Below are positions 1 to 64,000 of a stretch of 64,000 nt of DNA, piece by piece. This DNA is from Owenia fusiformis. Taxonomy: Eukaryota > Annelida > Polychaeta > Sabellida > Oweniidae. Made by a program: the position numbers and the translations under genes. The notes beneath the pieces are model-generated. The model ran no database searches and was not told the DNA's origin. It saw only the letters and a list, made by a program, of their open reading frames with translations. The stretch is from positions 35,674,867 through 35,738,866 of the forward strand of contig CAIIXF020000008.1 in the NCBI GenBank assembly GCA_903813345.2. The letters are read 5' to 3'. Positions within the stretch are counted from its first letter, which is position 1, and every line of letters starts with the position of its first letter.

Positions 1-75
1 TCTCTTACTTCCTAAATCTCATGACAAATTCACTGATAATCATGACAAAAAAGATTTCAAATCAGAACAACCTAC

Positions 76-251
76 CTTCAATGAGTTCAATGGTGACGTC
101 CTCCACGAATACCTCCCACCACTTGCCCTTGAAGCCTGGTTGTTTCCCATGCCAGTCAGAAATGTCACATTTCGACAATCTACTAGCCAGATATATGAGC
201 CCTACTGCTATAACTTCTGGTTCCCAGTGTAGACACAGAGTGGTACATAGA
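76..251 (-). CDS. CCNK: Cyclin K exon 7 (second cyclin fold, partial gene)
   Basis: On the minus strand an acceptor (tatttctag) opens an exon that begins with the last base of a split serine codon and reads SLCTTLCLHWEPEVIAVG, then LIYLASRLSKCDISDW and WWEVFVEDVTIELIE, followed by the donor GTAGGT at 75. This matches the second cyclin fold of cyclin K (family pattern LQWEPEIIAVAVMYLAGR). Length is 176 nt, entered in phase 2 and left in phase 1. The gene continues past base 1, so the proline-rich tail is not in this window. Confidence 0.93.
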
Positions 252-1951
252 CTAGAAATAGAGTTATTTACAAACTGGTTAAGTTCCTATATTTTTATGT
301 ATTGTATTGTATTGTATTTTGTTTACCACCAATTAAGGTGAGCAATACCTCTTGGGTATATCCCATATATATACTGTACGGTCGTAGTTTACGTACTTAA
401 CCTTGAATATAGACCCAGAAACCCCTCCTTGAAGGAGCCCGGTGTTGTTTTATGTGCACTTATACAAAGACATACAAGAACACACCATAGCCTTTTGCAG
501 TCAAACACCCTGAAGTGTTATAACTTCAGCATCTCATATAAACTATAAAAGTATATTAAAGCATTCTACAGATCAAGCTAGATTATTTCTAATACAAAAC
601 TTATTTGCCTATTTCAACAATATGCTAACAAGTGCCAACATATCTTTGTCTTTGCATCTTTTATGGAATATTATATTTAAAATATATAATGGCAACACAA
701 TGTTATATTCCAAATTCTAAAGATTTCTAATTTAAGACTGCATTTTTGAACTGTCCGCGACGCAAGTATATTGCATAATACTTAATGAGTTTTCTCCCCA
801 GTTATCAGGCAAAAGAACAATGAGCCCATTAATGAGCCCATGTATGGCAAATTACATGCTCACGCAATTTAAAAAAAACAGTTCATCCAAGTGCACTTAA
901 AGCAGATATGAAATGGTATTTTTTAACCTAAAGGAATCAATATAATTTTTTGATAAATGTATTTGGACATATTTTCTCATCAGTAGTGCGAAAACTATTT
1001 CACTCTAACGATCGTTATAGCTGCTTAATAAGCAATATTCGAATTGGTTGTGACGTTATTGGCCCCCACGTGATCTCTCACTGGTCCCCACATGGCCCAT
1101 AACGTCATAATGCCAAAATGTTTTGTTTTGGTTTACACTACAATCCTATGGTTGCCGTGACGTTGTGATTACTAAGGAACCAATAAACCAAAGCTATATT
1201 TTGTATATGACGTTACTTATCACGTGGGGGCCAATTTGATTGATCAGTTAGTTTTATTTCGTTATTTATGACCGTTAGCAGTTATCTAACATTTATTTTA
1301 TAATGACTATCGCAAGAACTCTACGTTGGGCTTACACAGGAGAAAACCGCATTTTTGTAGCTGCAAGTTGAGAAAAGCTATTTCAGTTGTCCTTTAAACC
1401 TAATTTCGCCGTGGCAACCTTGTCAGTTAACTGTGTGTGTCAACTGCGTCAGCTTGTTGCTTGTGCACCACATGAGTTCAATTCCAATAATTCCATAAAC
1501 ATATGAGCATGTTATTTGGACTGCAGTGATACCTGGGGACAAACTATTTAACTAGAAAATATTACACAACTCACTAGCACCGCGGGCATATAAAAATACA
1601 GCCTTACTGTTGTCATTTGGTAAGCAAATTAATTTTCTTTGAGGTTCATGAGGTCAGGATTTTTTATTTACTGCTCTTTACTTGATATTACTAGCAACAA
1701 TAGAAGGCAGAAAACATGCCATTTTACAAAAATAGGTGTTCACCCCTTATCAAATGGTAGGTTTAAAAACAGAAATAAACAAGGCATTAACATGCCTCTG
1801 CCATTTGTTACAATGCTGACCACCAAACACCAGGCATCGACTGCCAAACACAAACTGCCAAATGCCAGCCATAAAAAAGTTGGAAACAATAACAATATGT
1901 AACCACTTATCAATGTGTACTTATATTTACTTATTTACTTATATTACCTAC
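252..1951. other. Cyclin K intron 6
   Basis: No gene seen. A short run of repeated ttgta at about 298-320 resembles the terminal microsatellite of the LINE fragment near 53.2 kb. The small open frames here show no recognisable protein. A palindromic element lies at 1059-1234. Confidence 0.6.
1059..1234. mobile_element. Short TIR element ending ttggcccccacgtga
   Basis: The left end reads ttggcccccacgtga and the right end reads tcacgtgggggccaa, a 15-base near-perfect inverted repeat about 175 bp apart, each containing CACGTG. The middle also has atgacgtt/aacgtcat pairs. The layout is that of a MITE. No coding sequence; superfamily unknown. Confidence 0.55.
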
Positions 1952-2009
1952 CTATCATTGACAAACGTCCATCCCATTTGTACCATTTTCTGCAACTTGG
2001 TCTTGTCAC
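1952..2009 (-). CDS. CCNK: Cyclin K exon 6
   Basis: A 58-nt minus-strand exon between acceptor ttgattccag and donor GTAGGT. It reads (G)DKTKLQKMVQMGWTFVND(S), matching the linker between the two cyclin folds (family: [21 protein letters not shown]). It enters in phase 1, completing GGT after exon 5, and leaves in phase 2, completing AGT with exon 7. The phase agreement on both sides makes this short exon secure. Confidence 0.92.
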
Positions 2010-2154
2010 CTGGAATCAAATGATAAAGTTCATGATTACACAGACTAAATCATATGTGCTAGGGATTGATGTGAAGTTACCCACCCATGGGTTTTTAGTC
2101 TAGGGATGGAACCCATGAACCCCCTAAATAATTTCTAAGAAACTGCTAAAATCC

Positions 2155-2226
2155 AGGGAGTCCATCCATAAAGTCTATTTAGACTTTGTATTGGAATTGT
2201 AAAGGGACTTCATGGACACCCTGTAC
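2155..2226. mobile_element. Mini fold-back repeat, tacagggtgtccat family
   Basis: Read on the minus strand the segment starts tacagggtgtccatgaagtc and folds back on actttatggatggactccctg. The same opening occurs at 14882 (tacagggtgtccataaagtc). It is probably a very short non-autonomous element or a solo end. Confidence 0.4.
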
Positions 2227-3125
2227 TTTTAGAATGTTTAAATTAAAGAAATGGCTGGGTTCTCCCCAGAATCTAATTGCATGGCGCTCCCCCCTGCTCA
2301 CTCGTTTTCCCCGCCCTGTTCCCCCCCTGCTTGCTTCGCCCGGCCTGCTTAGCGCCCCGCTACTTCAAAACTTACGTACATTATTTTATTCTCCTGGATA
2401 TTCGACGAAATCACATAAAATTCAAAAAATTTTCAAAAAGTTTTTCCTGATTTGCCATTCCGAAGGCCGAATCTTAAAAGTTAATGTCTTCTGATTGGCT
2501 CAAAACTCATGATTAGTTACGAAATATCCAATCAAATTATCTATTACTAATCGTGCGTCATCGACATAATCTGCCCCAGGTTCGGTTCAATCATTTGATT
2601 TGACTACGTATGCGCATGCGCCCAAAACATTCTAACCTATCAAAATCGTTCATTTGATGCGTGCGTTCAGAAAATTAGAAATTAACAGTTGAACCTGGCG
2701 CAGATTACCCCTATACTGCAACGCGGAGTGATATGATCACCGATCATCAAAATCGCCAATTTGGAATAAAACAAACATAAAAAACGACTAAAACTACAAT
2801 TTGACAAAGAAGTATTATTTTTTATAAATAGTTATTATAATTGCGAACGAATTAATGTTCAAATCTTGCTTTTGATGGTTGTCATGATAAAGAAGTTCGA
2901 CTTCCGGTTCTTTATGCGGGAAACTCAAAAAAAAACACTACAAGCATATTATCATGTATTGTTAAATAAAAGGTTTTTTCTAAATGAGATTTGGGTGTTT
3001 ATATACATTTTGTAAGTGAATAGTACCCCTATGGGAGCTGCCGTAGTACAAAAATTGGCCCAAAAATCATGCGAGCGAAAAAATCCTGGGGAGATCACTG
3101 AATGGTAACTTATATAAAAACATAT
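2227..3125. other. Intronic sequence without a gene
   Basis: Contains a C-rich tract at about 2288-2365, unusual against the AT-rich surroundings. I see no gene here. Confidence 0.5.
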
Positions 3126-6100
3126 AGCTAGTGAGGTAGCACCGAAAAATGTACCCGCTTCTGAACAAATTGAAATTACTTGTTTCTTATGTATTTTTAT
3201 GTGATACTTCAGAAAATTTTTGTCTGATGCGCCGTATCCGGGGCGAAAGTTGTCAAAATTGAGTTTTTGACCCTAAAAAGGAAAATTACAGGGGGTACAT
3301 TATCATCATTGAATAATTCATTCAGTTGGTCTTCAATCAACATAATAATTTTATCGAGAGTTGATGAGATCATTTTAAGGTAGTATGCAAGGTTTCAATG
3401 GTCTGTCACTCGTGGTTGCCATGGAAACCACAATTTTTGCTGAGAAAATTCTTAATTTTGGTATAACCTGTACCTGTACATAATATAGAATGTGGATTAT
3501 TTTTTAAATCAACAGATATCAGAACATTTTAGCATTTTCAAAATTACAAGGGCAGTTCAAACATTTATTTAAATATAAAGGATATTGCAGTTAACATAAC
3601 TGGGGAGTGTCAAAGACCATACAATTACATAAGTGATCAAAAGTGGGCATCGCCCTTATCATACTAGATGATTGCCATTCTCTAAATATACAGAGTTTTA
3701 CTTGACTTTTGAGATACATTTATAATGATGTTCTTTGGTTATACTAAATATGAAGCATTTTTGGTAAATAATGTACATGTAAGTGTTATACTTATTGCAT
3801 TGGGGAGGGGGTATATGGGGGGGGGGGTAACAGAATTGGAAGAGGGCAAAGCTAATCACCCTTAAGTATAAATCTCATCTACATAGTTCTGGATTTCATA
3901 GGGTTCATCTTCTGGGTCTTCTTCACATTCATCTGAATATATAGGATATTATAATTCTGCATGATTGGTAAGTATAAAGACCATAGAATTACTCAAGTGA
4001 TCAAAAGTGGGCGTCGCCCTTATAGATTCATTCTCTATAAATACAGAGTCTAAGTTGACTTTTGAGATACATTTACATTACAACTTCTTTGATTATACTT
4101 AATTTCAAGCATTTCTGGTTAGTAATGCACATCTAATTGTAATAGTTCTTGCCTGGGGGAGGATGGGGGAGAGTAGTAACAGAATAGGGAGGGGGCAGAG
4201 GTAATCAGCCTTAAGTATAAATCTCATCTGCATAGTTCTGGATTTCATGGGGCACCTCGTCTGGGTCTTCTTCATATTCATCTCAATATATGGGATATTA
4301 CAATTTACAGGATTTGTCAAACACCATACAATTACATATTTATAAACGATCAAAAGGAGTGTCACCCTAACAATAGTAGATGATTGGTTCTTTGTATAAA
4401 TACAAAATTGAACTTGACTTTTGAGATACATTCATAGTTATACTGAACTGCTGTTATTATAATTTATGTCAAGCATTTCTGGTAAATACATCTGTGTAAG
4501 TATTATAGTTTTTACATTTGGGCAGGGGTGAGTAGTAACAAAATTAGAATGTGTAGATCTAATCTGCCTTTAAGTATAAATCTCATCTTTTTAATTCTGG
4601 ATTTCATAGGGTACATCTTGTGGGGTTTTCTGATTCATCTCCTGGTGTTGCTATATCACCAATCTCTTGTATGAGAAAATCAGTCAATACCCACTGGAAA
4701 GATATGGAGTCATTTAGTTTCCATTCAAGTCCATCTGGTGGTTCACTACAAGGATTTGCAATATGGGCCATACAGACAATAAGTGCTTTATATGGATGAG
4801 ATGGTTACAACAATCAGACAGTCATTCATTAGACCAACTTAGGAAAATTATCTAGAGATGAGATGAGTGTGACACCCATAATGACCTTGGAAAGGCACAA
4901 ATAGCAAGTATAGAAGAAGACATAAAGATGACAAAAACCGCAATCAAAGACTTCCTTGATCCATTTACCATTGAGGATGAAGGTCATCTCTACGGTGTAT
5001 CATAAGGAAAATCTGTGCCAAATGATGTCGCTGCAGATTTCATCTAATTTTAGTCAAAAGGCGAAATTGCATGAAGAGATACCATCTGAGAATAGTTGAA
5101 AAAAAGATTTCATGATCTAATAAAACATATGAAATTGAAAACTATAGCAGCAAACTACAGCAGCAACAGTGACAGTGACAGTAAAAAAGTACTCAGAATA
5201 AGCTTATACAAATACATTCTGAATGAAACATCTTTGAACAGCTTCGATCTTGCTTAAGAACATAAAATTAGCCTAGAATGTCTCCTGCAGTTCCTATTGA
5301 GCCCTGTGCCTTGGGCTCTAGGAACACTGACTGGACTTCTTGCAAGAACAGAGAAACGCATCCCTATGCATGAACATGTACCCACAAGTGCCAAAGGGAA
5401 AGGGCCAAAATTTGTAATAGAACCCAGCAAGAAAAAGAAAACTTCTAAATGTATACAAGTCATAAGGAAAACAAACCCCAACTATCCCAAACCATAATTC
5501 AACTTGAAAGGTAGTTTTGTTTCTGGATCTGGTGGAGACTGTTTTAAGATTCTACAATTGCAGATTGATTAGTTTTTGTATGTGATAATTACATCAAAAA
5601 TTCTATAAAGGAACCTGAAAGAGGGGAAAGACACCTTGCCCTATTTAAGGTAGAAAAACACGAGTCCCTAAAGATTGGAATTAGTTCTTGTATGATGATA
5701 AAAACAAAAAGCAAAATACAGCAAAGTGTGCTGCTGGATATTTGAGTTGGAAACAAATGAAGACTGATGTCAGTGGTATTTCCTCCAATATAGACCCTGA
5801 CATATATGCAGCCTTCCTATCTTAAAGTCAAGTTAAAGTCCATATTCATAGAGAATGAATTATCTACTATTGTTAGAGCAACACCCACTTTTGATCACTT
5901 ATGTAATTGTATGGTCTTTGACACTTACCAATCATGAAAATTGGAATATCCCATATATTGAGATGAAGAAGACCCAGAAGTGAAGAAGACCCAGAAGATG
6001 CACCCCTTGAAATCCAGAACTAAATAAATGAGATTTACATTTAAGGCTTATTAGCCCTGCCCATTTCCAATTCTGTTACTCCCCCCCTTCCTCCACCCCC

Positions 6101-7132
6101 AGACAATAACTATTACAATTAGATGTACATATATAACTTACCAGAAATGCTTGACATTAAGTATAAATCAAAGATGTTTTTAAGTAAATGTACTTCAAAA
6201 GTCAAGTTAAACTCTGTATTTATAGAGAATGAACCATATACTATGATTAGGGCGACGCCCACTTTTGATCACATGTGTAATTCTATGGTCTTTGACACTT
6301 ACCAACCATGTAAATTCTTATATCCTATATATTGAGATGAATATAATAAGACCCAGAAGCTGTACCCTATGAAATCTAGAACCATGTAGATGAGATTTAC
6401 ACTTAAGGCTGATAAGCTCTGCCCCCTCCCAATTCTGTTACTACCCCCCCCCCTCCCCCTGTATCCCCATGCAATAACTATAACACTTAGATGTAAAAAT
6501 GCTTGATATTAAGTATAACCAAAGAAATTCAATATAAATGTATCTCAAAAGTCAAGAAAAACTCTGTATTTATAGAGAATGGCAATCAACTACTATTATG
6601 AGGGCGACGCCCACTTTTGACCACTTATGTAATTGTATGGTCTTTGACACTTACCAGTCATATAAATTGCAATATTCTTTCTCTTTAAACAAATATTTGG
6701 ACAGCCCTGGTGATTTTTAGAGTGCTAAAATGTTCTGATATCTGTTGATTTGAAAAATAATCCACATTCTATATTATGTACAGGTACAGGTTTTACCAAA
6801 ATTAAGGATTTTCTCAGCAAAAATTGTGGTTTCCATGGCAACCACGAGTGACAGACCATTGAAAGTTTGCATACTACCTTAAAATGATCTCATCAACTCT
6901 CAATAAAATCATTATGATGATTGAAGACTAACTGAATGAATTATTCAATGATGTTAATGTACCCCCTGTAATTTTCCTTTTTAGGGTCAAAAACCCAATT
7001 TTGACAACTTTCGCCCTGGATATGGCGCGTCAGACAAAAATTTTCTGAAGTATCACATAAAAATACATAAGAAACAAGTAATTTCAATTTGTTCAGAAGC
7101 GGGTACATTTTTCGGTGCTACCTCACTACCTA
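3126..7132. mobile_element. 4-kb long-inverted-repeat (fold-back) transposon
   Basis: The left arm 3126-3533 and right arm 6722-7132 are inverted copies about 410 bp long. Both start gtgaggtagcaccgaaaaat and share gtttccatggcaacca and tagggtcaaaaac. Inside each arm come about three tandem subterminal units of roughly 350 bp, in opposite orientations. These are recognised by gatcaaaagtgggc near 3640, 3997 and 4346 on the left and by gcccacttttgatca near 5880, 6255 and 6610 on the right. The centre holds a decayed open frame. Length, arms and nested subterminal repeats fit a Foldback-like or long-TIR DNA transposon. It sits in cyclin K intron 5. Superfamily not assigned. Confidence 0.8.
4880..5490 (+). 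pseudogene. Decayed internal ORF of the fold-back element
   Basis: The plus strand reads FLDPFTIEDEGHLYGVS, stop, then GKSVPNDVAADF and, after frame changes, MSPVPWALGTLTG. These segments resemble an uncharacterised protein family common in invertebrate repeats (patterns like NPF..ED..L..LSSG..V...V and LGPVPWALATADG). Several stops and shifts separate them, so no product is expected. The family link is from memory of its general pattern, not a search. Confidence 0.4.
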
Positions 7133-7211
7133 ATATAATGAAATGTATATTATATAACTAATATAATGATATTAATGTCACAACTTCTTTGAGGTTACAT
7201 TTAAAATAAAC

Positions 7212-7540
7212 TACAGGGTGTCCCGAAAGTATGGCCCCCCCTAGGCAGACATATTCCAGTGTCCTCATAGTATGTCTCATATATCATTTTAAAGCTTATC
7301 TAAAGTTACATTGATTTGCCAAGTATCATGGTTTAACTCCCAAATGGGAAAAAGTTACAGTCATTTCAAACACTAAATTTTGAAATGCCTGTAATCTTTT
7401 CACATTTGAGAGTTGAACCATGATACTTGGTGAATCAATGAAACTTTGTGTGAGCTTTAAAATGATATATGATACATACTATGACGACACTGGTATATGT
7501 CTGCCTAGGGGGGGGGCCCATACTTTCGGGACACCCTGTA
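7212..7540. mobile_element. MITE, cagggtgtcccgaaag family, TA-flanked
   Basis: The ends are tacagggtgtcccgaaagta and tactttcgggacaccctgta, a near-perfect TIR bounded by TA, as in Tc1/mariner-type insertions. Inside, subterminal arms (atcatggtttaactccc / gagttgaaccatgat) are also inverted. It is 329 bp with no ORF. A second copy lies at 32779-33053 inside the fucosyltransferase minisatellite. Confidence 0.8.
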
Positions 7541-7548
7541 ACAATATA

Positions 7549-7636
7549 TACAGTGTGGCCCAAAAGTAGGTTCAATATTATTTTACAGAAAGAGATTGTT
7601 GAATAACTCTAAATCTACTTTTTGGCCACCCAGTAT
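7549..7636. mobile_element. 88-bp MITE, cagtgtggcccaaaag family
   Basis: Ends tacagtgtggcccaaaagta and tactttttggccacccagta form an imperfect TIR with TA at both borders. It is too short to code. Confidence 0.6.
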
Positions 7637-7686
7637 ATTAAATAATATGTTATGAAATAAATGACATAAAATGTGTATAAATATAC

Positions 7687-7792
7687 CTTTTAATTGTTTG
7701 GCATATTTGAGCAGATACTTGTAAGGGTGCTCTATCTGGAGATCAAACTTTATGGTCTGTAGCAGAATTCTCTCAAGTGTCATCACCTCTTC
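7687..7792 (-). CDS. CCNK: Cyclin K exon 5
   Basis: Minus strand, acceptor tgctgtag to donor GTATAT. It reads [19 protein letters not shown] then [16 protein letters not shown] and a split glycine. This is the end of cyclin fold 1 of cyclin K (family: [36 protein letters not shown]). 106 nt, phase 0 in and phase 1 out. Confidence 0.96.
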
Positions 7793-7892
7793 CTACAGCA
7801 AAACAATATATTTTAATTGTTGAGTAGAAACAAGTCACAGAGGCTTGATGCAAGACTATAGTTTATGAACAAGATAGATAATCATTTCTCAC

Positions 7893-8024
7893 CTTTGGAT
7901 TTTCGCCATAAGCTTTGAATTGTGTCTCATCCAGCATGCCTCTTGCTGTCTTTATGATATCCTTACATTTCTTTGGGGTTTCTTCAACCTTCCCTGCCAG
8001 GAACAGACAGCAAGCACTAGTCAC
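7893..8024 (-). CDS. CCNK: Cyclin K exon 4 (cyclin box)
   Basis: Minus strand, acceptor cctgtatttcag to donor GTGAGA. It encodes [19 protein letters not shown], then [17 protein letters not shown] and [23 protein letters not shown] is the diagnostic cyclin-box helix of cyclin K. The protein partners CDK12/CDK13 to phosphorylate RNA polymerase II CTD Ser2 in the nucleus and supports transcription of long genes. 132 nt, 44 codons, phase 0 at both ends. A 73-bp minisatellite starts directly at its acceptor. Confidence 0.97.
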
Positions 8025-9670
8025 CTGAAATACAGGAATGGAATACTCATTATATGAGGTCCGAAATAAAACCCATGTGTCATCCAACTCAGAAATATAG
8101 AATTTGTGCTATGCAACACTCATTATATGAAGTCAGAAATAAAGCACATGTGTCATCCAACTCAGAAATATCGAATTTGTGCTATGAAACACTCATTATA
8201 TGAAGTCAGAAATAAAACACACGTGTCATCCAACTCAGAAATATAGAATTTGTGCTATGTAACACTCATTATATGAAGTCAGAAATAAAACACACGTGTC
8301 ATCCAACTCAGAAATATAGAATTTGTGCTATGTAACACTCATTATATGAAGTCAGAAATAAAGCACATGTGTCATCCAACTCAGAAATATAGAATTTGTG
8401 CTATGCAACACTCATTATATGAAGTCAGAAATAAAACACACGTGTCATCCAACTCAGAAATATAGAATTTGTGCTATGTAACACTCATTATATGAAGTCA
8501 GAAATAAAGCACATGTGTCATCCAACTCAGAAATATAGAATTTGTGCTATGTAACACTCATTATATGAAGTCAGAAATAAAACACATGTGTCATCCAACT
8601 CAGAAATATAGAATTTGTGCTATGTAACACTCATTATATATGTCAGAAATAAAGCACATCTGTCATCCAACTCAGAAATATAGAATTTGTGCTATGTAAC
8701 ACTCATTATATATGTCAGAAATAAAACACACATGTCATCCAACTCAGAAATATAGAATTTGTGCTATGTAACACCCATTATATGAAGTCAGAAATAAAAC
8801 ACACGTGTCATCCAACTCAGAAATATAGAATTTGTGCTATGTAACACCCATTATATGAAGTCAGAAATAAAACACACGTGTCATCCAACTCAGAAATATA
8901 GAATTTGTGCTATGTAACACTCATTATATGAAGTCAGAAATAAAGCACACGTGTCATCCAACTCAGAAATATAGAATTTGTGCTATGAAACACTCATTAT
9001 ATGAAGTCAGAAATAAAACACACATGTCATCCAACTCAGAAATATAGAATTTGTGCTATGCAACACTCATTATATGAAGTCAGAAATAAAACACATGTGT
9101 CATCCAACTCAGAAATATAGAATTTGTGCTATGTAACACCCATTATATGAAGTCAGAAATAAAACACACGTGTCATCCAACTCAGAAATATAGAATTTGT
9201 GCTATGTAACACTCATTATATGAAGTCAGAAATAAAGCACACGTGTCATCCAACTCAGAAATATAGAATTTGTGCTATGAAACACTCATTATATGAAGTC
9301 AGAAATAAAGCACATGTGTCATTCAACTCAGAAATATAGAATTTATGCTATGTAACACTCATTATATGATGTCAGAAATAAAACACATGTGCCATCCAAC
9401 TCAGAAATATAGAATTTGTGCTATATAACACTCATTATATGAAGTCAGAAATAAAACACATGTGTCATCCAACTCAGAAATATGGAATTTGTGCTATATA
9501 ACACTCATTATATGAAGTCAGAAATAAAACACATGTGTCATCCAACTCAGAAATATGGAATTTGTGCTATGTAACACTCATTATATGAAGTCAGAAATAA
9601 AGCACATGTGTCATCCAACTCAGGAATATAGAATTTGTGCTATGTAACACTCATTATATGAAGTCAGAAA
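8025..9670. repeat. 73-bp minisatellite abutting cyclin K acceptor
   Basis: About 22 tandem units, period 73 (for example acactcatt at 8116 and 8189). Each contains tcatccaactcag, gaaatatagaat and either CACGTG or CATGTG. The array begins at the exon-4 acceptor: plus-strand ctgaaatacaggaat (8025-8039, which includes the acceptor) lines up with ctcagaaatatagaat in every unit. The real acceptor may therefore be the diverged terminal unit. Confidence 0.9.
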
Positions 9671-11050
9671 AAATTAGTACCATGGGTACTGGGCTCACAT
9701 GGTGACAGAAAAAACGGATATAATTTTTTGCTGATTTTTTGTAACAAAATTATTTCAAGCCACTTGCCACTATTTTGGACTGACGGAGAGACAGATGGAC
9801 AAATCGATGTTAAGTAAAATTGCTGAAAAAAAACAGATATAATTTTTTTTCAATTATTTGGAACAAAATTATTTCATACAACTACTCTTTACAGTGACAT
9901 GGCTTTTTGCAATGCAAGACACCTGAAATTATTTGTAAAGCTAGGAAATGGGCCAAAATTGAATTTCGCAAGGCAAAAATGACGACCATTTTGAAATCAG
10001 GCAAGCTTTTGAACCAGGAGTCAAAGGGGAGTTTTTTTGTATTGATGTTGAACAAAAATAACGTGAAACTGGAATCTTATCGACAGAGGTTTTAAGTAAA
10101 TGGTCCAAAAGAGGATTTCGTGAGACAGATGGACAAATCAATGTTAACTAAAATGGCTGAAAATAAAAAAACAGATATAATATTTTGCCGATTTTTTGTA
10201 ACAAAATTATTTCATACAACTACTCTTTACAATGACATGGCTTTTTACAATGCAGGACAGCTGAAATTATTTGTAAAGCTAGGAAATGGGCAAAAAGTGA
10301 ATTTCGCGAAACAAGAATGGCGACCATTTTGAAAATAGGCGAGCTTTTGAACCAAGAGTCATAGGAGAGTTTTTTGTATTGATGTTGAACAAAATTAACT
10401 TAAAACGAGAATCCTATCGACAGAGGGTTTAAGGTAAATGGTCCAAAAGTGGATTTTGCGAGACAGATGGACAAATCAATGTTAACTAAAATGGCTGAAA
10501 ATAAAAAAAATGGATATAATTTTTCGCTGATTTTTTGTAACAATATTATAACATATATCTACCCTTTACATTGACATGGATTTTTACAGTGTAGGACACC
10601 TGAAATTATTTGTAAAGCTAGGAAATGGGTCAAAAGTGAATTTCACGAGACAAAAGTGACGGCCATTTTAAAAATAGGCGAGCTTTTGAACCAGGAATCA
10701 TAGGGGAGTTGTCTGTATTGATTTTGAACAGAAATAACTTAAAACAGGAATCCTATCGACAGAGGTTTTAAAGGAAATGGGTCAAAAGTGAATTTCGCGA
10801 GACAAAAGTGACGGCCATTTTGAAAATAGGCGAGCTTTTGAACCAGGAGTCATAGGGGAGTTTTCAGTATTGATCTTGAACAGAAATAACTTAAAACAGG
10901 AATCCTATCGACAGAGGTTTTAAAACGTGCCACTATTGTTGAAGGACGGACGGACAGACAGACAGACAGACGGACAGACAGACAGACGGACGGACGGACG
11001 GACAGACAGACGGACAAGTGAGTGATTGCAAAAGCTCACCATGTGAGCTA
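9671..11050. mobile_element. Non-autonomous element interrupting the 73-bp array
   Basis: The array breaks at gtcagaaa and resumes at taaaacacacgtg. The insert has inverted ends (gctcacatggtga near 9690, tcaccatgtgagct near 11038), about four internal units of roughly 330 bp (each with aaaatggctgaaaat, attatttgtaaagctagg and cctatcgacagagg) and a gacggacagaca microsatellite at about 10945-11013. The layout matches a compound non-autonomous repeat with a variable internal array. The small open frames inside look like repeat sequence rather than genes. Confidence 0.7.
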
Positions 11051-11425
11051 ATAAAACACACGTGTCATCCAACTCAGAAATATAGAATTTGTGCTATGTA
11101 ACACTCATTATATGAAGTCAGAAATAAAACACATGTGTCATCCAACTCAGAAATATAGAATTTGTGCTATGCAACACTCATTATATGAAGTCAGAAATAA
11201 AGCACATGTGTCATCCAACTCAGAAATATAGAATTTGTGCTATGCAACACTCATTATATGAAGTCAGAAATAAAGCACATGTGTCATCCAACTCAGGAAT
11301 ATAGAATTTGTGCTATATAACACTCATTATATGAAGTCAGAAATAAAACACATGTGTCATCCAACTCAGGAATATAGAGTTTGTGCTATGTAACACTCAT
11401 TATATGAAGTCAGAAATAAAGCACA
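11051..11425. repeat. 73-bp minisatellite, distal part
   Basis: About five further units of the array at 8025-9670, split off by the inserted element. Confidence 0.9.
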
Positions 11426-12526
11426 AGGCATTTTCATTTTCATTTTGCAATTCTAATCATCTGATAAATGTGGGTGGATAAGGAATGATAACTGAACAAC
11501 AATTAATGGACATTGTTCAAGTGGTATTAGTACTTCAAAGTAACACTCATCATGAACTAAGCACATGTATAGTTACATATGTATCAGTGATCTCCCTAGC
11601 ATTTAAGCAAGTGGGCGCAGCACCCACCTGAGATTTTGAAAACAGGCTTGCACCCACCTGAAAATCCATTTGCACCCACTTGAGAAAAAATCCTGTGGAG
11701 AACACTGTGTATATTTGTAAACCCGAAAACCTCTCTGTTTAAAGCACAGCTACATATAAATACTAGAATTACTGAACCTGGGACAGCTCTTCATTTAAAG
11801 AACCTACAGTAGAACCAAGTGGAACACTCTAGAACCACAAAAAGTATTCCACTTGCATGGTGTTTCACTTAAAGAGATTCATTAACATTGAATTGAAGTT
11901 TTAAGACTACTATCAAGAAAATCTCTATACATTTGATAATTCCTATGTAGAATATGTTATGTTAATATGTTATCTAGAAAGGAGAAATAAATATCTATAT
12001 AAAAAAAAACAAAAAAAAACATGGAGTCAATTGGCCACATAACAGGAATTGAAACATTTTAAAATTTTTACAGAGGTGTACTTCCAATTAAGTCAAGAGA
12101 TCTGGAAAATAGCTTGCATGGCCAAATATGGCTCAGGCAGCAAAATTCGCTAATTTAAGTGCCATCTGATGGTTTAACCTACTATTTTATGACCAACTCA
12201 TTTACATATGAATAGAACAATGGCAGGAACCATGCAAATTTAAATGAGCTGACCATAAAATAGTAGGTTAAACCATCAACTGTCAGTTGAAATTACAAAT
12301 GCTACTTTGTAATCTTCATACACAAACTTACTAATCCAAACACTTTGGCCACCTCTATTAGCATTTAGATAAGACAGGTTTTACTGTATCATTATCATAA
12401 TGGGGAATTATTTCTATGTACAGATCCATGTTGACTCATTGACTATGAGACATCAGTGAAAGGATACACTAGGTATAACACAGCAATTTATAGAACAACG
12501 GACACATTAACAGAAACAACAAGAAA
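11426..12526. other. Intronic sequence with small repeats
   Basis: 11583-11715 is a copy of a dispersed element with cacccacctgaaaat and tgatctccctagcattt. 11805-11890 and 12340-12390 are relics of the family ending acaggttttactgta. 12152-12297 is a hairpin whose arms share tggtttaacctactatttta and its complement (about 50 bp each). No gene other than the fucosyltransferase A first exon just downstream. Confidence 0.6.
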
Positions 12527-12550
12527 ATGAACCAGATTTCTTATCAAAAG
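12527..12550 (+). CDS. Fucosyltransferase variant A, exon 1
   Basis: ATG opens a 24-nt exon, MNQISYQK, ending at a good donor (caaaag/gtaagc) in phase 0. Joined to the acceptor at 13390 it gives a short cytoplasmic tail before a membrane anchor, the expected type II topology of a Golgi fucosyltransferase. Support comes from the matching position, phase and lysine-rich ending of exons 1 of variants B and C (MKNMNN..FKK). Very short and without transcript evidence, hence moderate confidence. Confidence 0.65.
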
Positions 12551-13390
12551 GTAAGCAATAACAGTCATGTAATACATGTGTGGGTGGGGGGGGGGGCTGA
12601 AAATCAGGACAATGAATATATCACAGATCTCTTCATGATTTTTATTTCAACCGGGTATGAATGTCTTGGTTCGAAAAGGATCATGCACAGGGACGTAGTC
12701 TTGTTACAGCCATCTATGGTAAAGCTCTAATTATAAATTTTTTGATATTGGCTATTTTTTCTCCTTTTCATGTATTAAGCATTTTTACAAGTAACTATTT
12801 CACCAAAGTTAGTATTTACCAAAAATTCTTTTGAAATTGTGCAACTTTTCACCATTCTGACCAATTTTCAAGTGATTTTGGGCCAAAATCAAATATGAAC
12901 CCCCTAGAATTTCTTAAAACGTGAACCCCTTAGCAAAAGATGGCTATGGGCCTGGAGAACTACAAAGGAAGAAATAATATATTCAGAATGACTTTGTAGC
13001 ATTAACTTTAAACAGCTGAGTTGCACAAACTGTCTGGTTCTAATGAATTGAATTTAGAAAACAAGTTTTTCAAAAGTTGTAAAGAGGGCAGCACTATAGT
13101 CAGATAATATGCTGGCTAATTCTGTTTTCTCACATAAAATTTGAGATAATTTCTCAGTGTTTCTCAAATACTGATGATGAACTGTTTATTTCTCTTCAAA
13201 TTTTGTTCTCTAAGGTAGTTGACTTTTTTAATGAATAAATGTTATTTGAAATAACTTAAATACCAGTTAAAAGGATTAGGTGCAACTTTTATTAATATCA
13301 TATAACATCTAAAATGAGGAGGTATCTAATAAAATATGCAAACTGTATGTTGTACATGAGGGTCACCTTATTGATTTCAATATGTTCCAG

Positions 13391-14825
13391 AGGGTGCTGG
13401 TCTTCATCATGTGTGTAACATTCATAATGATGATAAGCTACACTACTTATCCAACAGATAAGCCTACAATTTCTTGGACAATAAAACCACAAGCACCACC
13501 ACTAAAAGCGACAAGTGTTCCAGTGAAAGCAGTAGAAGATCCAGAGAACAAATTATATAATGCTAACAATAATTTACAAAATAATGTCGTAGAAATTATT
13601 GCACAACATATTAAGGAAAAGATGAAGAACAAAGATAATATAATAAAAGCTACAACAATGAAAGCAGTAGAAGATCCAGAGAATAAATTATATGATGCTT
13701 CAAATAAACTACAAAATAATGTCATGGAAATAAGCACACCACCTTTAAAGATGCAGAACAAAGCTGATAAACTCAAAGCTAGAACAGTGAAGGCAGTAGA
13801 AGATCAAAAGAGTAAATTGTATAATGCTACAAATAAACTACAAAATAATGTCATGGAAATAAGCACACCACCTACAAAGATGAAGAACAAAGCTGATAAA
13901 CGCAAAGCTAAAATAGTGAAGGCAGTACAAGATCAAAAGAATAAATTATATGAAGCTTCAAATAAACTACAAAATAATGTCATGGAAATTAACGCACCAC
14001 ATATAAAGATAAAAATGAAGAACAGAAATGGAAATGATAAACTAAAAGTTACAACAGTAAAAGCAATGGAAGGACCAAAGAATGAAATATATAATGCTAC
14101 AAATAAACTACAAAAAATTGCCATGAAAATGAAGAAAAAAACAAATGGTAAAATAAAAAATAATTCTGCCCATAACATGACAGGAAGCCAGCTATTAAAT
14201 ATTACAAAGGAAGCAATCTCAGATCACAATCCAAATGAAACTGTTAATATTAAGAACAAAAATGAAGAAATCAAAATTCTCATATGGACTACATATTATT
14301 CAAAAATATTAGACTTTGGAGAAGACGCTTCCAATTGTTCAGTAAAGCTCTGTAGTTTCCACTATGATAAATCTAAAATAGGGATAGAATCAAGTGACGC
14401 AGTCTTATTTCATTTATGGGGCAGTGACTTAAGGACTGATGACACCATACCCCAGATTCGATTCTCATGGCAGAACTACATATTTTTCTCAATGGAAAAT
14501 CCAAAGAGGGATTACTTCACAAAAGAACTGAATTTGACCCAGTTAGACAGTTTCTTCAACCTCACTATAACATACAAAACAGACTCTGATGTACCTCTGT
14601 GGTATGGCAGATACATTCCAAGAAGCTCAAAACGAACCAGTATGAGGAATTACTATAAGGAGAATAGACTTAATGAAACAGATAATAAAGATGCAACAAT
14701 TCTATGGATTGCGAGTCATTGTAATACAGTGAATGATCGTTTGCGGTTTGTAAAGGAGTTACAGAAATATATAGCCATCGATATATTTGGAAAATGTGGA
14801 AAGCCTTGCAAACGTGGCACAAAAT
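13391..14825 (+). CDS. Alpha-1,3-fucosyltransferase variant A, exon 2 (anchor, stem, N-terminal GT10 domain)
   Basis: An open exon of 1435 nt from acceptor atgttccag to donor GTAAGT, ending in phase 1. In order: membrane anchor RVLVFIMCVTFIMMISY, a long stem with five repeats of 43-47 residues, then the GT10 N-terminal domain: EIKILIWTTYY, SSDAVLFHLWG, SWQNYIFFSMENP, LDSFFNLTITY, SDVPLWYGRY, ATILWIASHCNTVNDR, VKELQKYIAIDIFGKCGKPC. GT10 enzymes transfer fucose from GDP-fucose to GlcNAc on glycans in the Golgi; this half binds mainly the acceptor. No C-terminal exon lies nearby; splicing to 34814 (phase match, TGT split codon) would give about 630 residues. The ATG at 13382 lies before the AG and is probably intronic. 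Confidence 0.88.
13520..14146 (+). repeat. Five-unit coding repeat in the stem of variant A
   Basis: Units start near 13526, 13661, 13790, 13919 and 14060. Each carries KAVEDxxxKLYNA, NKLQNNVMEI and a basic linker such as KADKxKA. Variant C has one related unit (VYNATYELQRNLNGI) and variant B none, so stem length was set by in-frame tandem duplication. All five units remain open. Confidence 0.85.
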
Positions 14826-16652
14826 GTAAGTCATTTATACAAATTTTATTTACTATTACATGTAGTTGTAGAACATTGATATACAGGGTGTCCATAAAGT
14901 CTCTTTACAATTGCAATACAAAATCAGCATAAAGTGTAATGACTTAAGAGGGTGGTTTCCTAAAGCCGATGGACGAGTGCGCATCATTCTCGCGCATCTA
15001 ACTTTCGGTTTCGGTTTCGATGCCGTGATTTTGTTATTTTAATGTATATTACTCAAATAAATAAAACTTATGTTCAAAATGAATGAAAATGGCTTTATAA
15101 TATTTATTTGTGGTGAGAGAATTAGTTGCACGGGAAAATAAGACATTCTATTGTCGTAATTTTTGAACGTCTCTGAAACTCCTCACCAATTATCGCCCAC
15201 CTAGAAACAAGATGCTGCACTGATGACGGGACGATTTCAGTCTCAATCGGGCAAACAGTGGAGAATCGTAGCATTAAACATCATAACAACTGTTTATGAA
15301 GGTAAGAAGTATCGAATTCAATATCATTTTCCTTTTGTAATCGATCAAAATCACCATATTTAAAGGTAGAAATCGCTTCCTGGTTCTCGATCGGGAATTG
15401 TCATTTGCGTAATATTGATTTGAAAATTCTCACGAAATTTAGTATTTAATGTAATAATTTGGTATGTTAATAGTAGATGGTAGTGTTATATATAAATACA
15501 ATGGATTATTCTGTGATCGTATGCATATAATCACTGAAATTCTTCTAAAATTACATAAGAATTTATTTTGGGTGATCGATTCGTCATGACCTTGATTTTA
15601 CAAAGCAAACTCAACAGGTCCCAGAGACCTCCCATGCGGGCAGAGTCGGGACATCTTAAATGAAATGTTAACTATATTTGACTGCCTATCACAGTAAAAG
15701 TACATTTTGATGTGGGCAAAAAGATAATTTTGTAATGGAAAATTACATGTACATGTTTCGTGTACATGTATTAAAAGTGTCCTGTGCGGGAGTACATGGC
15801 AATCACATGCAGTTATCATAATCTGACAATAAATATTTGGGCACGGATAGTCCAACAACATTAGACCTAGCCTGGGGCCTGGTTTCTTATCTGACATGTC
15901 TTATGGCCCGGCGTTGAACTAGGGTACGGATAAACATGCTACACGTACTGTACATGTGCTGTACTGCAGTATAGTCAAAACTGTACATTATATGAATAAT
16001 GTTTACTGTATCGGTATTAGATATCATAGAACATCATATGACGTCTCAAGTTTCATTTTATTCTTGATATACTTTCAAACTTTTCCATGTATTTCAGATG
16101 ACAAGTTACCCAAAACAACAAACAACGGTTTTATGGACCACTAACAGTTGCGTCAAAATGATTGGGAGGTTGAGGAAGTTATTATGATTAATGATAAATG
16201 ATCATGCAATGCAGTTAGATCCTTTAGATGACTGTCACGTCATTGTCGACATAGGCCATACATACTTGTCCAGTCAAATGACTTGGAAGTTTTTGAGTAC
16301 AGGTAATTGTATAAATGACATGTAATATATTGTTCAAGTCATATAGATAGATGTTATATCACCTTTGCCTGTGTAGGCAATGACTTCAGAATACAATAAA
16401 TGAATAGACATTAAGGCAATCATTATATGATAATCATGACACTTTTTGACAGGTGTTACTCAATTCCCATCCGATTGAGCCCAGATCACAATATGCCTCA
16501 AAATATCATGTTTCTGGCTAAACAGAAAGATGCAATGAGTATCAAAATGGCATGGATACTTTGATGTATGGTATCAAGTGATCTTTCCAGCTGGTACTAA
16601 AATAACTTCAAGTCTAGTTGTTTTTGTAATAAATAGATTATATACAAGGTGG
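14826..16652. other. Intron after variant A exon 2
   Basis: Begins with the donor GTAAGTC. At 14882 a transposon end (tacagggtgtccataaag) is followed at 14941 by ttaagagggtggtttcc, which resembles the inverted end at 19945-19977. No second fucosyltransferase C-terminal exon was found on either strand. The minus-strand open frame near 15.6-15.9 kb has no recognisable protein. Confidence 0.5.
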
Positions 16653-17205
16653 GCCAAAAAATCCATTGTAACTTTTAGTCATGTATTATCTTCAATACTT
16701 TAGGAAATTGAAAAAATAATTCATTGTCAATATTGTGTAAATAAAATTATTGAATATACAAGCTCAAGCTTTAATTACTCACTTCAAGGATTTCCTGAAC
16801 ACATCCTCTCTAACCACCTGAACAATCAGTCTGAGACATATTATGCCAGTTTTGAAAAAAAGCTGAGGTCAGTAAGCTATATTATCCAAGGGAGAGATGG
16901 TTAACTTCTAGAGATAACAACATATGTTTTAATTGATGAAAAGTGTGGTGAGACCATTTGGAGGGCACATATTGTATGTTAAAAAGATGATTTCATCAGT
17001 GATGGCTCAAGCTGAGAAAATTTGAAATTCGTCATGACACATGTCTGCATGTAGAATACAGATCATGATCAATTGACAAGCCAAAAATAAATACATACAC
17101 ATTTTTACAGTTTACAGTTATCTGAATTTTTGTTGATTGAGCTGCAATAATAAAGAAAATTGAAGAAATGGAAAAATTTTCTAATTGTTATTGGCCCACC
17201 CTGTA
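16653..17205. mobile_element. TA-flanked MITE, mariner-type ends
   Basis: The ends are tacaaggtgggccaaaaaat and attggcccaccctgta. The termini resemble those of the mariner-like element at 33468-34587. No transposase remains. Confidence 0.65.
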
Positions 17206-17381
17206 GATATGTAAATTTACAACATATTAATTTATGTTCTGCAGGCCTTGTCTCCAAAGATGTCTTGGGTGCCCAGAAAGTTGGCTTCAGTGGATGTACG
17301 TTACACCTGACTAACAGTCATTTGACATTATACAAAATTAGCTAGAGGTACAGAATGTAAGAGGTAAGAGAACAAGTAATA

Positions 17382-17821
17382 TACAGTAAAATCTGTCCAA
17401 TCTGAACATCATTGAGAATGGTCAGAAAGCATTCGGATGGGGAGAAGTATTGATTTCGGTTTCTCTATCCGCAAGATTGTGGATTTTAACGCATTCTCAA
17501 TGAATATTAATATTTCTATTGACCATTTGGCTTCATGGCATCCAAAATCTGAGGCCATTTCATATTTTTCAGAATTTCATATCAAATCAGTCTTAAATTT
17601 AAAATATTTGAACAGTTTTGTAAAAATTGTGGAAAGTGTTCAATTAACACATGTTAAATTTTCAAATATGAGTGTCCACTGTTCGAATTAGGATGTTGTC
17701 AGATTTCAAGGTTTTTAACATGGGAGTCAAGGCAATGGGAGGAAAAATGGAGCCAGAAATTGTGTTAGCATTTGAAGGTATTTGGATCAGCCAGGTGTTC
17801 AGATATACAGGTTTTGCTGTA
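17382..17821. mobile_element. Element with TACAGTAAAACCTG-type ends
   Basis: The left end reads tacagtaaaatctgtcc and the right end reads acaggttttgctgta. Other copies are at 40741, 59464 and 63482. About 440 bp, no convincing ORF. Confidence 0.6.
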
Positions 17822-18426
17822 TGGGATTAACTCATTATTTTTATTATCAAAATAAGATTATAAGTAAAAGTTTGCATCTAATTAAGTAATGATAACCTTC
17901 TTGCCTAATTCAAAAAGAAAACTACACATAGGCCTTCATAATTTGGTCCTGATTACAATTTTAACACCATGATTGGAATTCCAATACTATGTAACTATAA
18001 ATTTGGATAATGTTATGCTTGAATGAAGTAACTGCATTCATATTTCTTTTATATCATAGTGATACATGCAATTTGTTACTTTTGTGTGATATTCAATTTC
18101 AGGTATGATCCACATTATTGGTCTTGGGGTATTCTTGTATGACTCAGCCCTCTTAGAGTGTATGTAAGCACATGCTACAGAAGGATATGACCAGTGAGGC
18201 AATAATGAGTTTGACAAACGAGTCCATGGCAGAAGTGGAACTTACTGAGCACATTGACTTTATTTAATTTTCTCTGTCTATCTTTGGATTTATGGTATTT
18301 ATGGCATTCATAATATAGACAATGGACACAGAACAAAAAGAACAGCATCTGTTTTAATGACAATATCTCTCAACAGCTCAAGAGAATATGTTCCCTGTAA
18401 CACCATTCCTAAACACATGTAGCTAT

Positions 18427-19977
18427 GTACAGGGTATCCATAAATCCATATTTACAAATACTTAATTATGAACTACAGAACACTTTATTCTTTTTCGGGA
18501 TTTTAAAAAAGTGGTATGTAGTTATTCTGATAAAAATAAATCTATATTTTATGCATATTTTGTCATGTACATGATTTTATTATACATGTCATGCCTATAG
18601 CCTGCTTTTGCTAAAAAAATCAAAAAATTCCAGGGGGTTCACATTTGACCATTTTGGCCCAAAAATGACAAAAATCACTTGAAAAATGCTCAGAATGGTG
18701 AACATTTTTGGCCAGGGGATTCACTCAAACCCAACGAACCACTGGCTATGGGCCTGCATGTACACAATGTAAATAGACATAACTATTGGTTGTCATAGCA
18801 ACAGATTATTGGGACAATGCCTAAGCTCATCAATAACAATATTCATTTGTTTTTAATAATAGTATTACAATGATGAAACTTTCCAAAAGAATAATATTGA
18901 TACTAAATGATCATGGAACTATAGCCAATTCGGGCAATTTAGACAATAAGGGACTGGACGTATTGGTTGGAAAGGGTGTATTGACTATATGCATTAATTA
19001 TGCTGTATTTTTACTTCAAAATAAACTTTATATTTTTCGGTGTCATTTTTGAAGAAAACTTTAACATAATAAAGTATTAGTTGGAAAGAACTCTAAATTG
19101 CTGTTCAGTATGGTGATTTTCTCATTGAAATACAAAATATACTCGTCTATTTAAAAATACAAAATAATTCAGTTATGACGTCACAATCAATATGCAAATG
19201 AGCTAATTTGCATAAATGTAAGTTTGAAAAATTGAGCTCTATTTTATCTTTAATATGATATAAATTTTATCAAAATCGAAGAAATATTGGGGGAGTTATG
19301 TGTAAAAAACACTTTCTTGTCATTATTTTTCTGGTTACTATGGAAACGAGCATTTGGGCACTTAAGGTCCACATTTCATAATTTTTAACAAGTGAATCCC
19401 AGAGGTAGCACTATGAGCTTTCCAACGGTACCAAATTTATCCATAGCCCTATGTCATAAGTGTACATTTATAATTGCTTTCCTGGCACTTTTGGGCCATC
19501 ATTTAGACTACCTACAATAGAAAGGGCAATTAACGGACATGTTAAGAGTGATTTTAATGTTTTGGGGGTATGGTTTTGATTTGGCTGTAGAAAAAAAATT
19601 AGCTCGGTGACCCCATATTTTTTTCGGGTCATTATTTTAACAATTGAACGAAGTTTAAATTAATGAAATATAAAAAAAAGTTATTGTTGGGAAATTACTA
19701 TTATTTAATGTTATTATAGGGGAGAAAATACATTATTTTTCCCATTGAAATACAATGAAAAGGTCAATTTAGGGGATATCTAAGAGTGATTTTTAGTGTT
19801 TTGGGTATGATTTTGTTTTGGCTGTAAAAAAAATTCGAGCACGGTGACCCTAATTTTTTTTGGTCTCATTTTTCTCAGAATTGAACAAAGTTTCACATAT
19901 AAAAAAATGAAAAATTTTTATTGTTGGCATCATTTACGCAACCACCCTCTTAAAGGACACCCTGTATAACAGTCACA
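18427..19977. mobile_element. Possible TIR element or two nested ends
   Basis: Starts tacagggtatccataaa and ends ttaaaggacaccctgta. The interior is AT-rich, with an inner element at 18591-18764 and two similar blocks (near 19540-19640 and 19760-19870) sharing gagtgatttt, tgttttggg and ggtgaccc. The pairing of these two ends is my inference. Confidence 0.35.
18591..18764. mobile_element. MITE, cc(t/g)atagcc family, 4-bp duplication
   Basis: Ends cctatagcctgc and actggctatgggcctg, flanked on both sides by catg. It shares ccagggggttcacatttgac and ttttggcc with the insert at 44321-44532 and a partial copy near 12890-12957. Confidence 0.6.
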
Positions 19978-20282
19978 TAAACTTCAGATTGGTGAAACAT
20001 AATAGATCACTCAAAATCATTAATGAACTAATAATAAATTGTTGAAATATATGAACTTCCTCAAAATTGATAATCAATAGTAGCCTATACATGATTTACA
20101 ACTATTGATGTAATGTACCTTAGGCCTATGGGTAGCAATTAATAAGTTCACATAGTGTTTTCTTTAATGGTTCATACATCCTCCTGTGAGTATATTGATA
20201 TCAATATGCTCATCATGTTACAAAACACCTCTATGGTCTGAACACAGAACATTTTTTCAGGTACCATTTCTCTTCAACTGAC

Positions 20283-20350
20283 TCCCATTTGCATTTACTT
20301 TCAAGATAGAACTCAACCACATGTTTACCCTGGTCCTGTATATAACCGTT
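20283..20350 (+). repeat. Solitary diverged unit of the fucosyltransferase splice-acceptor repeat
   Basis: Reads tactttcaagatagaactc then catgtttaccctggtcctg, clearly one unit of the arrays at 23.3-24.1 and 31.8-34.8 kb. It lies downstream of variant A, so A may once have had its own array or 3' exon. Confidence 0.7.
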
Positions 20351-21455
20351 CAGGGGCGGATCCAGGATTTCAGGTTAGGGGGTGCGCCTTGATTATTGAA
20401 TTTTCGTGGCCGGTAGATGACGAAAGAGGTCGCAGAATGACTAATAGGGGGGGGGGGGGTCCCGGAAATTTCAAAAATTTGAATGCTTTTTGTTGCAATC
20501 TGGGCATTTTTGAAATTAGAAAATACATGTAGTATATTATATATATTTCTTAGACAAACGACAAACATATTGTTTTTTGGTAAAATTATTTTCATCAACC
20601 TTCGGTAAAATCTACCATTTCTTGATTAAACTGAACATCCCAAACACATATGATAACGTGTAATATACTTGTAATTGATATCTTTTTAAAATTTAAATCG
20701 ACTGACCATACGTTTATCTCCATCCTCATTTGTACGATGTGATGTTAGTAACACTAACAATACTTTTTGAATAACATGTTACTTTTGTCCCGCATTTTCA
20801 TGATTCAAAAAGTCTGTACAAAGTTTAATGATACCAATAATGACTAAAAGGCTAATATTGCATAGTTATCTATATATTTCATCAGGAAATGAGTGCAATG
20901 TCAAAGATCCCCAAAAGATCATCGTTTTCAAGCAGTGTGTTGATTTTTTTTATCAGAGGCTACATAATTTAAAATGTTAACAATGTTTTAACATTGAAGC
21001 ATGGGTACCATCTATCATAATAACTATCAAAACTGTCGTTTTGCAATTATAAAATTGGTAACATATTGATTTGCGTAGTTTTGAATTTACACCTGACCTT
21101 CGCCACTGTATAGTTTTCACGTTTTCGGTGTCATATACTTTTTCCAAATCTCCATTGGTATTATTCTCGTACTTGAATACATGCAAATTGATTGAGTCTC
21201 TAGCGGCTTCCAGGCATCAGCATTAAAATATACATGTATTTGTTTAATATTGAAGAACACGATCATCAAAGGTTACTAGTATTTAACATTCAATATATAT
21301 ACAATTCATACAATCTGAAAATAAAAAGAACGATAATCCCCACTATTAATACAATATGCAAGTGTTATTCAAATTACATTAGAACTAAATAATTGTCTAC
21401 GCCGGATTTTAGGGGGAGCGAGCGTCCCGCGCGCACCCCCCTGTATCCGCCACTG
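20351..21455. mobile_element. 1.1-kb element, caggggcggatcc family
   Basis: The left end caggggcggatccaggattt and right end ccccctgtatccgccactg form an imperfect TIR. The interior is non-coding, with a G-tract at 20446. It inserted immediately after the solitary array unit. Confidence 0.6.
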
Positions 21456-21599
21456 TATTAGAGAGAATGCAGTGTAAATAAAAACAATGCATATATCAAG
21501 AATAAAAATTTCGGGTTATTAAATATTTTATAAAAATTTATGGATTTACCCTCGCAACTTTTGTGGTATACCTGAACACTGACTGATGTATAAAAAAAT

Positions 21600-21695
21600 C
21601 AATTTATCCTCTCACTCGAGGAGGATACAAAACAGTGGAAGTTAGCATGAAAATATTTTACTAGTGATTAAGAGAAAGGAGTAAAGCTCCTAACT
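21600..21695 (+). promoter_or_regulatory. Upstream region of variant B shared with variant C
   Basis: The bases before the variant B ATG (acaaaacagtgg, ttactagt, tcctaact) recur before the variant C ATG at 24955-25048, in the same order and distance. This is either a duplicated promoter/5'UTR or leftover homology from the tandem duplication. No TATA box is obvious. Confidence 0.45.
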
Positions 21696-21728
21696 ATGAA
21701 GAATATGAACAACACCTCTTTCAAAAAG
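21696..21728 (+). CDS. Fucosyltransferase variant B, exon 1
   Basis: 33 nt reading MKNMNNTSFKK, ending at donor GTAAGA in phase 0. The same exon occurs before variant C with one residue changed (T to I). It supplies the start codon and cytoplasmic tail for the exon beginning at 22052, whose acceptor is ttatgttccag. Confidence 0.75.
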
Positions 21729-22051
21729 GTAAGAAAACATATTTACAAAGGAGATTTTATTTATGAATAATGAACTGAATGTGAGAGGCTCATTCAGGGT
21801 GTACTAATTTGATGACCATATATGGTATGGGAAGTGATTTAAGACATCTCTGGCTACAAGAATATTCAGACAATAAATAAAGCATAGTGCTTAATTTTTT
21901 CTCATTAAGAAAACATAGGGACTTGCATTTAAGGAAACATATTCATGGTAATCTTAATTTAGACTTTATTTGACCAGCTTTCCAATGGTGGGGAAATGGA
22001 CAAGCTTTTTTGCTGCCAGAGTAGGGAATATCTATTTTTCTTATGTTCCAG

Positions 22052-22844
22052 AGTCTGTTCCTAATCTTTGTCTCGTGTGTAACATTCACTGTGATAATTG
22101 CACTGCTTCTATTAGCCAACTCTGTGACTTTCTGGCCAGTAAAACCACTCCAAGCTCCACATATAAGGAAGAAGTATGACATGGACAAAACTCAAGCTCT
22201 TCAAGCACCACATGAAACTCAAGCACTGATGGAACTGGGAAATCAAGGTCAGTTTAACTCTGCAGCTAAGAAAGATAGAGAAATCAAAATTCTCATATGG
22301 ACTAATTTTTTCGGTATGAGATATTATATCGATGCAGAACCAGCACTGAATGCGTCCAATTGTTCTATAAAGCACTGTAGTTTCCACTATAATAAATCTA
22401 AAGCAGGGATAGCATCAAGTGACGCAGTCTTTTTTCATCTGTGGGGCGATGACTTTAGGATTGGTAGTCCCATACCTCAGATTCGTTTCTCTTGGCAGAA
22501 CTACATATTTTTCTCAATGGAAAATCCAACATGGTTTCACTTCACAACAAAAGTAAAATATTTGGATGGTTTCTTCAACTTAACAGCAACATACAAACAA
22601 AATTCAGATGTGCCTTTGTTATATGGCAAATACTTCCCACGAGATACGTCAAAACCAACCAATCTGAAGAATTATTACATGGAAAACAAACGCAATAGAA
22701 CAGATAAAGATGCCAGTGTTCTCTGGGTTGTAAGTAACTGTAAAACAGTTAATAACCGGATGCAGTTTGTAAAGAAGTTACAGAAATATATAGCCATTGA
22801 TGTATTTGGAAAATGTGGAAAACCTTGCAAACGTGGCACAAAAT
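22052..22844 (+). CDS. Alpha-1,3-fucosyltransferase variant B, exon 2
   Basis: 793 nt from acceptor to donor GTAAGT, phase 1 out. It starts with a strong anchor (SLFLIFVSCVTFTVII, ALLLLANSV), then a short stem (IRKKYDMDKTQ) and the GT10 N-terminal domain: EIKILIWTNFF, SSDAVFFHLWG, SWQNYIFFSMENPTW, LDGFFNLTATYKQNSD, SVLWVVSNCKTVNNR, LQKYIAIDVFGKCG. Intact, and much closer to C than to A. Spliced to 34814 it would give about 419 residues, normal for the family. An array of acceptor-like repeats lies about 500 bp downstream where its own last exon would be expected. Confidence 0.9.
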
Positions 22845-23339
22845 GTAAGTTAATACATGTATAAATATATAATACATATCTGAGTAATATTGGCAGAGTT
22901 CAGATTCATCTCAAAATATTTGAGTAGCACCTTTCCTCAAAATATTCCATTTTTCCAATGGAGGTGGCCCATTAATTACCAATACATGGCCTTGAATCAA
23001 ATGTCTTTTCCTCAAGTTATCTTTTATTTGGCATCAACTCTTACCTGGTCAGTTCGCATAGAACTAAAATACCCATCGCTGACAAGTGAAATCGGCTTAT
23101 GACAGTTTTCTTATTTTTTTTCATGTTTTAGCGAATGTAAACAAAGGCAGTTGGGTTGCTACAGCTTTTTAACTTTTTTTCCACAGATACATATTTGTTG
23201 TCTGTAAAAATACATTAATTTCCCAAGAGAATGAGCTATCCGAACTTGCTGTGAAACATAATCTCAATTTTCAATAAGTCACAAATTTTACTGAAAGATC
23301 AGTTATAATCAATGTAAGCACATTGAGCATTAAGGATCG
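22845..23339. other. Intron after variant B exon 2
   Basis: Closely similar to the sequence after variant C (31318-31816): both carry tctgagtaatattggcagag and acatttcat/acattaat blocks. This shows B and C arose by duplication including the intron. Confidence 0.7.
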
Positions 23340-24110
23340 ATCATACACACAGGGTGTTTATCCTGGTCCTGTACATAACTGTCTTATACTTTCAGGTAGA
23401 GCTCATCCATACATGTTTACCCTGGTCCTGTACACAACTGTCTTATACTTTCAGGTAGAGCTCATCCATACATGTTTACCCTGGTCCTGTACACAACTGT
23501 CTAATACTTCCAGGTAGAGCTCATCCATACATGTTTACCCTGGTCCTGTACACAACTGTCTATACTTCCAGGTAGAGCTCATCCATACATGTTTACCCTG
23601 GTCCTGTACACAACTGTCTATACTTCCAGGTAGAGCTCATCCATACATGTTTACCCTGGTCCTGTACACAACTGTCTATACTTCCACGTAGAGCTCATCC
23701 ATACATGTTTACCCTGGTCCTGTACATAACTGTCTTATACTTTCAGGTAGAGCTCATCCATACATGTTTACCCTGGTCCTGTACACAACTGTCTTATACT
23801 TCCAGGTAGAGCTCATCCATACATGTTTACCCTGGTCCTGTACACAACTGTCTTATACTTTCAGGTAGAGCTCATCCATACATGTTTACCCTGGTCCTGT
23901 ACACAACTGTCTTATACTTTCAGGTAGAGCTCATCCATACATGTTTACCCTGGTCCTGTACACAACTGTCTATACTTTCAGGTAGAGCTCATCCATATAT
24001 GTTTACCCTGGTCCTGTACATAACAGTCTATATTACAAGATAGAGCTCATCCAAATATTTCTACCAGTTCCTGTACATAACTGTTTATATTATAAGGCAG
24101 AGCTCATACA
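23340..24110 (+). repeat. Splice-acceptor minisatellite, array 1 (about 13 units)
   Basis: Units of about 57-61 bp, each with cctgtaca.aactgtctta, tactttcag, gtagagctcatcca and catgtttaccctgg. The unit matches the intron end and first ~40 bases of the constant fucosyltransferase exon at 34814, so each carries a potential branch region, pyrimidine stretch and AG. Confidence 0.9.
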
Positions 24111-25048
24111 TATGTATTCCTCAAAAATGTTAATGACCAGTCTTTTTCCTTTTAGGTTTACAGTGTTTTCAGTAGGTTTGTCCAAAAGTGCGTCCCTGGG
24201 AAGCAATTTCCTATTGTCTTAAAATTAATAACCAGGTGATCCCACTTGACCAATAGAAAATGCTTTAGCTAACAGCCAATCATAGTACTCAGGTCTATCG
24301 AGTACTGTAGCTGCTAATTGAGTACTACATGCCTTGTACTATTTCGATCGGAAATCAACTTCCGGGAAGGAATATTCGAAAGAAAATTTTATTCATTTTG
24401 ATTGAGTGGATTTTGACTAAATAAAGAGACTGGACGTAAGATCTTTATCAATATATTCATCCAAAGTTTTTTTGCACATGACTTGCACTGCGTCAACGGG
24501 ACACAGTGATTTTCTATTTCCACATCCATCATCATTTTCTTGCACATTTGTAAAGTTGGAGCAGTGTTATTGAAAACATAGCGTTTACATGTCAAACCCT
24601 GTGTATGTTTGAACTCTATTTTCTAAGCCCGGAATGAAAGAAAAACTGATTATGTAAATTGACGTAAAACATAATAAAAAAAGCAACGCATCTTTTAAGC
24701 GTAGTCACTAGCTCGTTACATTCTTTGTTAATTCAACAGTATTACTGAAATGTTGAAGTTGAAGTTGACTTTACTAAAACTAATGTGTTCCTCTTAAATG
24801 ATCATACATAATAGATAAAAAAAATGCATGAGTCTGTAACATTGCGTCTTCATTTAATGTTTATCAACAGATTTGAGGTACCTTCATCGTTAATGTAGCA
24901 ACCATAACTCAAGCATATAAATTGGAAAACAAATATTACAAATATACATGCAAGAATAAAGTTTTATGTTACTCGAAACGAACATAAAACAGTGGAAGGA
25001 AGTGAACATATTATACTAGTTATTGATGAAAGAACTTAGGTCCTAACT
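24111..25048. other. Region between array 1 and variant C
   Basis: No remnant of a C-terminal fucosyltransferase exon is visible after array 1. The last 100 bp are similar to the region before variant B. No other gene seen. Confidence 0.5.
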
Positions 25049-25081
25049 ATGAAGAATATGAACAACATCTCTTTCAAAAAG
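25049..25081 (+). CDS. Fucosyltransferase variant C, exon 1
   Basis: 33 nt reading MKNMNNISFKK with donor GTAAGA, phase 0, nearly identical to variant B exon 1. Its partner exon starts 4.5 kb downstream, the intron having been lengthened by inserted repeats. Confidence 0.75.
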
Positions 25082-25164
25082 GTAAGAAAACATTGATGCA
25101 AAGTAGATTTAATTATTTATATATAAAATGGACCGTATGTGAAGGGCTCATTTTAGAATGAAGT

Positions 25165-25878
25165 AAGGTGCATGTGCAGTATGGCAAGTGATTTTAGACG
25201 GTCATATCTTTTTTCACAAGTACTTTCTGGCCACAAATGGGGTGGTTTTTATTAAGACAATATGTTTTCTTTCAAGTGAAGTCACCATACTACCAAAATA
25301 TCAATCCAACTATCTGAAAAATTATGGTTTAGTACCCCACCTTGGCACTTTTTAAAAATTGTTTGGCTTATTTTCTAAAAGAGGATCTTGTTTTTCTCAA
25401 CTAAAACATACCGAAAGTTTCTTCTATACAATATTAACAATTTCTGTAAAGGGGATGGGTATTGAAATGCGTTAAAGTTAAAAAGCACATATTCCATGTT
25501 ATTTTCCCAAAGGAAAAACTCATGCTATCCAATGTTTTCAGTATGATTCTGGTCATCGAAGATTGATATCTTCAAAACCAAACTTTCATACCATTCTACT
25601 TTCAAAGAAGTTTTAGACCCTTTGTTGAATAATCTTTTCATGCAATAAAAATTAGAAAAAGAAGATCCTCTTTTGAGTAAATAAATTCAACATTTTGATA
25701 CAATTGTTGACAAAGGGTCTGTATTCATAATTCTTTGAATTGTTTGATTGATATTTTTACCATCATGGGTATTTCACTTGAAAGAAAACATATCGTCTTA
25801 ATAAAAACCACCGCAGAAAGTACTCATGGTGAAAGATATGATTGTTTAAAATCACTTGCCATATTGCACATGGACCTT
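25165..25878. repeat. Fold-back repeat in variant C intron 1
   Basis: About 115-bp arms, aaggtgcatgtgcagtatgg on the left and ccatattgcacatggacctt on the right. They share ttttcttt.aagtga and gtggtttttattaagac, with a hairpin-like AT-rich middle. Part of the left arm also exists after variant B exon 1, so this may not be a clean insertion. Confidence 0.6.
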
Positions 25879-27929
25879 TAAAGACAGAAGCCAAGATATG
25901 ATTTATCTTTGGCCATTTTTTAGTTTTTTTCTAAAACAAAACGTAGGGACTTCAATTTGAATTACATATTCCTAGTACTCAAAATTGAGACTTTATTTGA
26001 CCAGCTAATATCATTACTCCCATTGTTGGGGAATTGACAAACTAATTTGCTCCATAAGGGGACACACAACTTATTAATCCTTCCGCCGAGTGGGAAGACG
26101 AATAGATGGCACTTTAAAAACAATAGTCCAATTATTGTAATTATATTAGCATCACCAGTGGTTGGATTTTGGTAAGTACATGAATGAAAAAGTGTATGTA
26201 TGGACCAACTCTAACACATGATTTAATGTGATTGAGATGCATTTTCTTTAAGAAATTTGACCCTTTTGACCTGCCTCCATCTGTCAAAGTCGAGCATGAT
26301 ATATATATTTTATTTGTTAAATTGAAAATGAGACTGTCTGTCTGTCTGTATTTTTTTGGTTTAAATAAAAACGACATAATTATTTCACCTTCATTTAACA
26401 TCTGTGTCGTTCTTCAGGATTTGATGTGTAATTATTTTTTTTATCGTCTTTATCACTGGTGTTCTCCAGGGTTACACTAATTGTCACGCCTATTTTGATT
26501 CATGATCATTTTATATTTATTTTGATTCATGATCTTATTGGCAATAGAATTTGGGTGTATGAGCATACATAAATATACAGGCTGGATGAAGATGAAATGG
26601 GTGATGGTGATGTGTTGGGTGCACTCTCTATGGCAGCCCCTCACTAAGACTGAAAAGGGAAATTTTTATTATTTTTCCTAATTGATTCAAAAACTTTGGA
26701 AGTGCATAGAAATCACTGAATAACATTGTACTCTGTGCACCCTCATACCAGATAAAAGTGGAATTAATTAGTTTTTGATTTTTTATTATCTCAAACACAA
26801 AAAAGTGTCAAGAAACTATCAAATACTACCCCTCCGAAAACAATTGAATAAATTCAATTCTGAATTTTATTCTACTGTTTCTTACACTTAAAGTATTGGT
26901 AAAAAGATCTAAGAAGTATCACCATAAATAAGCTATAAATCCAATGTATGTAGTTTCGAATTTTCTATAAAATGTAACTTAACATGATGATATCATCATA
27001 TATTTTGAACAATGATGATATCCCCATGTTATATCAATGGAGACAAATAAAAATAAAAACAGAAGATGTGAACTTTGTAAAGCTTAACCTCCCTTCCAAG
27101 GTCAATGCCAAGGATTGTCTAAGTATTATTCTACAATGATTTTGTAAATTAGATCCCTGCTGAAATCTCAAATTTATAAAAAACCATTAAGTTGTATGGT
27201 GCTCAACAAATTTAGAAATAGTCAATGATGTAATTATAACTAATATAGACTAATTTAAATCGTAAGTCTTTAACAATAAATTTAAAAAAAATTAAACAGT
27301 GTTTAATGAGTTATATCACACACTGTGAGTTTGGAGTCTATTTTGGTGTTATTTTTCAGTTGAAATTGTACAAAATGTTCTTGATGTCAAAGAATTTATG
27401 AAATTTTTAATTACTTATTTATTATCTATTCAAAAGAAATTTTTAAATATAAAATATTCTTTTGAAAAATGACCCCTGCGTTATCCCACATAAATAATAA
27501 ACAGTAATGTTGTGTGATGCTAAAACAAGCAAAAATAAAAAATATCCCAGTGATCTCGCCAGAATTTTTTTTCAACTGGGTGCAACATTTTTCAAGGCTG
27601 AAAAAATGATATGACTTGTCGATATCTTCACTAGCACTGTTAATTTATGCATGTCACATTTGTGCACAATATAAGAAATATGCAATTCACATTCTTTCAT
27701 TCAATCAGCAAGCATACTAGAACTATCGTTGTAATCAAACTGTTTGATTTTCTGCATTACAACTTGCTAGTGGACTGGCAGGCAATTACTTATTTTCTTT
27801 CATTCTCTTGCCTAATTTCATTGACAAAGTAAACTTAAAGACACATATTGGTTCCAATGGGAGCTTAAACTCTATTTATAGTTAATTTTCCATGACCATG
27901 AAAAAACAAAACGAAAAACTAGTACAAGC
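25879..27929. other. Variant C intron 1, middle
   Basis: The first 170 bp match variant B intron 1 (actttatttgaccagct, ttggggaa). The rest is AT-rich with no gene seen. Confidence 0.5.
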
Positions 27930-29215
27930 CTGGAGGCCATTTCTCGAAACTTTCGTTATTAACAAATAGTTAATTCAATTGTTGTTAAAGATTTTTCTGT
28001 TTCTCAAAAGATAATGATTTGCGATAACGTCATGATTTTTAACGATTTGTTTATTATCCATGACTGATTTAACGATAAGGTTAGGGGGGTCTCGTAATAT
28101 AACAAATTATGGCTCATTATACACATTTCATATGATGATTAAACAAGAAAATACTGCCTTTATATAATATATAATACAATTATTCCTGCATTATTTGACA
28201 CATTGAGTGAGAATATTTGTTGAAAATCTTTCCAAATATAAGGATGAAATGGAAGGTTTGTGAATGGGCTGGGTGTTTGTTGTCACACCACCCGAGCAGT
28301 TTAAAATTTGGATGTGACTTTAAAGGCCAGTTTTAAAGTTGCTCGTCACTCTCATTAAAATATCAGGTTACACCCACACTTTAACATGGCACAGATAGTC
28401 AGGATTAGTAAGTTTAATTAACATCATTGCTAAAAACTTGATTTTGATTGGCACAGCTTGAGGACTTTTAAATTTGAAAAATGTTATCAGTGTTTTTAAA
28501 TGTCCTATCACAATCCAACAAAATGATGAAGTTGAAATCTAACTGCAGAATATGAACTTAAAAACATTGAAAGATACACATAACAATCAATTGGAATCAA
28601 TAATCTTTTCAATCAATATGAATTGTGCGAAAATCGACCAGCTTTGTGAAAATATCAAAAATACAGTTATTTTGGCTGTTCCATTTGTCTGTCTCCTATT
28701 TATACCCGATTTCCCTCTTTAATGTGACTAACAATGATATGGACAGTAAACTGTTCATCAGATCGAAAATCATAGTTGGTTTGTTTCTGAAGTGTATAAC
28801 AAGGACACTTTTTCCGGGAAAAAGGTTTAATTTTACATATGAATAGTAGCGTCAGGGTCAGAGGGGCCCAAGCCTACACGCTATTATTCTTGCTCCTAAA
28901 ATCATTTTGTCAGTTTCACGAGCATATTTGATTTCATGTGTACATTAATGTATGAAGCTAAATTAACATTAACAGTTTGATGGAAAACAACAGCACTTGT
29001 CATTGAGAAAAACCAGAATAAAACAAAGCAGGTCACTAAGGAAATATCAAAAAATAACCCACGTCATAACTAATTAGGTGCCAAATATAACGATTTGCTC
29101 ACTAACGAGATTATTTGAGAAACAAAATTTGCACATTTCGTTAATCAGTCGTTAATTTTACTATTTGCTATTAACGAATCATTAATAACAAAACGTTTCG
29201 AGAAACGGCCTCCTG
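27930..29215. mobile_element. 1.29-kb TIR element, ctggaggccatttctcg
   Basis: The left end ctggaggccatttctcgaaa and right end tttcgagaaacggcctcctg form a long imperfect inverted repeat that continues into gttattaa/ttaataac. The internal open frame has no recognisable domain. Superfamily unknown. Confidence 0.75.
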
Positions 29216-29605
29216 TATCTGTCAATTTCAATTCAGACTTATACTTTCTAAAGTAGGTGAGTTTATGTTCTTTTAATCTGATTATGTCTTGAATTTTTTT
29301 GAAAATCTTTTTTTGAACAGGGGGCAAATTTTCAACTAGGCACCAACTAGGCAGGGTTTTGGGTCTAACTAGGTGCACCGCTCGGTTAAAAGATCTGATG
29401 AGATCACAGATAATTATAATAATAATATTGCTAATTACAAAGAATCGAAAGTTCATTTTTGTTCCATATGAATGACTTTTAATTAAGTAATCTTTTATTG
29501 TAATAAAATAAATATTCATGCAATGAACAGATAAAAGCTAGGCAAAGAAGATCCTTTAAACACCTCAAGGATAATATCTCTAAAAACTATTTTCTTGTGT
29601 TTCAG

Positions 29606-30458
29606 ACTTTGTTCCTAATCCTTGTCTCCTGTGTTGCATTCACAGTGACAATTGCACTGCTTCTATTAGCCAACTCTGTGACTTTCTGGCCAGTAAAACC
29701 ACTCCAAGGTCCACATATAAGGAAGAAGTATGACATGGACAAAACTCAATCTCCTTTTGACGAAACTCAAGCCCTGAAGGTACTAAGAAATCGAGGGTAT
29801 CATGTGTATAATGCTACTTATGAACTGCAAAGAAATCTTAATGGAATTCAGAAAACAAAATCCAAGAAAACTGAGCCTTATAAGAAAGATAGAAAAATCA
29901 AAATTCTCATATGGACTACATTTTTTAGAAAGAGATATTATGTCAAAGGAGAACGGATACTGAAAGATTCTAACTGTTCTATAAAGCACTGTAATGTCCA
30001 CTATGACAAGTCCGAAGCAGGGATAGCATCAAGTGATGCAGTATTATTCCATCTATGGGGCAGGGACTTTAAGATTGGTGATCCCATACCCAAGATTCGC
30101 TACTCTTGGCAGAACTACATATTTTTCTCAATGGAAAATCCAACATGGATTCACTTCACAACAAAAGTAAAATATTTGGATGGTTTCTTCAATTTAACAG
30201 CAACATACAAACAAAACTCAGATGTGCCTTTGGCATATGGCAAATACTTCCCACGAGATATGTCAAAACCAACCAATCTGAAGAATTACTACATGGAAAA
30301 TAGGCGAAAAAGAAAAGATAAAGATGCCATTATTCTCTGGGTTGTAAGTAATTGTAAAACAGTTAATAACCGGATGCAATTTGTAAAGAAGTTACAGAAA
30401 CATATCGCCATTGATATATTTGGAAGATGTGGAAAACCTTGCAAACGACACACAAAAT
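29606..30458 (+). CDS. Alpha-1,3-fucosyltransferase variant C, exon 2
   Basis: 853 nt from acceptor ttgtgtttcag to donor GTAAGT, phase 1 out. Anchor TLFLILVSCVAFTVTIA, a stem with one repeat-like unit (VYNATYELQRNLNGI), then GT10 motifs: KIKILIWTTFFRKRYY, SSDAVLFHLWG, SWQNYIFFSMENPTW, LDGFFNLTATY, AIILWVVSNCKTVNNR, LQKHIAIDIFGRCG. The base corresponding to B's apparent ATG is GTG here, which supports the view that the exon begins after the AG and takes its start from exon 1. Joined to 34814 it would be about 439 residues. It is the variant nearest the constant exon. Confidence 0.9.
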
Positions 30459-30484
30459 GTAAGTTAATACGTAACATGTATAGA

Positions 30485-31317
30485 TAGCCTTGCCCAAGTC
30501 GGTCTCTTTTACTTATCTTGATTTCTATTATGACCACCTTGTACCCAAGAGAAAGCCACATGCTTTACCGACCTAATGTTTATGTCGGTAAAATTTGACC
30601 AATCAACGACAGCTCTGACGCGTTAGCTCATTATTATGCACGGTCAAAAACAAGTACACTTTTCGACGGGACTTTTCACCAGCTTTACACGAATAAATCT
30701 TCCACGAATTCATCATGAAAGTATACAAATGTTTTATCAGATGAATATCAATCAGAGATTAGTGGATGCCAGAGCATCGATCAGATACCCGGAGGTGAGA
30801 AGATTTCAATAAGAAACGTTGAAATAATCGCTGAATGATCGAACACTTAGGCTGAGATGCAATTACTTAATCAAGTCCGTGATCAGATCTACATGGCTAG
30901 GTCTTTGTGCATTTTCATCGCGAATTCAGTTTTAAATCAACATTGATTTGCATGATTTAATTTATAATAATGACTGCTTACATTAATAATTACATAATTA
31001 AATATACATGTATTGTAATTCTAAAGAAACACTTGGTCAGATCATTGAATTTCAAGTCGTAGACGGGTAGTTTGCTTTGTTTATGCAGGTCAACCTGATA
31101 ACATTTTGATTGGTCAATCAGCCTGAAGTCACGCGTCGTGTACATGCGATCTTGTTAATCAATAAGGTTTCGCGATACCCCTGACAGCGTAGGTATTATG
31201 GAAATCTAGAAACCGCTGAATAACTAAAGCATAATATCAGCAGAGATCTATTGGATTGTGCAAGGCAGTAATAATTCAAGATCAGATAAGTAAAAAATAC
31301 CGACTTGGGCAAGGCTA
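30485..31317. mobile_element. 833-bp TIR element with 9-bp target duplication
   Basis: Ends tagccttgcccaagtcggt and taccgacttgggcaaggcta, flanked on both sides by atgtataga (30476-30484 and 31318-31326). A 9-bp duplication is typical of Mutator-like elements. It splits the intron that variant B retains uninterrupted, so it inserted after the B/C duplication. Confidence 0.85.
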
Positions 31318-31816
31318 ATGTATAGATAATTAATACATATCTGAGTAATATTGGCAGAGTTCCGATTCATCTCAAAATATTCGAATAGCACCTTTCCACA
31401 AAATATTCCATTTTTCTAGTGGAGGCGGCCCATTAATTATTAATATATGGCCTTGAATCAAATGTCTTTCCTCAAGTTATCTTTTGTTATGTTATCATCG
31501 CCACAAACCTGGTCAGTACGCGTAGAACCAAAATACCCATCGCTGACATGTGTAATTGGCTAATGACAATTTTCTTATTATTTTCATGTTTTAGCGAATG
31601 TAAACAACGGCAGTTGTGTCGCTAAGGCTTTTTAACTCTTTTTTCCACAGATACGTATTTGTTGTCTGTAAAAATACATTTCATTTCCCTAGAGAATGCG
31701 CTATCCGAACTTGTTGTGAAACATAATCTCAATTTTAAGTAGAATAAGGTCACAAATTTTACTGAAGAGATCAGTTATAATCCTTAGTAATGTAAGCACA
31801 TTGAGTAATAAGGATC

Positions 31817-32778
31817 GATCATACACACAGGGTGTTTACCCTGGGCCTGTACATAACTGTAAATACTTTCAGGTAAAGCTCATCCATATATATTTACCCT
31901 GGTTCTGTACAAAACTGTCTATACTTTCGAGTAGAGCTCATCCATGTGTGTTTACCCTGGTCATGTACATAACTGTCTATACTTTCAGGTAGAGCTCTTC
32001 CATATATGTTTACCCTGGTCATGTACATAACTGTCTATACTTTCAGGTAGAGCTCATCCATATATGTTTATCCTGGTCCTGTACACAACTATCTATACTT
32101 TCAGGTAGAGCTCATCCATATATGTTTATCCTGGTCCTGTTCACAACTATCTATACTTTCAGGTAGAGCTCATCCATATGTTTACCCTGGCCCTGTACAC
32201 AACTATCTATACTTTCAGGTAGAGCTCATCCATATATGTTTATCCTGGTCCTGTACACAACTGTCTATACTTTGAGGTAGAGCTCATCCATATATGTTTA
32301 CCCTGGCCCTGTACACAACTGTCTATACTTTCAGGTAGAGCTCATCCATATATGTTTATCCTGGTCCTGTCACAACTATCTATACTTTCAGGTAGAGCTC
32401 ATCCATATGTTTACCCTGGCCCTGTACACAACTATCTATACTTTCAGGTAGAGCTCATCCATATATGTTTATCCTGGTCCTGTACACAACTGCCTATACT
32501 TTCAGGTAGAGCTCATCCATATATGTTTACCCTGGCCCTATATACAACTGTCTATACTTTCAGGTAGAGCTCATCCATATATGTTTATCCTGGTCCTGTA
32601 CACAACTATCTATACTTTCAGGTAGAGCTCATCCATATATGTTTACCCTGGCCCTGTACACAACTGTCTATACTTTCAGGTAGAGCTCATCCATATATGT
32701 TTATCCTGTTCCTGTACAGTATATACTTTTTAAAATAGACTAAAAGTATCTAAAAGTTTTAGGTACAGCTCATCCATA
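31817..32778 (+). repeat. Splice-acceptor minisatellite, array 2 (about 16 units)
   Basis: Same unit as array 1, with tatactttcag, gtagagctcatcca and tatatgttta(t/c)cctgg. Some units are shortened by a few bases. In the frame set by the donors, a unit would read C-RAHPYMFTLALYT, against C-GTHSYMFYMALEN in the real exon. Confidence 0.92.
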
Positions 32779-33053
32779 TACAGGGTGTCCCGAAAGTATT
32801 GGGCCCCCCCCCCCTAGGCATACATATTCCAGTGTCCTCATAGTATGTGTCATATATCATTTTAAAGCTTATCCAAAGTTACATTGATATGCCAAGTATC
32901 ATGGTTTAACTCCCAAATGGGAAAAATTTACAGGCATTTCAAAATTTAGTGTTTGGTCAAAATTAAGTTCAATTTTACACCAAAACACTAGTCAATGTGT
33001 CCTCCTGGAATATGTCTGCCTAGGGGGGGGACATACTTTTGGGACACCCTGTA
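32779..33053. mobile_element. MITE, second copy of the 7212 family, inside the array
   Basis: Ends tacagggtgtcccgaaag and cttttgggacaccctgta, flanked by TA, cutting an array unit within ccatata/tatttaccc. Shorter internally than the copy at 7212. Confidence 0.85.
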
Positions 33054-33467
33054 TATTTACCCTGGTCCTGTACATAACTGTATATACTTTCAGGTAGAGC
33101 TCTTCCATATATGTTTACCCTGGTCCTGTACATAAGTGTTTATGCTTTCGGGTAGAGCTCTTCCATATATGTTTACCCTGGTCATGTACAAAACTGTTAA
33201 TACTTTCGGGTAGAGCTCTTCCATATATGTTTACCCTGGTCCTGTACATAACTGTATATACTTTCGGGTAGAGCTCTTCCATATATGTTTACCCTGGTCC
33301 TGTACATAAGTGTATATGCTTTCGAGTAGAGCTCTTCCATATATGTTTACCCTGGTCATGTACATTACTGTATATACTTTCAGGTAGAGCTCTTCCATAT
33401 ATGTTTACCCTGGTCCTGTACATAACTGTATATACTTTCAGGTAGAGCTCATCCATATACAGGGTGG
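33054..33467 (+). repeat. Splice-acceptor minisatellite, array 3 (about 7 units)
   Basis: Continuation of array 2 after the MITE, with a sub-variant gtagagctcttcca. Ends where the mariner-like element inserted. Confidence 0.9.
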
Positions 33468-34587
33468 GCCAAAAAAAAACCAATACCCAACTTTAAATCA
33501 GACTGAAAATAGCTATGTTCAATATGATACATTGATTTATATATCATTTTAAAGGTAATCCATTTTCGAACAATTTGGTATATAACACTATGTCATGAAA
33601 TCAATATTAAAGTTTTATTATGCTTATTTGGGAGGCTTGGTCGGTATTTATGGTATCCAGATTTTAGGGAGAAAATAGTAAATCTGCGGAATAATGTTAA
33701 TTTTTTATTTATAGAATATCATTTTGTTAGGTGAATAAATGCTTGTATATTTGCATATTGTGTGACTAAACTTATTGTTTATGAATTTTAGTGTTGTTTA
33801 TTATCAATAAGTACTCAAAGGGGGTCTGTTAAAAGACATTAAACGTATATATGACGAGAATTTTATTTTCCAACAAGATGTAGCCCCGTACCATAGATCT
33901 CAGGAGACATTGGCATTCCTTTGCAAACAAGGTGTCAATTTGATTGATCTCGATGCTTGGCCACCCAACAGCCCCGATGCTACATGTTATGTGTTTGATT
34001 ACCATACATGGAGCCATCTCGAGGAAATGGTACAATCAAAAGCATCCAATAAACAGCTTTGATGAGCTGAAACAGAATCCTAAAGTGCTGAAATGAATTG
34101 CAACAGAAATTTCTCAATAAGGCTATTGATAGATTGCGCTACCACTTGAAGCTTATTGTTGATGCATAGGGGAGGGGGTGGGGGTATATTGAGCAACTGT
34201 GAAAATTGTTTAAATAAATAAAGTGTAAAATGTTATCAAATAACACTGAAATTCATAAACAATAAATTAAGTCACACAATGATGCAAATATCAATATCCA
34301 AGCATGTATTCACCTAACAAAAGAATGATATTCTATAGATAAAAGATTAACATAATTCTGCAGATTTACTATTTTCTCCCTAAATTCTGGAGACCTTAAA
34401 TAGCGACCCAACCTCCCAAATAAGTATAATAAAACGTTACTATTGATTTCATGATGCAGTGTTATATACCAAATTGTTTGAGATTGTATGACCTTTAAAA
34501 TGGTATGTAAGTCAATGTACCATATTGAATGTAACTATTTTTATCCTGATTCGAAGTTGGGTATTGTTTTTTTTGGCCCACCCTGTA
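33468..34587. mobile_element. Mariner-like element with about 340-bp terminal inverted repeats
   Basis: The ends are tacagggtgggccaaaaaaa and ttttttggcccaccctgta, bordered by TA. The inverted arms extend about 340 bp on each side (shared ctattttctccctaaa / tttagggagaaaatag and aaacaataaattaagtcaca-like blocks), unusually long for this group. The centre has a transposase fragment. Confidence 0.85.
33868..34064 (+). pseudogene. Tc1/mariner transposase C-terminal fragment
   Basis: Reads FQQDVAPYHRSQETLAFLC, then DLDAWPPNSPDA, then DYHTWSHLEE. QQDxAPxHR and WPPxSPD are the second and third catalytic-aspartate regions of DDE/D mariner transposases. The N-terminal DNA-binding part and first aspartate are absent, so it cannot act alone. 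Confidence 0.85.
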
Positions 34588-34813
34588 TGTTTACCCTGGT
34601 CCTGTACATAACTGTATATACTTTCGGGTAGAGCTCTTCCTTATATGTTTACCCTGGTCATGTATATAATTGTCTATATTTTTAGGCAAAGCTCATCCAT
34701 ATGTGTTTACCATTGTCCTGTACATATCTTTCTTTACTTTCTGGTAAAACTCAACTATATATGTTTCTGTATATAATTTACAGGGCTCTGTATATAATGA
34801 TCTATACTTTCAG
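34588..34813 (+). repeat. Last units of the minisatellite grading into the real acceptor
   Basis: Three diverged units (at about 34620, 34680, 34740) followed by tgatctatactttcag, the functional-looking acceptor of the constant exon. The real splice site is the terminal member of the array. Confidence 0.85.
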
Positions 34814-35247
34814 GTGGAACTCACTCGTATATGTTTTACATGGCCCTGGAAAATGCTGACTGCAAAGACTACATCACAGAAAAACTTTGGCATAATTCAT
34901 TTGGGGCAAACTTAATTCCTGTAGTACAAGGATCTAAAGTTGAATATAGCAAACATCTCCCACCAAATTCATTCATTCATGTAGATACCTTCAACTCCGT
35001 AAAAGACTTGGCTATGTACATCACTAAAGTATCACATAATGAAACGCTTTATAATTCTTATTTTAAATGGAAGGAACTTTATCAGTCAACATACAATGGA
35101 GGTTTACGAAATCCTGACAACTTTTGTAAACTATGCACAGTGCTACATGAACGAAGACAGAATACTTCCTTTAACAAGGAATACAAGATCAGCTCTTGGT
35201 TTGATTGGAAGAATCAATGTGCCAGAAGAGTAAAAGTTTTACATTGA
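34814..35247 (+). CDS. Fucosyltransferase constant exon (C-terminal GDP-fucose domain)
   Basis: Begins after tatactttcag in phase 1; its first GT completes a TGT cysteine with the T left by any of the three upstream exon 2s. It encodes GTHSYMFYMALENADCKDY, ITEKLWHNSFGANLIPVVQG, then SFIHVDTFNSVKDLAMYI, YFKWKELY and FCKLCTVLHE, ending TGA. FYxALENxxCxDYITEKLW is the hallmark GT10 C-terminal motif that contacts GDP-fucose. No second copy of this exon was found in the window, so A, B and C either share it or A and B are broken. 144 codons including the split one, then the stop. Confidence 0.93.
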
Positions 35248-35580
35248 CAGTGCAGGCACAAAAACATTCAGCAAAGAAAGCAATTGATCATTCGCACTTG
35301 AACTGTACAGATAATGTGAAGCCGCTGAATGTGTCATGTTGTGTCTACTAGCCACATATATATACTAGTATGTATTTATTCACATATACTAGTGGCATTA
35401 CTACGGATGGTGGGAGGTCCTCCATCTATCTAAGTAATATATGGAGGACTTCCCACTATCCGTGGGCATTACACATTTATATTTCATTATTTCACTTTAC
35501 TTAAGTAGTTTGTAGTTAGTTGTATGCTTTGTATATGACCCCTGATGGGGATTGAAATACAATAAAGCTAATAAATTTGA
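35248..35580 (+). other. Fucosyltransferase 3'UTR with poly(A) signal
   Basis: AATAAA at 35571-35576 is the first good signal after the stop. A perfect-looking hairpin lies between (35394-35470: gtgggaggtcctccat and atggaggacttcccac), either a small MITE or an RNA structure in the UTR. Confidence 0.5.
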
Positions 35581-37471
35581 ATTTGTGCAGAGTGTGTAAA
35601 ATGAGAGGGAGGGGAAGTTTAAAAAAACAACAAAAAGATTTCATTGTTTCATGAAGATTCATTCTAGTGTGTACATTCTTATGATTATTATATATCCAAG
35701 AACATTTTTGAAACTGCTTATGATGGCGTTCATTTTGAAGACATCAAAAATGTATAGTTAAACCAGTATATCTGAATATAAACACTTTCTCTTTATACAA
35801 ATTTCATTACCTCCCATTGGCTGACATATTAAGACACCTTGAAATGTGAACATCAGCTAATTTGAACACCCAGTGGTATTCAGATTAGACAGGTTTTCCT
35901 GCACATATAGAACCACACAAACACTTCATGTATCTTAATTTTCCGTGATATGGTAGATGCAGTGAATGTATGTTGAATGATGTAATAATATAGACCCATA
36001 CACAGCGTTCTCCACAGAATTTTTTCTAAAGTGGGTGCAAATTTTCATTTCCACAATTCAGACCAAAATTGGCCAAATGCCCATTTTTCATGATTTTTCT
36101 AATTTTCAAGTGGATGCAAATGGATTCTCAGATGGGTTACAGGCCTCTCACCAGGAAATATTTAGGGTGTGGTGCTAACATCTTCAGAATAACCATTCAA
36201 TCATGATAAATCATATTTATGTTATGTTTTATCCTTTTTACATGCTATTATTGTATATCCAGTCAAGTTTAGACTGTGGAAACAGTCATGATTTGCCAAT
36301 AGGGTGTGGAGGGAGCTAAATAGAGTGTGGTGCTGCGCCACAGTCTAAAAGCCTGGCAAGAGCCCTGGGTTATCATCAAAATCTCAGGTGGATGCTGAGC
36401 CCACTTGTTTTAATGCTGGGGAGATAACTCAGATACACTAATTTTACCAATATATACACTGTACCACCACGAACCATACCACGCTACCAAACATAGCTAA
36501 AGCCAGTTAACACAGGTATAATTTATTGACCATATGACCAGAGATCACAATAGACGTTCCCCATTCTCCCTTCGCAAATTTCCAAAAGAGGTGCCAAAAA
36601 ATATGTAAAGGTATTTCGCAGTTATGGCGAATTCCTTTTTTTACGGTTTACTCACCAAACAACTTCATAAATGTTGAATTTGAACGACTTTTCAGAAGAA
36701 AACTTTTTCGGAAAAGTAGATTTCTGGTCACTCATGACGCGACATATATTAATTTTACACACTATGCTATTTCACAGTAGAACTCTATCAGTATTGTGGC
36801 GCGTCATCATGTATCTGTATATTCACTCCAGGGTAGTTATGTCCTTCAAAAATGCCATAAAAATGCCTAACAATCTTAAACGCAAATTCCATGAGTATTT
36901 TTTAAAAGGAAAACAGTCATTAGAAGTGTTTAATTTTTTTTCGGTCAAAATGGCTAATTCATATTTTGGTTGGCTAAACATTTTTTGGAAGAATTAGGCA
37001 CAATGGTTAAGAAGTTTTTTCAACTATCGTGATCTCTGCATATGACGCAGGCTCAGCAGACACACATTGGTAAATCTACTGTGAATATCAGCCAGAGTAA
37101 ATAATTGGACATTTTGATTTCATGTTAAATGAACCTCTTTAAGTGTAAGCGAATCACCTACCAAATGAAACACTTATTTATTTATCTAAAATTGCTAACA
37201 TGAAGTGGCTTACATAAGGTTTAATTATCCTATGCCAAGTAGAGTTTTGGGGAGATAAGTTGGTGAGATATATCCCGTATCCTGATTTTGAGGTTTCCAT
37301 ATCCAGAACCTCCATATCTCCCGCCATATCTCCCGCTTCGGTGCATATCTTCCCGCTTCCGGTGCATATCTTCCCGCTTCCGGTAATGCAATAAAATGAC
37401 TTGATTTTTTATTTTTACACCTTGTACTATTGAAATGGCCATATGCCCCTGAAAACTCTACTTGGTATAGG
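35581..37471. other. Cyclin K intron 3, distal part, with dispersed repeats
   Basis: 35759-35905 is a relic with agttaaaccagtatatctg and attagacaggttttcctgca. 36006-36426 is a copy of the cacccacttg / ctggggagat family containing a further insert. About 37230-37390 has a short tandem tcttcccgcttccggtgca. The ORF at 36671-36997 has no recognisable product. Confidence 0.5.
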
Positions 37472-37628
37472 ATAATGCAGTTATGTACGGCCGGTTTGGA
37501 TATGGGGTTCATCCCTCGTGAGATATGCACATCTACCTTCGGTCCCTACGGTCCCTCAGGTAGATATGCATATCTCCCTCTAGATAAACCCCATATCCAA
37601 AACCTCCCAGTACATAACCCTTATCTAT
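37472..37628. mobile_element. 155-bp hairpin MITE near cyclin K exon 3
   Basis: Left arm gttatgtacggccggtttgg / atatggggttcatcc and right arm ggatatggggtttatct (reversed) with gggttatgtact pair along most of their length. It ends about 25 bp from the cyclin K exon-3 donor. Confidence 0.65.
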
Positions 37629-37652
37629 ACAGGGGTATGAAAATATACTTAC

Positions 37653-37734
37653 ATATCTATGGAACTCCTTGAATGAGTGAAACATATAGAATCTGTGAAA
37701 GAACACAACCCCTGTGGCACATGTGTCATAGCGT
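37653..37734 (-). CDS. CCNK: Cyclin K exon 3
   Basis: Minus strand, acceptor ctcttgtcag to donor GTAAGT. It reads [18 protein letters not shown], then HSFKEFHRY. Family: [27 protein letters not shown]. 82 nt, phase 2 in and phase 0 out. The next exon is 29.6 kb away at 8024. Confidence 0.96.
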
Positions 37735-38677
37735 CTGACAAGAGTAAAGGAATCACAAATATGAAAAAACAAACATGAAAGACATATATATGACAAGGCA
37801 TATAACATATAAGATTTTATGATTTCATCATTTTAATGTCTCTTGTGCCTGGTTTTGAAAGCCATTTGTAGAACATGAGACAATGTTCATACTTAATCTT
37901 ATACAAAATATGTAATATGTTATCATTATCACCCATTTTTCTTTGTTTTAATATCTATGAAATAAACACATCCACAAATTGTAATTGTAATTTTGTTTCT
38001 CAATCTAATAATGTGTTTTATAATGTGGTTTGAAATGATAGACTCTTTGGAAAAGAACATTTATTATTGTTTAACACCTTGATTATGGATTGAAGTTAAA
38101 ATCGATACTTTGCCACTATGTAATGTCGCCTGCTTATGTTTTTAATTCAACAATGGCATATACTTGTTCATGTATTATTCTATACGAAATAAATTGAAAA
38201 AAAAATCTGTGAAAGAAAAAAAAACAGCCCAAAAGCTTGCATACTTTTTTGAAATAATAGATATTTCAATCAATATACTTACAGAGAAATCAATAGAAGA
38301 ATAAAAAATTACTATTATGGAAAAACTATAATTCAGAGTGTAATATGTTCCCACATTTAAATGAATTTGTATTAATAAACAAAACAGGCTTCCATTGAAT
38401 TTTATAAGAAGGGTAGTACTGACTGACATTGTCATTGCATCTGCTGATTCATTTTGTCTGTAAATTAGCTATGAAAAAGTGTATTACATACATGTGAAAA
38501 TCTTGAAATTTCTTATTAAAATAACCTGCTCCACCCCACTGACCAAATTAGGCAATGACATCCCATGACATCAAGGCATATAAATGAAACCGAACCAATT
38601 TCTAGTAGTTGATGAAACTAGTAGTTGAAATCACTAGTTGACATAAATATAATGTAATTTTATATATATAAGGATAC

Positions 38678-38829
38678 AATCCCATCTTTGTGCCAGTGTC
38701 GATAATGAATCGCGCACCCTCTCTACGATATCGTGCCTCTGTATCAGGGTCGAGGCCATCTCTGTATGAGGGTGTATTTAGCAGATCTGCTTTGTCATAG
38801 TACCAGCAAGGCATTATCAACACCCTCAC
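38678..38829 (-). CDS. CCNK: Cyclin K exon 2 with probable start codon
   Basis: Minus strand, acceptor catgtttcag to donor GTATCC. The reading includes [16 protein letters not shown], then [17 protein letters not shown] and [10 protein letters not shown], matching cyclin K ([33 protein letters not shown]). The ATG at 38814-38812 is the likely start. The vertebrate protein has about 20 extra residues before PCWYW, which I do not find here. The donor is weak (GTATCC) but phase 2 joins exon 3 exactly. Confidence 0.93.
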
Positions 38830-39128
38830 CTGAAACATGAAATTAATTTGATTATGCAGCAGCTCTAACATTTTCATGAATTCTATATCGTCATTTATGA
38901 TTTGTAGGTGGGTAGCGGAAGTGAAAGACCATGTCGAAGATTTTTGCACTTTGAATCATTAATAACTTTACCAGTTTATATCATATTGTGATTCTTTTGG
39001 GAGGTATTGTATTTGATATTGCAAGGAATAGATTGATACTTGGTAGGTCAATTATACATGTTCCTTGTAATTTTGTCACCCCCTATAGATCTGATTCTGC
39101 CTTTAAATACACCCTGCCAATAAACTCT

Positions 39129-39576
39129 GTTAAGCCCAGTATACACCATTGGGGCAAGTTGGGACCTCCATAGGCTTAACATTACGTGGGACATAGTGGG
39201 ACTTCTTGGGATTTTGCCCCATGCAGATTTTGCCCCATCTTGCCCCATCGAGTCCCATGAGGTCCCACGTAGGACTCCGTGGGATTCGATGGGGCAAGTT
39301 GGGACAAAATCAAACAGAGTCCTATCTTGCCCCATTGAGAATGAACATGTTCATTCTTTCCATCATAATGGGATTTTTGATCATATGACGTGTTGTGTGA
39401 AACCCAACATATACCAATGGGGCACGGTGGGATTTGGTAGGATTTGATGGGACTCCATGTGGCTCGATGGGGCAAAGTCATCAAGGTCCAATGGGACTTT
39501 GTGGGATTTGATGGGGCAAGTTGGGATTCTATGGGGCAAATGGGATTTTGCCCCATTGGTGTATTAACTGGGCTTT
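39129..39576. mobile_element. MITE with internal tggggcaagttggga repeats
   Basis: Ends taagcccagtatacaccat and ttggtgtattaactgggctt form the TIR. The interior consists largely of reiterated tggggcaa / tgggatt motifs on both strands, which produces spurious long open frames. In cyclin K intron 1. Confidence 0.75.
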
Positions 39577-40206
39577 AGAAGGAATATTTGAACATTTTCA
39601 GAAAAATAAATTTTTAGACTGATGAGGAGCATGAAAAAATAAGGCTTGAATAGAGCCTAGGCCACCGGCCCAGGAAGAAGATTGAATCCCCCAATCCCCC
39701 TCACTATGTACTAGGCAAGGTAGAGAATAGACATTCTTGTATCGCAGAAATCTAAGCCTCTACTCTAATTGATCATATCTCGATCCATCACTGAGTATTG
39801 TCATGCATTATTTTTTTGTCCCAATGAAAGGCAAGACATATAATTCGTATTTATTGTAATTATAAGAGAACGAAATTTTGGATTTCAAGAAAATAGTCTT
39901 ACCTTTCTATTAGGATGGGTTCAGGTGCCAAAAATAACTGATTCGTGGATATATTTCATTTTGAAAATTGGAAGTAAGAATATTTTTTGGAGGCCATGTT
40001 TTTTTACGGTCATATAGGAAATAGATTATCTAAATGAAAACTGGATTTACATCATTAATCCTGATTTTGGCTTAGAATGTTTACCTAAATATGTATTTAA
40101 ATATTATTAGCATGATTATTGACTATTTTTTTATTAATATTATGCAGTGATTCGACTGTTTTCTAAAATTCATGACAGCTTAAAAATTACATGCTTTGTT
40201 AAACTT

Positions 40207-40268
40207 GGCCCTGTGGCCTAATGGATAAAGGTGATGGACTTCTCGTGTTTCAAATCCCGGTCGAGCCC
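40207..40268 (+). pseudogene. Degenerate tRNA-Arg-like sequence
   Basis: ggccctgtggcctaatggat matches the 5' half and A box of arginine tRNAs, and caaatcccggtcgagccc resembles a T-arm. The variable region and anticodon stem do not pair and it is about 10 nt short. A tRNA-derived pseudogene or SINE head, not a working gene. Confidence 0.45.
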
Positions 40269-40740
40269 AAGATTTTTTCTTTTTTATTTATCTCTGGGCC
40301 ACAATATTTTTTAAAATCTTTTTTTATACAACATATTGTCATATCTATTGCTTTCTGAGGTTTTAGATTATGGATACATTGTCTGTGTGTTACTTTAATC
40401 AGCATAATTATGCAAACAACATTGGAAAATGTGACGAAAAAAGCCAGCACCTTTGAAACACTCTAATGTTTCAGAAAAACAAGATTTCTGGCACAAAATC
40501 ATTCAACCTTGTCACTATTAGAATATAGTCCGGAGTAGGGATACTAGCGGTTACCATTGGTTATTTGATTTTCTGTATTAAAAAGCTTTTTCTCCTTTTC
40601 TGTCCCGTTGGAGCGCCATCTAGTGTTTGATAAATGAATCAAGGTTTATTCTCGATAGGGTAAGTACTAATCTATCAGGAAACATTTACAAGTTTGGTTA
40701 GAAACAGAATTTTTAGAGACGGCGGAGTGATTTTTGAGAC

Positions 40741-41751
40741 TACAGTAAAACCTGTCTTAATGAACACCTCTCTCTAGTGAACACCTGTCCCTAGTGGACA
40801 CCCTTCCTACGCACATAGTCCACTGACTTCTGTATAAATTACCCTCTCTCTAGTGAACACCTACCCACAGTGAACGTTTTTTCTTGGCAAAAAAATGTTC
40901 ACTATACACAAGTTTTACTATTTTTTTCAAGGCCTGTCTGCGTTGCTAACATACTAAATATAAGAGTTAGCTGACGTTTGGGAGTCTGACTTACCTTCTA
41001 AAGGTTAGAACCCGAATCTTAATGAAACCATATCACCTTTGTTCCGTCAACCATGGAGCATTTGCCACAACATCCAAGAGGTAAATCATGGATCGAGAAA
41101 ATGAATGATTTCCTTGTAAGTTCCGGAAGTTTCAATACGAAAAATTACCGAACATATGTGAAAACCGAATATTTGTTCGTTGTTTTCACGATTTACAGGT
41201 TCGTTTGTTCTTCAATGTTTTGGTCTAAATTATAAAGCATCACCAACAGGTCTTTCTCTATTAATCGACTAATACAGCAGACGGCTCATATTTCAACGTA
41301 GCATTTCATTCAGACCAATAGTGGGAGTGTAGATCATGCAGTTTCGTTCGTTGCGTACTTCACTTGAAATTGGTAATTTTTAATATTGACTACTTCACTT
41401 AGCTTGGCGGATGTAGAACGTTGCTTAATATTCTTTTAATTTTCACACCAGACATGCTTGGTTGACACGTCAACAAAGTAAAGTTCAAGGGTCAATGCGT
41501 TATTTCGTGATAACTACAACGCCTTCCCGGAAGTCAACATTGATGAAAAATGAAAAAGTCGGAAAAGCATTTACGCTAATTTCTATCAAATGCTATGTTT
41601 ATGCATCATCATCGACGCAACAAAGGTGATATAGTTTCATTAAGATTCGGGTTCTAACCTTTAGAAGGTAAGTCAGACTCCCAAACGTCAGCTAACTCTT
41701 ATATTTAGCATGTTAGCGACGCAGACAGGCCTTGAAAAAAATAGTACTGTA
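40741..41751. mobile_element. TACAGTAAAACCTG element split by a nested MITE
   Basis: Starts tacagtaaaacctgtcttaa, with repeated tagtgaacacct inside. Its right end caagttttac...ctgta is interrupted at 40918 by another MITE with TA duplication. Confidence 0.7.
40918..41744. mobile_element. 827-bp TA-flanked MITE, ctatttttttcaaggcc family
   Basis: About 125-bp inverted ends (ctatttttttcaaggcctg, gctgacgtttgggagtctga, gttagaacccgaatctt) with TA on each side. Shares nearly all its sequence with the nest at 43329-46677, where it is the outer shell. Confidence 0.9.
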
Positions 41752-42069
41752 TGTAGAGCAGAATAATTTTCTGAAACCGGTAGCTTTACAGTGGGAGCTC
41801 TCTCCAGATTCAGTTATCTCAAAAAATGGTTTGGTCACCGTATGCTATGCTTATTTTGTAACAGCAAGCTAGACAAGACTCCAATGAACACTGGGCACTG
41901 TTTCGCTGAGCTAGATCTGTGCCTATGAATATATTATGAAATGAAACGTTATAATGATTTTCAATGGGATTTTTACTGCAATCTTGACCCAAATCAAAAA
42001 ATTATATGAAAAATTATCAAAATAAAAAATTCTGGAGAATAAATCAACGAAATCCGTCTAATAGAGCGT

Positions 42070-42749
42070 TAGGGGAAGTGGTCCTAATTATCGCACGGTC
42101 CTAATTATCGCACGATTGTCCTAAATAGCTAAAATATGCACCCACCATCTTTTAAACCAGTGTTACGAAAAACAGTTCAACACCATTACTCCCAATCTTA
42201 ATGATTTATTCATATATTTAGAAATATCTCTTCATTTTTTAAGAATTGTTAACTTCCGCCATTGTCATAAATGCTTTTGCGCAAGAAGTGAAATTCGTCT
42301 GACAAATTTTGACCCCCTATGTCTATGTCTATGTCAATAATCTGCAAAAGGCTAATAAGCCCATATAAAGCAGATATATAATTTAACCCCCTCCAAATAA
42401 AGACAGAAAAGTAAGTGTATAATGTATATTTTGTTGATATTTTACACTAAAACTGATAGAAAAATGATTACAGCATATGTATGTATCTGTTATAAACAGA
42501 GAAATGTATACAGTATCGTGAAATGACATCTGAAACATAACTGTGCGATAATTAGGACCACCGCACATGCGAGTCTAAGGGGTCTTAAAGTGTTAGCGTT
42601 CGGAGATTGAGAAATGTCAAACACTACTTAGATTTTAGAGGAAAGGTTGATCTTTCGTCTCATATTCTCAAAGTAAGTTGAAGTTATCATATTTGAAATC
42701 GTCAGTAGTTTCCCTGAGTACCCGTGCGATGATAGGACGACTTCCCCTA
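42070..42749. mobile_element. 680-bp TA-flanked MITE, taggggaagtggtcc family
   Basis: Ends taggggaagtggtcctaatt and aggacgacttccccta with internal copies of ctaattatcgcacg and gtgcgataattagga. No coding content. Confidence 0.8.
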
Positions 42750-42830
42750 TATTAATTTTTTAGGTGATTGTATTAAATTGTTAGATATTCACTCTGCTAA
42801 AACAATGAAAAATAACTTATTCCGACTTAC

Positions 42831-43000
42831 CTTCACGACAATAAGGAGAAACTTTGGTAAATTTTGAAAGTGAAGGTTCACGTTTCCTGATCCACCATGT
42901 TTATCTACACAAAAACCGATGACGTAGAGGAGAATTCAGTAACTAATTTTCACATATTAGTAATTTGAAATGTAGTTGAGCAAATAAAATAGTCTATCAA
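42831..43000 (-). other. CCNK: Probable cyclin K 5'UTR exon with a short upstream ORF
   Basis: A strong minus-strand donor (gtgaag/GTAAGT, junction at 42831/42830) closes a region that would be the first exon of cyclin K. It contains an ATG reading MVDQET then stop, so it is non-coding for cyclin K and would be a uORF. The right boundary (transcription start) is not determined; 43000 is a guess. Confidence 0.5.
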
Positions 43001-43220
43001 TATATAAAGTGATTTTTTAATATTAATTCAGATGTTATGCCAACACATGAATGAGTTTATTTTTGATTTTATGCTTATGAAAAATCTAAAATATTTGTAC
43101 AAAGCTCCCCATTTTCGCGCAATAAATTTACCGCGAAATTTTCCTGGCACCAAGTTTACTAAATACTTTCACGTTTCCTCCATTTATTGAACAACGTAGG
43201 CGAACTTTTGCAGAATCAAT
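43000..43220. promoter_or_regulatory. Candidate bidirectional promoter of CCNK and NAA40
   Basis: The two genes diverge from here with about 390 bp between the cyclin K first donor and the NAA40 ATG. The segment has ttttcgcgc and accgcgaaatt, like E2F-type sites, rare CpGs in an otherwise CpG-poor area, and a CRE-like gatgacgtag at about 42919. No TATA box obvious. It is flanked by, but free of, recognisable transposons. Confidence 0.5.
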
Positions 43221-43226
43221 ATGGGG
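43221..43226 (+). CDS. NAA40: NAA40 exon 1 (Met-Gly)
   Basis: ATGGGG followed directly by the donor GTGAGT. Vertebrate NAA40 also begins MGRKS; exon 2 here starts RKSAKGKE in phase 0, so the junction restores the family's N-terminus (a myristoylation-like MG start). Only six coding bases, but position, phase and promoter context agree. Confidence 0.75.
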
Positions 43227-43401
43227 GTGAGTTGGATATATTTTTTTATCTTGTAGGAAAAGGATCAGAAAGTCCAATGTAAGATTAGAACAAGATCTTG
43301 TAAGTAAATTCGAATGTCACTCAACCTACTATTTTTTTCATGGCCTGAGTTCGTCGCTAACATGCTAAATATAAGATTTAGCTGACGTTTGGGAGTCTGA
43401 C

Positions 43402-44232
43402 CATAGGCTAAGGGTTAAGTAATAGTAAGCTGTATATAGAAGAGACAGGTGAACAACTAGGATTTAGGCCACTTGTTAACATGGCGATTTTAACATTATT
43501 TGTGTACAATTTTCAAAAAACAATGCAGAGTTGATCCAAAATTGATAGTTCTCAATTCTTACCTATGAATCAACCACATTCAAGTGATATAGAGTGAATA
43601 AAGCCGTCTTGAGGCGAGATATTCTGAAAACCTACAATTGGCTGGCAAGTTACCCGGATTTCCGTGTTGAATCATGAATGGAAGTTTGAAACAAGGAATT
43701 TGATTGGTTCCTGCTAACCGCCGCCAGTGACACCTATCTGGTTCTCTAAAATGTAATTTATTTTCTAGAAATAACAATCAATTAAAGTGTACAAAACTAT
43801 AAAAGGTTTACTTAATAATTATTTATCAAAACATCTGATTCATATAATATCTTTTTAAACCCAATTTAAATGGTGAAATTAAAATTTTTCTTGGAATTTT
43901 AAACTTCTAATTACAACCAATCAAATCAATCGTTACAAGATTCAATCTTTCCATGTGTCCGGAAGTTTCAACTTGCCGGGCAATTGCAGGTTCGTACAGT
44001 TGGTGTTTTTTTATGCTGTCTTATCGAAGAGTTAGGATATAGATTTGAAATATTCAACAATCTACGTTTCGAAAACACTTTGGACAAGATTCTTGGGAGA
44101 TTTGGTGGTACGACTCGATACCAGTAAGGAGAACTCGTACCAAGACGGCAAGTTTTTGAAAAAATTTTCAATCCTAATTGTTTACCTGTCTCTTCTATAT
44201 ACAGCTTACTATTACTTAACCCTTAGCCTATG
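43402..44232. mobile_element. 831-bp element with 8-bp duplication (hAT-like)
   Basis: Perfect terminal repeat cataggctaagggttaag with its complement at the right end (at least 40 bp). Flanked by agtctgac at 43394-43401 and 44233-44240. An 8-bp target duplication suggests hAT or P type. No transposase. Confidence 0.88.
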
Positions 44233-44320
44233 AGTCTGACTTACCTTCTAAAGGTTAGAACCCGAATCTTAATGAAACCATATCACCTTTGTTGCGTTGA
44301 TGATGATGCATAAACACAGC

Positions 44321-44532
44321 TACAGGCCCGTAGCCAGGATTTGGCAAGGGGGTTCAGTTTTCAAAAATTTCCAGGGGGGGGTTCACATTTGACAATTTTG
44401 GCCCAAATATGGCTAAAATCACAAGAGAAGTGCTCAAAATGGTGAAAAACTGCATGATTTTGAAAGAATTTTTGGCCAGGGGGGGGGTTCGCCCGAACCC
44501 TGCGAACCCCCCCTGGCTACGGGCGGGCCTGT
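44321..44532. mobile_element. 212-bp insert, acaggcccgtagcc family
   Basis: Ends acaggcccgtagccagg and cctggctacgggcgggcctgt; short flanking cagc duplication. Interior ccaggggggggttcacattt and ttggcccaaa are shared with 18591-18764. Sits within the shell's otherwise continuous cataaacac...agcatttgatag. Confidence 0.8.
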
Positions 44533-45123
44533 CAGCATTTGATAGAAATTAGTGTAAATGCTTTTCCGACTTTTCATTTTTCATCAATGTTGACTTCCGG
44601 GAAGGCGTTGTAGTTATCACGAAATAACGCATTGACCCTTGAACTTTACTTTGTTGACGTGTCAACCAAGCATGTCTGGTGTGAAAATTAAAAGAATATT
44701 AAGCAATGTTCTACATCCCCTAAGCTAAGTGAAGTAGCCAATATTTAAAATTACCAATTTCAAGTGAAGTACGCAACGAACGAAACTGCGTGATCTACAC
44801 TCCCACTATTGGTCTGAACGAAATGCTACGTAGAAATACTAGCCGTTTGCTGTATTAGTCGATTAATGGAGTAAGACCTGTTGGTGATGCTTTATAATTT
44901 AGACCAAAACATTGGAGAACAAACGAACCTGTAAATCGTGAAAACAACGAACAAATATTCGGTTTTCACATATGTTCGGTAATTTTTCGTATTGAAACTT
45001 CCGGAACTTCCAAGGAAATCATTATTTTCACGGTCCATGATTTACCTCTTGGATGTTGTGGCAAATGCTCCATGGTTGACGGAACAAAGGTGATATGGTT
45101 TCATTAAGATTGGGTTCTAACCT

Positions 45124-46582
45124 AGACTATATCCTATTTAGTCTGAATTATATTCAGACTATAAGGCACCTATGTTAAAGTTTGGTAATTCTAAATATTT
45201 GTTTACATAGGAAGTGCTATTCAAAATGGCCGATTGGGTAAAATTAATTTGCACATTTGTTACTTCAACTAGCTTTATTTCCACTTGACAATATGCTGTG
45301 TTACTTTTTATTGCATTTAATTGTACCTTACTATTTAATTGAAATTTTGTTATGCAGCGGTGGCGGTAGGCATATATTTTTGTGAGTCATCATGACTCAG
45401 GTAGTTTCAAAAAAGTGAGTCACAAGAAAAAAAGTTGAGTCAAAGCTATAAAAGTGTTTTTCTTGAGTAAAAATGCATACAAAATGTAGAAACCACATAC
45501 AAAATCTATTTTTTGATTTTGTGCATACCTTTTATTTTACTCTTATAGCACATTAACAACTAACAATTAATTAATTAGGCAATTGCAAGAAAAATGTCAC
45601 TATTAATCATCTGATTATCTGGTCCAGTGAGTCATGGGTGTGAATGGAGTGGGAGAGGAGTTTCTCCCTGTGTGTAGTTACACAAATTGGGGTCAAAGCG
45701 TTTCATGTTGAAATTCAACATTTTTGCAATCATTCCAAAGTCTAAAACGGCAATATAAGTCCGACCACTTGAGGGAGTTAATTGAAAATACTTGGTGAAA
45801 ACTTACGATAGATCGGTCACTGTGAGCACCATTGATAAACCTACTGCGCATTACATCTGCGCATGCTGATGAAGGGGACGGCTCAAGGAAACTTGCTAAC
45901 TTAGCGAAGGAATTTTGCGAACTTGCGAAGGAAACTAAAGGTTCGTAAATCTAGCGTGTGAACATTCAAGGGAAGATTTTATGCGGTAATTTAGATAAAT
46001 ATACGATCACTAAAATCCTTAGAAGGGAGTATGAAATTAATAAATTATTGTTCAATGTTATGTTCGTTTTATTGCATTTTTGATACGCCCCCTAGCAACG
46101 TGCTTCACGAGATAAACAAATCGAGGGATCGATCAATGTTTTCAAGTTTATCATTGAATCTGAATCACAGGGCTTTAAAAATTATATGAAATACCGAAAT
46201 GAGAAAATGATCGGTAGGAAGGAGGCTCGATTGCGCTGAACGAAATGTTAGATTTCCGGAATTAGCAAAATTATAAATTTGATCAATCACGTATTTTCAC
46301 GTATAGGGATCAATTTAACCAAGTACCAAGCGGGGATTTTGCATGTGAAACAAACGTGCGTCAGAAAGACTCGGTAGACAATGAATATTTGCGTCAGAGT
46401 TGCAAAAATGTGAGTAAAAAACGTAAAAAATTGCGTTAACGCCACCTCTGGTTATGTTTATTTTATTGAAGAAATGGTTCCTCCAATTGATAATTTTGTG
46501 CAAAAAATTTCACTGCAATTTCCACAGGAAAGTGGTATATCATAACAGACTGACTTCTAGTCAGTCTGTTGGATACATACTA
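45124..46582. mobile_element. 1.46-kb insert with 11-bp target duplication
   Basis: ggttctaacct occurs at 45113-45123 and again at 46583-46593, bounding the insert. Ends agactatatcc and ggatacatacta are weakly inverted. A further fragment starting agactatatcctctagtctg lies at 47099. No recognisable protein. Confidence 0.75.
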
Positions 46583-46677
46583 GGTTCTAACCTTTAGAAG
46601 GTAAGTCAGACTCCCAAACGTCAGCTATTTCTTATATTTAGCATGTTAGCAACGAACTCAGGCCATGAAAAAAATAG

Positions 46678-47069
46678 TAGAGTCCATTTCACTGCTTCAT
46701 TTCGTCAGTAGAACGGCAAAAATAAGAAATTGGGAGACCATTGTGCAATAATATATGGAAAAGTATATTCATAATGTACATGAATGACATTTGTATATTT
46801 CAGATTTTTTAGTTTTTTGTGCAATAAGCCTGTGCCGTCTTGTAATTTGAAGAATTTCAGCCATGTTAATCTTATTGAAAATAACATGGCAGAGGAACAT
46901 CCAAATATAAGAGGCCACACACTTTATAAGCCAAACTAGAAGCAATCCAAGATATACAAATATCATTCATGTACATTAATACACTGTATTATGAATATAC
47001 TTTTCCATATATTATTGCACAATTCCGTTGCCGTTCTACTGACGAAATGAAGCAGTGAAATGGACTCTA
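46678..47069. mobile_element. 392-bp TA-flanked MITE adjacent to the stack
   Basis: Arms of about 120 bp begin tagagtccatttcactgctt and end aagcagtgaaatggactcta; the internal part is also palindromic. It inserted into the TA left by the outer shell. A partial copy (tatattcatattgtacatga) occurs near 53330. Confidence 0.85.
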
Positions 47070-47811
47070 CCTGTACAGCATAAATATACAGTCAACAAGA
47101 CTATATCCTCTAGTCTGAAATTTTTTGAAATTTTGAATGAAAATTGTCAGGATAATTCATTCTGTTGAAAAAATAGTGTCAAACTAACTTTTTCTTATCC
47201 TATTCATATAGGCCTAGTGATCATACTAGGGTGAAGGGGTGTAATGTCGATACCATTTTGGGGGTAACTTCGACATGTGGGGTTACTTCAACACCTCTTA
47301 TTTCCGATCTAGGGGGAAGCCATGTTTTTTTCTCGCATGGATCGAGATCTCGCAAGATTTTCATTTTTCCAGAAATCAAACCTGGTGGAAAACGGAAATT
47401 CTACTATTAATGATGAAGTGTCAAAGTAGTTCAACAAGTTCAACCTAGTCTAGGCCTTATTTCTTATCTGACATATCTTGTGGCCTGCCCTAGGTTTAAC
47501 ATCCGTGCCTATTCAGCCCTTGATGCAAAAAAATTAATGGTGGCCTATGGCAGCTCATGGAATTCCATGTGCGTTTTATTAATAACTGATGGTGAGAATT
47601 TGCAACCAATGAAAGCATAGCACGGAAGTTAAACCCAATCACGGCAACAAGAACATTCAGATTAATAAATAAAAGCCATGGTATTGGGTTTAACTTGTCG
47701 AACTAGTGTCGAAGTTGCCCTGTCTCTTTTGTCAACATTACCCCACACATCGACATTACACACCTTTGCCCTACTGTAAGTTTGGTCAGTAGCTCAGAAT
47801 TTTGAAGCAAT

Positions 47812-47882
47812 CCTCAATAGAGAATCAAACCTAGGACCCTTGGATCCAAAGAATGATGCTCTACCAACTGAGCTATAAAGGC
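47812..47882 (-). pseudogene. tRNA-Lys-like sequence, degenerate
   Basis: On the minus strand it reads gcctttatagctcagttggt then agagcat, a perfect A box, and ctaggtttgattctc, a near B box, at normal tRNA spacing. The anticodon stem (tcatt/tccaa) does not pair and the anticodon would be TTG. Similarity is greatest to lysine tRNA. Probably a pseudogene or SINE promoter. Confidence 0.5.
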
Positions 47883-48072
47883 TTAACCACTAAAGCTGGG
47901 CTGAAGTAGCAACTTGCTATCAAGGGTTTTTACACTATCCCCCTTTGAAAGGACCACGCTTTCTATCCAAAATTAGACTGATCCCCCTCCGTTCATTTTG
48001 TCCGATCGCCAGGCATGAATTTACACAAGTCAGGAAATCTCTGGTATATTTTAACTTTGCTTTGTTTTTCAG

Positions 48073-48117
48073 CGAAAATCAGCAAAAGGTAAAGAAAAGG
48101 CAAAAGCAAGAAAAGAG
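48073..48117 (+). CDS. NAA40: NAA40 exon 2
   Basis: 45 nt between acceptor gtttttcag and donor GTAAAT, phase 0 in and out. RKSAKGKEKAKARKE, the basic N-terminal segment of NatD. Confidence 0.9.
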
Positions 48118-48390
48118 GTAAATCTACAGCAAATACACTGACTTTATTAATGTTAAAGATACACTTAATTGTCAAGAAAAATTTACATGAATTAGTCAAA
48201 TAGGTATTACATGTACATGTATTTTTAATATAAAGTATTATAGGATAAATCTTCACAGTTTAGATAATGAACTCTTTATAATGTTTCATCGAGTGACATT
48301 GCAAGTAGCCAGGCAACCAGGTGATAACATTGATTGATGCTTGATGCCTCAGTTCATGTGCATTGCTACATTCAAATTATTCTTTTGCAG

Positions 48391-48494
48391 GAAAATAAAC
48401 AGCTGAAGATCTCTATGGCAGAAGTTGATGAAGTTAATAAGATAGAGGATCCAATGGCACCACTTGCAGCCTTCAAAAAGTTTGAAAGAAATGG
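48391..48494 (+). CDS. NAA40: NAA40 exon 3
   Basis: 104 nt from acceptor ttcttttgcag to donor GTAAGC. ENKQLKISMAEVDEVNKI, then EDPMAPLAAFKKFERNG with split glycine (phase 2). Family: [32 protein letters not shown]. Half of this exon is duplicated about 100 bp downstream. Confidence 0.94.
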
Positions 48495-48546
48495 GTAAGC
48501 ATTAATATAGCAAGAATTATGAAGTACATGTACGTGGGGGTGTTAA

Positions 48547-48596
48547 GAGGATCCAATGGCACCATTAGCTGCCTTCAAAAAGTTTGAGAGAAATGG
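48547..48596 (+). pseudogene. Partial duplicate of NAA40 exon 3 with its donor
   Basis: 50 nt repeating the end of exon 3 (DPMAPLAAFKKFERN) followed by GTGAGC. The four base differences from exon 3 (CTT to TTA, GCA to GCT, GAA to GAG) are all synonymous. It has no good acceptor (preceding sequence cgtgggggtgttaagag lacks a pyrimidine tract). Use from aagag/GAT after exon 2 would stay in frame, so a rare alternative exon is possible. Confidence 0.7.
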
Positions 48597-48789
48597 GTGA
48601 GCTCCTATTGCAAAGTCTGTCTCTGATCTGTAAAGGACAGCCTTTAACCGTGTGATCTAAGTGACTTGATAATTGTAACGGCTGGAACTAAAATACTGAA
48701 TTCAGCAGCTTACTTTTCTAAGTGTTCCTAACATCAGTGGCCTTTGCTTGTGAAACTATGGAAAGTTTCAGCTTTTCAATTATCAGATC

Positions 48790-49893
48790 AGCCTGGCCTT
48801 TGAAATAGGTAAGGTAAGCACTTTGAAATAGGTAAGAAAAACAATTTGAAATAGATAATGTAAGCACCTTGAAATAGGTAAGATGAGCTCTTTGAAATAG
48901 GTGAGATAAGCAATTTGAAATAGGTAAGATAAGCACCTTGAAATAGATAAGGTAAGCATCTTGAAATAGGTAATATGAGCACTTTGAAATAGGTGAGATA
49001 AGCAATTTGAAATAGGTAAGATAAGCACCTTGAAATAGATAAGGTAAGCACTTTGAAATAAAAAAGATAAGTACTTTGAAATAGATGAGGTAAGCACTTT
49101 GAAATAGGAAATATAAGCACTTTGAAATAGGTAAGATAAGTGCTTTGAAATAGATCAGGCAAGCACTTTGAAATAGGTAAGATAAGCACCTGAAAAAGAT
49201 ATGGTAAACACTTTGAAATAGGTAAGATAAGCACTTTGAAATAGATCAGGCAAGCACTTTGAAATAGGTAAGATAAGCACTTTGAAAAAGATAAGGTAAA
49301 CACTTTGAAATAGGTAAGATAAGCACTTTGAAATAGATCAGGCAAGCACTTTGAAATAGGTAAGATAAGCACCTGAAAAAGATATGGTAAACACTTTGAA
49401 ATAGGAAAGATAAGCACTTTGAAAAAGATAAGTTAAGCACTTTGAAATAGGAAATATAAGCACTTTGAAATAGGTAAGATAAGTGCTTTGAAATAGATCA
49501 GGCAAGCACTTTGAAATAGGTAAGATAAGCACCTGAAAAGGATATGGTAAACACTTTGAAATAGGAAAGATAAGCACTTTGAAAAAGATAAGTTAAGCAC
49601 TTTGAAATATGAAAGATAAGCACTTTGAAATAGGTAAGATAAGCGCTTTGAAATAGATCAGGCAAGCACTTTGAAATATGTAAGCACCTGAAAAAGATAT
49701 GGTAAACACTTTGAAATAGGAAAGATAAGCACTTTGAAAAAGATAAGTTAAGCACTTTGAAATATGAAAGATAAGTACTTTGAAATAGATAAGGTAAGCA
49801 CTTTGATATATAAAAGATAAGCACTTTGAAATAGATAAGGTAAGCACTTTGATATATAAAAGATAAGCACTTTGAAATAGATAAGGTAAGCAC
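48790..49893 (+). repeat. 22-bp minisatellite with a 5' splice-site motif in each unit
   Basis: About 50 units of agcactttgaaataggtaag type with variants (gaaatagataaggtaag, gaaaaagatatggtaaac). Nearly every unit contains AG/GTAAG, the donor consensus. tttgaaataggtaag resembles the end of exon 3 plus its donor (tttgaaagaaatgggtaag) minus three bases. The long minus-strand open frames (LFQSAYLTYFKVL...) are artefacts of the repeat. Confidence 0.9.
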
Positions 49894-51144
49894 TTTTTGT
49901 CTTGTTCTGTCATGAAAGTGATAATGAATAAATTAAAATTTTCAGGTAAACAATTAATGAAAACGTATCAAATTAACATATACACGTGTGGCTAAAATAT
50001 AATATGCATATATATTTATTATTTACAGTATTTAAACTCCTTACATGTATATACAGAGTAAAAGTGTGAAATTAAGGCTCTAGAAATATGAGGAATCACA
50101 TACCATAGGAGCCCATTGACTGGTTCCATTTTTAGTGAATTTTTAGTTTTTTTAAGTTAAAAATCAAGATGGTGGTCACTAGAGCCAGCTCAATATCAAA
50201 TATATGTCAAGGAATCTACAAACATTTACAAACATTGTGACAGGACATTGACATTAAAATATAAATATACACATGGATAGGAATGTAAAAGCAGTGACTG
50301 AGTCTTTTCATCCATGATTAAAAAGATTTAAAAACCAAGGTATATCAAATGTTAACATATGACTTAAAGGAAGTATCTGATCTGTAGGGGGCATGATTAT
50401 AAGCAATGTTGCAAGCAATATGTACAATTGTCCTACCAATGTATTCATTACAATCTCAAATATGGTATCTCCCAAAATATCAGTGATTTGTTATCAATTG
50501 AAGTTGTATAAGATTCAAAGTGCAGAAAGATACTACCAAAATAATTAAAATGGTAACCATGTTTTAAACAAATGAATGCAGTGTTTTGAAAATCTTTATC
50601 TTTCCTCAAATAAAGAATACACTTTATGATATGAATCAAAAATGGACTAAAATTGAAACAATTTTCTTCAATTTTATGATGATGATTACTTGCATGATCT
50701 GATTCTGCGTTTTGGCCCTTTTATATTATTAAGAATGTTAAGCTTAACAATGATATAATAAAACAAATATTTAATTCTATTTTTGCTGAATATCTGCAAC
50801 ACTTTTACTCAATGATATTACACTAGCCCTTCAGATTTTGTGGAATATCAATTGTGAAAGATGCACAGGTTTTCACCTCAATAGAATGAAATATATGTTC
50901 AGTATTGAACCTAAGAATATACAGAAGTTAAGTAGATCTCTATCCTTTTATGAGTTTGTATGATGCTGCACTACTCTTTTCTAGATATTTCCTCAAGTGT
51001 AGGATCAAGGTTGGTCAAGGCAAAAATATGCCGACGTTTTTTTTTCATTTTTTTATGTTGGTGCAAACAGGTGCAAGCCAAAATCTCAATGCACCCACTT
51101 GTTTCAGCACTGGGATGTGAACAATAGTTTTATTTGTGTAATCT
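49894..51144. other. NAA40 intron 3 sequence without a gene
   Basis: AT-rich. 51003-51113 is a copy of the cacccacttg repeat family. A minus-strand AATAAA at 51134-51129 could serve the nested gene whose stop is at 51145. Confidence 0.5.
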
Positions 51145-52074
51145 CTAAATCTCAGTTGTTTTCTCATATGGTGTAATGCTACCACTCTCTGTTGTCTTTG
51201 GCCTGTCTTTGCAGAGTAGCAGTATAAGTGCTGATAGAATTAACCCAATAGCAATCGGTAATCCAATGAAAAATACCAAATAGACCCATACTCGAGGAAT
51301 ACAGGTCGTGACCACGTCAATCTTCTTCGCACTTGAGGGTACCTTGTACGATAGCAGGATGTTAAGGTTGGCTCTATAGGGAAAGTCTATAGTGCATGAA
51401 GATTGATCGGTAGTTGATAAGACACATTCTTTCTTGGTGGTTGATAAGTTGTAACGTGTTCTTCTTAGAAAGATTGTCATATTAATGTCTGCAAAGTTTA
51501 TCCCCCGTTGTTCGGATAGTCGTGATCGAGCGTAAATGAAGAAATAATCATCTGTAGTGGATATCTGAAAGTTTTCTTGGTAGGTACCATTTAAATACAT
51601 GGCGGTATAATCAGCACGTTTTTGGAGTTGATTACAATTATCCATGCAATGTCTAAATCTATTTTGCCACATTATACGACGAGATATTCCTTTTGCCATG
51701 TAGAATTCAACATGTGCATTGACTGTTGTCGTGATTGTGACTTCAGATCCAGCTATTAAGTGATAGCCCCAGTATTCAAATCTTCTATCATAAATGGTGC
51801 TCGCTGTTTGGACAGTTTGTTCCAATGTTTCATTTTTATCAATAGATGGCGCATCTGGTGTTGTGTACACATCAACCGTTTCACTTTCTTTGTTTGTTAT
51901 CTCAAGTCCTGTACACATAAAGCTGTTGAATCTATTTTGGATATGCCTCATATCCCCTGGCGAGGAGGATATCATTTCAGGGCCATATGCAGAATATCTA
52001 ATAGGAAGTCCTATCAACAGAGCAAGTAGGACAATCCAGACCCAAAGAACGAGGACTTTGTGCATCTTTGACAT
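51145..52074 (-). CDS. Intronless two-pass membrane protein, APD1-4 middle-domain-like
   Basis: 309 residues from MSKMHKVL; this ATG has a perfect Kozak context (ccacc-ATG) and directly precedes the first membrane segment, so I prefer it to the in-frame ATG at 52248. Segment 1: VLVLWVWIVLLALLIGLPI. Segment 2 near the C-terminus: VYLVFFIGLPIAIGLIL. Between them is a predicted lumenal or extracellular domain of about 235 residues with several N-glycosylation sequons, YWGYHLIAGSEVTITTT, VEFYMAKG, YFFIYARS, a Cys pair (KKECV...SCTIDFPY) and TTCIPRVWVY. Spacing and motifs recall the middle domain of APD1-4-type E3 ligases, but no RING finger follows. Function unknown. Nested antisense in NAA40 intron 3. 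Confidence 0.8.
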   Translation of the reverse strand: MSKMHKVLVLWVWIVLLALLIGLPIRYSAYGPEMISSSPGDMRHIQNRFNSFMCTGLEITNKESETVDVYTTPDAPSIDKNETLEQTVQTASTIYDRRFEYWGYHLIAGSEVTITTTVNAHVEFYMAKGISRRIMWQNRFRHCMDNCNQLQKRADYTAMYLNGTYQENFQISTTDDYFFIYARSRLSEQRGINFADINMTIFLRRTRYNLSTTKKECVLSTTDQSSCTIDFPYRANLNILLSYKVPSSAKKIDVVTTCIPRVWVYLVFFIGLPIAIGLILSALILLLCKDRPKTTESGSITPYEKTTEI

Positions 52075-52539
52075 GGTGGGATTTAAACACACTATGAATT
52101 TTAGAATAGGGCAAACGCGTCCCCAACATCTAGCACCGTCTCTCTTGTTACCACTGCAACTGCCACGACCACCACATTTTTTACTGGAATCGCCACCACA
52201 AGTAGCATTACCACTGAAACCGCCACGAAAAGCAGGATTTCCATGCATTGTAGCTTATAACTGCACTGTAATGAAAAATATTTGATAGATTAACAATTGA
52301 TTTCTAACAAATGAAACTGTATTTATTGTCGATCACTTGCTGGTTCCATAACATCAATAATACAAACATGGAGAAAGTATGAAGAAAATACTAAAACAAA
52401 AAATGGCTGACGAACTGTCTTGAATCCGCCAAATTAAATAGCCGCCAATATTTGAAATTGAACAAATCCGTCAAATAGGTAGCGTCAAATTAAGTGTATC
52501 TACAGATAAGTTCTTTGTCAATAAAACCTACAAAAGGAA
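52075..52539. other. Upstream region of the nested membrane-protein gene
   Basis: The open frame continues to 52248 with a glycine- and serine-rich stretch (GGDSSKKCGGRGSCSGN), probably 5'UTR; it consists of imperfect gtggc / ccaccac repeats. No TATA box seen. Confidence 0.4.
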
Positions 52540-53275
52540 TCAAAGCCCATAGTGTTTAGTAATATTATATATATATTATATTTAAATAGATGTGATTGTC
52601 AAGATAATTTTGAGAATTTAGAGTATTGTTATATAGAAAAAGTCAAAAAGAAACTACTGCTTACATATGAAACAACTTGGAATGATTTAGTACACAAGAA
52701 ACCAAAATTAAGAACATATGTCAAATTCAAAACATCATACAAAACTGAGTCATATTTATTGCTAAATTTATCTAAGTTGGAACGATCTTTAATTGCACAA
52801 TTACGTATGGGAATTTTACCACTGGAAATTGAAACAGGCAGATTTAGAAATGAAAAATTGGAAAATAGAAAATGTACTTTATGTAAATCTGGCAACATTG
52901 AGGATGAGGAACATTTTATTTTTAATTGTACATTTTATAAGGAAATAAGGGAAACATATTTACAAAATCACCAAATTTTTGAAGAAACAGAATCAACTAC
53001 GGATCAAAAGTTTCAGTATTTATTTGAAAAAATGCCTAGGCAAGCTGCTCATTTTGTTAAACTTTGTTATTTTAAAAGAAGAAATGCCATTTATAATGTA
53101 AATTGAATTTAACTGCATGTATGTGTCTAAGAAATTCATGCTAGTATTTTTAAAAATTTTTGTTATGAATCTAATAGTAATTTTTAACATTAGTGGTTGA
53201 TAAGCCCAAGTGGGCTGGGTTGCTTTTTATTACTTTTCTTTTGTATTGTATTGTATTGCATTGTATTGAACCTAC
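52540..53275 (+). mobile_element. 5'-truncated LINE, reverse-transcriptase C-terminal domain
   Basis: An open frame (to the stop at 53106) encodes YVKFKTSYKTESYLLLNL, LIAQLRMGILPLEIETGRF and the zinc-binding motif CTLCKSGNIEDEEHFIFNC. This post-RT region with CxxC...H...C is characteristic of non-LTR retrotransposons of invertebrates and fish. The polymerase domain is missing. A tail of repeated gtatt follows at 53243-53272. Insertion is on the plus strand. Confidence 0.85.
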
Positions 53276-53948
53276 CACTGTAAATAACAATAAAACTAAA
53301 CTAAACTATATCCCAAAAGAAAAATATATTCATATTGTACATGAATGACAATTATATATGTATATCATGGATTGCTAATGGTTTGATGCTTCTCCAAAAC
53401 TCTTAAGGTCAGGGTGCACTTTGTTTGATGAAATTTCATGACCATGTGCTATTTTCAGATAAACATTCTTTCCACACATCATCTACATCTTTCATTCTTG
53501 CACAAAAGATGCATTAGTGTACCTAGACTATTAATTTAGGGTTGATAATTCTTCAGAATGTTTGAATAACTAGAATATTCAGTGTTTGCTTTTCAAAATT
53601 GCAAAAGAATTCCAAAGTGCACCCTGACCTTAAATTACAAAATCGACAGGTTAGTGTTCATACAACTAATTTATCCGAACCATACAAATGTCTTTTGTGT
53701 TCAATATTACTTTACTATATTTCTCTCCATATAAGTATTTTTCCATGTATTGTACTGCAATCTTTTGATTCCTTATTCTGTTTTATTTGGTTTATTTATT
53801 ATAAGGTTAATTGACAAAAATCAAACATTGAAATGGACTAATCTTGGAACATTAAGTCACTTACCTAAATAAGTCTAAATATATAGTTGTAAATAATAGT
53901 GTTATCTTGTTCCCAAAGAATTGAAACTACTAATATTTTACAGCTCCT
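53276..53948. other. NAA40 intron 3, no gene seen
   Basis: Contains a fragment of the MITE at 46678 (near 53325-53370). A short palindromic pair sharing aaggtcagggtgcactttg (53404) and caaagtgcaccctgacctta (53612) marks a 220-bp MITE. Confidence 0.5.
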
Positions 53949-54382
53949 ATGTACAGGCAAGACAAGTCTATAAGCACCACTCCTATTGTGGTGTCCTTAT
54001 ACCTGTGTATAACAAATGCAGTAGATCGACATGTATATATATGGCACTATAAGCAGTTGATTCACAATCAAGGCAAGACAAGTCTATTGCTCCTATGGTG
54101 GTGCCCTTATATCTGTGTATTACAAATGCAGTAGACCTATATATATGGTACTATAAGCAGTTGATTCACAATCAAGGCAAGACAAGTCTATTGCTCCTAT
54201 GGTGGTGCCCTTATATCTGTGTATTACAAATGCAGTAGACCTATATATATGGTACTATAAGCAGTTGATTCACAATCAAGGCAAGACAAGTCTATTGCTC
54301 CTATGGTGGTGCCCTTATATCTGTGTATTACAAATGCAGTAGACCTATATATATGGTACTATGAGCAGTTGATTCACAATCA
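53949..54382 (+). repeat. 104-bp minisatellite, about four units
   Basis: Period 104 (ggcaagaca at 54072, 54176 and 54280), the last three units almost identical and the first diverged. Units contain ctcctatggtggtgccctta and aatgcagtagacc. Unlike the other arrays it does not touch an exon. Confidence 0.92.
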
Positions 54383-55769
54383 CATTTACCTGGCTCAATA
54401 CCAATATTGAGCCCTTGCAAATTTCTTACATTATATAAGAAATGGATAAAACATGGATTCTAGCGATACCATTCTCAATAATAACCAAACGAATGAATGG
54501 GTATGGTGGATTATTTTTAGATTTATATTGATAAAGGATTAGACTGGTATAACAAACACTGAAGGTTATGATTAACAGGACAGGGTCTACCCATATATTA
54601 ACCCATTCTTCTATTTATGTTAATATTTACCTGCAGTTGAACCTGTTTATATCAAACGCCACTGAGACTGACTCAATATTTATATAAAAACATTCTTTAA
54701 CATGGGGGTCAACAGAGAGAGAAGAATTTGTCAGAAAAATGTTTAGTTTCACACTTGGAGTATTTTGATTAAAGAGTTTTCATCAGCTTTATGCGGCTTT
54801 TGATTTTATTGAATTTCTTTTCTATGTCATAATGCTTGGTATTAAATTAATGGACTATGGATTAATAACAAGTTTTACATTTAAATATTTGGGTTCAAAG
54901 TTCATTTGTCATACTACAGGTTGACTCAATAATTCAAAACTCTAATTTTCGAATAATTCTTAATTTTGGTGGAATCTTTAATCATCTCATTGATGGAGTT
55001 GTCATAATTGTACATAAGTGCCTTTTCTTGTCGATTATTGTACATTATTTATAATTCTACACTTAAGTAGATCTGACCATAGTCACCATTCAAAATTAGA
55101 AAGTGGGTTACATTTTATGTCACCCTGTAGTATGCATACCTAATAATTTCACATCATTGAAACAAGTAGTTATTGCACATATCAAATGTTTCACCAATTT
55201 GCGTATCATTTTGTTTTGATGGAAATATTGGACACTTGGATTTTATAGTTTGGTTCCATGTGAAGTTTGAAAAATAATGTTGTAATGTTTGCATGATCAT
55301 CCAAAAAGTTGTAAAAATATTGTTTTTAATCATCCAATTTATTTTTCGTAATTTAAAAAAATGTTTGAGTCATTTTTTCTAATACTCAGGAGAGCCTTAT
55401 TATATGAACACTATAGGCCACATTAACTTTGAGGCAGGAGTTATACTATGGTCTCCTCACATATGAACAAATCTACTAAATGCGTCTTGCGAATTGAGTA
55501 AATCGTAAATTCATTCAATTGAAAATATTAACATTCGAATTGAACTGCTGCACATGCTTCCAAACCCTTTCGAAGCTTTCCAAAAAGATACTCCCACATA
55601 CGAACACCAAAATGATGTATAACATACATATTACGAATGGGAACAAACTCAAGTCCTATTCGTCAGTACACGCAAGTTGACGTTGGGGGTTTTCATTCAT
55701 ATGTGATTGGGCCTTTTTAAAGCGTTTTGTTACTTATTTAGGTATTGATAACTGACTGTCTTGTTTCAG
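54383..55769. other. NAA40 intron 3, distal part
   Basis: AT-rich, no gene. Short stretches near 54645 and 54916 (gttgaacctgttta, ctacaggttgactcaataat) look like relics of the TACAGTAAAACCTG family. Confidence 0.4.
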
Positions 55770-55865
55770 TTTGTCCATAACGCTAGAATGTAAGAAGAGA
55801 CCCACTTGTAAAGATGAAGATGTTGAATGGGCGTTCCAGTTGACAAAACAAAACATGAAGACATT
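55770..55865 (+). CDS. NAA40: NAA40 exon 4
   Basis: 96 nt from acceptor cttgtttcag to donor GTGAGT. (G)LSITLECKKRPTCKDED then VEWAFQLTKQNMKT and a split leucine. Family: LNVSIECKRVSG...VDWAFDLTKTNMQTM. Phase 2 in and out. Its 3' end and donor are amplified in the array that follows. Confidence 0.93.
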
Positions 55866-56305
55866 GTGAGTACACCTTGGGCTTTCATTGACAAAACAAA
55901 ACATGAAGACATTGTGAGTACACCTTGGGCTTTCATTGACAAAACAAAACATGAAGACATTGTGAGTACACCTTGGGCTTTCATTGACAAAACAAAACAT
56001 GAAGACATTGTGAGTACACCTTGGGCTTTCATTGACAAAACAAAACATGAAGACATTGTGAGTACACCTTGGGCTTTCATTGACAAAACAAAACATGAAG
56101 ACATTGTGAGTACATCTTGGGGTTTCATTGACAGTACACCTTGGGGTTTCATTGACAAGACAAAACATGAAGACATTGTGAGTACCCTTGGGGTTTCATT
56201 GACAAGACAAAACATGAAGACATTGTGAGTACACCTTGGGGTTTCATTGACAAGACAAAATATGAAGACATTGTGAGTACACCTTGGGGTTTCATTGACA
56301 ACAGG
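55866..56305 (+). repeat. 48-bp minisatellite copying the NAA40 exon-4 3' end and donor
   Basis: Starts at the donor of exon 4 with period 48 (gtgagt at 55866, 55914, 55962, 56010, 56058, 56106), about nine units, one shortened. Each unit contains ttgacaaaacaaaacatgaa / gacatt followed by gtgagtacaccttggg, that is, the last ~26 coding bases of exon 4 plus its 5' splice site. A 48-bp period keeps frame, so read-through gives repeats of DKTKHEDIVSTPWAFI. Confidence 0.95.
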
Positions 56306-56911
56306 GATAAATGCCTGTTGTGTTTTTTACCAAAACTGATCATTATTTTGAGGAATTTCACAATATTTAAAATTCCTTAGGCTAGTGATTTAAAATCTTT
56401 CGATAATCATTATATAAAATTGTTATATTGTACAATGAACATTTATTGTTTTTCAATATTTAATATCATTTTTTGGTGTTTATTGAGAGAAAAAATCAAG
56501 AAATTATCTTGTCTCATTGTGGAAAGACATTGTTAAACCCTTATCATTTTTAGTTTCATGCTAGCTTTCATTTGATATATAATAATACATGTACTGAGGA
56601 CAGTTGCTGTCATATTTTTTGAATCAGACATCCACAGTGATCCTAATGAAAATCTTTTAGGCAAATAATTCAGTTTGACAAAATTTAAGTACTCTAGAAA
56701 AAATTGTAGAAATTTTTGAGACCTTAAAAAGTTTCTTGCAATATTAAAGGTATTTGGATGTTCCTATTACGTTTTAGAAAAATCGATTTGCACCTACTTG
56801 AAAATGAGAAAAACCATGAAAGATTTTGACCAAGAATTGTGAAAATGCGAATCTTGCACCCACCTGATAAACAATCCTGGGGAGATCATAGTACATGTAA
56901 TCATCTTTCAG
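56306..56911. other. NAA40 intron 4 remainder
   Basis: AT-rich; 56776-56893 is a copy of the dispersed cacccacctg / tcctggggagatcat family ending just before the exon-5 acceptor. Confidence 0.5.
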
Positions 56912-57070
56912 ATATGAAAAGAGTGAATGGGGCTGGAAGGACACTGAGAAACGGGAAGAGATGTTTGAAGACGCAGCGTGGTACCTATTTGCCAGGGCCC
57001 AAGATGGCCACCTTGTAGGCTTCGTCCACTTCAGATTTGATATGGACTTTGATGACAAAGTCGTATATTG
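56912..57070 (+). CDS. NAA40: NAA40 exon 5 (acetyltransferase core)
   Basis: 159 nt, acceptor catctttcag, donor GTAAGT. YEKSEWGWKDTEKREEMF, then WYLFARAQDGHLVGFVHF and RFDMDFDDKVVY. Family: [37 protein letters not shown]. This starts the GNAT fold that acetylates the Ser1 N-terminus of histones H4 and H2A. Confidence 0.97.
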
Positions 57071-57239
57071 GTAAGTGGGCTTTACAATCCTGTGCCAATC
57101 TGGAGGCCTACAGGGCAAAGCTGTTGCTACCCATCCCTTTCACTTTTGGCCAGACTAGTAAAAGTAGTTAATAAGTTAATAATGAGCTATGAGTTATGAG
57201 TGGTCTTGTGAATTATCTTTAATATTATATTATTTTCAG

Positions 57240-57323
57240 TTATGAGATCCAGTTGGCAAAAGAAGTGAGAAGGAAAGGACTGGGAAAGTTCATGATGCAG
57301 ATTTTAGAGCTATTGGCACACAA
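57240..57323 (+). CDS. NAA40: NAA40 exon 6 (acetyl-CoA-binding motif)
   Basis: 84 nt, (C)YEIQLAKEVRRKGLGKF then MMQILELLAH. VRRKGLGKF is the GNAT motif A (R/Q-x-x-G-x-G) that binds acetyl-CoA pyrophosphate. Phase 2 on both sides. Confidence 0.97.
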
Positions 57324-57628
57324 GTAAGTGTTTCTTTGGTATGGCCCTCACCAGGTCTTGAGCACAGCACCCATTCTCCAATCTATTTAAAGGGGCATTC
57401 CTTGCAAGACCATTTCTCTCCTGATATGATAGCTATACTTTCCGGATTAAGGACACAGGAAAATGTTTTGATATTGTCAGTGTTGATCATTTAAAAATGT
57501 AGTGCTCATTTCCAGTATTTTAGGATTTCAAACAGGAAGTGAGGTCATTGACTCTTAACTTTTATAACCTTGCCTCTAAGAGTATAGGAAAGTTGCCCAA
57601 AATCTTTCCTATCTATATAGACATAATT

Positions 57629-58785
57629 ATCCCATCGAACGAAGTTTGGAGGGATATAGGGAACGCCTCCGTCCGTACGTACGTACGTCCGTCCATCCGT
57701 CCGTCCGTCCGGGCAATAACTCAAATACCGTTGGCCCGATTTTGTTCATATTTTGTACACATATACCCTATGGGAATAGAAGTTCTGCTCGAAAGCCGAT
57801 TTTCAAAATGGCTGCTCATTTAAAAATGGCGGCCATTTTAGTGCCGATTTTACAGTAATTTAGGTGCAATATGTAAAACTGTAATAGCAATATGTTTTAA
57901 ATGTAAAAAAATTATAAAGGACTTTGATAAAGCTAAAAATGTAGATATTAAAGAAGCACATGGCAGCCATCTTGAAAAATGGCGACCTTTACTCGTTATT
58001 TTACGATTTTTGCTATAACTCAAGAAGTAGTGGATCGATTTTGTTCATATTTGGTATGTGAATACTATAAGCATGACTCACTGTCTAATGACATTTTTGG
58101 TAGGAGGTGGCCATTTTGAAAAATGGCGGCCATTTTGAAAAATGGCCATCATTTTAACATATTTTACTATAACTCAAAAAGTAGTGGAGCGATTTTGTTC
58201 ATATTTGGTATGTGAATACTATAAGCATGGCACACTGTCTAATGACACTTTTGGTAGAAGGCAGCCATTTTTAAAAATGGTCACCATTTTAACTTATTTT
58301 CCTATAACTCGAAAAGTAGTGGAGCGATTTTGTTCATATTTGGTATGTGAATACTATAAACATGGTACCCTGTCTAATGACACTTTTGGTAGAAAATGGC
58401 CGCCATTTAAACGTAATTTACTCGGCCTTTACTCGCTATTTAACGATTTTTGCTGTAACTTGTAGTGGTGATTTTGTTCATATTTGGTATTAGTCTATAT
58501 GTGAATACTATAAGCATGGCACACTGTTTAATGACACTTTTGGTAGAAGGCGGCCATTTTGAAGTATTTTACCATTACTTGAAAAGTAGTGGAGCGATTT
58601 TGTTCATATTTGGTATGTGAATACTATAAAAAAAAGCATATTACTTCTTCTGATGACAACTTGGCTAGTGAGCAACCATTTTGAAAATGGTGGCCTTTTT
58701 TATGTGTGTTATTTTATGATATTTGCTATATATTTTGTTTGTAAAAATGCCAGTCATTTCTGTTCGATGGGATTCGCTACGCTTT
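57629..58785. mobile_element. 1.16-kb element, atcccatcgaacgaag family, with internal repeats
   Basis: Left end ttatcccatcgaacgaagtt, right end tgttcgatgggattcgc. A cgtccgtccgtc microsatellite lies at 57668-57712. Inside are about five units of 120-155 bp (gattttgttcatatttggta, tgaatactataagcatg, aatggcggccatttt). A related element is at 59731-60440. Same style as the insert at 9671. Confidence 0.7.
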
Positions 58786-59369
58786 GGCGTTGCCGTTGTT
58801 CTGGTTGACATTCTGGAACATTAGTCCACCAAAAAAACTTACAATACAAACAGCAGAAAGAGATTTTAATAAAAAGTTCCTCATATGAAATCCAATAGCT
58901 CACCATGTAGGCTAAAAATTAGCATTTAATCCTCTGTATTTCAAATATAAAAAAATAATCCCACTTGTATATTTGAGTAAACTGGGGTAGCACAATTAAA
59001 TATCAAATGTTTGATTTTTATGTCACCACCACATGGCTTAAAGTCTTCAGGAATTTCAGGAAAAAATTGACCAAAATCTGACCTTTGATCTACATTACTC
59101 TAAAAAGCACTCAATTTAATGTCATTTTTCCAAAATTTCTTGGAGGGCGATCCAGCCAAAACCCACTGCACGCTTGGCCCACTTCTTTCTCCATTCAATT
59201 TTGTGTTGGTGTTTGTTTGTCCTCATCCCGCATATGTAACAAATGGCAGGTGGTGACATTTGCTTGTCGATGCTTTGAAATCTGAAGTAAAAAAACATTC
59301 TGGTTAATGTTACCAGAATATCCATTGGCAATAGAATAATTGTGTGATACAACATTATTGCTTTTTTAG

Positions 59370-59447
59370 AACTGGCATGGGTAAAGTAATGAGCACAGTC
59401 TTCACACACAATGACGATGCTCAAGGCTTCTTTATTAAAACATTAAG
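59370..59447 (+). CDS. NAA40: NAA40 exon 7
   Basis: 78 nt, acceptor gcttttttag, donor GTAAGT. (K)TGMGKVMSTVFTHNDD then AQGFFIKTL(R). Family: [21 protein letters not shown]. Confidence 0.95.
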
Positions 59448-59463
59448 GTAAGTATTATACACA

Positions 59464-59644
59464 CAGTAAAACCCGTAAAGTGGAACACCTCTGTAAGTTG
59501 AACACCTCCATAAGTGGAACGCTTTTCAAAATCCTTCAGCCTATTGACTTATTGTTAAATGAACCTCTATAATTGGAACACCTCCCAAGTTGAACCCTGT
59601 TTAGAGGTACAAATAGTGCTTCAAGTTACACAGGTTTTACTGTA
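59464..59644. mobile_element. TACAGTAAAACCTG-family element, short
   Basis: Starts cagtaaaacccgtaaagtgg, contains gttgaacacctccata and ends acacaggttttactgta. Begins 17 bp after the exon-7 donor. Confidence 0.65.
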
Positions 59645-59730
59645 CTACCTATTGGAAATAGGGGTCAGATGATCCCATGGGTAGAAAACTAGAAATACAT
59701 TTCTTCAACTATTCTGGCTTTATTATCCCA

Positions 59731-60440
59731 ACGAACGAAGTTCGGTAGGGATATAGTGAAGCCCTCCGTCCGTCAGTCAGTCAGTCCGTCCGTCCGTCCA
59801 TCCAGAAGATAACTCAAATACTAGTGGATGGATTTTCTTCATATTTAGTGGAAAGATGTATATTGGTGAATAGTTTTACGCAAAAAATCATAAATTTTTC
59901 ATTCTAAACCAAAGTAATTAATATTATTGTTTGAAATTTTGGTAGTAAATTCACAACATTTATCTATTTCACATATATTCCGTGTTTTTCATCCTGACCC
60001 CCAGGGGCCGTGTATGGGGGGTCAGGAAAACAGAAATTTTCGCTAATTTTTAGATCTTTCTGAAGTATAGCTTTAGTATACTCAAATGAAAGGCAATTAA
60101 GAGTAGATTGCAAATATTGTATCTTTTTTTCTGATTCGAGCCTCGTAAAATTCAAAATGGCCGTCTAATGTACGATTTCGCAATAATTTTTCGCTCCTTC
60201 AAAGTATGGCTATATTATACTCAAATTGAAGGAATTTTGGAGTAGATCACAATTATGATATTATTTTTCAGATTTGTACCTCAGAAAATTCAAAATGGCT
60301 GCTTTGCAGGAATTCGCAATTCTTAAATCTAATTTTTTCAATTTTAACCAAAGTAATGAGTATAATTGATTGGAATTAAGTAATTGATATTTTGTTCGTT
60401 GGGATTTACTACTCCATGGAGTTGCCCTTATCTAGTTAAT
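59731..60440. mobile_element. Second copy of the atcccaacgaacgaag family
   Basis: Ends ttatcccaacgaacgaagtt and tttgttcgttgggattta with a ccgtccgtcagtcagtc microsatellite near the left end. No coding sequence. Confidence 0.65.
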
Positions 60441-60733
60441 AAATTTTTAGTCCTCATATTTCGGCTGGTGTAGTTTACGCCAATGATGTTATAAGGGAAA
60501 AGGAGAGAATATTATTGGATGCACTTCGAAAAGCCATATTGTATTTTATTTGCGCTGATTGGCAGATGCGTGTGTGCATAATAAAAACCTTTTCATAAGG
60601 ATAGCAAGGAACCCATTCATTTATCATTCATTAACATCAATGTGTATTTTCAAAAAAAAAATTATTTCTGATTTTATGAAATATCTGATTTTCCTTTAAA
60701 CAGGTATTTTAAACTTTTACTTCACAATTTCAG

Positions 60734-60890
60734 GTATGGGATAGACGAGACGTCACCAGAAGACAATATTTATGAAGATCAGGAACACACATATCAGATA
60801 CTCAGTAAAATAATAGTTCAAAGGCAGCCCCTTGGGAAAGCGCAGGACACTCAGAACACTGGAGCACAAGCAGCCACTGTGAAAACTTAA
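60734..60890 (+). CDS. NAA40: NAA40 exon 8 with stop codon
   Basis: 157 nt from acceptor caatttcag: YGIDETSPEDNIYEDQEH, TYQILSKIIVQRQPLGKAQ, ending AATVKT and TAA. Family: FEIDDSSPSM...SYEILSRRTKF. Completes a protein of about 242 residues (vertebrate about 237). Confidence 0.95.
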
Positions 60891-61196
60891 GATCTCATAT
60901 ATAATGTATTTAGATTATTATGTGTTAAATGTCTGTTAGTAATATCTTGTGTTTTGTATACATTCATCCTTGGTGAAAACTTCAAAGACCTTGATATGTA
61001 TCCTTTATACATATGGGATATTAGAAACGTTGTTTACCCAAATGTCAAAATTCGTGAAAAGTATAGTTGAGTCTTGTCATGACAAGAAGCAGTCTCACAT
61101 ACTTTTTGATTCTTATAAGTTTATGTTTTTGAGGAAGTTTGTGTTTATGGAAGATCAAAACTTTGAGTAATCTCAAAAATGTTTAAATAAAATAAA
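60891..61196 (+). terminator. NAA40: NAA40 3'UTR and poly(A) signals
   Basis: Two overlapping AATAAA signals at 61186-61191 and 61191-61196, about 300 bp after the stop. A later AATAAA lies near 61516. Confidence 0.6.
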
Positions 61197-63481
61197 AACT
61201 GTGCCTGAGAAAACTGCTTAGGAAGAATATATGAGGTGGACATGTAATGTTTTCATTTCAACATGTATTTTGTATGGAGGAGTCTAAGATACTACACATA
61301 TCTTGTTGGAAAATGTCCTTGTGTATTCCCAAAGCACACACAACTACACATGTGGGAACTGGGAGCTCTATAACTACATGTATAAAGCAAATCCAAACAA
61401 GGTTTCATTTTTTAAGATTTCATTTTTACAGTCTCCACATTGAATTGAATTATGTCATATTTATTATGGAAAATTGAATGTAGAATTAAATTTGGTTTCA
61501 TTTTTAGAGGAATATAAATAAACTTTTTATAAAAATAGTTTTATATTGTGTTATACTTTGAACTATATATATAAACATGGAAATATGTGAGATTTATAAC
61601 TTAATCTTGAGTAAAAAAAGATTGAGATGTATATGTTTTACATGCAACCATAGCATATAAGGAAATTAATACAGAAGTAAGTACATCAATTAGGAAATGA
61701 ATTAGTTGTAAGCTTATGCAATAGAGGAGTTTCTAAATAGCTTTGAAATGTGGTTAATTCTTACTTTTCTTTATTTTTGATAGCATATTTGAATTCAGTG
61801 ACAAGTTTTCTCCTATAATAGTTTTAATTTACAGAGTTATGTCATTTAAATAATTTTCCATGACATTTTAAAAAAACTTAGGCCAAAACTCCATTGGCGC
61901 AACCAACATTTTCATGTTTAATCACAATATGTACATTGACATGGTCATCCAATAGTTTGCCAGGAAAATCAAAGACAACAAGCGTGACATCTATCATGTC
62001 AGCGTTATTCATCTATTTAGAAACTACAATTACGTGAATTCGAAGGTTCCTTTGCAGCCTATGCACGCAACACACAAATGGACTAGAAATGGACTATCGA
62101 TTACTATTAAACCAAGACGAGGCCTAACGATATTGTGTAGAGAAATGATGTAGGCCATGATATTACTATAATCTAGAACCATGCCTTTTCGCCTAACTAA
62201 ATTGAACGCAAATTCATGCCATTTCACATCGTCGCCTTCCACTAGGTCTAGAGACGTAGGATTGAACTGAAACCAGGTATCAACTACGTAATGCTGGTCT
62301 TCAACACATCGCTGCGACGGGCAAATAACTAGTCTCCGTATCCATTGTAAGATGGCTCAATAAGAGAAATGTCGAATTGATTGGTTGGAATCCCGGTTGG
62401 AATACCTGATTGTGCGTATTGATTGATAAACCCTTGTATGGTGAATTATTCCGCGTATGCCAAATTCCTTTCCATAAAGACAACAATAAATATAGTACTG
62501 TAGCTTTTTAAAGGTAGAAATGAACACGTTAAATGTAGAACAATAAAATGACTATTTTTGTCGCATTCTCATTTGAATTTCCAACCGCAGTTGTAGTACG
62601 AGAGTCACGAGGCCCTGCCATGAGCTTGATGCCATACGAGCGGTTCCTTCGCCATTTGTTACGAGGGTGTTGATTGGTTTAATAAAAAGGAATAAATGGT
62701 GTTCACCAATCAGAATCATTTTGCCTTTCAGCGCCCGACAACGCTCGATAAATACATGTAGTTCAATTAAATGTTTACATATAAGCTTAGTGTAGAGACG
62801 AAGTTAGTCGTACCACGGACTTCTAATCATCAGTCATTTGAAGTCCATGGTCGAACAGCCTGTCGGAATTTCTCTCCATTCAGCACATCAACAGAGACTC
62901 TGAGGTATCCCAGTGCCGTGGGAGTCTGGAGGGGACTCGATCATCTATACATCCCATATGCACTTGGGACTTCCGCACTTAACCGCGATACCTGAATTAA
63001 GGTAGTTAAGTACGTTGGAGATTTTTCTAATTTGCATATAGTACAGTTAATATTTTAAGGAGCTACATACAAGGTAAACTCAACTACTACATGGTCTGGA
63101 TCTTTTTACTCAAAGAATAGATTGCAATATTCCTAGATTATTTAGGCTTAGGATATTAATAAATATCATTACTAAATGTCTTCGATATTACGATATTAAT
63201 ATAAAATTACAAAATCCAGTGAAGATTTTTTGTCCCTTTGATTCGTATATACAGTTTAAATATTGTAGAACAAAGATGAATATTAAATAAGCTTATTAAT
63301 GTTGGTCAGCTTAAAAGTAACCAAAATAGATCTGGATCAGTAAGTTTATATATACATGTAAGCCAGTTGCCACCAGTAAGACACCGCCTGTACGTTTTAA
63401 CAAATGCAACATGATTATAATGTCCACATACCTATACAGGATAACGGTTTAATCTCATCATGAAAAATCAGGGCCTTCTAT
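61197..63481. other. Intergenic, no gene recognised
   Basis: Several short open frames are present but none has a recognisable domain, start context or splice partner. 62560-63000 is less AT-rich than its surroundings and could hold a promoter or exon of a gene to the right, which I cannot identify. Confidence 0.4.
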
Positions 63482-63986
63482 TACAGTAAAACCTGTGTAT
63501 ATTGAACATTTTTTGCCGAGAAAAAGTGTTCAATAATTGGTAGATGTTCACTACAGAGAGGGTAATTTATATGATTATTTATATGTGTAAATGGTTTTTA
63601 ATGGGAGGAATGACTGTAATGCCAGCTATGTTTTTAAATTCTAATCAATATCTGTTGAATCATTGCCAGTTGAACAAAGTTTTTGAAAGGTGAACACAAA
63701 TAAGTGAATTGAGCTAAGAACTGATCTAGTATTTTAAAGATTTAGGAGTTACAACCATAAACAATGAGTGATTCTGATGAACAATCTCAGGATGAAGGTG
63801 GTGCAGTCATGAGATTTTGCACAAATTGCAAAAATCCAGTAAAAGGACATATTGGACCATGTGGTAAAAAATGTACCAATTCTATGGATAATTTATACAG
63901 AAGTCAGAAGAGTATGCGAGGAGGAAGGGTGTCCACTAGAAACAGGTGTTCATTAGAGGGAGGTCACTAAGACAGGTTTTACTGTA
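63482..63986. mobile_element. TACAGTAAAACCTG-family element carrying a small ORF
   Basis: Ends tacagtaaaacctgtgtat and aagacaggttttactgta with gtgttcaataattgg and gtgttcattagagg near each. It is the only copy here with a protein-like insert. Confidence 0.65.
63764..63970 (+). CDS. Small zinc-ribbon-like ORF inside the repeat
   Basis: 68 residues. MSDSDEQSQDEGG is followed by FCTNCKNPVKGHIGPCGKKC, a C-x2-C...C-x3-C arrangement seen at the N-terminus of many transposon-borne invertebrate proteins (CxxC..PVKGHxGPxGxxC). The last 15 residues (VSTRNRCSLEGGH) are encoded by the element's own terminal repeat. Probably a first-exon fragment of a larger transposon protein, not a host gene. Confidence 0.5.
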   Translation: MSDSDEQSQDEGGAVMRFCTNCKNPVKGHIGPCGKKCTNSMDNLYRSQKSMRGGRVSTRNRCSLEGGH

Positions 63987-64000
63987 GTTCCTTTCCTGAA

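Follow-up and report, generated by a model that had tools for sequence, protein, structure and literature searches.

Do exon edges give rise to tandem arrays through some property of their own, or does a splice junction occasionally fall within the DNA that a first duplication happens to copy? The question is raised by a window of the annelid Owenia fusiformis (the whole 64-kb stretch analysed here, from one haplotype), in which an earlier note had listed five sizeable array families and held that four of them contain a real exon boundary, with units that always span it. All five families are present (Table 1), and junction copies of both donor and acceptor type do occur in unrelated genes, NAA40 and FUT, which makes that part of the claim true for some of the arrays. 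Against a reference set of 35 splice junctions, hand-annotated from homology and GT-AG rules, two of the five arrays contain a real junction, to which one two-copy event can be added; as sequenced, the units of the cyclin K array do not span one, and those of the 23-bp array are donor-like only.

Homology was expressed as a junction-crossing score, with 250 random sites and 200 type-matched sites (donor-like or AG) as backgrounds; besides the annotated junctions, the duplicate of exon 3 was among the sites scored. Splice sites within units were described by word counts and column fractions alone, and a position-weight-matrix count was set aside. At its thresholds, the matrix missed every donor of the NAA40 48-bp array and every acceptor of the exon-adjacent FUT array; it rated the real NAA40 exon-4 donor (score 5.7, threshold 6.7) and the real FUT acceptor (8.1) as weak, so the decoy copies may themselves be poor splice sites.

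Table 1. Arrays, exons and inserted elements of the window, in window coordinates
Positions	Strand	Feature	Remarks
8038..9673	-	73-bp array, first part	14 bp upstream of the cyclin K acceptor (exon base 8024)
9674..11049	.	Insert dividing the 73-bp array	Carries tandem repeats and a GACA microsatellite, with a 13-bp inverted repeat close to either end
11050..11425	-	73-bp array, second part	
20296..20349	+	Lone unit of the 58-bp type, following FUT module 1	E 1.5e-8
23355..24118	+	Paralogous 58/59-bp array, in the intron that follows FUT module 2	
31833..32780	+	58-bp acceptor-spanning array, block a	
32781..33051	.	TIR element (CAGGGTGTCCC...GGGACACCCTG) in TA within the 58-bp array	Array continues beyond; flanking sequence
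33052..33459	+	58-bp array, block b	
33460..34585	.	TIR element (CAGGGTGGGCC...GGCCCACCCTG) in TA within the 58-bp array	Flanking sequence
34586..34813	+	58-bp array, block c	Degenerate units running into the real acceptor
34814..35247	+	FUT (GT10) 3' exon	Acceptor ctatactttcag/GTGGAAC
48391..48494	+	NAA40 exon 3	Donor GG/GTAAGC
48546..48613	+	Second copy of exon-3 3' end and donor	Copy of 48444-48513, E 3e-9
48798..49896	+	23-bp array	Donor-like only
53955..54382	.	104-bp array	
55770..55865	+	NAA40 exon 4 (real)	Donor ATT/GTGAGT at 55865/55866; frame and protein match Owenia NAA40 P0001
55840..56301	+	48-bp donor-spanning array, mirage type	26 bp of exon end, GTGAGT and intron

Two arrays that contain a live junction

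The 48-bp unit in NAA40 consists of the last 26 bp of exon 4 followed by 22 intronic bp; the first copy of the array, at its very edge, is the one with the real donor. Its junction score of 62 beats every background site (maxima of 15 among the random and 14 among the donor-like sites), which bears out what had been claimed for this boundary. GTGAGT is kept in 9/9 near-complete units of the 12 pieces; the three uncounted pieces are two flank pieces and a unit at 56128, in which a 24-bp deletion has taken GTGAGT away. Mean unit identity is 0.95, and the edge unit is identical to the consensus, with no edge divergence. The array terminates in TTGACAA, which repeats the opening 7 bp of the unit. 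A founder lying between short direct repeats would be expected to leave such an end; this terminal repeat could also simply be the last copy, truncated. NAA40 is thereby provided with nine candidate donors that are near-identical copies. The deposited Owenia protein P0001, itself a model, reads through the edge copy, and all eight downstream GTGAGT donors are predicted to give truncated products: the use of a later copy would lead immediately to an in-frame TGA, and the predicted products stop after 82 of the 240 residues read.

Similarly, the 58-bp unit in FUT joins 23 bp of 3' intron to 35 bp of exon, and the real acceptor is the final unit (34791-34848), again at the array edge. The whole array extends over 31833-34848, is divided by two transposons and predates both insertions; the larger element (33460..34585) appears by eye to contain a mariner/Tc1-like transposase remnant. 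The junction score is 34 against a maximum of 12 in both the random and the type-matched background, in agreement with the earlier note on this acceptor. Over the exon part, unit and exon are identical without gaps at 26 of 35 positions; the unit encodes CRAHPYMF, the exon CGTHSYMF, and the paralogues P0122-P0124 CGTHPYMF or CGTQPYMF. A second copy of the FUT 3' exon was not found in the window. No annotated junction is closer than 511 bp to the paralogous array after module 2. Mean unit identity is 0.92-0.94 across most of the FUT arrays and 0.71 in the four-unit block that adjoins and includes the real junction. By these values and the 0.95 of NAA40, array ages differ, and the edge escapes homogenisation. 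Module 3 contains 17 exact-word acceptors; the deposited Owenia protein P0121 (a model) reads through the edge copy, and each of the 16 upstream ACTTTCAG acceptors is predicted to yield a truncated product.

Arrays beside other junctions

The remaining arrays relate differently to the annotated exons. The 104-bp array had been described as lacking an exon boundary, and indeed its nearest annotated junction is 1388 bp away. The 73-bp array had been thought to include the cyclin K acceptor; as sequenced, it starts 14 bp outside the exon (7893-8024) and its units do not span the junction. The score of 14 is borderline (95th percentile of the random background 13, maximum 20), and in-register extension beyond the array edge gives p = 0.117. 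Derivation of this array from its own acceptor is unsupported, in view of that p value and of the unrelated FUT acceptor, which fits the cyclin K unit equally (14 vs 14). The insert that divides the array is HINE/pearl-like by comparison with PMC7492417.

An array had likewise been placed at the NAA40 exon-3 donor. A gap of 304 bp separates the 23-bp array from that donor, the array's score of 12 is matched by 15/200 donor-like sites, and three other junctions outscore exon 3 on the same unit (21, 19 and 13); descent from the exon-3 donor was rejected on the distance and the matching sites. What does hold this junction is a two-copy duplication covering the donor and the 3' end of exon 3, a third, small junction case that was absent from the earlier list.

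The cyclin K and 23-bp arrays might also have been born at junctions, with the homology since decayed. The array edge 14 bp from the cyclin K exon, a score that only 2/200 matched AG sites reach, and an exon-3 donor duplication situated between that exon and the 23-bp array are consistent with such an origin; the extension test, the equal fit of the cyclin K unit to the FUT acceptor and the 15/200 donor-like sites that do as well as exon 3 argue against it, and we consider it rather unlikely.

Origin of the junction-containing units

We favour, with a probability of roughly 0.8, the reading that the NAA40 48-bp and FUT 58-bp arrays are ordinary intronic minisatellites whose founder unit happened to include a live junction, for which no junction-seeking mechanism is needed. 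What the founder contained would depend on the site of the first tandem duplication. This duplication, probably at the DNA level through slippage during replication, end-joining or unequal exchange involving short direct repeats, would have taken in 48 bp at the donor of NAA40 exon 4 and some 58 bp at the acceptor of the FUT 3' exon. Later copies would be nearly neutral within the intron and pile up on that side, while the copy adjoining the coding exon would be held fixed by selection on the protein. The spliceosome would normally pick this edge copy, with which the protein models agree. Homology that in both arrays exceeds all 250 random and all 200 type-matched sites supports a minisatellite origin from the junctions themselves.

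All chance estimates are post hoc and refer to a single window. The probability that at least two of five founder units hold a junction is 0.0096. Calculated over all 26 repeat families that the window contains, a count without 4-bp arrays and overlapping TRF rows, it is 0.27 for at least two and 0.075 for at least three; when 9/26 families, judged by eye to be TE-internal or coding, are dropped, at least three of 17 has a probability of 0.0035. A position-only null gives about 0.029 for at least three of six arrays within 50 bp of a junction. The values range over 0.004-0.27 with the choice of null, and a single window is too little to establish enrichment.

Set against 35 junctions in 64 kb, two large arrays and a two-copy event exceed expectation under the five-family and the 17-family counts, which speaks against chance inclusion and for exon edges as preferred birthplaces of minisatellites here, via some property of replication, transcription or chromatin. 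The events are independent, differ in age and involve both junction types, and several lancelet genes show the same phenomenon (PMC3087553; PMC3902484). However, the probability rises to 0.075 when all 26 families are counted, a near tandem copy is found at 3/35 junctions vs 123/638 grid positions, the window was picked post hoc, and two of the four cases first proposed fail. Such a preference is improbable in our view. The broader proposition, that exon edges act as hotspots where minisatellites are born, in Owenia and perhaps also in other genomes such as that of lancelet, and that mirages would be widespread, datable, locus-born, and a source of decoy sites and rarely of new exons or introns, we hold to be improbable to the same degree.

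Selection to keep decoys had also been suggested. Retention of the arrays as decoy or poison sites for splicing, with a role in adjusting host-gene output, would fit the predicted truncation from every downstream NAA40 donor and every upstream FUT module 3 acceptor, and the intact GTGAGT of the near-complete NAA40 units. The NAA40 units, however, are too young and too uniform to inform on splice-site selection. In the two FUT arrays taken together (46 pieces), AG is kept in 31/39 near-complete units and lost in 8/39, and the acceptor A and G columns rank only 50th and 32nd of 58 in conservation; within the window, the proposed check of whether units preferentially keep GT or AG returns no elevated conservation of the FUT acceptor dinucleotide. 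In block b of the FUT array, CAG has become CGG or CGA in 4/6 complete units. In the 23-bp array, the donor G is the most variable column, and 22 AGGTRAG words occur across 48 near-complete units. We consider selection for decoys very unlikely.

Two mechanisms acting through RNA had been put forward. Templating by a reverse-transcribed lariat or partly spliced RNA would account for the presence of splice sites in the units, but none of the four exon-exon joints searched occurs in the window, the units are contiguous genomic exon-intron DNA, and unit joints link the intron to the exon of the same junction. We give this origin almost no credence. R-loop-linked slippage is not borne out either: G-C skew on the gene sense strand is opposite in the confirmed families, +0.08 vs -0.25 to -0.28.

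Comparison with known systems

It had been stated that no named class of such repeats was known, whereas junction-spanning repeats have been described in lancelets as mirages (PMC3087553; PMC3902484). Common to these and to the NAA40 and FUT arrays are tandem units across an exon-intron boundary, at a donor or an acceptor, a real junction that forms the edge unit, and AG or GT in many but not all units. Unit lengths overlap those of the lancelet Adh3 mirages (10-72 bp), and the homogenised interior and diverged edges of the lancelet globin mirages (PMC3087553) are shared by the FUT array and absent in the NAA40 array. Unlike the lancelet cases, the host is an annelid, and the FUT array is interrupted by two transposons and accompanied by a paralogue (39 near-complete units in the two arrays combined). 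Having the sequence features of mirages, the two arrays would appear to work like them, and the Owenia junction arrays are apparently the first mirage-type case in an annelid. Two clear cases and one two-copy case suggest that mirages, described in lancelets, are not confined to chordates. Such arrays also offer natural experiments in which the spliceosome has to choose the correct site among near-identical copies (9 NAA40 donors, 17 FUT acceptors).

In humans, a minisatellite in IFI6 (6-16) gives multiple splice donors (Turri 1995, cited in PMC4526556). The NAA40 array similarly multiplies a real donor; two downstream units of IFI6 are said to act as donors and to generate isoforms, whereas the later NAA40 copies are predicted to run into a stop. 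Human segmental-duplication genes have internal tandem repeats at their exon-intron boundaries (PMC2812944), which share with the Owenia arrays the expansion of a boundary minisatellite that alters gene structure; they were chosen for variable copy number and transcript support, whereas the Owenia arrays were recognised in the genomic sequence of one haplotype. Finally, the Rogers model derives intron gain from tandem duplication of AG/GT (described in PMC3087553; see also PMC4974935). Unlike in that model, no new intron is present here, and the original intron carries extra copies of one edge. As in the model, the units carry exon and splice-site sequence from which a decoy exon could arise, and junction arrays could plausibly be a step on the way to introns gained through tandem duplication.

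Tandem arrays and splice junctions

In the annelid Owenia fusiformis, an earlier note on this DNA had proposed that four of five sizeable arrays are seeded at splice junctions. All five families were recovered by TRF, and each tiled unit was scored against every junction by alignments that had to cross it, with 250 random sites and 200 sites of matching type as backgrounds. The 35 junctions were annotated from frame, homology and the GT-AG rule; those of NAA40 and the 3′ junction of the GT10 fucosyltransferase (FUT) are consistent with the deposited proteins, and the assembled genes match these at 100% identity over 239 residues (P0001, NAA40) and 97% identity (P0121, FUT). The FUT module cluster (Pfam PF00852 and PF17039) lies on the strand opposite cyclin K, between cyclin K exons 7893-8024 and 37653-37734, and thus within a 29.6-kb cyclin K intron if no exon was missed.

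Features of the window
Feature	Positions	Strand	Remarks
Cyclin K exons found in the window	76-251, 1952-2009, 7687-7792, 7893-8024, 37653-37734, 38678-38829	-	best solved-structure match, E 8.8e-113
73-bp array	8038-11425		
Pearl/HINE-like element within the 73-bp (cyclin K) array	9674-11049		repeats of about 152/339 bp, a GACA microsatellite and a perfect 13-bp inverted repeat (9693-9705, 11036-11048)
FUT modules	12520-35247		three 5′ modules, whose exon-2 reading frames have 478, 264 and 284 codons; one 3′ catalytic exon at 34814
In-frame coding repeat, FUT module 1	13521-14130		129 bp, about 4.6 copies; probably lengthens the stalk region
58-bp array	31833-34848		
TTAGAAGGTAAGTCAGACTCCC motif	40980-45120, 46590-46660	both	several copies (by eye), probably the termini of a large inverted-repeat transposon
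NAA40	48073-60888		downstream of the FUT cluster
Two-copy duplication, NAA40 exon-3 donor region	48444-48513, copied at 48546-48613		E 3e-9
23-bp array	48798-49896		purine-rich, G-C skew +0.36
Single-exon membrane protein in NAA40 intron 3	51145-52254	-	Pfam APD1-4_N (5.6e-8), APD1-4_M (1.4e-9)
193-residue ORF	52525-53106		by eye, resembles the zinc-knuckle C terminus of a non-LTR retrotransposon
104-bp array	53955-54382		
48-bp array	55840-56301		

The 48-bp unit scored 62 at the NAA40 exon-4 donor (random maximum 15, n=250; matched maximum 14, n=200); at the FUT 3′-exon acceptor the score of the 58-bp unit was 34 (maximum 12 in both backgrounds, n=250 and n=200). The 73-bp unit reached 14 at the cyclin K acceptor, where the random 95th percentile was 13 and the maximum 20; this was equalled by 2/200 matched sites and by the FUT acceptor of an unrelated gene, and continuation of the array in register beyond its edge had p = 0.117. 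The 23-bp unit scored 12 at the NAA40 exon-3 donor, 304 bp from the array, a value equalled at 15/200 matched sites and exceeded at three other junctions (21, 19 and 13). Judged by these scores and backgrounds, two arrays therefore hold a junction, the 73-bp array merely adjoins one, and the 23-bp array is only donor-like. The 104-bp array, 1388 bp from any annotated junction, is a non-junction array as proposed.

A scan for second copies close to the 35 junctions returned three at E < 1e-3, namely the 48-bp and 58-bp units and a two-copy duplication at the exon-3 donor; the identical scan on a 100-bp grid found second copies at 123/638 positions because the window is rich in repeats. The core observation is borne out by two arrays and a single two-copy duplication; the claim of a recurrent pattern was overstated. 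In the 23-bp array, 22 AGGTRAG words occur in 48 near-complete units (49 pieces), a dense field of U1-like sites in NAA40 intron 3, and its most variable column is the first donor base.

Structure of the two junction-holding arrays

The first copy of the 48-bp array is the real NAA40 exon end and donor. Its units are near-uniform (mean pairwise identity 0.95, n=10), which marks the array as young, and it terminates in TTGACAA, the unit's first 7 bp, as expected if the founder was flanked by short direct repeats, though a truncated last copy looks alike.

The 58-bp unit joins 23 bp from the 3′ end of the intron, CTATACTTTCAG included, to 35 bp of exon, of which 26/35 positions are identical, ungapped, to the present exon. 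In the gene's frame this part reads CRAHPYMF against CGTHSYMF in the present exon, while FUT paralogues on other contigs read CGTHPYMF or CGTQPYMF; one residue, thin evidence, points to capture into the unit ahead of the change in the exon. The array has received two terminal-inverted-repeat elements, inserted at TA, and the repeat continues past each, so the three TRF blocks represent one older array ending in the real acceptor. Mean unit identity is 0.92-0.94 in bulk versus 0.71 in the four-unit block that includes the real junction; the interior is homogenised and the edge is not. A paralogous array follows module 2, and module 1 has a single unit. The 3′ exon is present once in the window, and modules 1 and 2 either splice to it past decoy acceptors or are decaying. 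The dN/dS between modules is 0.42-0.56, and P0121 combines module-2 and module-3 sequence in one protein model.

Origin and predicted consequences

Templating by RNA, as the earlier note suggested, would give spliced joints; 0/4 exon-exon joints in the window, where units are contiguous genomic DNA, counts against it. R-loop slippage would favour a single skew, and the opposite signs of G-C skew in the NAA40 array (+0.08) and the FUT arrays (-0.25 in block a and -0.28) argue against this proposal as well. Selection to keep decoys predicts conserved splice dinucleotides. GTGAGT is retained in 9/9 near-complete NAA40 units (and absent from one deleted unit), which are too uniform to judge; AG is retained in 31/39 near-complete FUT units (7/46 pieces omitted as incomplete). 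There the acceptor A and G are 82% and 92% conserved, against a mean of 92% elsewhere in the unit, and rank 50th and 32nd among the 58 columns, which speaks against such selection. Plain tandem duplication, with later neutral expansion towards the intron, accounts for the joint, skew and conservation data. Extra copies landing in the intron would leave the coding exon intact, and this may be why junction-spanning founders survive.

For the five families, the chance that a randomly placed founder unit contains a junction is 0.013-0.054, and P(at least 2) = 0.0096. With 26 families (the window's TRF loci of period >= 10 plus the two-copy event), 1.02 are expected, two or more would occur with P = 0.27 and three or more with P = 0.075; with 17, after removal of 9 judged by eye to lie inside mobile elements or coding sequence, P(at least 3) = 0.0035. 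A position-only null gives about 0.029 for at least 3/6 arrays lying <= 50 bp from a junction. The array set was chosen post hoc, the result varies with the denominator, and one window cannot establish a junction-seeking process.

Use of any of 8 further GTGAGT donors is predicted to stop NAA40 after 82/240 residues read, at an in-frame TGA at the decoy donor. FUT module 3 is predicted to end 19-77 residues past exon 2 with any of the 16 exact-word copies of the ACTTTCAG acceptor that lie upstream. Full-length proteins of both are predicted from edge copies only, and the deposited models use these. After module 2, frames from four decoys are predicted to close after short array-encoded tails. 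Both real sites, and hence their copies, score weak on a small matrix built from the window's own splice sites.

Comparison with known repeats

The element inside the cyclin K array resembles oyster Cg_HINE elements in architecture, as far as the available text describes them (PMC7492417). The earlier note knew of no named class for such repeats; the class is already known from lancelet mirages, whose units span exon-intron boundaries (PMC3087553, PMC3902484). According to the available portions of these papers, mirages leave regular splicing undisturbed, vary in cluster length (at Adh3 somatically too) and may give rise to new introns. Partial texts likewise describe a minisatellite yielding several donors in human IFI6 (Turri 1995, cited in PMC4526556), tandem repeats at exon-intron boundaries of human duplicated genes (PMC2812944), and first-intron minisatellites of earthworm metallothionein, not placed on a splice junction (PMC12783039). 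Among the open-access matches listed, which leave out most subscription journals and come from searches that did not combine annelids with mirages, no report of annelid mirages was found. The repeat class itself is not new, and the Owenia arrays are apparently its first annelid instance; with its homogenised interior and diverged edge, the FUT array is like the lancelet globin mirages, as described in the accessible part of that work (PMC3087553).

Follow-up and report, generated by a model that had tools for sequence, protein, structure and literature searches.

Results

The window, the whole 64,000-nucleotide stretch of Owenia fusiformis DNA analysed here, contains a locus of the GT10 family (fucosyltransferases) with three 5' catalytic exons, here called A, B and C, and a single constant 3' exon (Table 1). 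Exons A, B and C each scored above the PF00852 cut-off, as did the constant exon, and are predicted from sequence to encode GT10 enzymes; within the window the constant exon gave one match and the 5' exons three. The donor aaat/gtaagt (slash, splice position) is intact at exons A, B and C alike. The locus has a variable-5'/constant-3' layout, in which a set of intact 5' exons precedes a lone 3' exon. At exon C a candidate acceptor, gtgtttcag, precedes ACTTTG, and no in-frame ATG was found upstream in its open frame. In the catalytic part shared by the three 5' exons, pairwise dN/dS was 0.35–0.39, indicating purifying selection; between exons B and C, changes numbered about 25 at 114 synonymous sites and 42 at 468 nonsynonymous sites (rounded counts; Fisher p 0.0003). 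This purifying selection suggests that exons A and B are in use, and they would need the constant exon. In addition, array block B is part of a segmental duplication shared with C, positions 22036-24113 aligning with 29590-32580 in three pieces at 86–88%.

Table 1. Exons, array blocks and inserted elements of the GT10 locus, in window coordinates.
Feature	Position	Strand	Remarks
5' catalytic exon A	within 13313..14825	+	open frame; PF00852; donor aaaat/gtaagt at 14825/14826
Relic unit behind exon A	20290..20334	+	nhmmer E 0.0097; BLAST 5.8e-9
5' catalytic exon B	within 22025..22844	+	open frame; PF00852 match; donor
Array block B	23355..24112	+	13 units, 12 with AG; between 5' exons B and C
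5' catalytic exon C	about 29592..30458, start uncertain	+	open frame; PF00852; donor
Array block C	31833..32781	+	16 units including a degenerate last one; 15 with AG
Short TIR element, ~270 bp	about 32778..33054	.	inverted repeats; TA site by eye
Array block D	33052..33459	+	7 units, 3 with AG
Longer TIR element, ~1.1 kb	about 33457..34588	.	inverted repeats; TA site by eye
Array block E	34586..34766	+	3 diverged units, 1 with AG
True boundary unit	34788..34847	+	acceptor ...ctatactttcag, AG 34812-34813, then constant-exon start
Constant 3' exon	34814..35247	+	ORF to stop codon; PF00852 E 9e-37

Arrays of a ~58-bp unit occupy the last intron and the corresponding region downstream of exon B, the middle 5' exon. 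The unit comprises roughly 26 nt from the end of the intron followed by 32 nt of exon sequence, and it resembles the constant exon's own boundary. An earlier reading from the sequence alone (the sequence-only reading) had counted about 39 copies, and this number was confirmed: an nhmmer scan with one unit returned 41 matches in the window, namely 39 upstream units (13, 16, 7 and 3 per block), one relic and the true boundary (34789-34844). The same reading had treated positions 23340-34813 as one array, which does not hold, since block B lies between exons B and C and two insertions bounded by terminal inverted repeats (TIRs) break up the block next to the constant exon. Tandem Repeats Finder reported 58/59-bp arrays at 23355-24112, 31833-32718, 33052-33459 and 34586-34766, with 13.0, 15.4, 7.0 and 3.1 copies; with a period of 58–59 bp and head-to-tail order, the repeat is a minisatellite. 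Between the last array unit and the true boundary unit lie about 13 irregular bases (34776-34788), and the relic adjoins a transposon-like insertion.

The AG dinucleotide is kept in 31 of the 39 units, and its loss concentrates near the constant exon, where 4 of the 10 units in blocks D and E are intact compared with 27 of 29 in blocks B and C (p 0.001); the losses in D and E are not independent, because several share one change. In block C, identity is highest between units at a lag of four (0.960, versus 0.917–0.943 for the other lags), which points to multi-unit exchange; the same comparison within block B gave no such peak. Both TIR elements interrupt the array block nearest the constant exon. 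The arms of the short one lie at 32776-32809 and 33023-33056, and the longer one has 22-nt perfect (33457-33478/34567-34588) and 256-nt, 86% inverted arms. By eye, the longer element looks mariner-like. The units flanking the two elements run on around TA by eye, and the array therefore probably used to extend without a break as far as the true acceptor.

The unit matches the intron end, the AG and the exon start, so that the repeat crosses the intron-exon boundary, as the sequence-only reading had proposed. Aligned with positions 34776-34860, the unit consensus scored 51, and the best of 5,000 dinucleotide-shuffled sequences scored 30. As a further control, 85-base windows were slid along both strands outside the arrays, the relic and the boundary; the highest of the resulting 5,964 scores was 24. 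The consensus is thus far more similar to the boundary than shuffled sequence is, and boundary-to-unit identity by BLAST was about 70–84%.

DNA queries with units of the window or of a paralogue were run against the 498-Mb assembly, a search that weak or common matches can escape. They matched only the window and C6:1622049-1622961 together with its edges. Furthermore, a 33-base pattern, allowing at most three mismatches, gave 37 matches, every one in the arrays of the window or of C6, and the reversed control gave 0. The only other array found thus sits at a paralogue of the same exon, and within the sensitivity of the genome search no copy of the satellite was found unlinked to such an exon. 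At this C6 paralogue, on another contig, 14 units run into a GT10 constant exon, with AG intact in 14 of 14, and by eye two units alternate with a period of about 124 bp. A query with the true boundary pointed to four loci: the window, C6:1622k, C1:56274k and C6:22005k. The last two carry degenerate units by eye, about two at C1:56274k and one at C6:22005k. One alignment (A1) brings together 24 of the 39 window units, 6 of the 14 C6 units, three true boundaries, one C1 unit and the relic.

In a tree of 22 constant exons, the four unit-bearing loci formed one branch (support 92/95, just under the strong-support mark of the tree program), with a minimum of one change on the tree (95% of bootstrap trees). 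The paralogue set comprised 20 further split GT10 regions and the C6 locus; C11:24118459 and C12:36421715 are among the split regions outside it. Each locus was searched for copies of its own boundary in at most 600 bases upstream, a range that in short introns takes in exon sequence. Such copies beat all 200 shuffles in 4 of 4 unit-bearing loci, and this signal was found in 0 of 17 other GT10 paralogues tested (200 shuffles each), a figure that applies to the tested paralogues, since some split GT10 loci were not included. L013 passed against its own boundary (0 of 200 shuffles) but, at 3 of 200, did not pass cleanly against the unit consensus; for L016 and L019 the count was 7 of 200 against their own boundaries. 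L022, which by eye has no acceptor there, is in the tree and was omitted from the self-boundary test and from the acceptor matrix described below.

Splice signals were scored with an acceptor matrix trained on the acceptors of 17 unit-free paralogues in this genome. The matrix is rough, as the spread of its leave-one-out scores shows (0.8–16.2; self-scores 8.6–19.1). Among the 218 AGs in 30464-34820, the true site came first (15.25). As the sequence-only reading had proposed, the real acceptor is the last member of the series. Ranks 2 to 18, from 14.67 to 9.59, were all array units and comprise 17 of the last intron's 19 AG-bearing units; the best AG outside the arrays scored 9.35, and the two remaining AG-bearing units 6.83 and 2.31. 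Ten units of block B scored 10.75–12.4. At the C6 paralogue the last decoy (13.82) outscored the true site (12.48). Donor C faces 19 AG-bearing decoys; donors B and A, if their exons join the constant exon, would face 31, with the relic in addition for donor A. This bears out the claim that upstream donors face many near-perfect decoys, with the correction that eight of the 39 units have lost the AG. In the window, 28 of the 31 AG-bearing decoys have GT directly after the AG, compared with 0 of 14 at C6.

Use of a decoy as the final acceptor, with no further splicing, would bring a stop within 77 codons for 31 of 31 AG-bearing decoys, and after 20 codons for 18 of them. Exonic use of units had also been suggested. 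When in-frame exonic use in the last intron was simulated, 3 of 153 runs stayed open; such use is nearly excluded there, and we rejected in-frame exonised units of the last intron as a general explanation.

No acceptor-specific conservation was found across the unit: 8 of 47 twelve-base windows were more conserved than the window holding the acceptor, and mean column identity over 53 units was 0.872 for the intron part and 0.884 for the exon part. The distance between the units of blocks B and C (unit 32754 and the relic excluded) was 0.115 and that of the flanking intron 0.096, as for neutral DNA. Between the window and C6, whose constant exons differ by a dS of 0.57, the unit consensuses differ at 8 of 58 positions and the constant exons at about 33 of 81 synonymous sites (Fisher p 0.0006), and constraint on the units between these two loci is possible. 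The mean unit-to-unit distance between the loci, 0.255, is less striking than the consensus gap. Consensus sequences hide variation among units.

The exon part of the window units lies at a distance of 0.320 from their own exon and 0.322 from that of the C6 paralogue; for the C6 units the values are 0.381 and 0.396, so that they too are no closer to their own exon. The intron part of the window units is nearer their own boundary (0.223 versus 0.306), and in the C6 units the direction is reversed (0.349 versus 0.283). In addition, the window and C6 unit consensuses have common bases that are unlike both exons.

Discussion

Tandem duplication across the intron-exon boundary is well supported as the origin of the unit. 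Our best reading is a single origin followed by growth, because the GT10 tree unites the four loci and the 17 other tested paralogues lack the signal. A ~58-bp segment, running from the 3' end of the last intron into the constant exon, would have been duplicated in tandem, most simply once, in the ancestor of the four loci. Multi-unit exchange would then have enlarged the array to different extents, giving 39 units plus the relic in the window, 14 at the C6:1622k paralogue and one or two at each of the remaining loci; in the window the array was copied together with the 5' exons. The common bases that are unlike both exons, and the exon parts that are no closer to their own exon, indicate that the boundary duplication most likely predates the split of the window and C6 loci and receives no ongoing renewal from the exon. 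The units at C1 and C6:22005k would place the origin further back still, provided that the tree is correct.

The majority of the units retain the appearance of a full 3' splice site, and the array can thus be regarded as a row of predicted decoy acceptors. The spliceosome probably bypasses most of them, since only the last site precedes a long, real exon, and some transcripts probably end at a decoy and are lost through the early stop codon. We consider it most probable (roughly 0.6) that the array is tolerated as a passenger and leaks some dead-end mRNA, rather than being a selected feature; a selected brake comes next in our ranking of functions, and ratcheting after it.

A selected splicing brake would use the same decoys to capture transcripts into a truncated dead-end product, so that unit number sets enzyme output and upstream exons facing more decoys are spliced less. 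Most decoys score close to the true site and all 31 AG-bearing ones lead to an early stop, as such a brake would need; the units also persist in four paralogues whose constant-exon dS ranges from 0.57 (closest pair) to 0.96 and beyond, the larger values being partly saturated, and their consensuses diverge less between loci than synonymous sites do. We nevertheless judge selection for braking unlikely, since the acceptor bases are no more conserved than the rest of the unit, the AG is lost in 6 of the 10 units of blocks D and E beside the exon (partly shared by descent), B/C unit divergence is not below that of the flank, and copy number ranges from 1 to 39. The sequence-only reading had suggested that the array may regulate or time splicing, and a role of this kind is possible. 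A copy-number rheostat, in which decoys divert a set share of transcripts and favour the proximal 5' exon, is doubtful, slightly more so than the brake; if true, unit number would tune enzyme output between paralogues. Recursive splicing would give the AG/GT units another part, as stepping stones at which splicing to a decoy regenerates a donor and the next step corrects it. A ratchet point consists of an acceptor and a donor side by side (PMC8605326), and GT next to AG in 28 of 31 window decoys fits that description. However, none of the 14 C6 decoys has the GT, GTAGAG looks by eye like a weak donor beside the gene's own GTAAGT, and intronic recursive splicing is described as requiring a cryptic exon at the ratchet point (PMC8605326). 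A ratchet function common to both arrays was not borne out at C6, and ratcheting in general appears improbable.

The two remaining alternatives concern how the resemblance between unit and exon arose. Ongoing gene conversion between exon and array, of which the array would be the record, had been raised by the sequence-only reading; it would fit the similarity and position of the units, the block exchange within block C and the window units' intron part, which is nearer its own boundary than the paralogue's. The exon parts do not favour their own exon, however, the intron part at C6 points the opposite way, and both consensuses share bases that are foreign to both exons. We rejected exon-array conversion for want of a consistent locus-specific resemblance and regard it as very improbable. 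Least probable is an unrelated satellite or mobile repeat that resembles the boundary by chance. Nothing was found in its favour, and it was rejected by the shuffles, the window scan and the genome searches, the arrays being confined to GT10 loci within the sensitivity of those searches.

The locus bears on whether a satellite can arise from a splice junction without harming its gene. It is also a naturally occurring system in which to ask how the correct splice site is chosen among predicted decoys. Work on how the spliceosome selects one of several neighbouring 3' splice sites generally uses a few competing sites; here one gene family offers a graded natural series of paralogues with no detectable unit, one or two, 14 and 39. 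Such an array could reveal whether position, exon definition or transcription order decides which acceptor is chosen.

Several known systems share features with the locus. UGT1A-type loci have several variable 5' exons and shared 3' exons, similar to the three 5' exons and one constant 3' exon of the window; the enzyme family is different, and that exons A and B are spliced to the constant exon is a prediction here. The minisatellite of human IFI6 (G1P3/6-16) is described as a source of multiple splice donors (Nucleic Acids Res 1995, 23:1854; cited in PMC2572611). Both are tandem minisatellites whose unit is a splice site at an exon edge, and matrix ranks 2–18 show that the unit described here carries a splice-site consensus. 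The IFI6 study, with Turri as first author, reportedly dealt with a 12-bp unit and showed use of the repeated donors in RNA. The present units differ from those donors in being predicted acceptors with flanking exon and in their 58-bp length. A tandem duplication across an intron-exon boundary is described for a potato RdRp gene, where the duplicated segment carries branch site, pyrimidine tract and AG and gave a new intron that was detected (PMC4974935). The segment duplicated here likewise spans an intron's 3' end together with the exon behind it; the potato case is a single duplication with a detected new intron, whereas here dozens of copies, recognised by their sequence, stand in an animal gene family. 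Ratchet points of recursive splicing in Drosophila are described as well conserved and as needing a cryptic exon (PMC8605326). The juxtaposed intronic AG/GT of 28 of the 31 AG-bearing window units is like them, and the C6 array, where 14 of 14 units lack the GT, is unlike them. Intronic VNTRs have been linked to splicing in ABCA7 (PMC5954066) and TERT (VNTR6-1; PMC11830802); these too are intronic tandem repeats, whose units are not known to derive from a splice junction of their own gene. Searches of an open-access literature collection found no acceptor-bearing minisatellite, and the array described here joins known kinds, namely donor minisatellites, boundary duplication and ratchet points, in a new form.

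Expansion of the GT10 family and sequence features of the window and of a paralogue array

The GT10 fucosyltransferase family is greatly expanded in the Owenia fusiformis genome, where single-exon and split genes are both present. PF00852 matches across the whole assembly, counted exon by exon in this one genome, numbered 98, which is a lower bound.

In the window gene, exon C contains no in-frame ATG from the stop codon that precedes it up to the membrane-like segment. A tttcag directly preceding ACTTTG suggests an additional, predicted coding exon upstream. The tandem repeat in the open frame of exon A encodes protein repeats of ~43 residues, N-terminal to the catalytic part. Between exon A and the relic unit, a single copy of the array unit, the sequences seen by eye at the two ends of the stretch (cagggtgtcc and ggacaccctgta) point to at least one putative TIR element.

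Elsewhere in the window, a satellite with copies ~95% alike flanks a 339-bp repeat on either side, and a 23-bp repeat lies within those 2 kb of the window where GC skew is strongest. In the C6 paralogue, two unit types were seen by eye to alternate along part of the array.

Positions of the features described
Feature	Position	Period (bp)	Copies
Satellite, first block	8038-9670	73	22
Satellite, second block	11050-11425	73	5
Exon A repeat	13521-14130	129	4.6
Putative TIR element(s)	14883-19968		
Exon C, 5' part without ATG	29507-29600		
Repeat in GC-skewed stretch	48798-49896	23	48
C6 paralogue array, alternation	L001 (C6 region) 7550-8500, C6:1622049-1622961	~124 (by eye)
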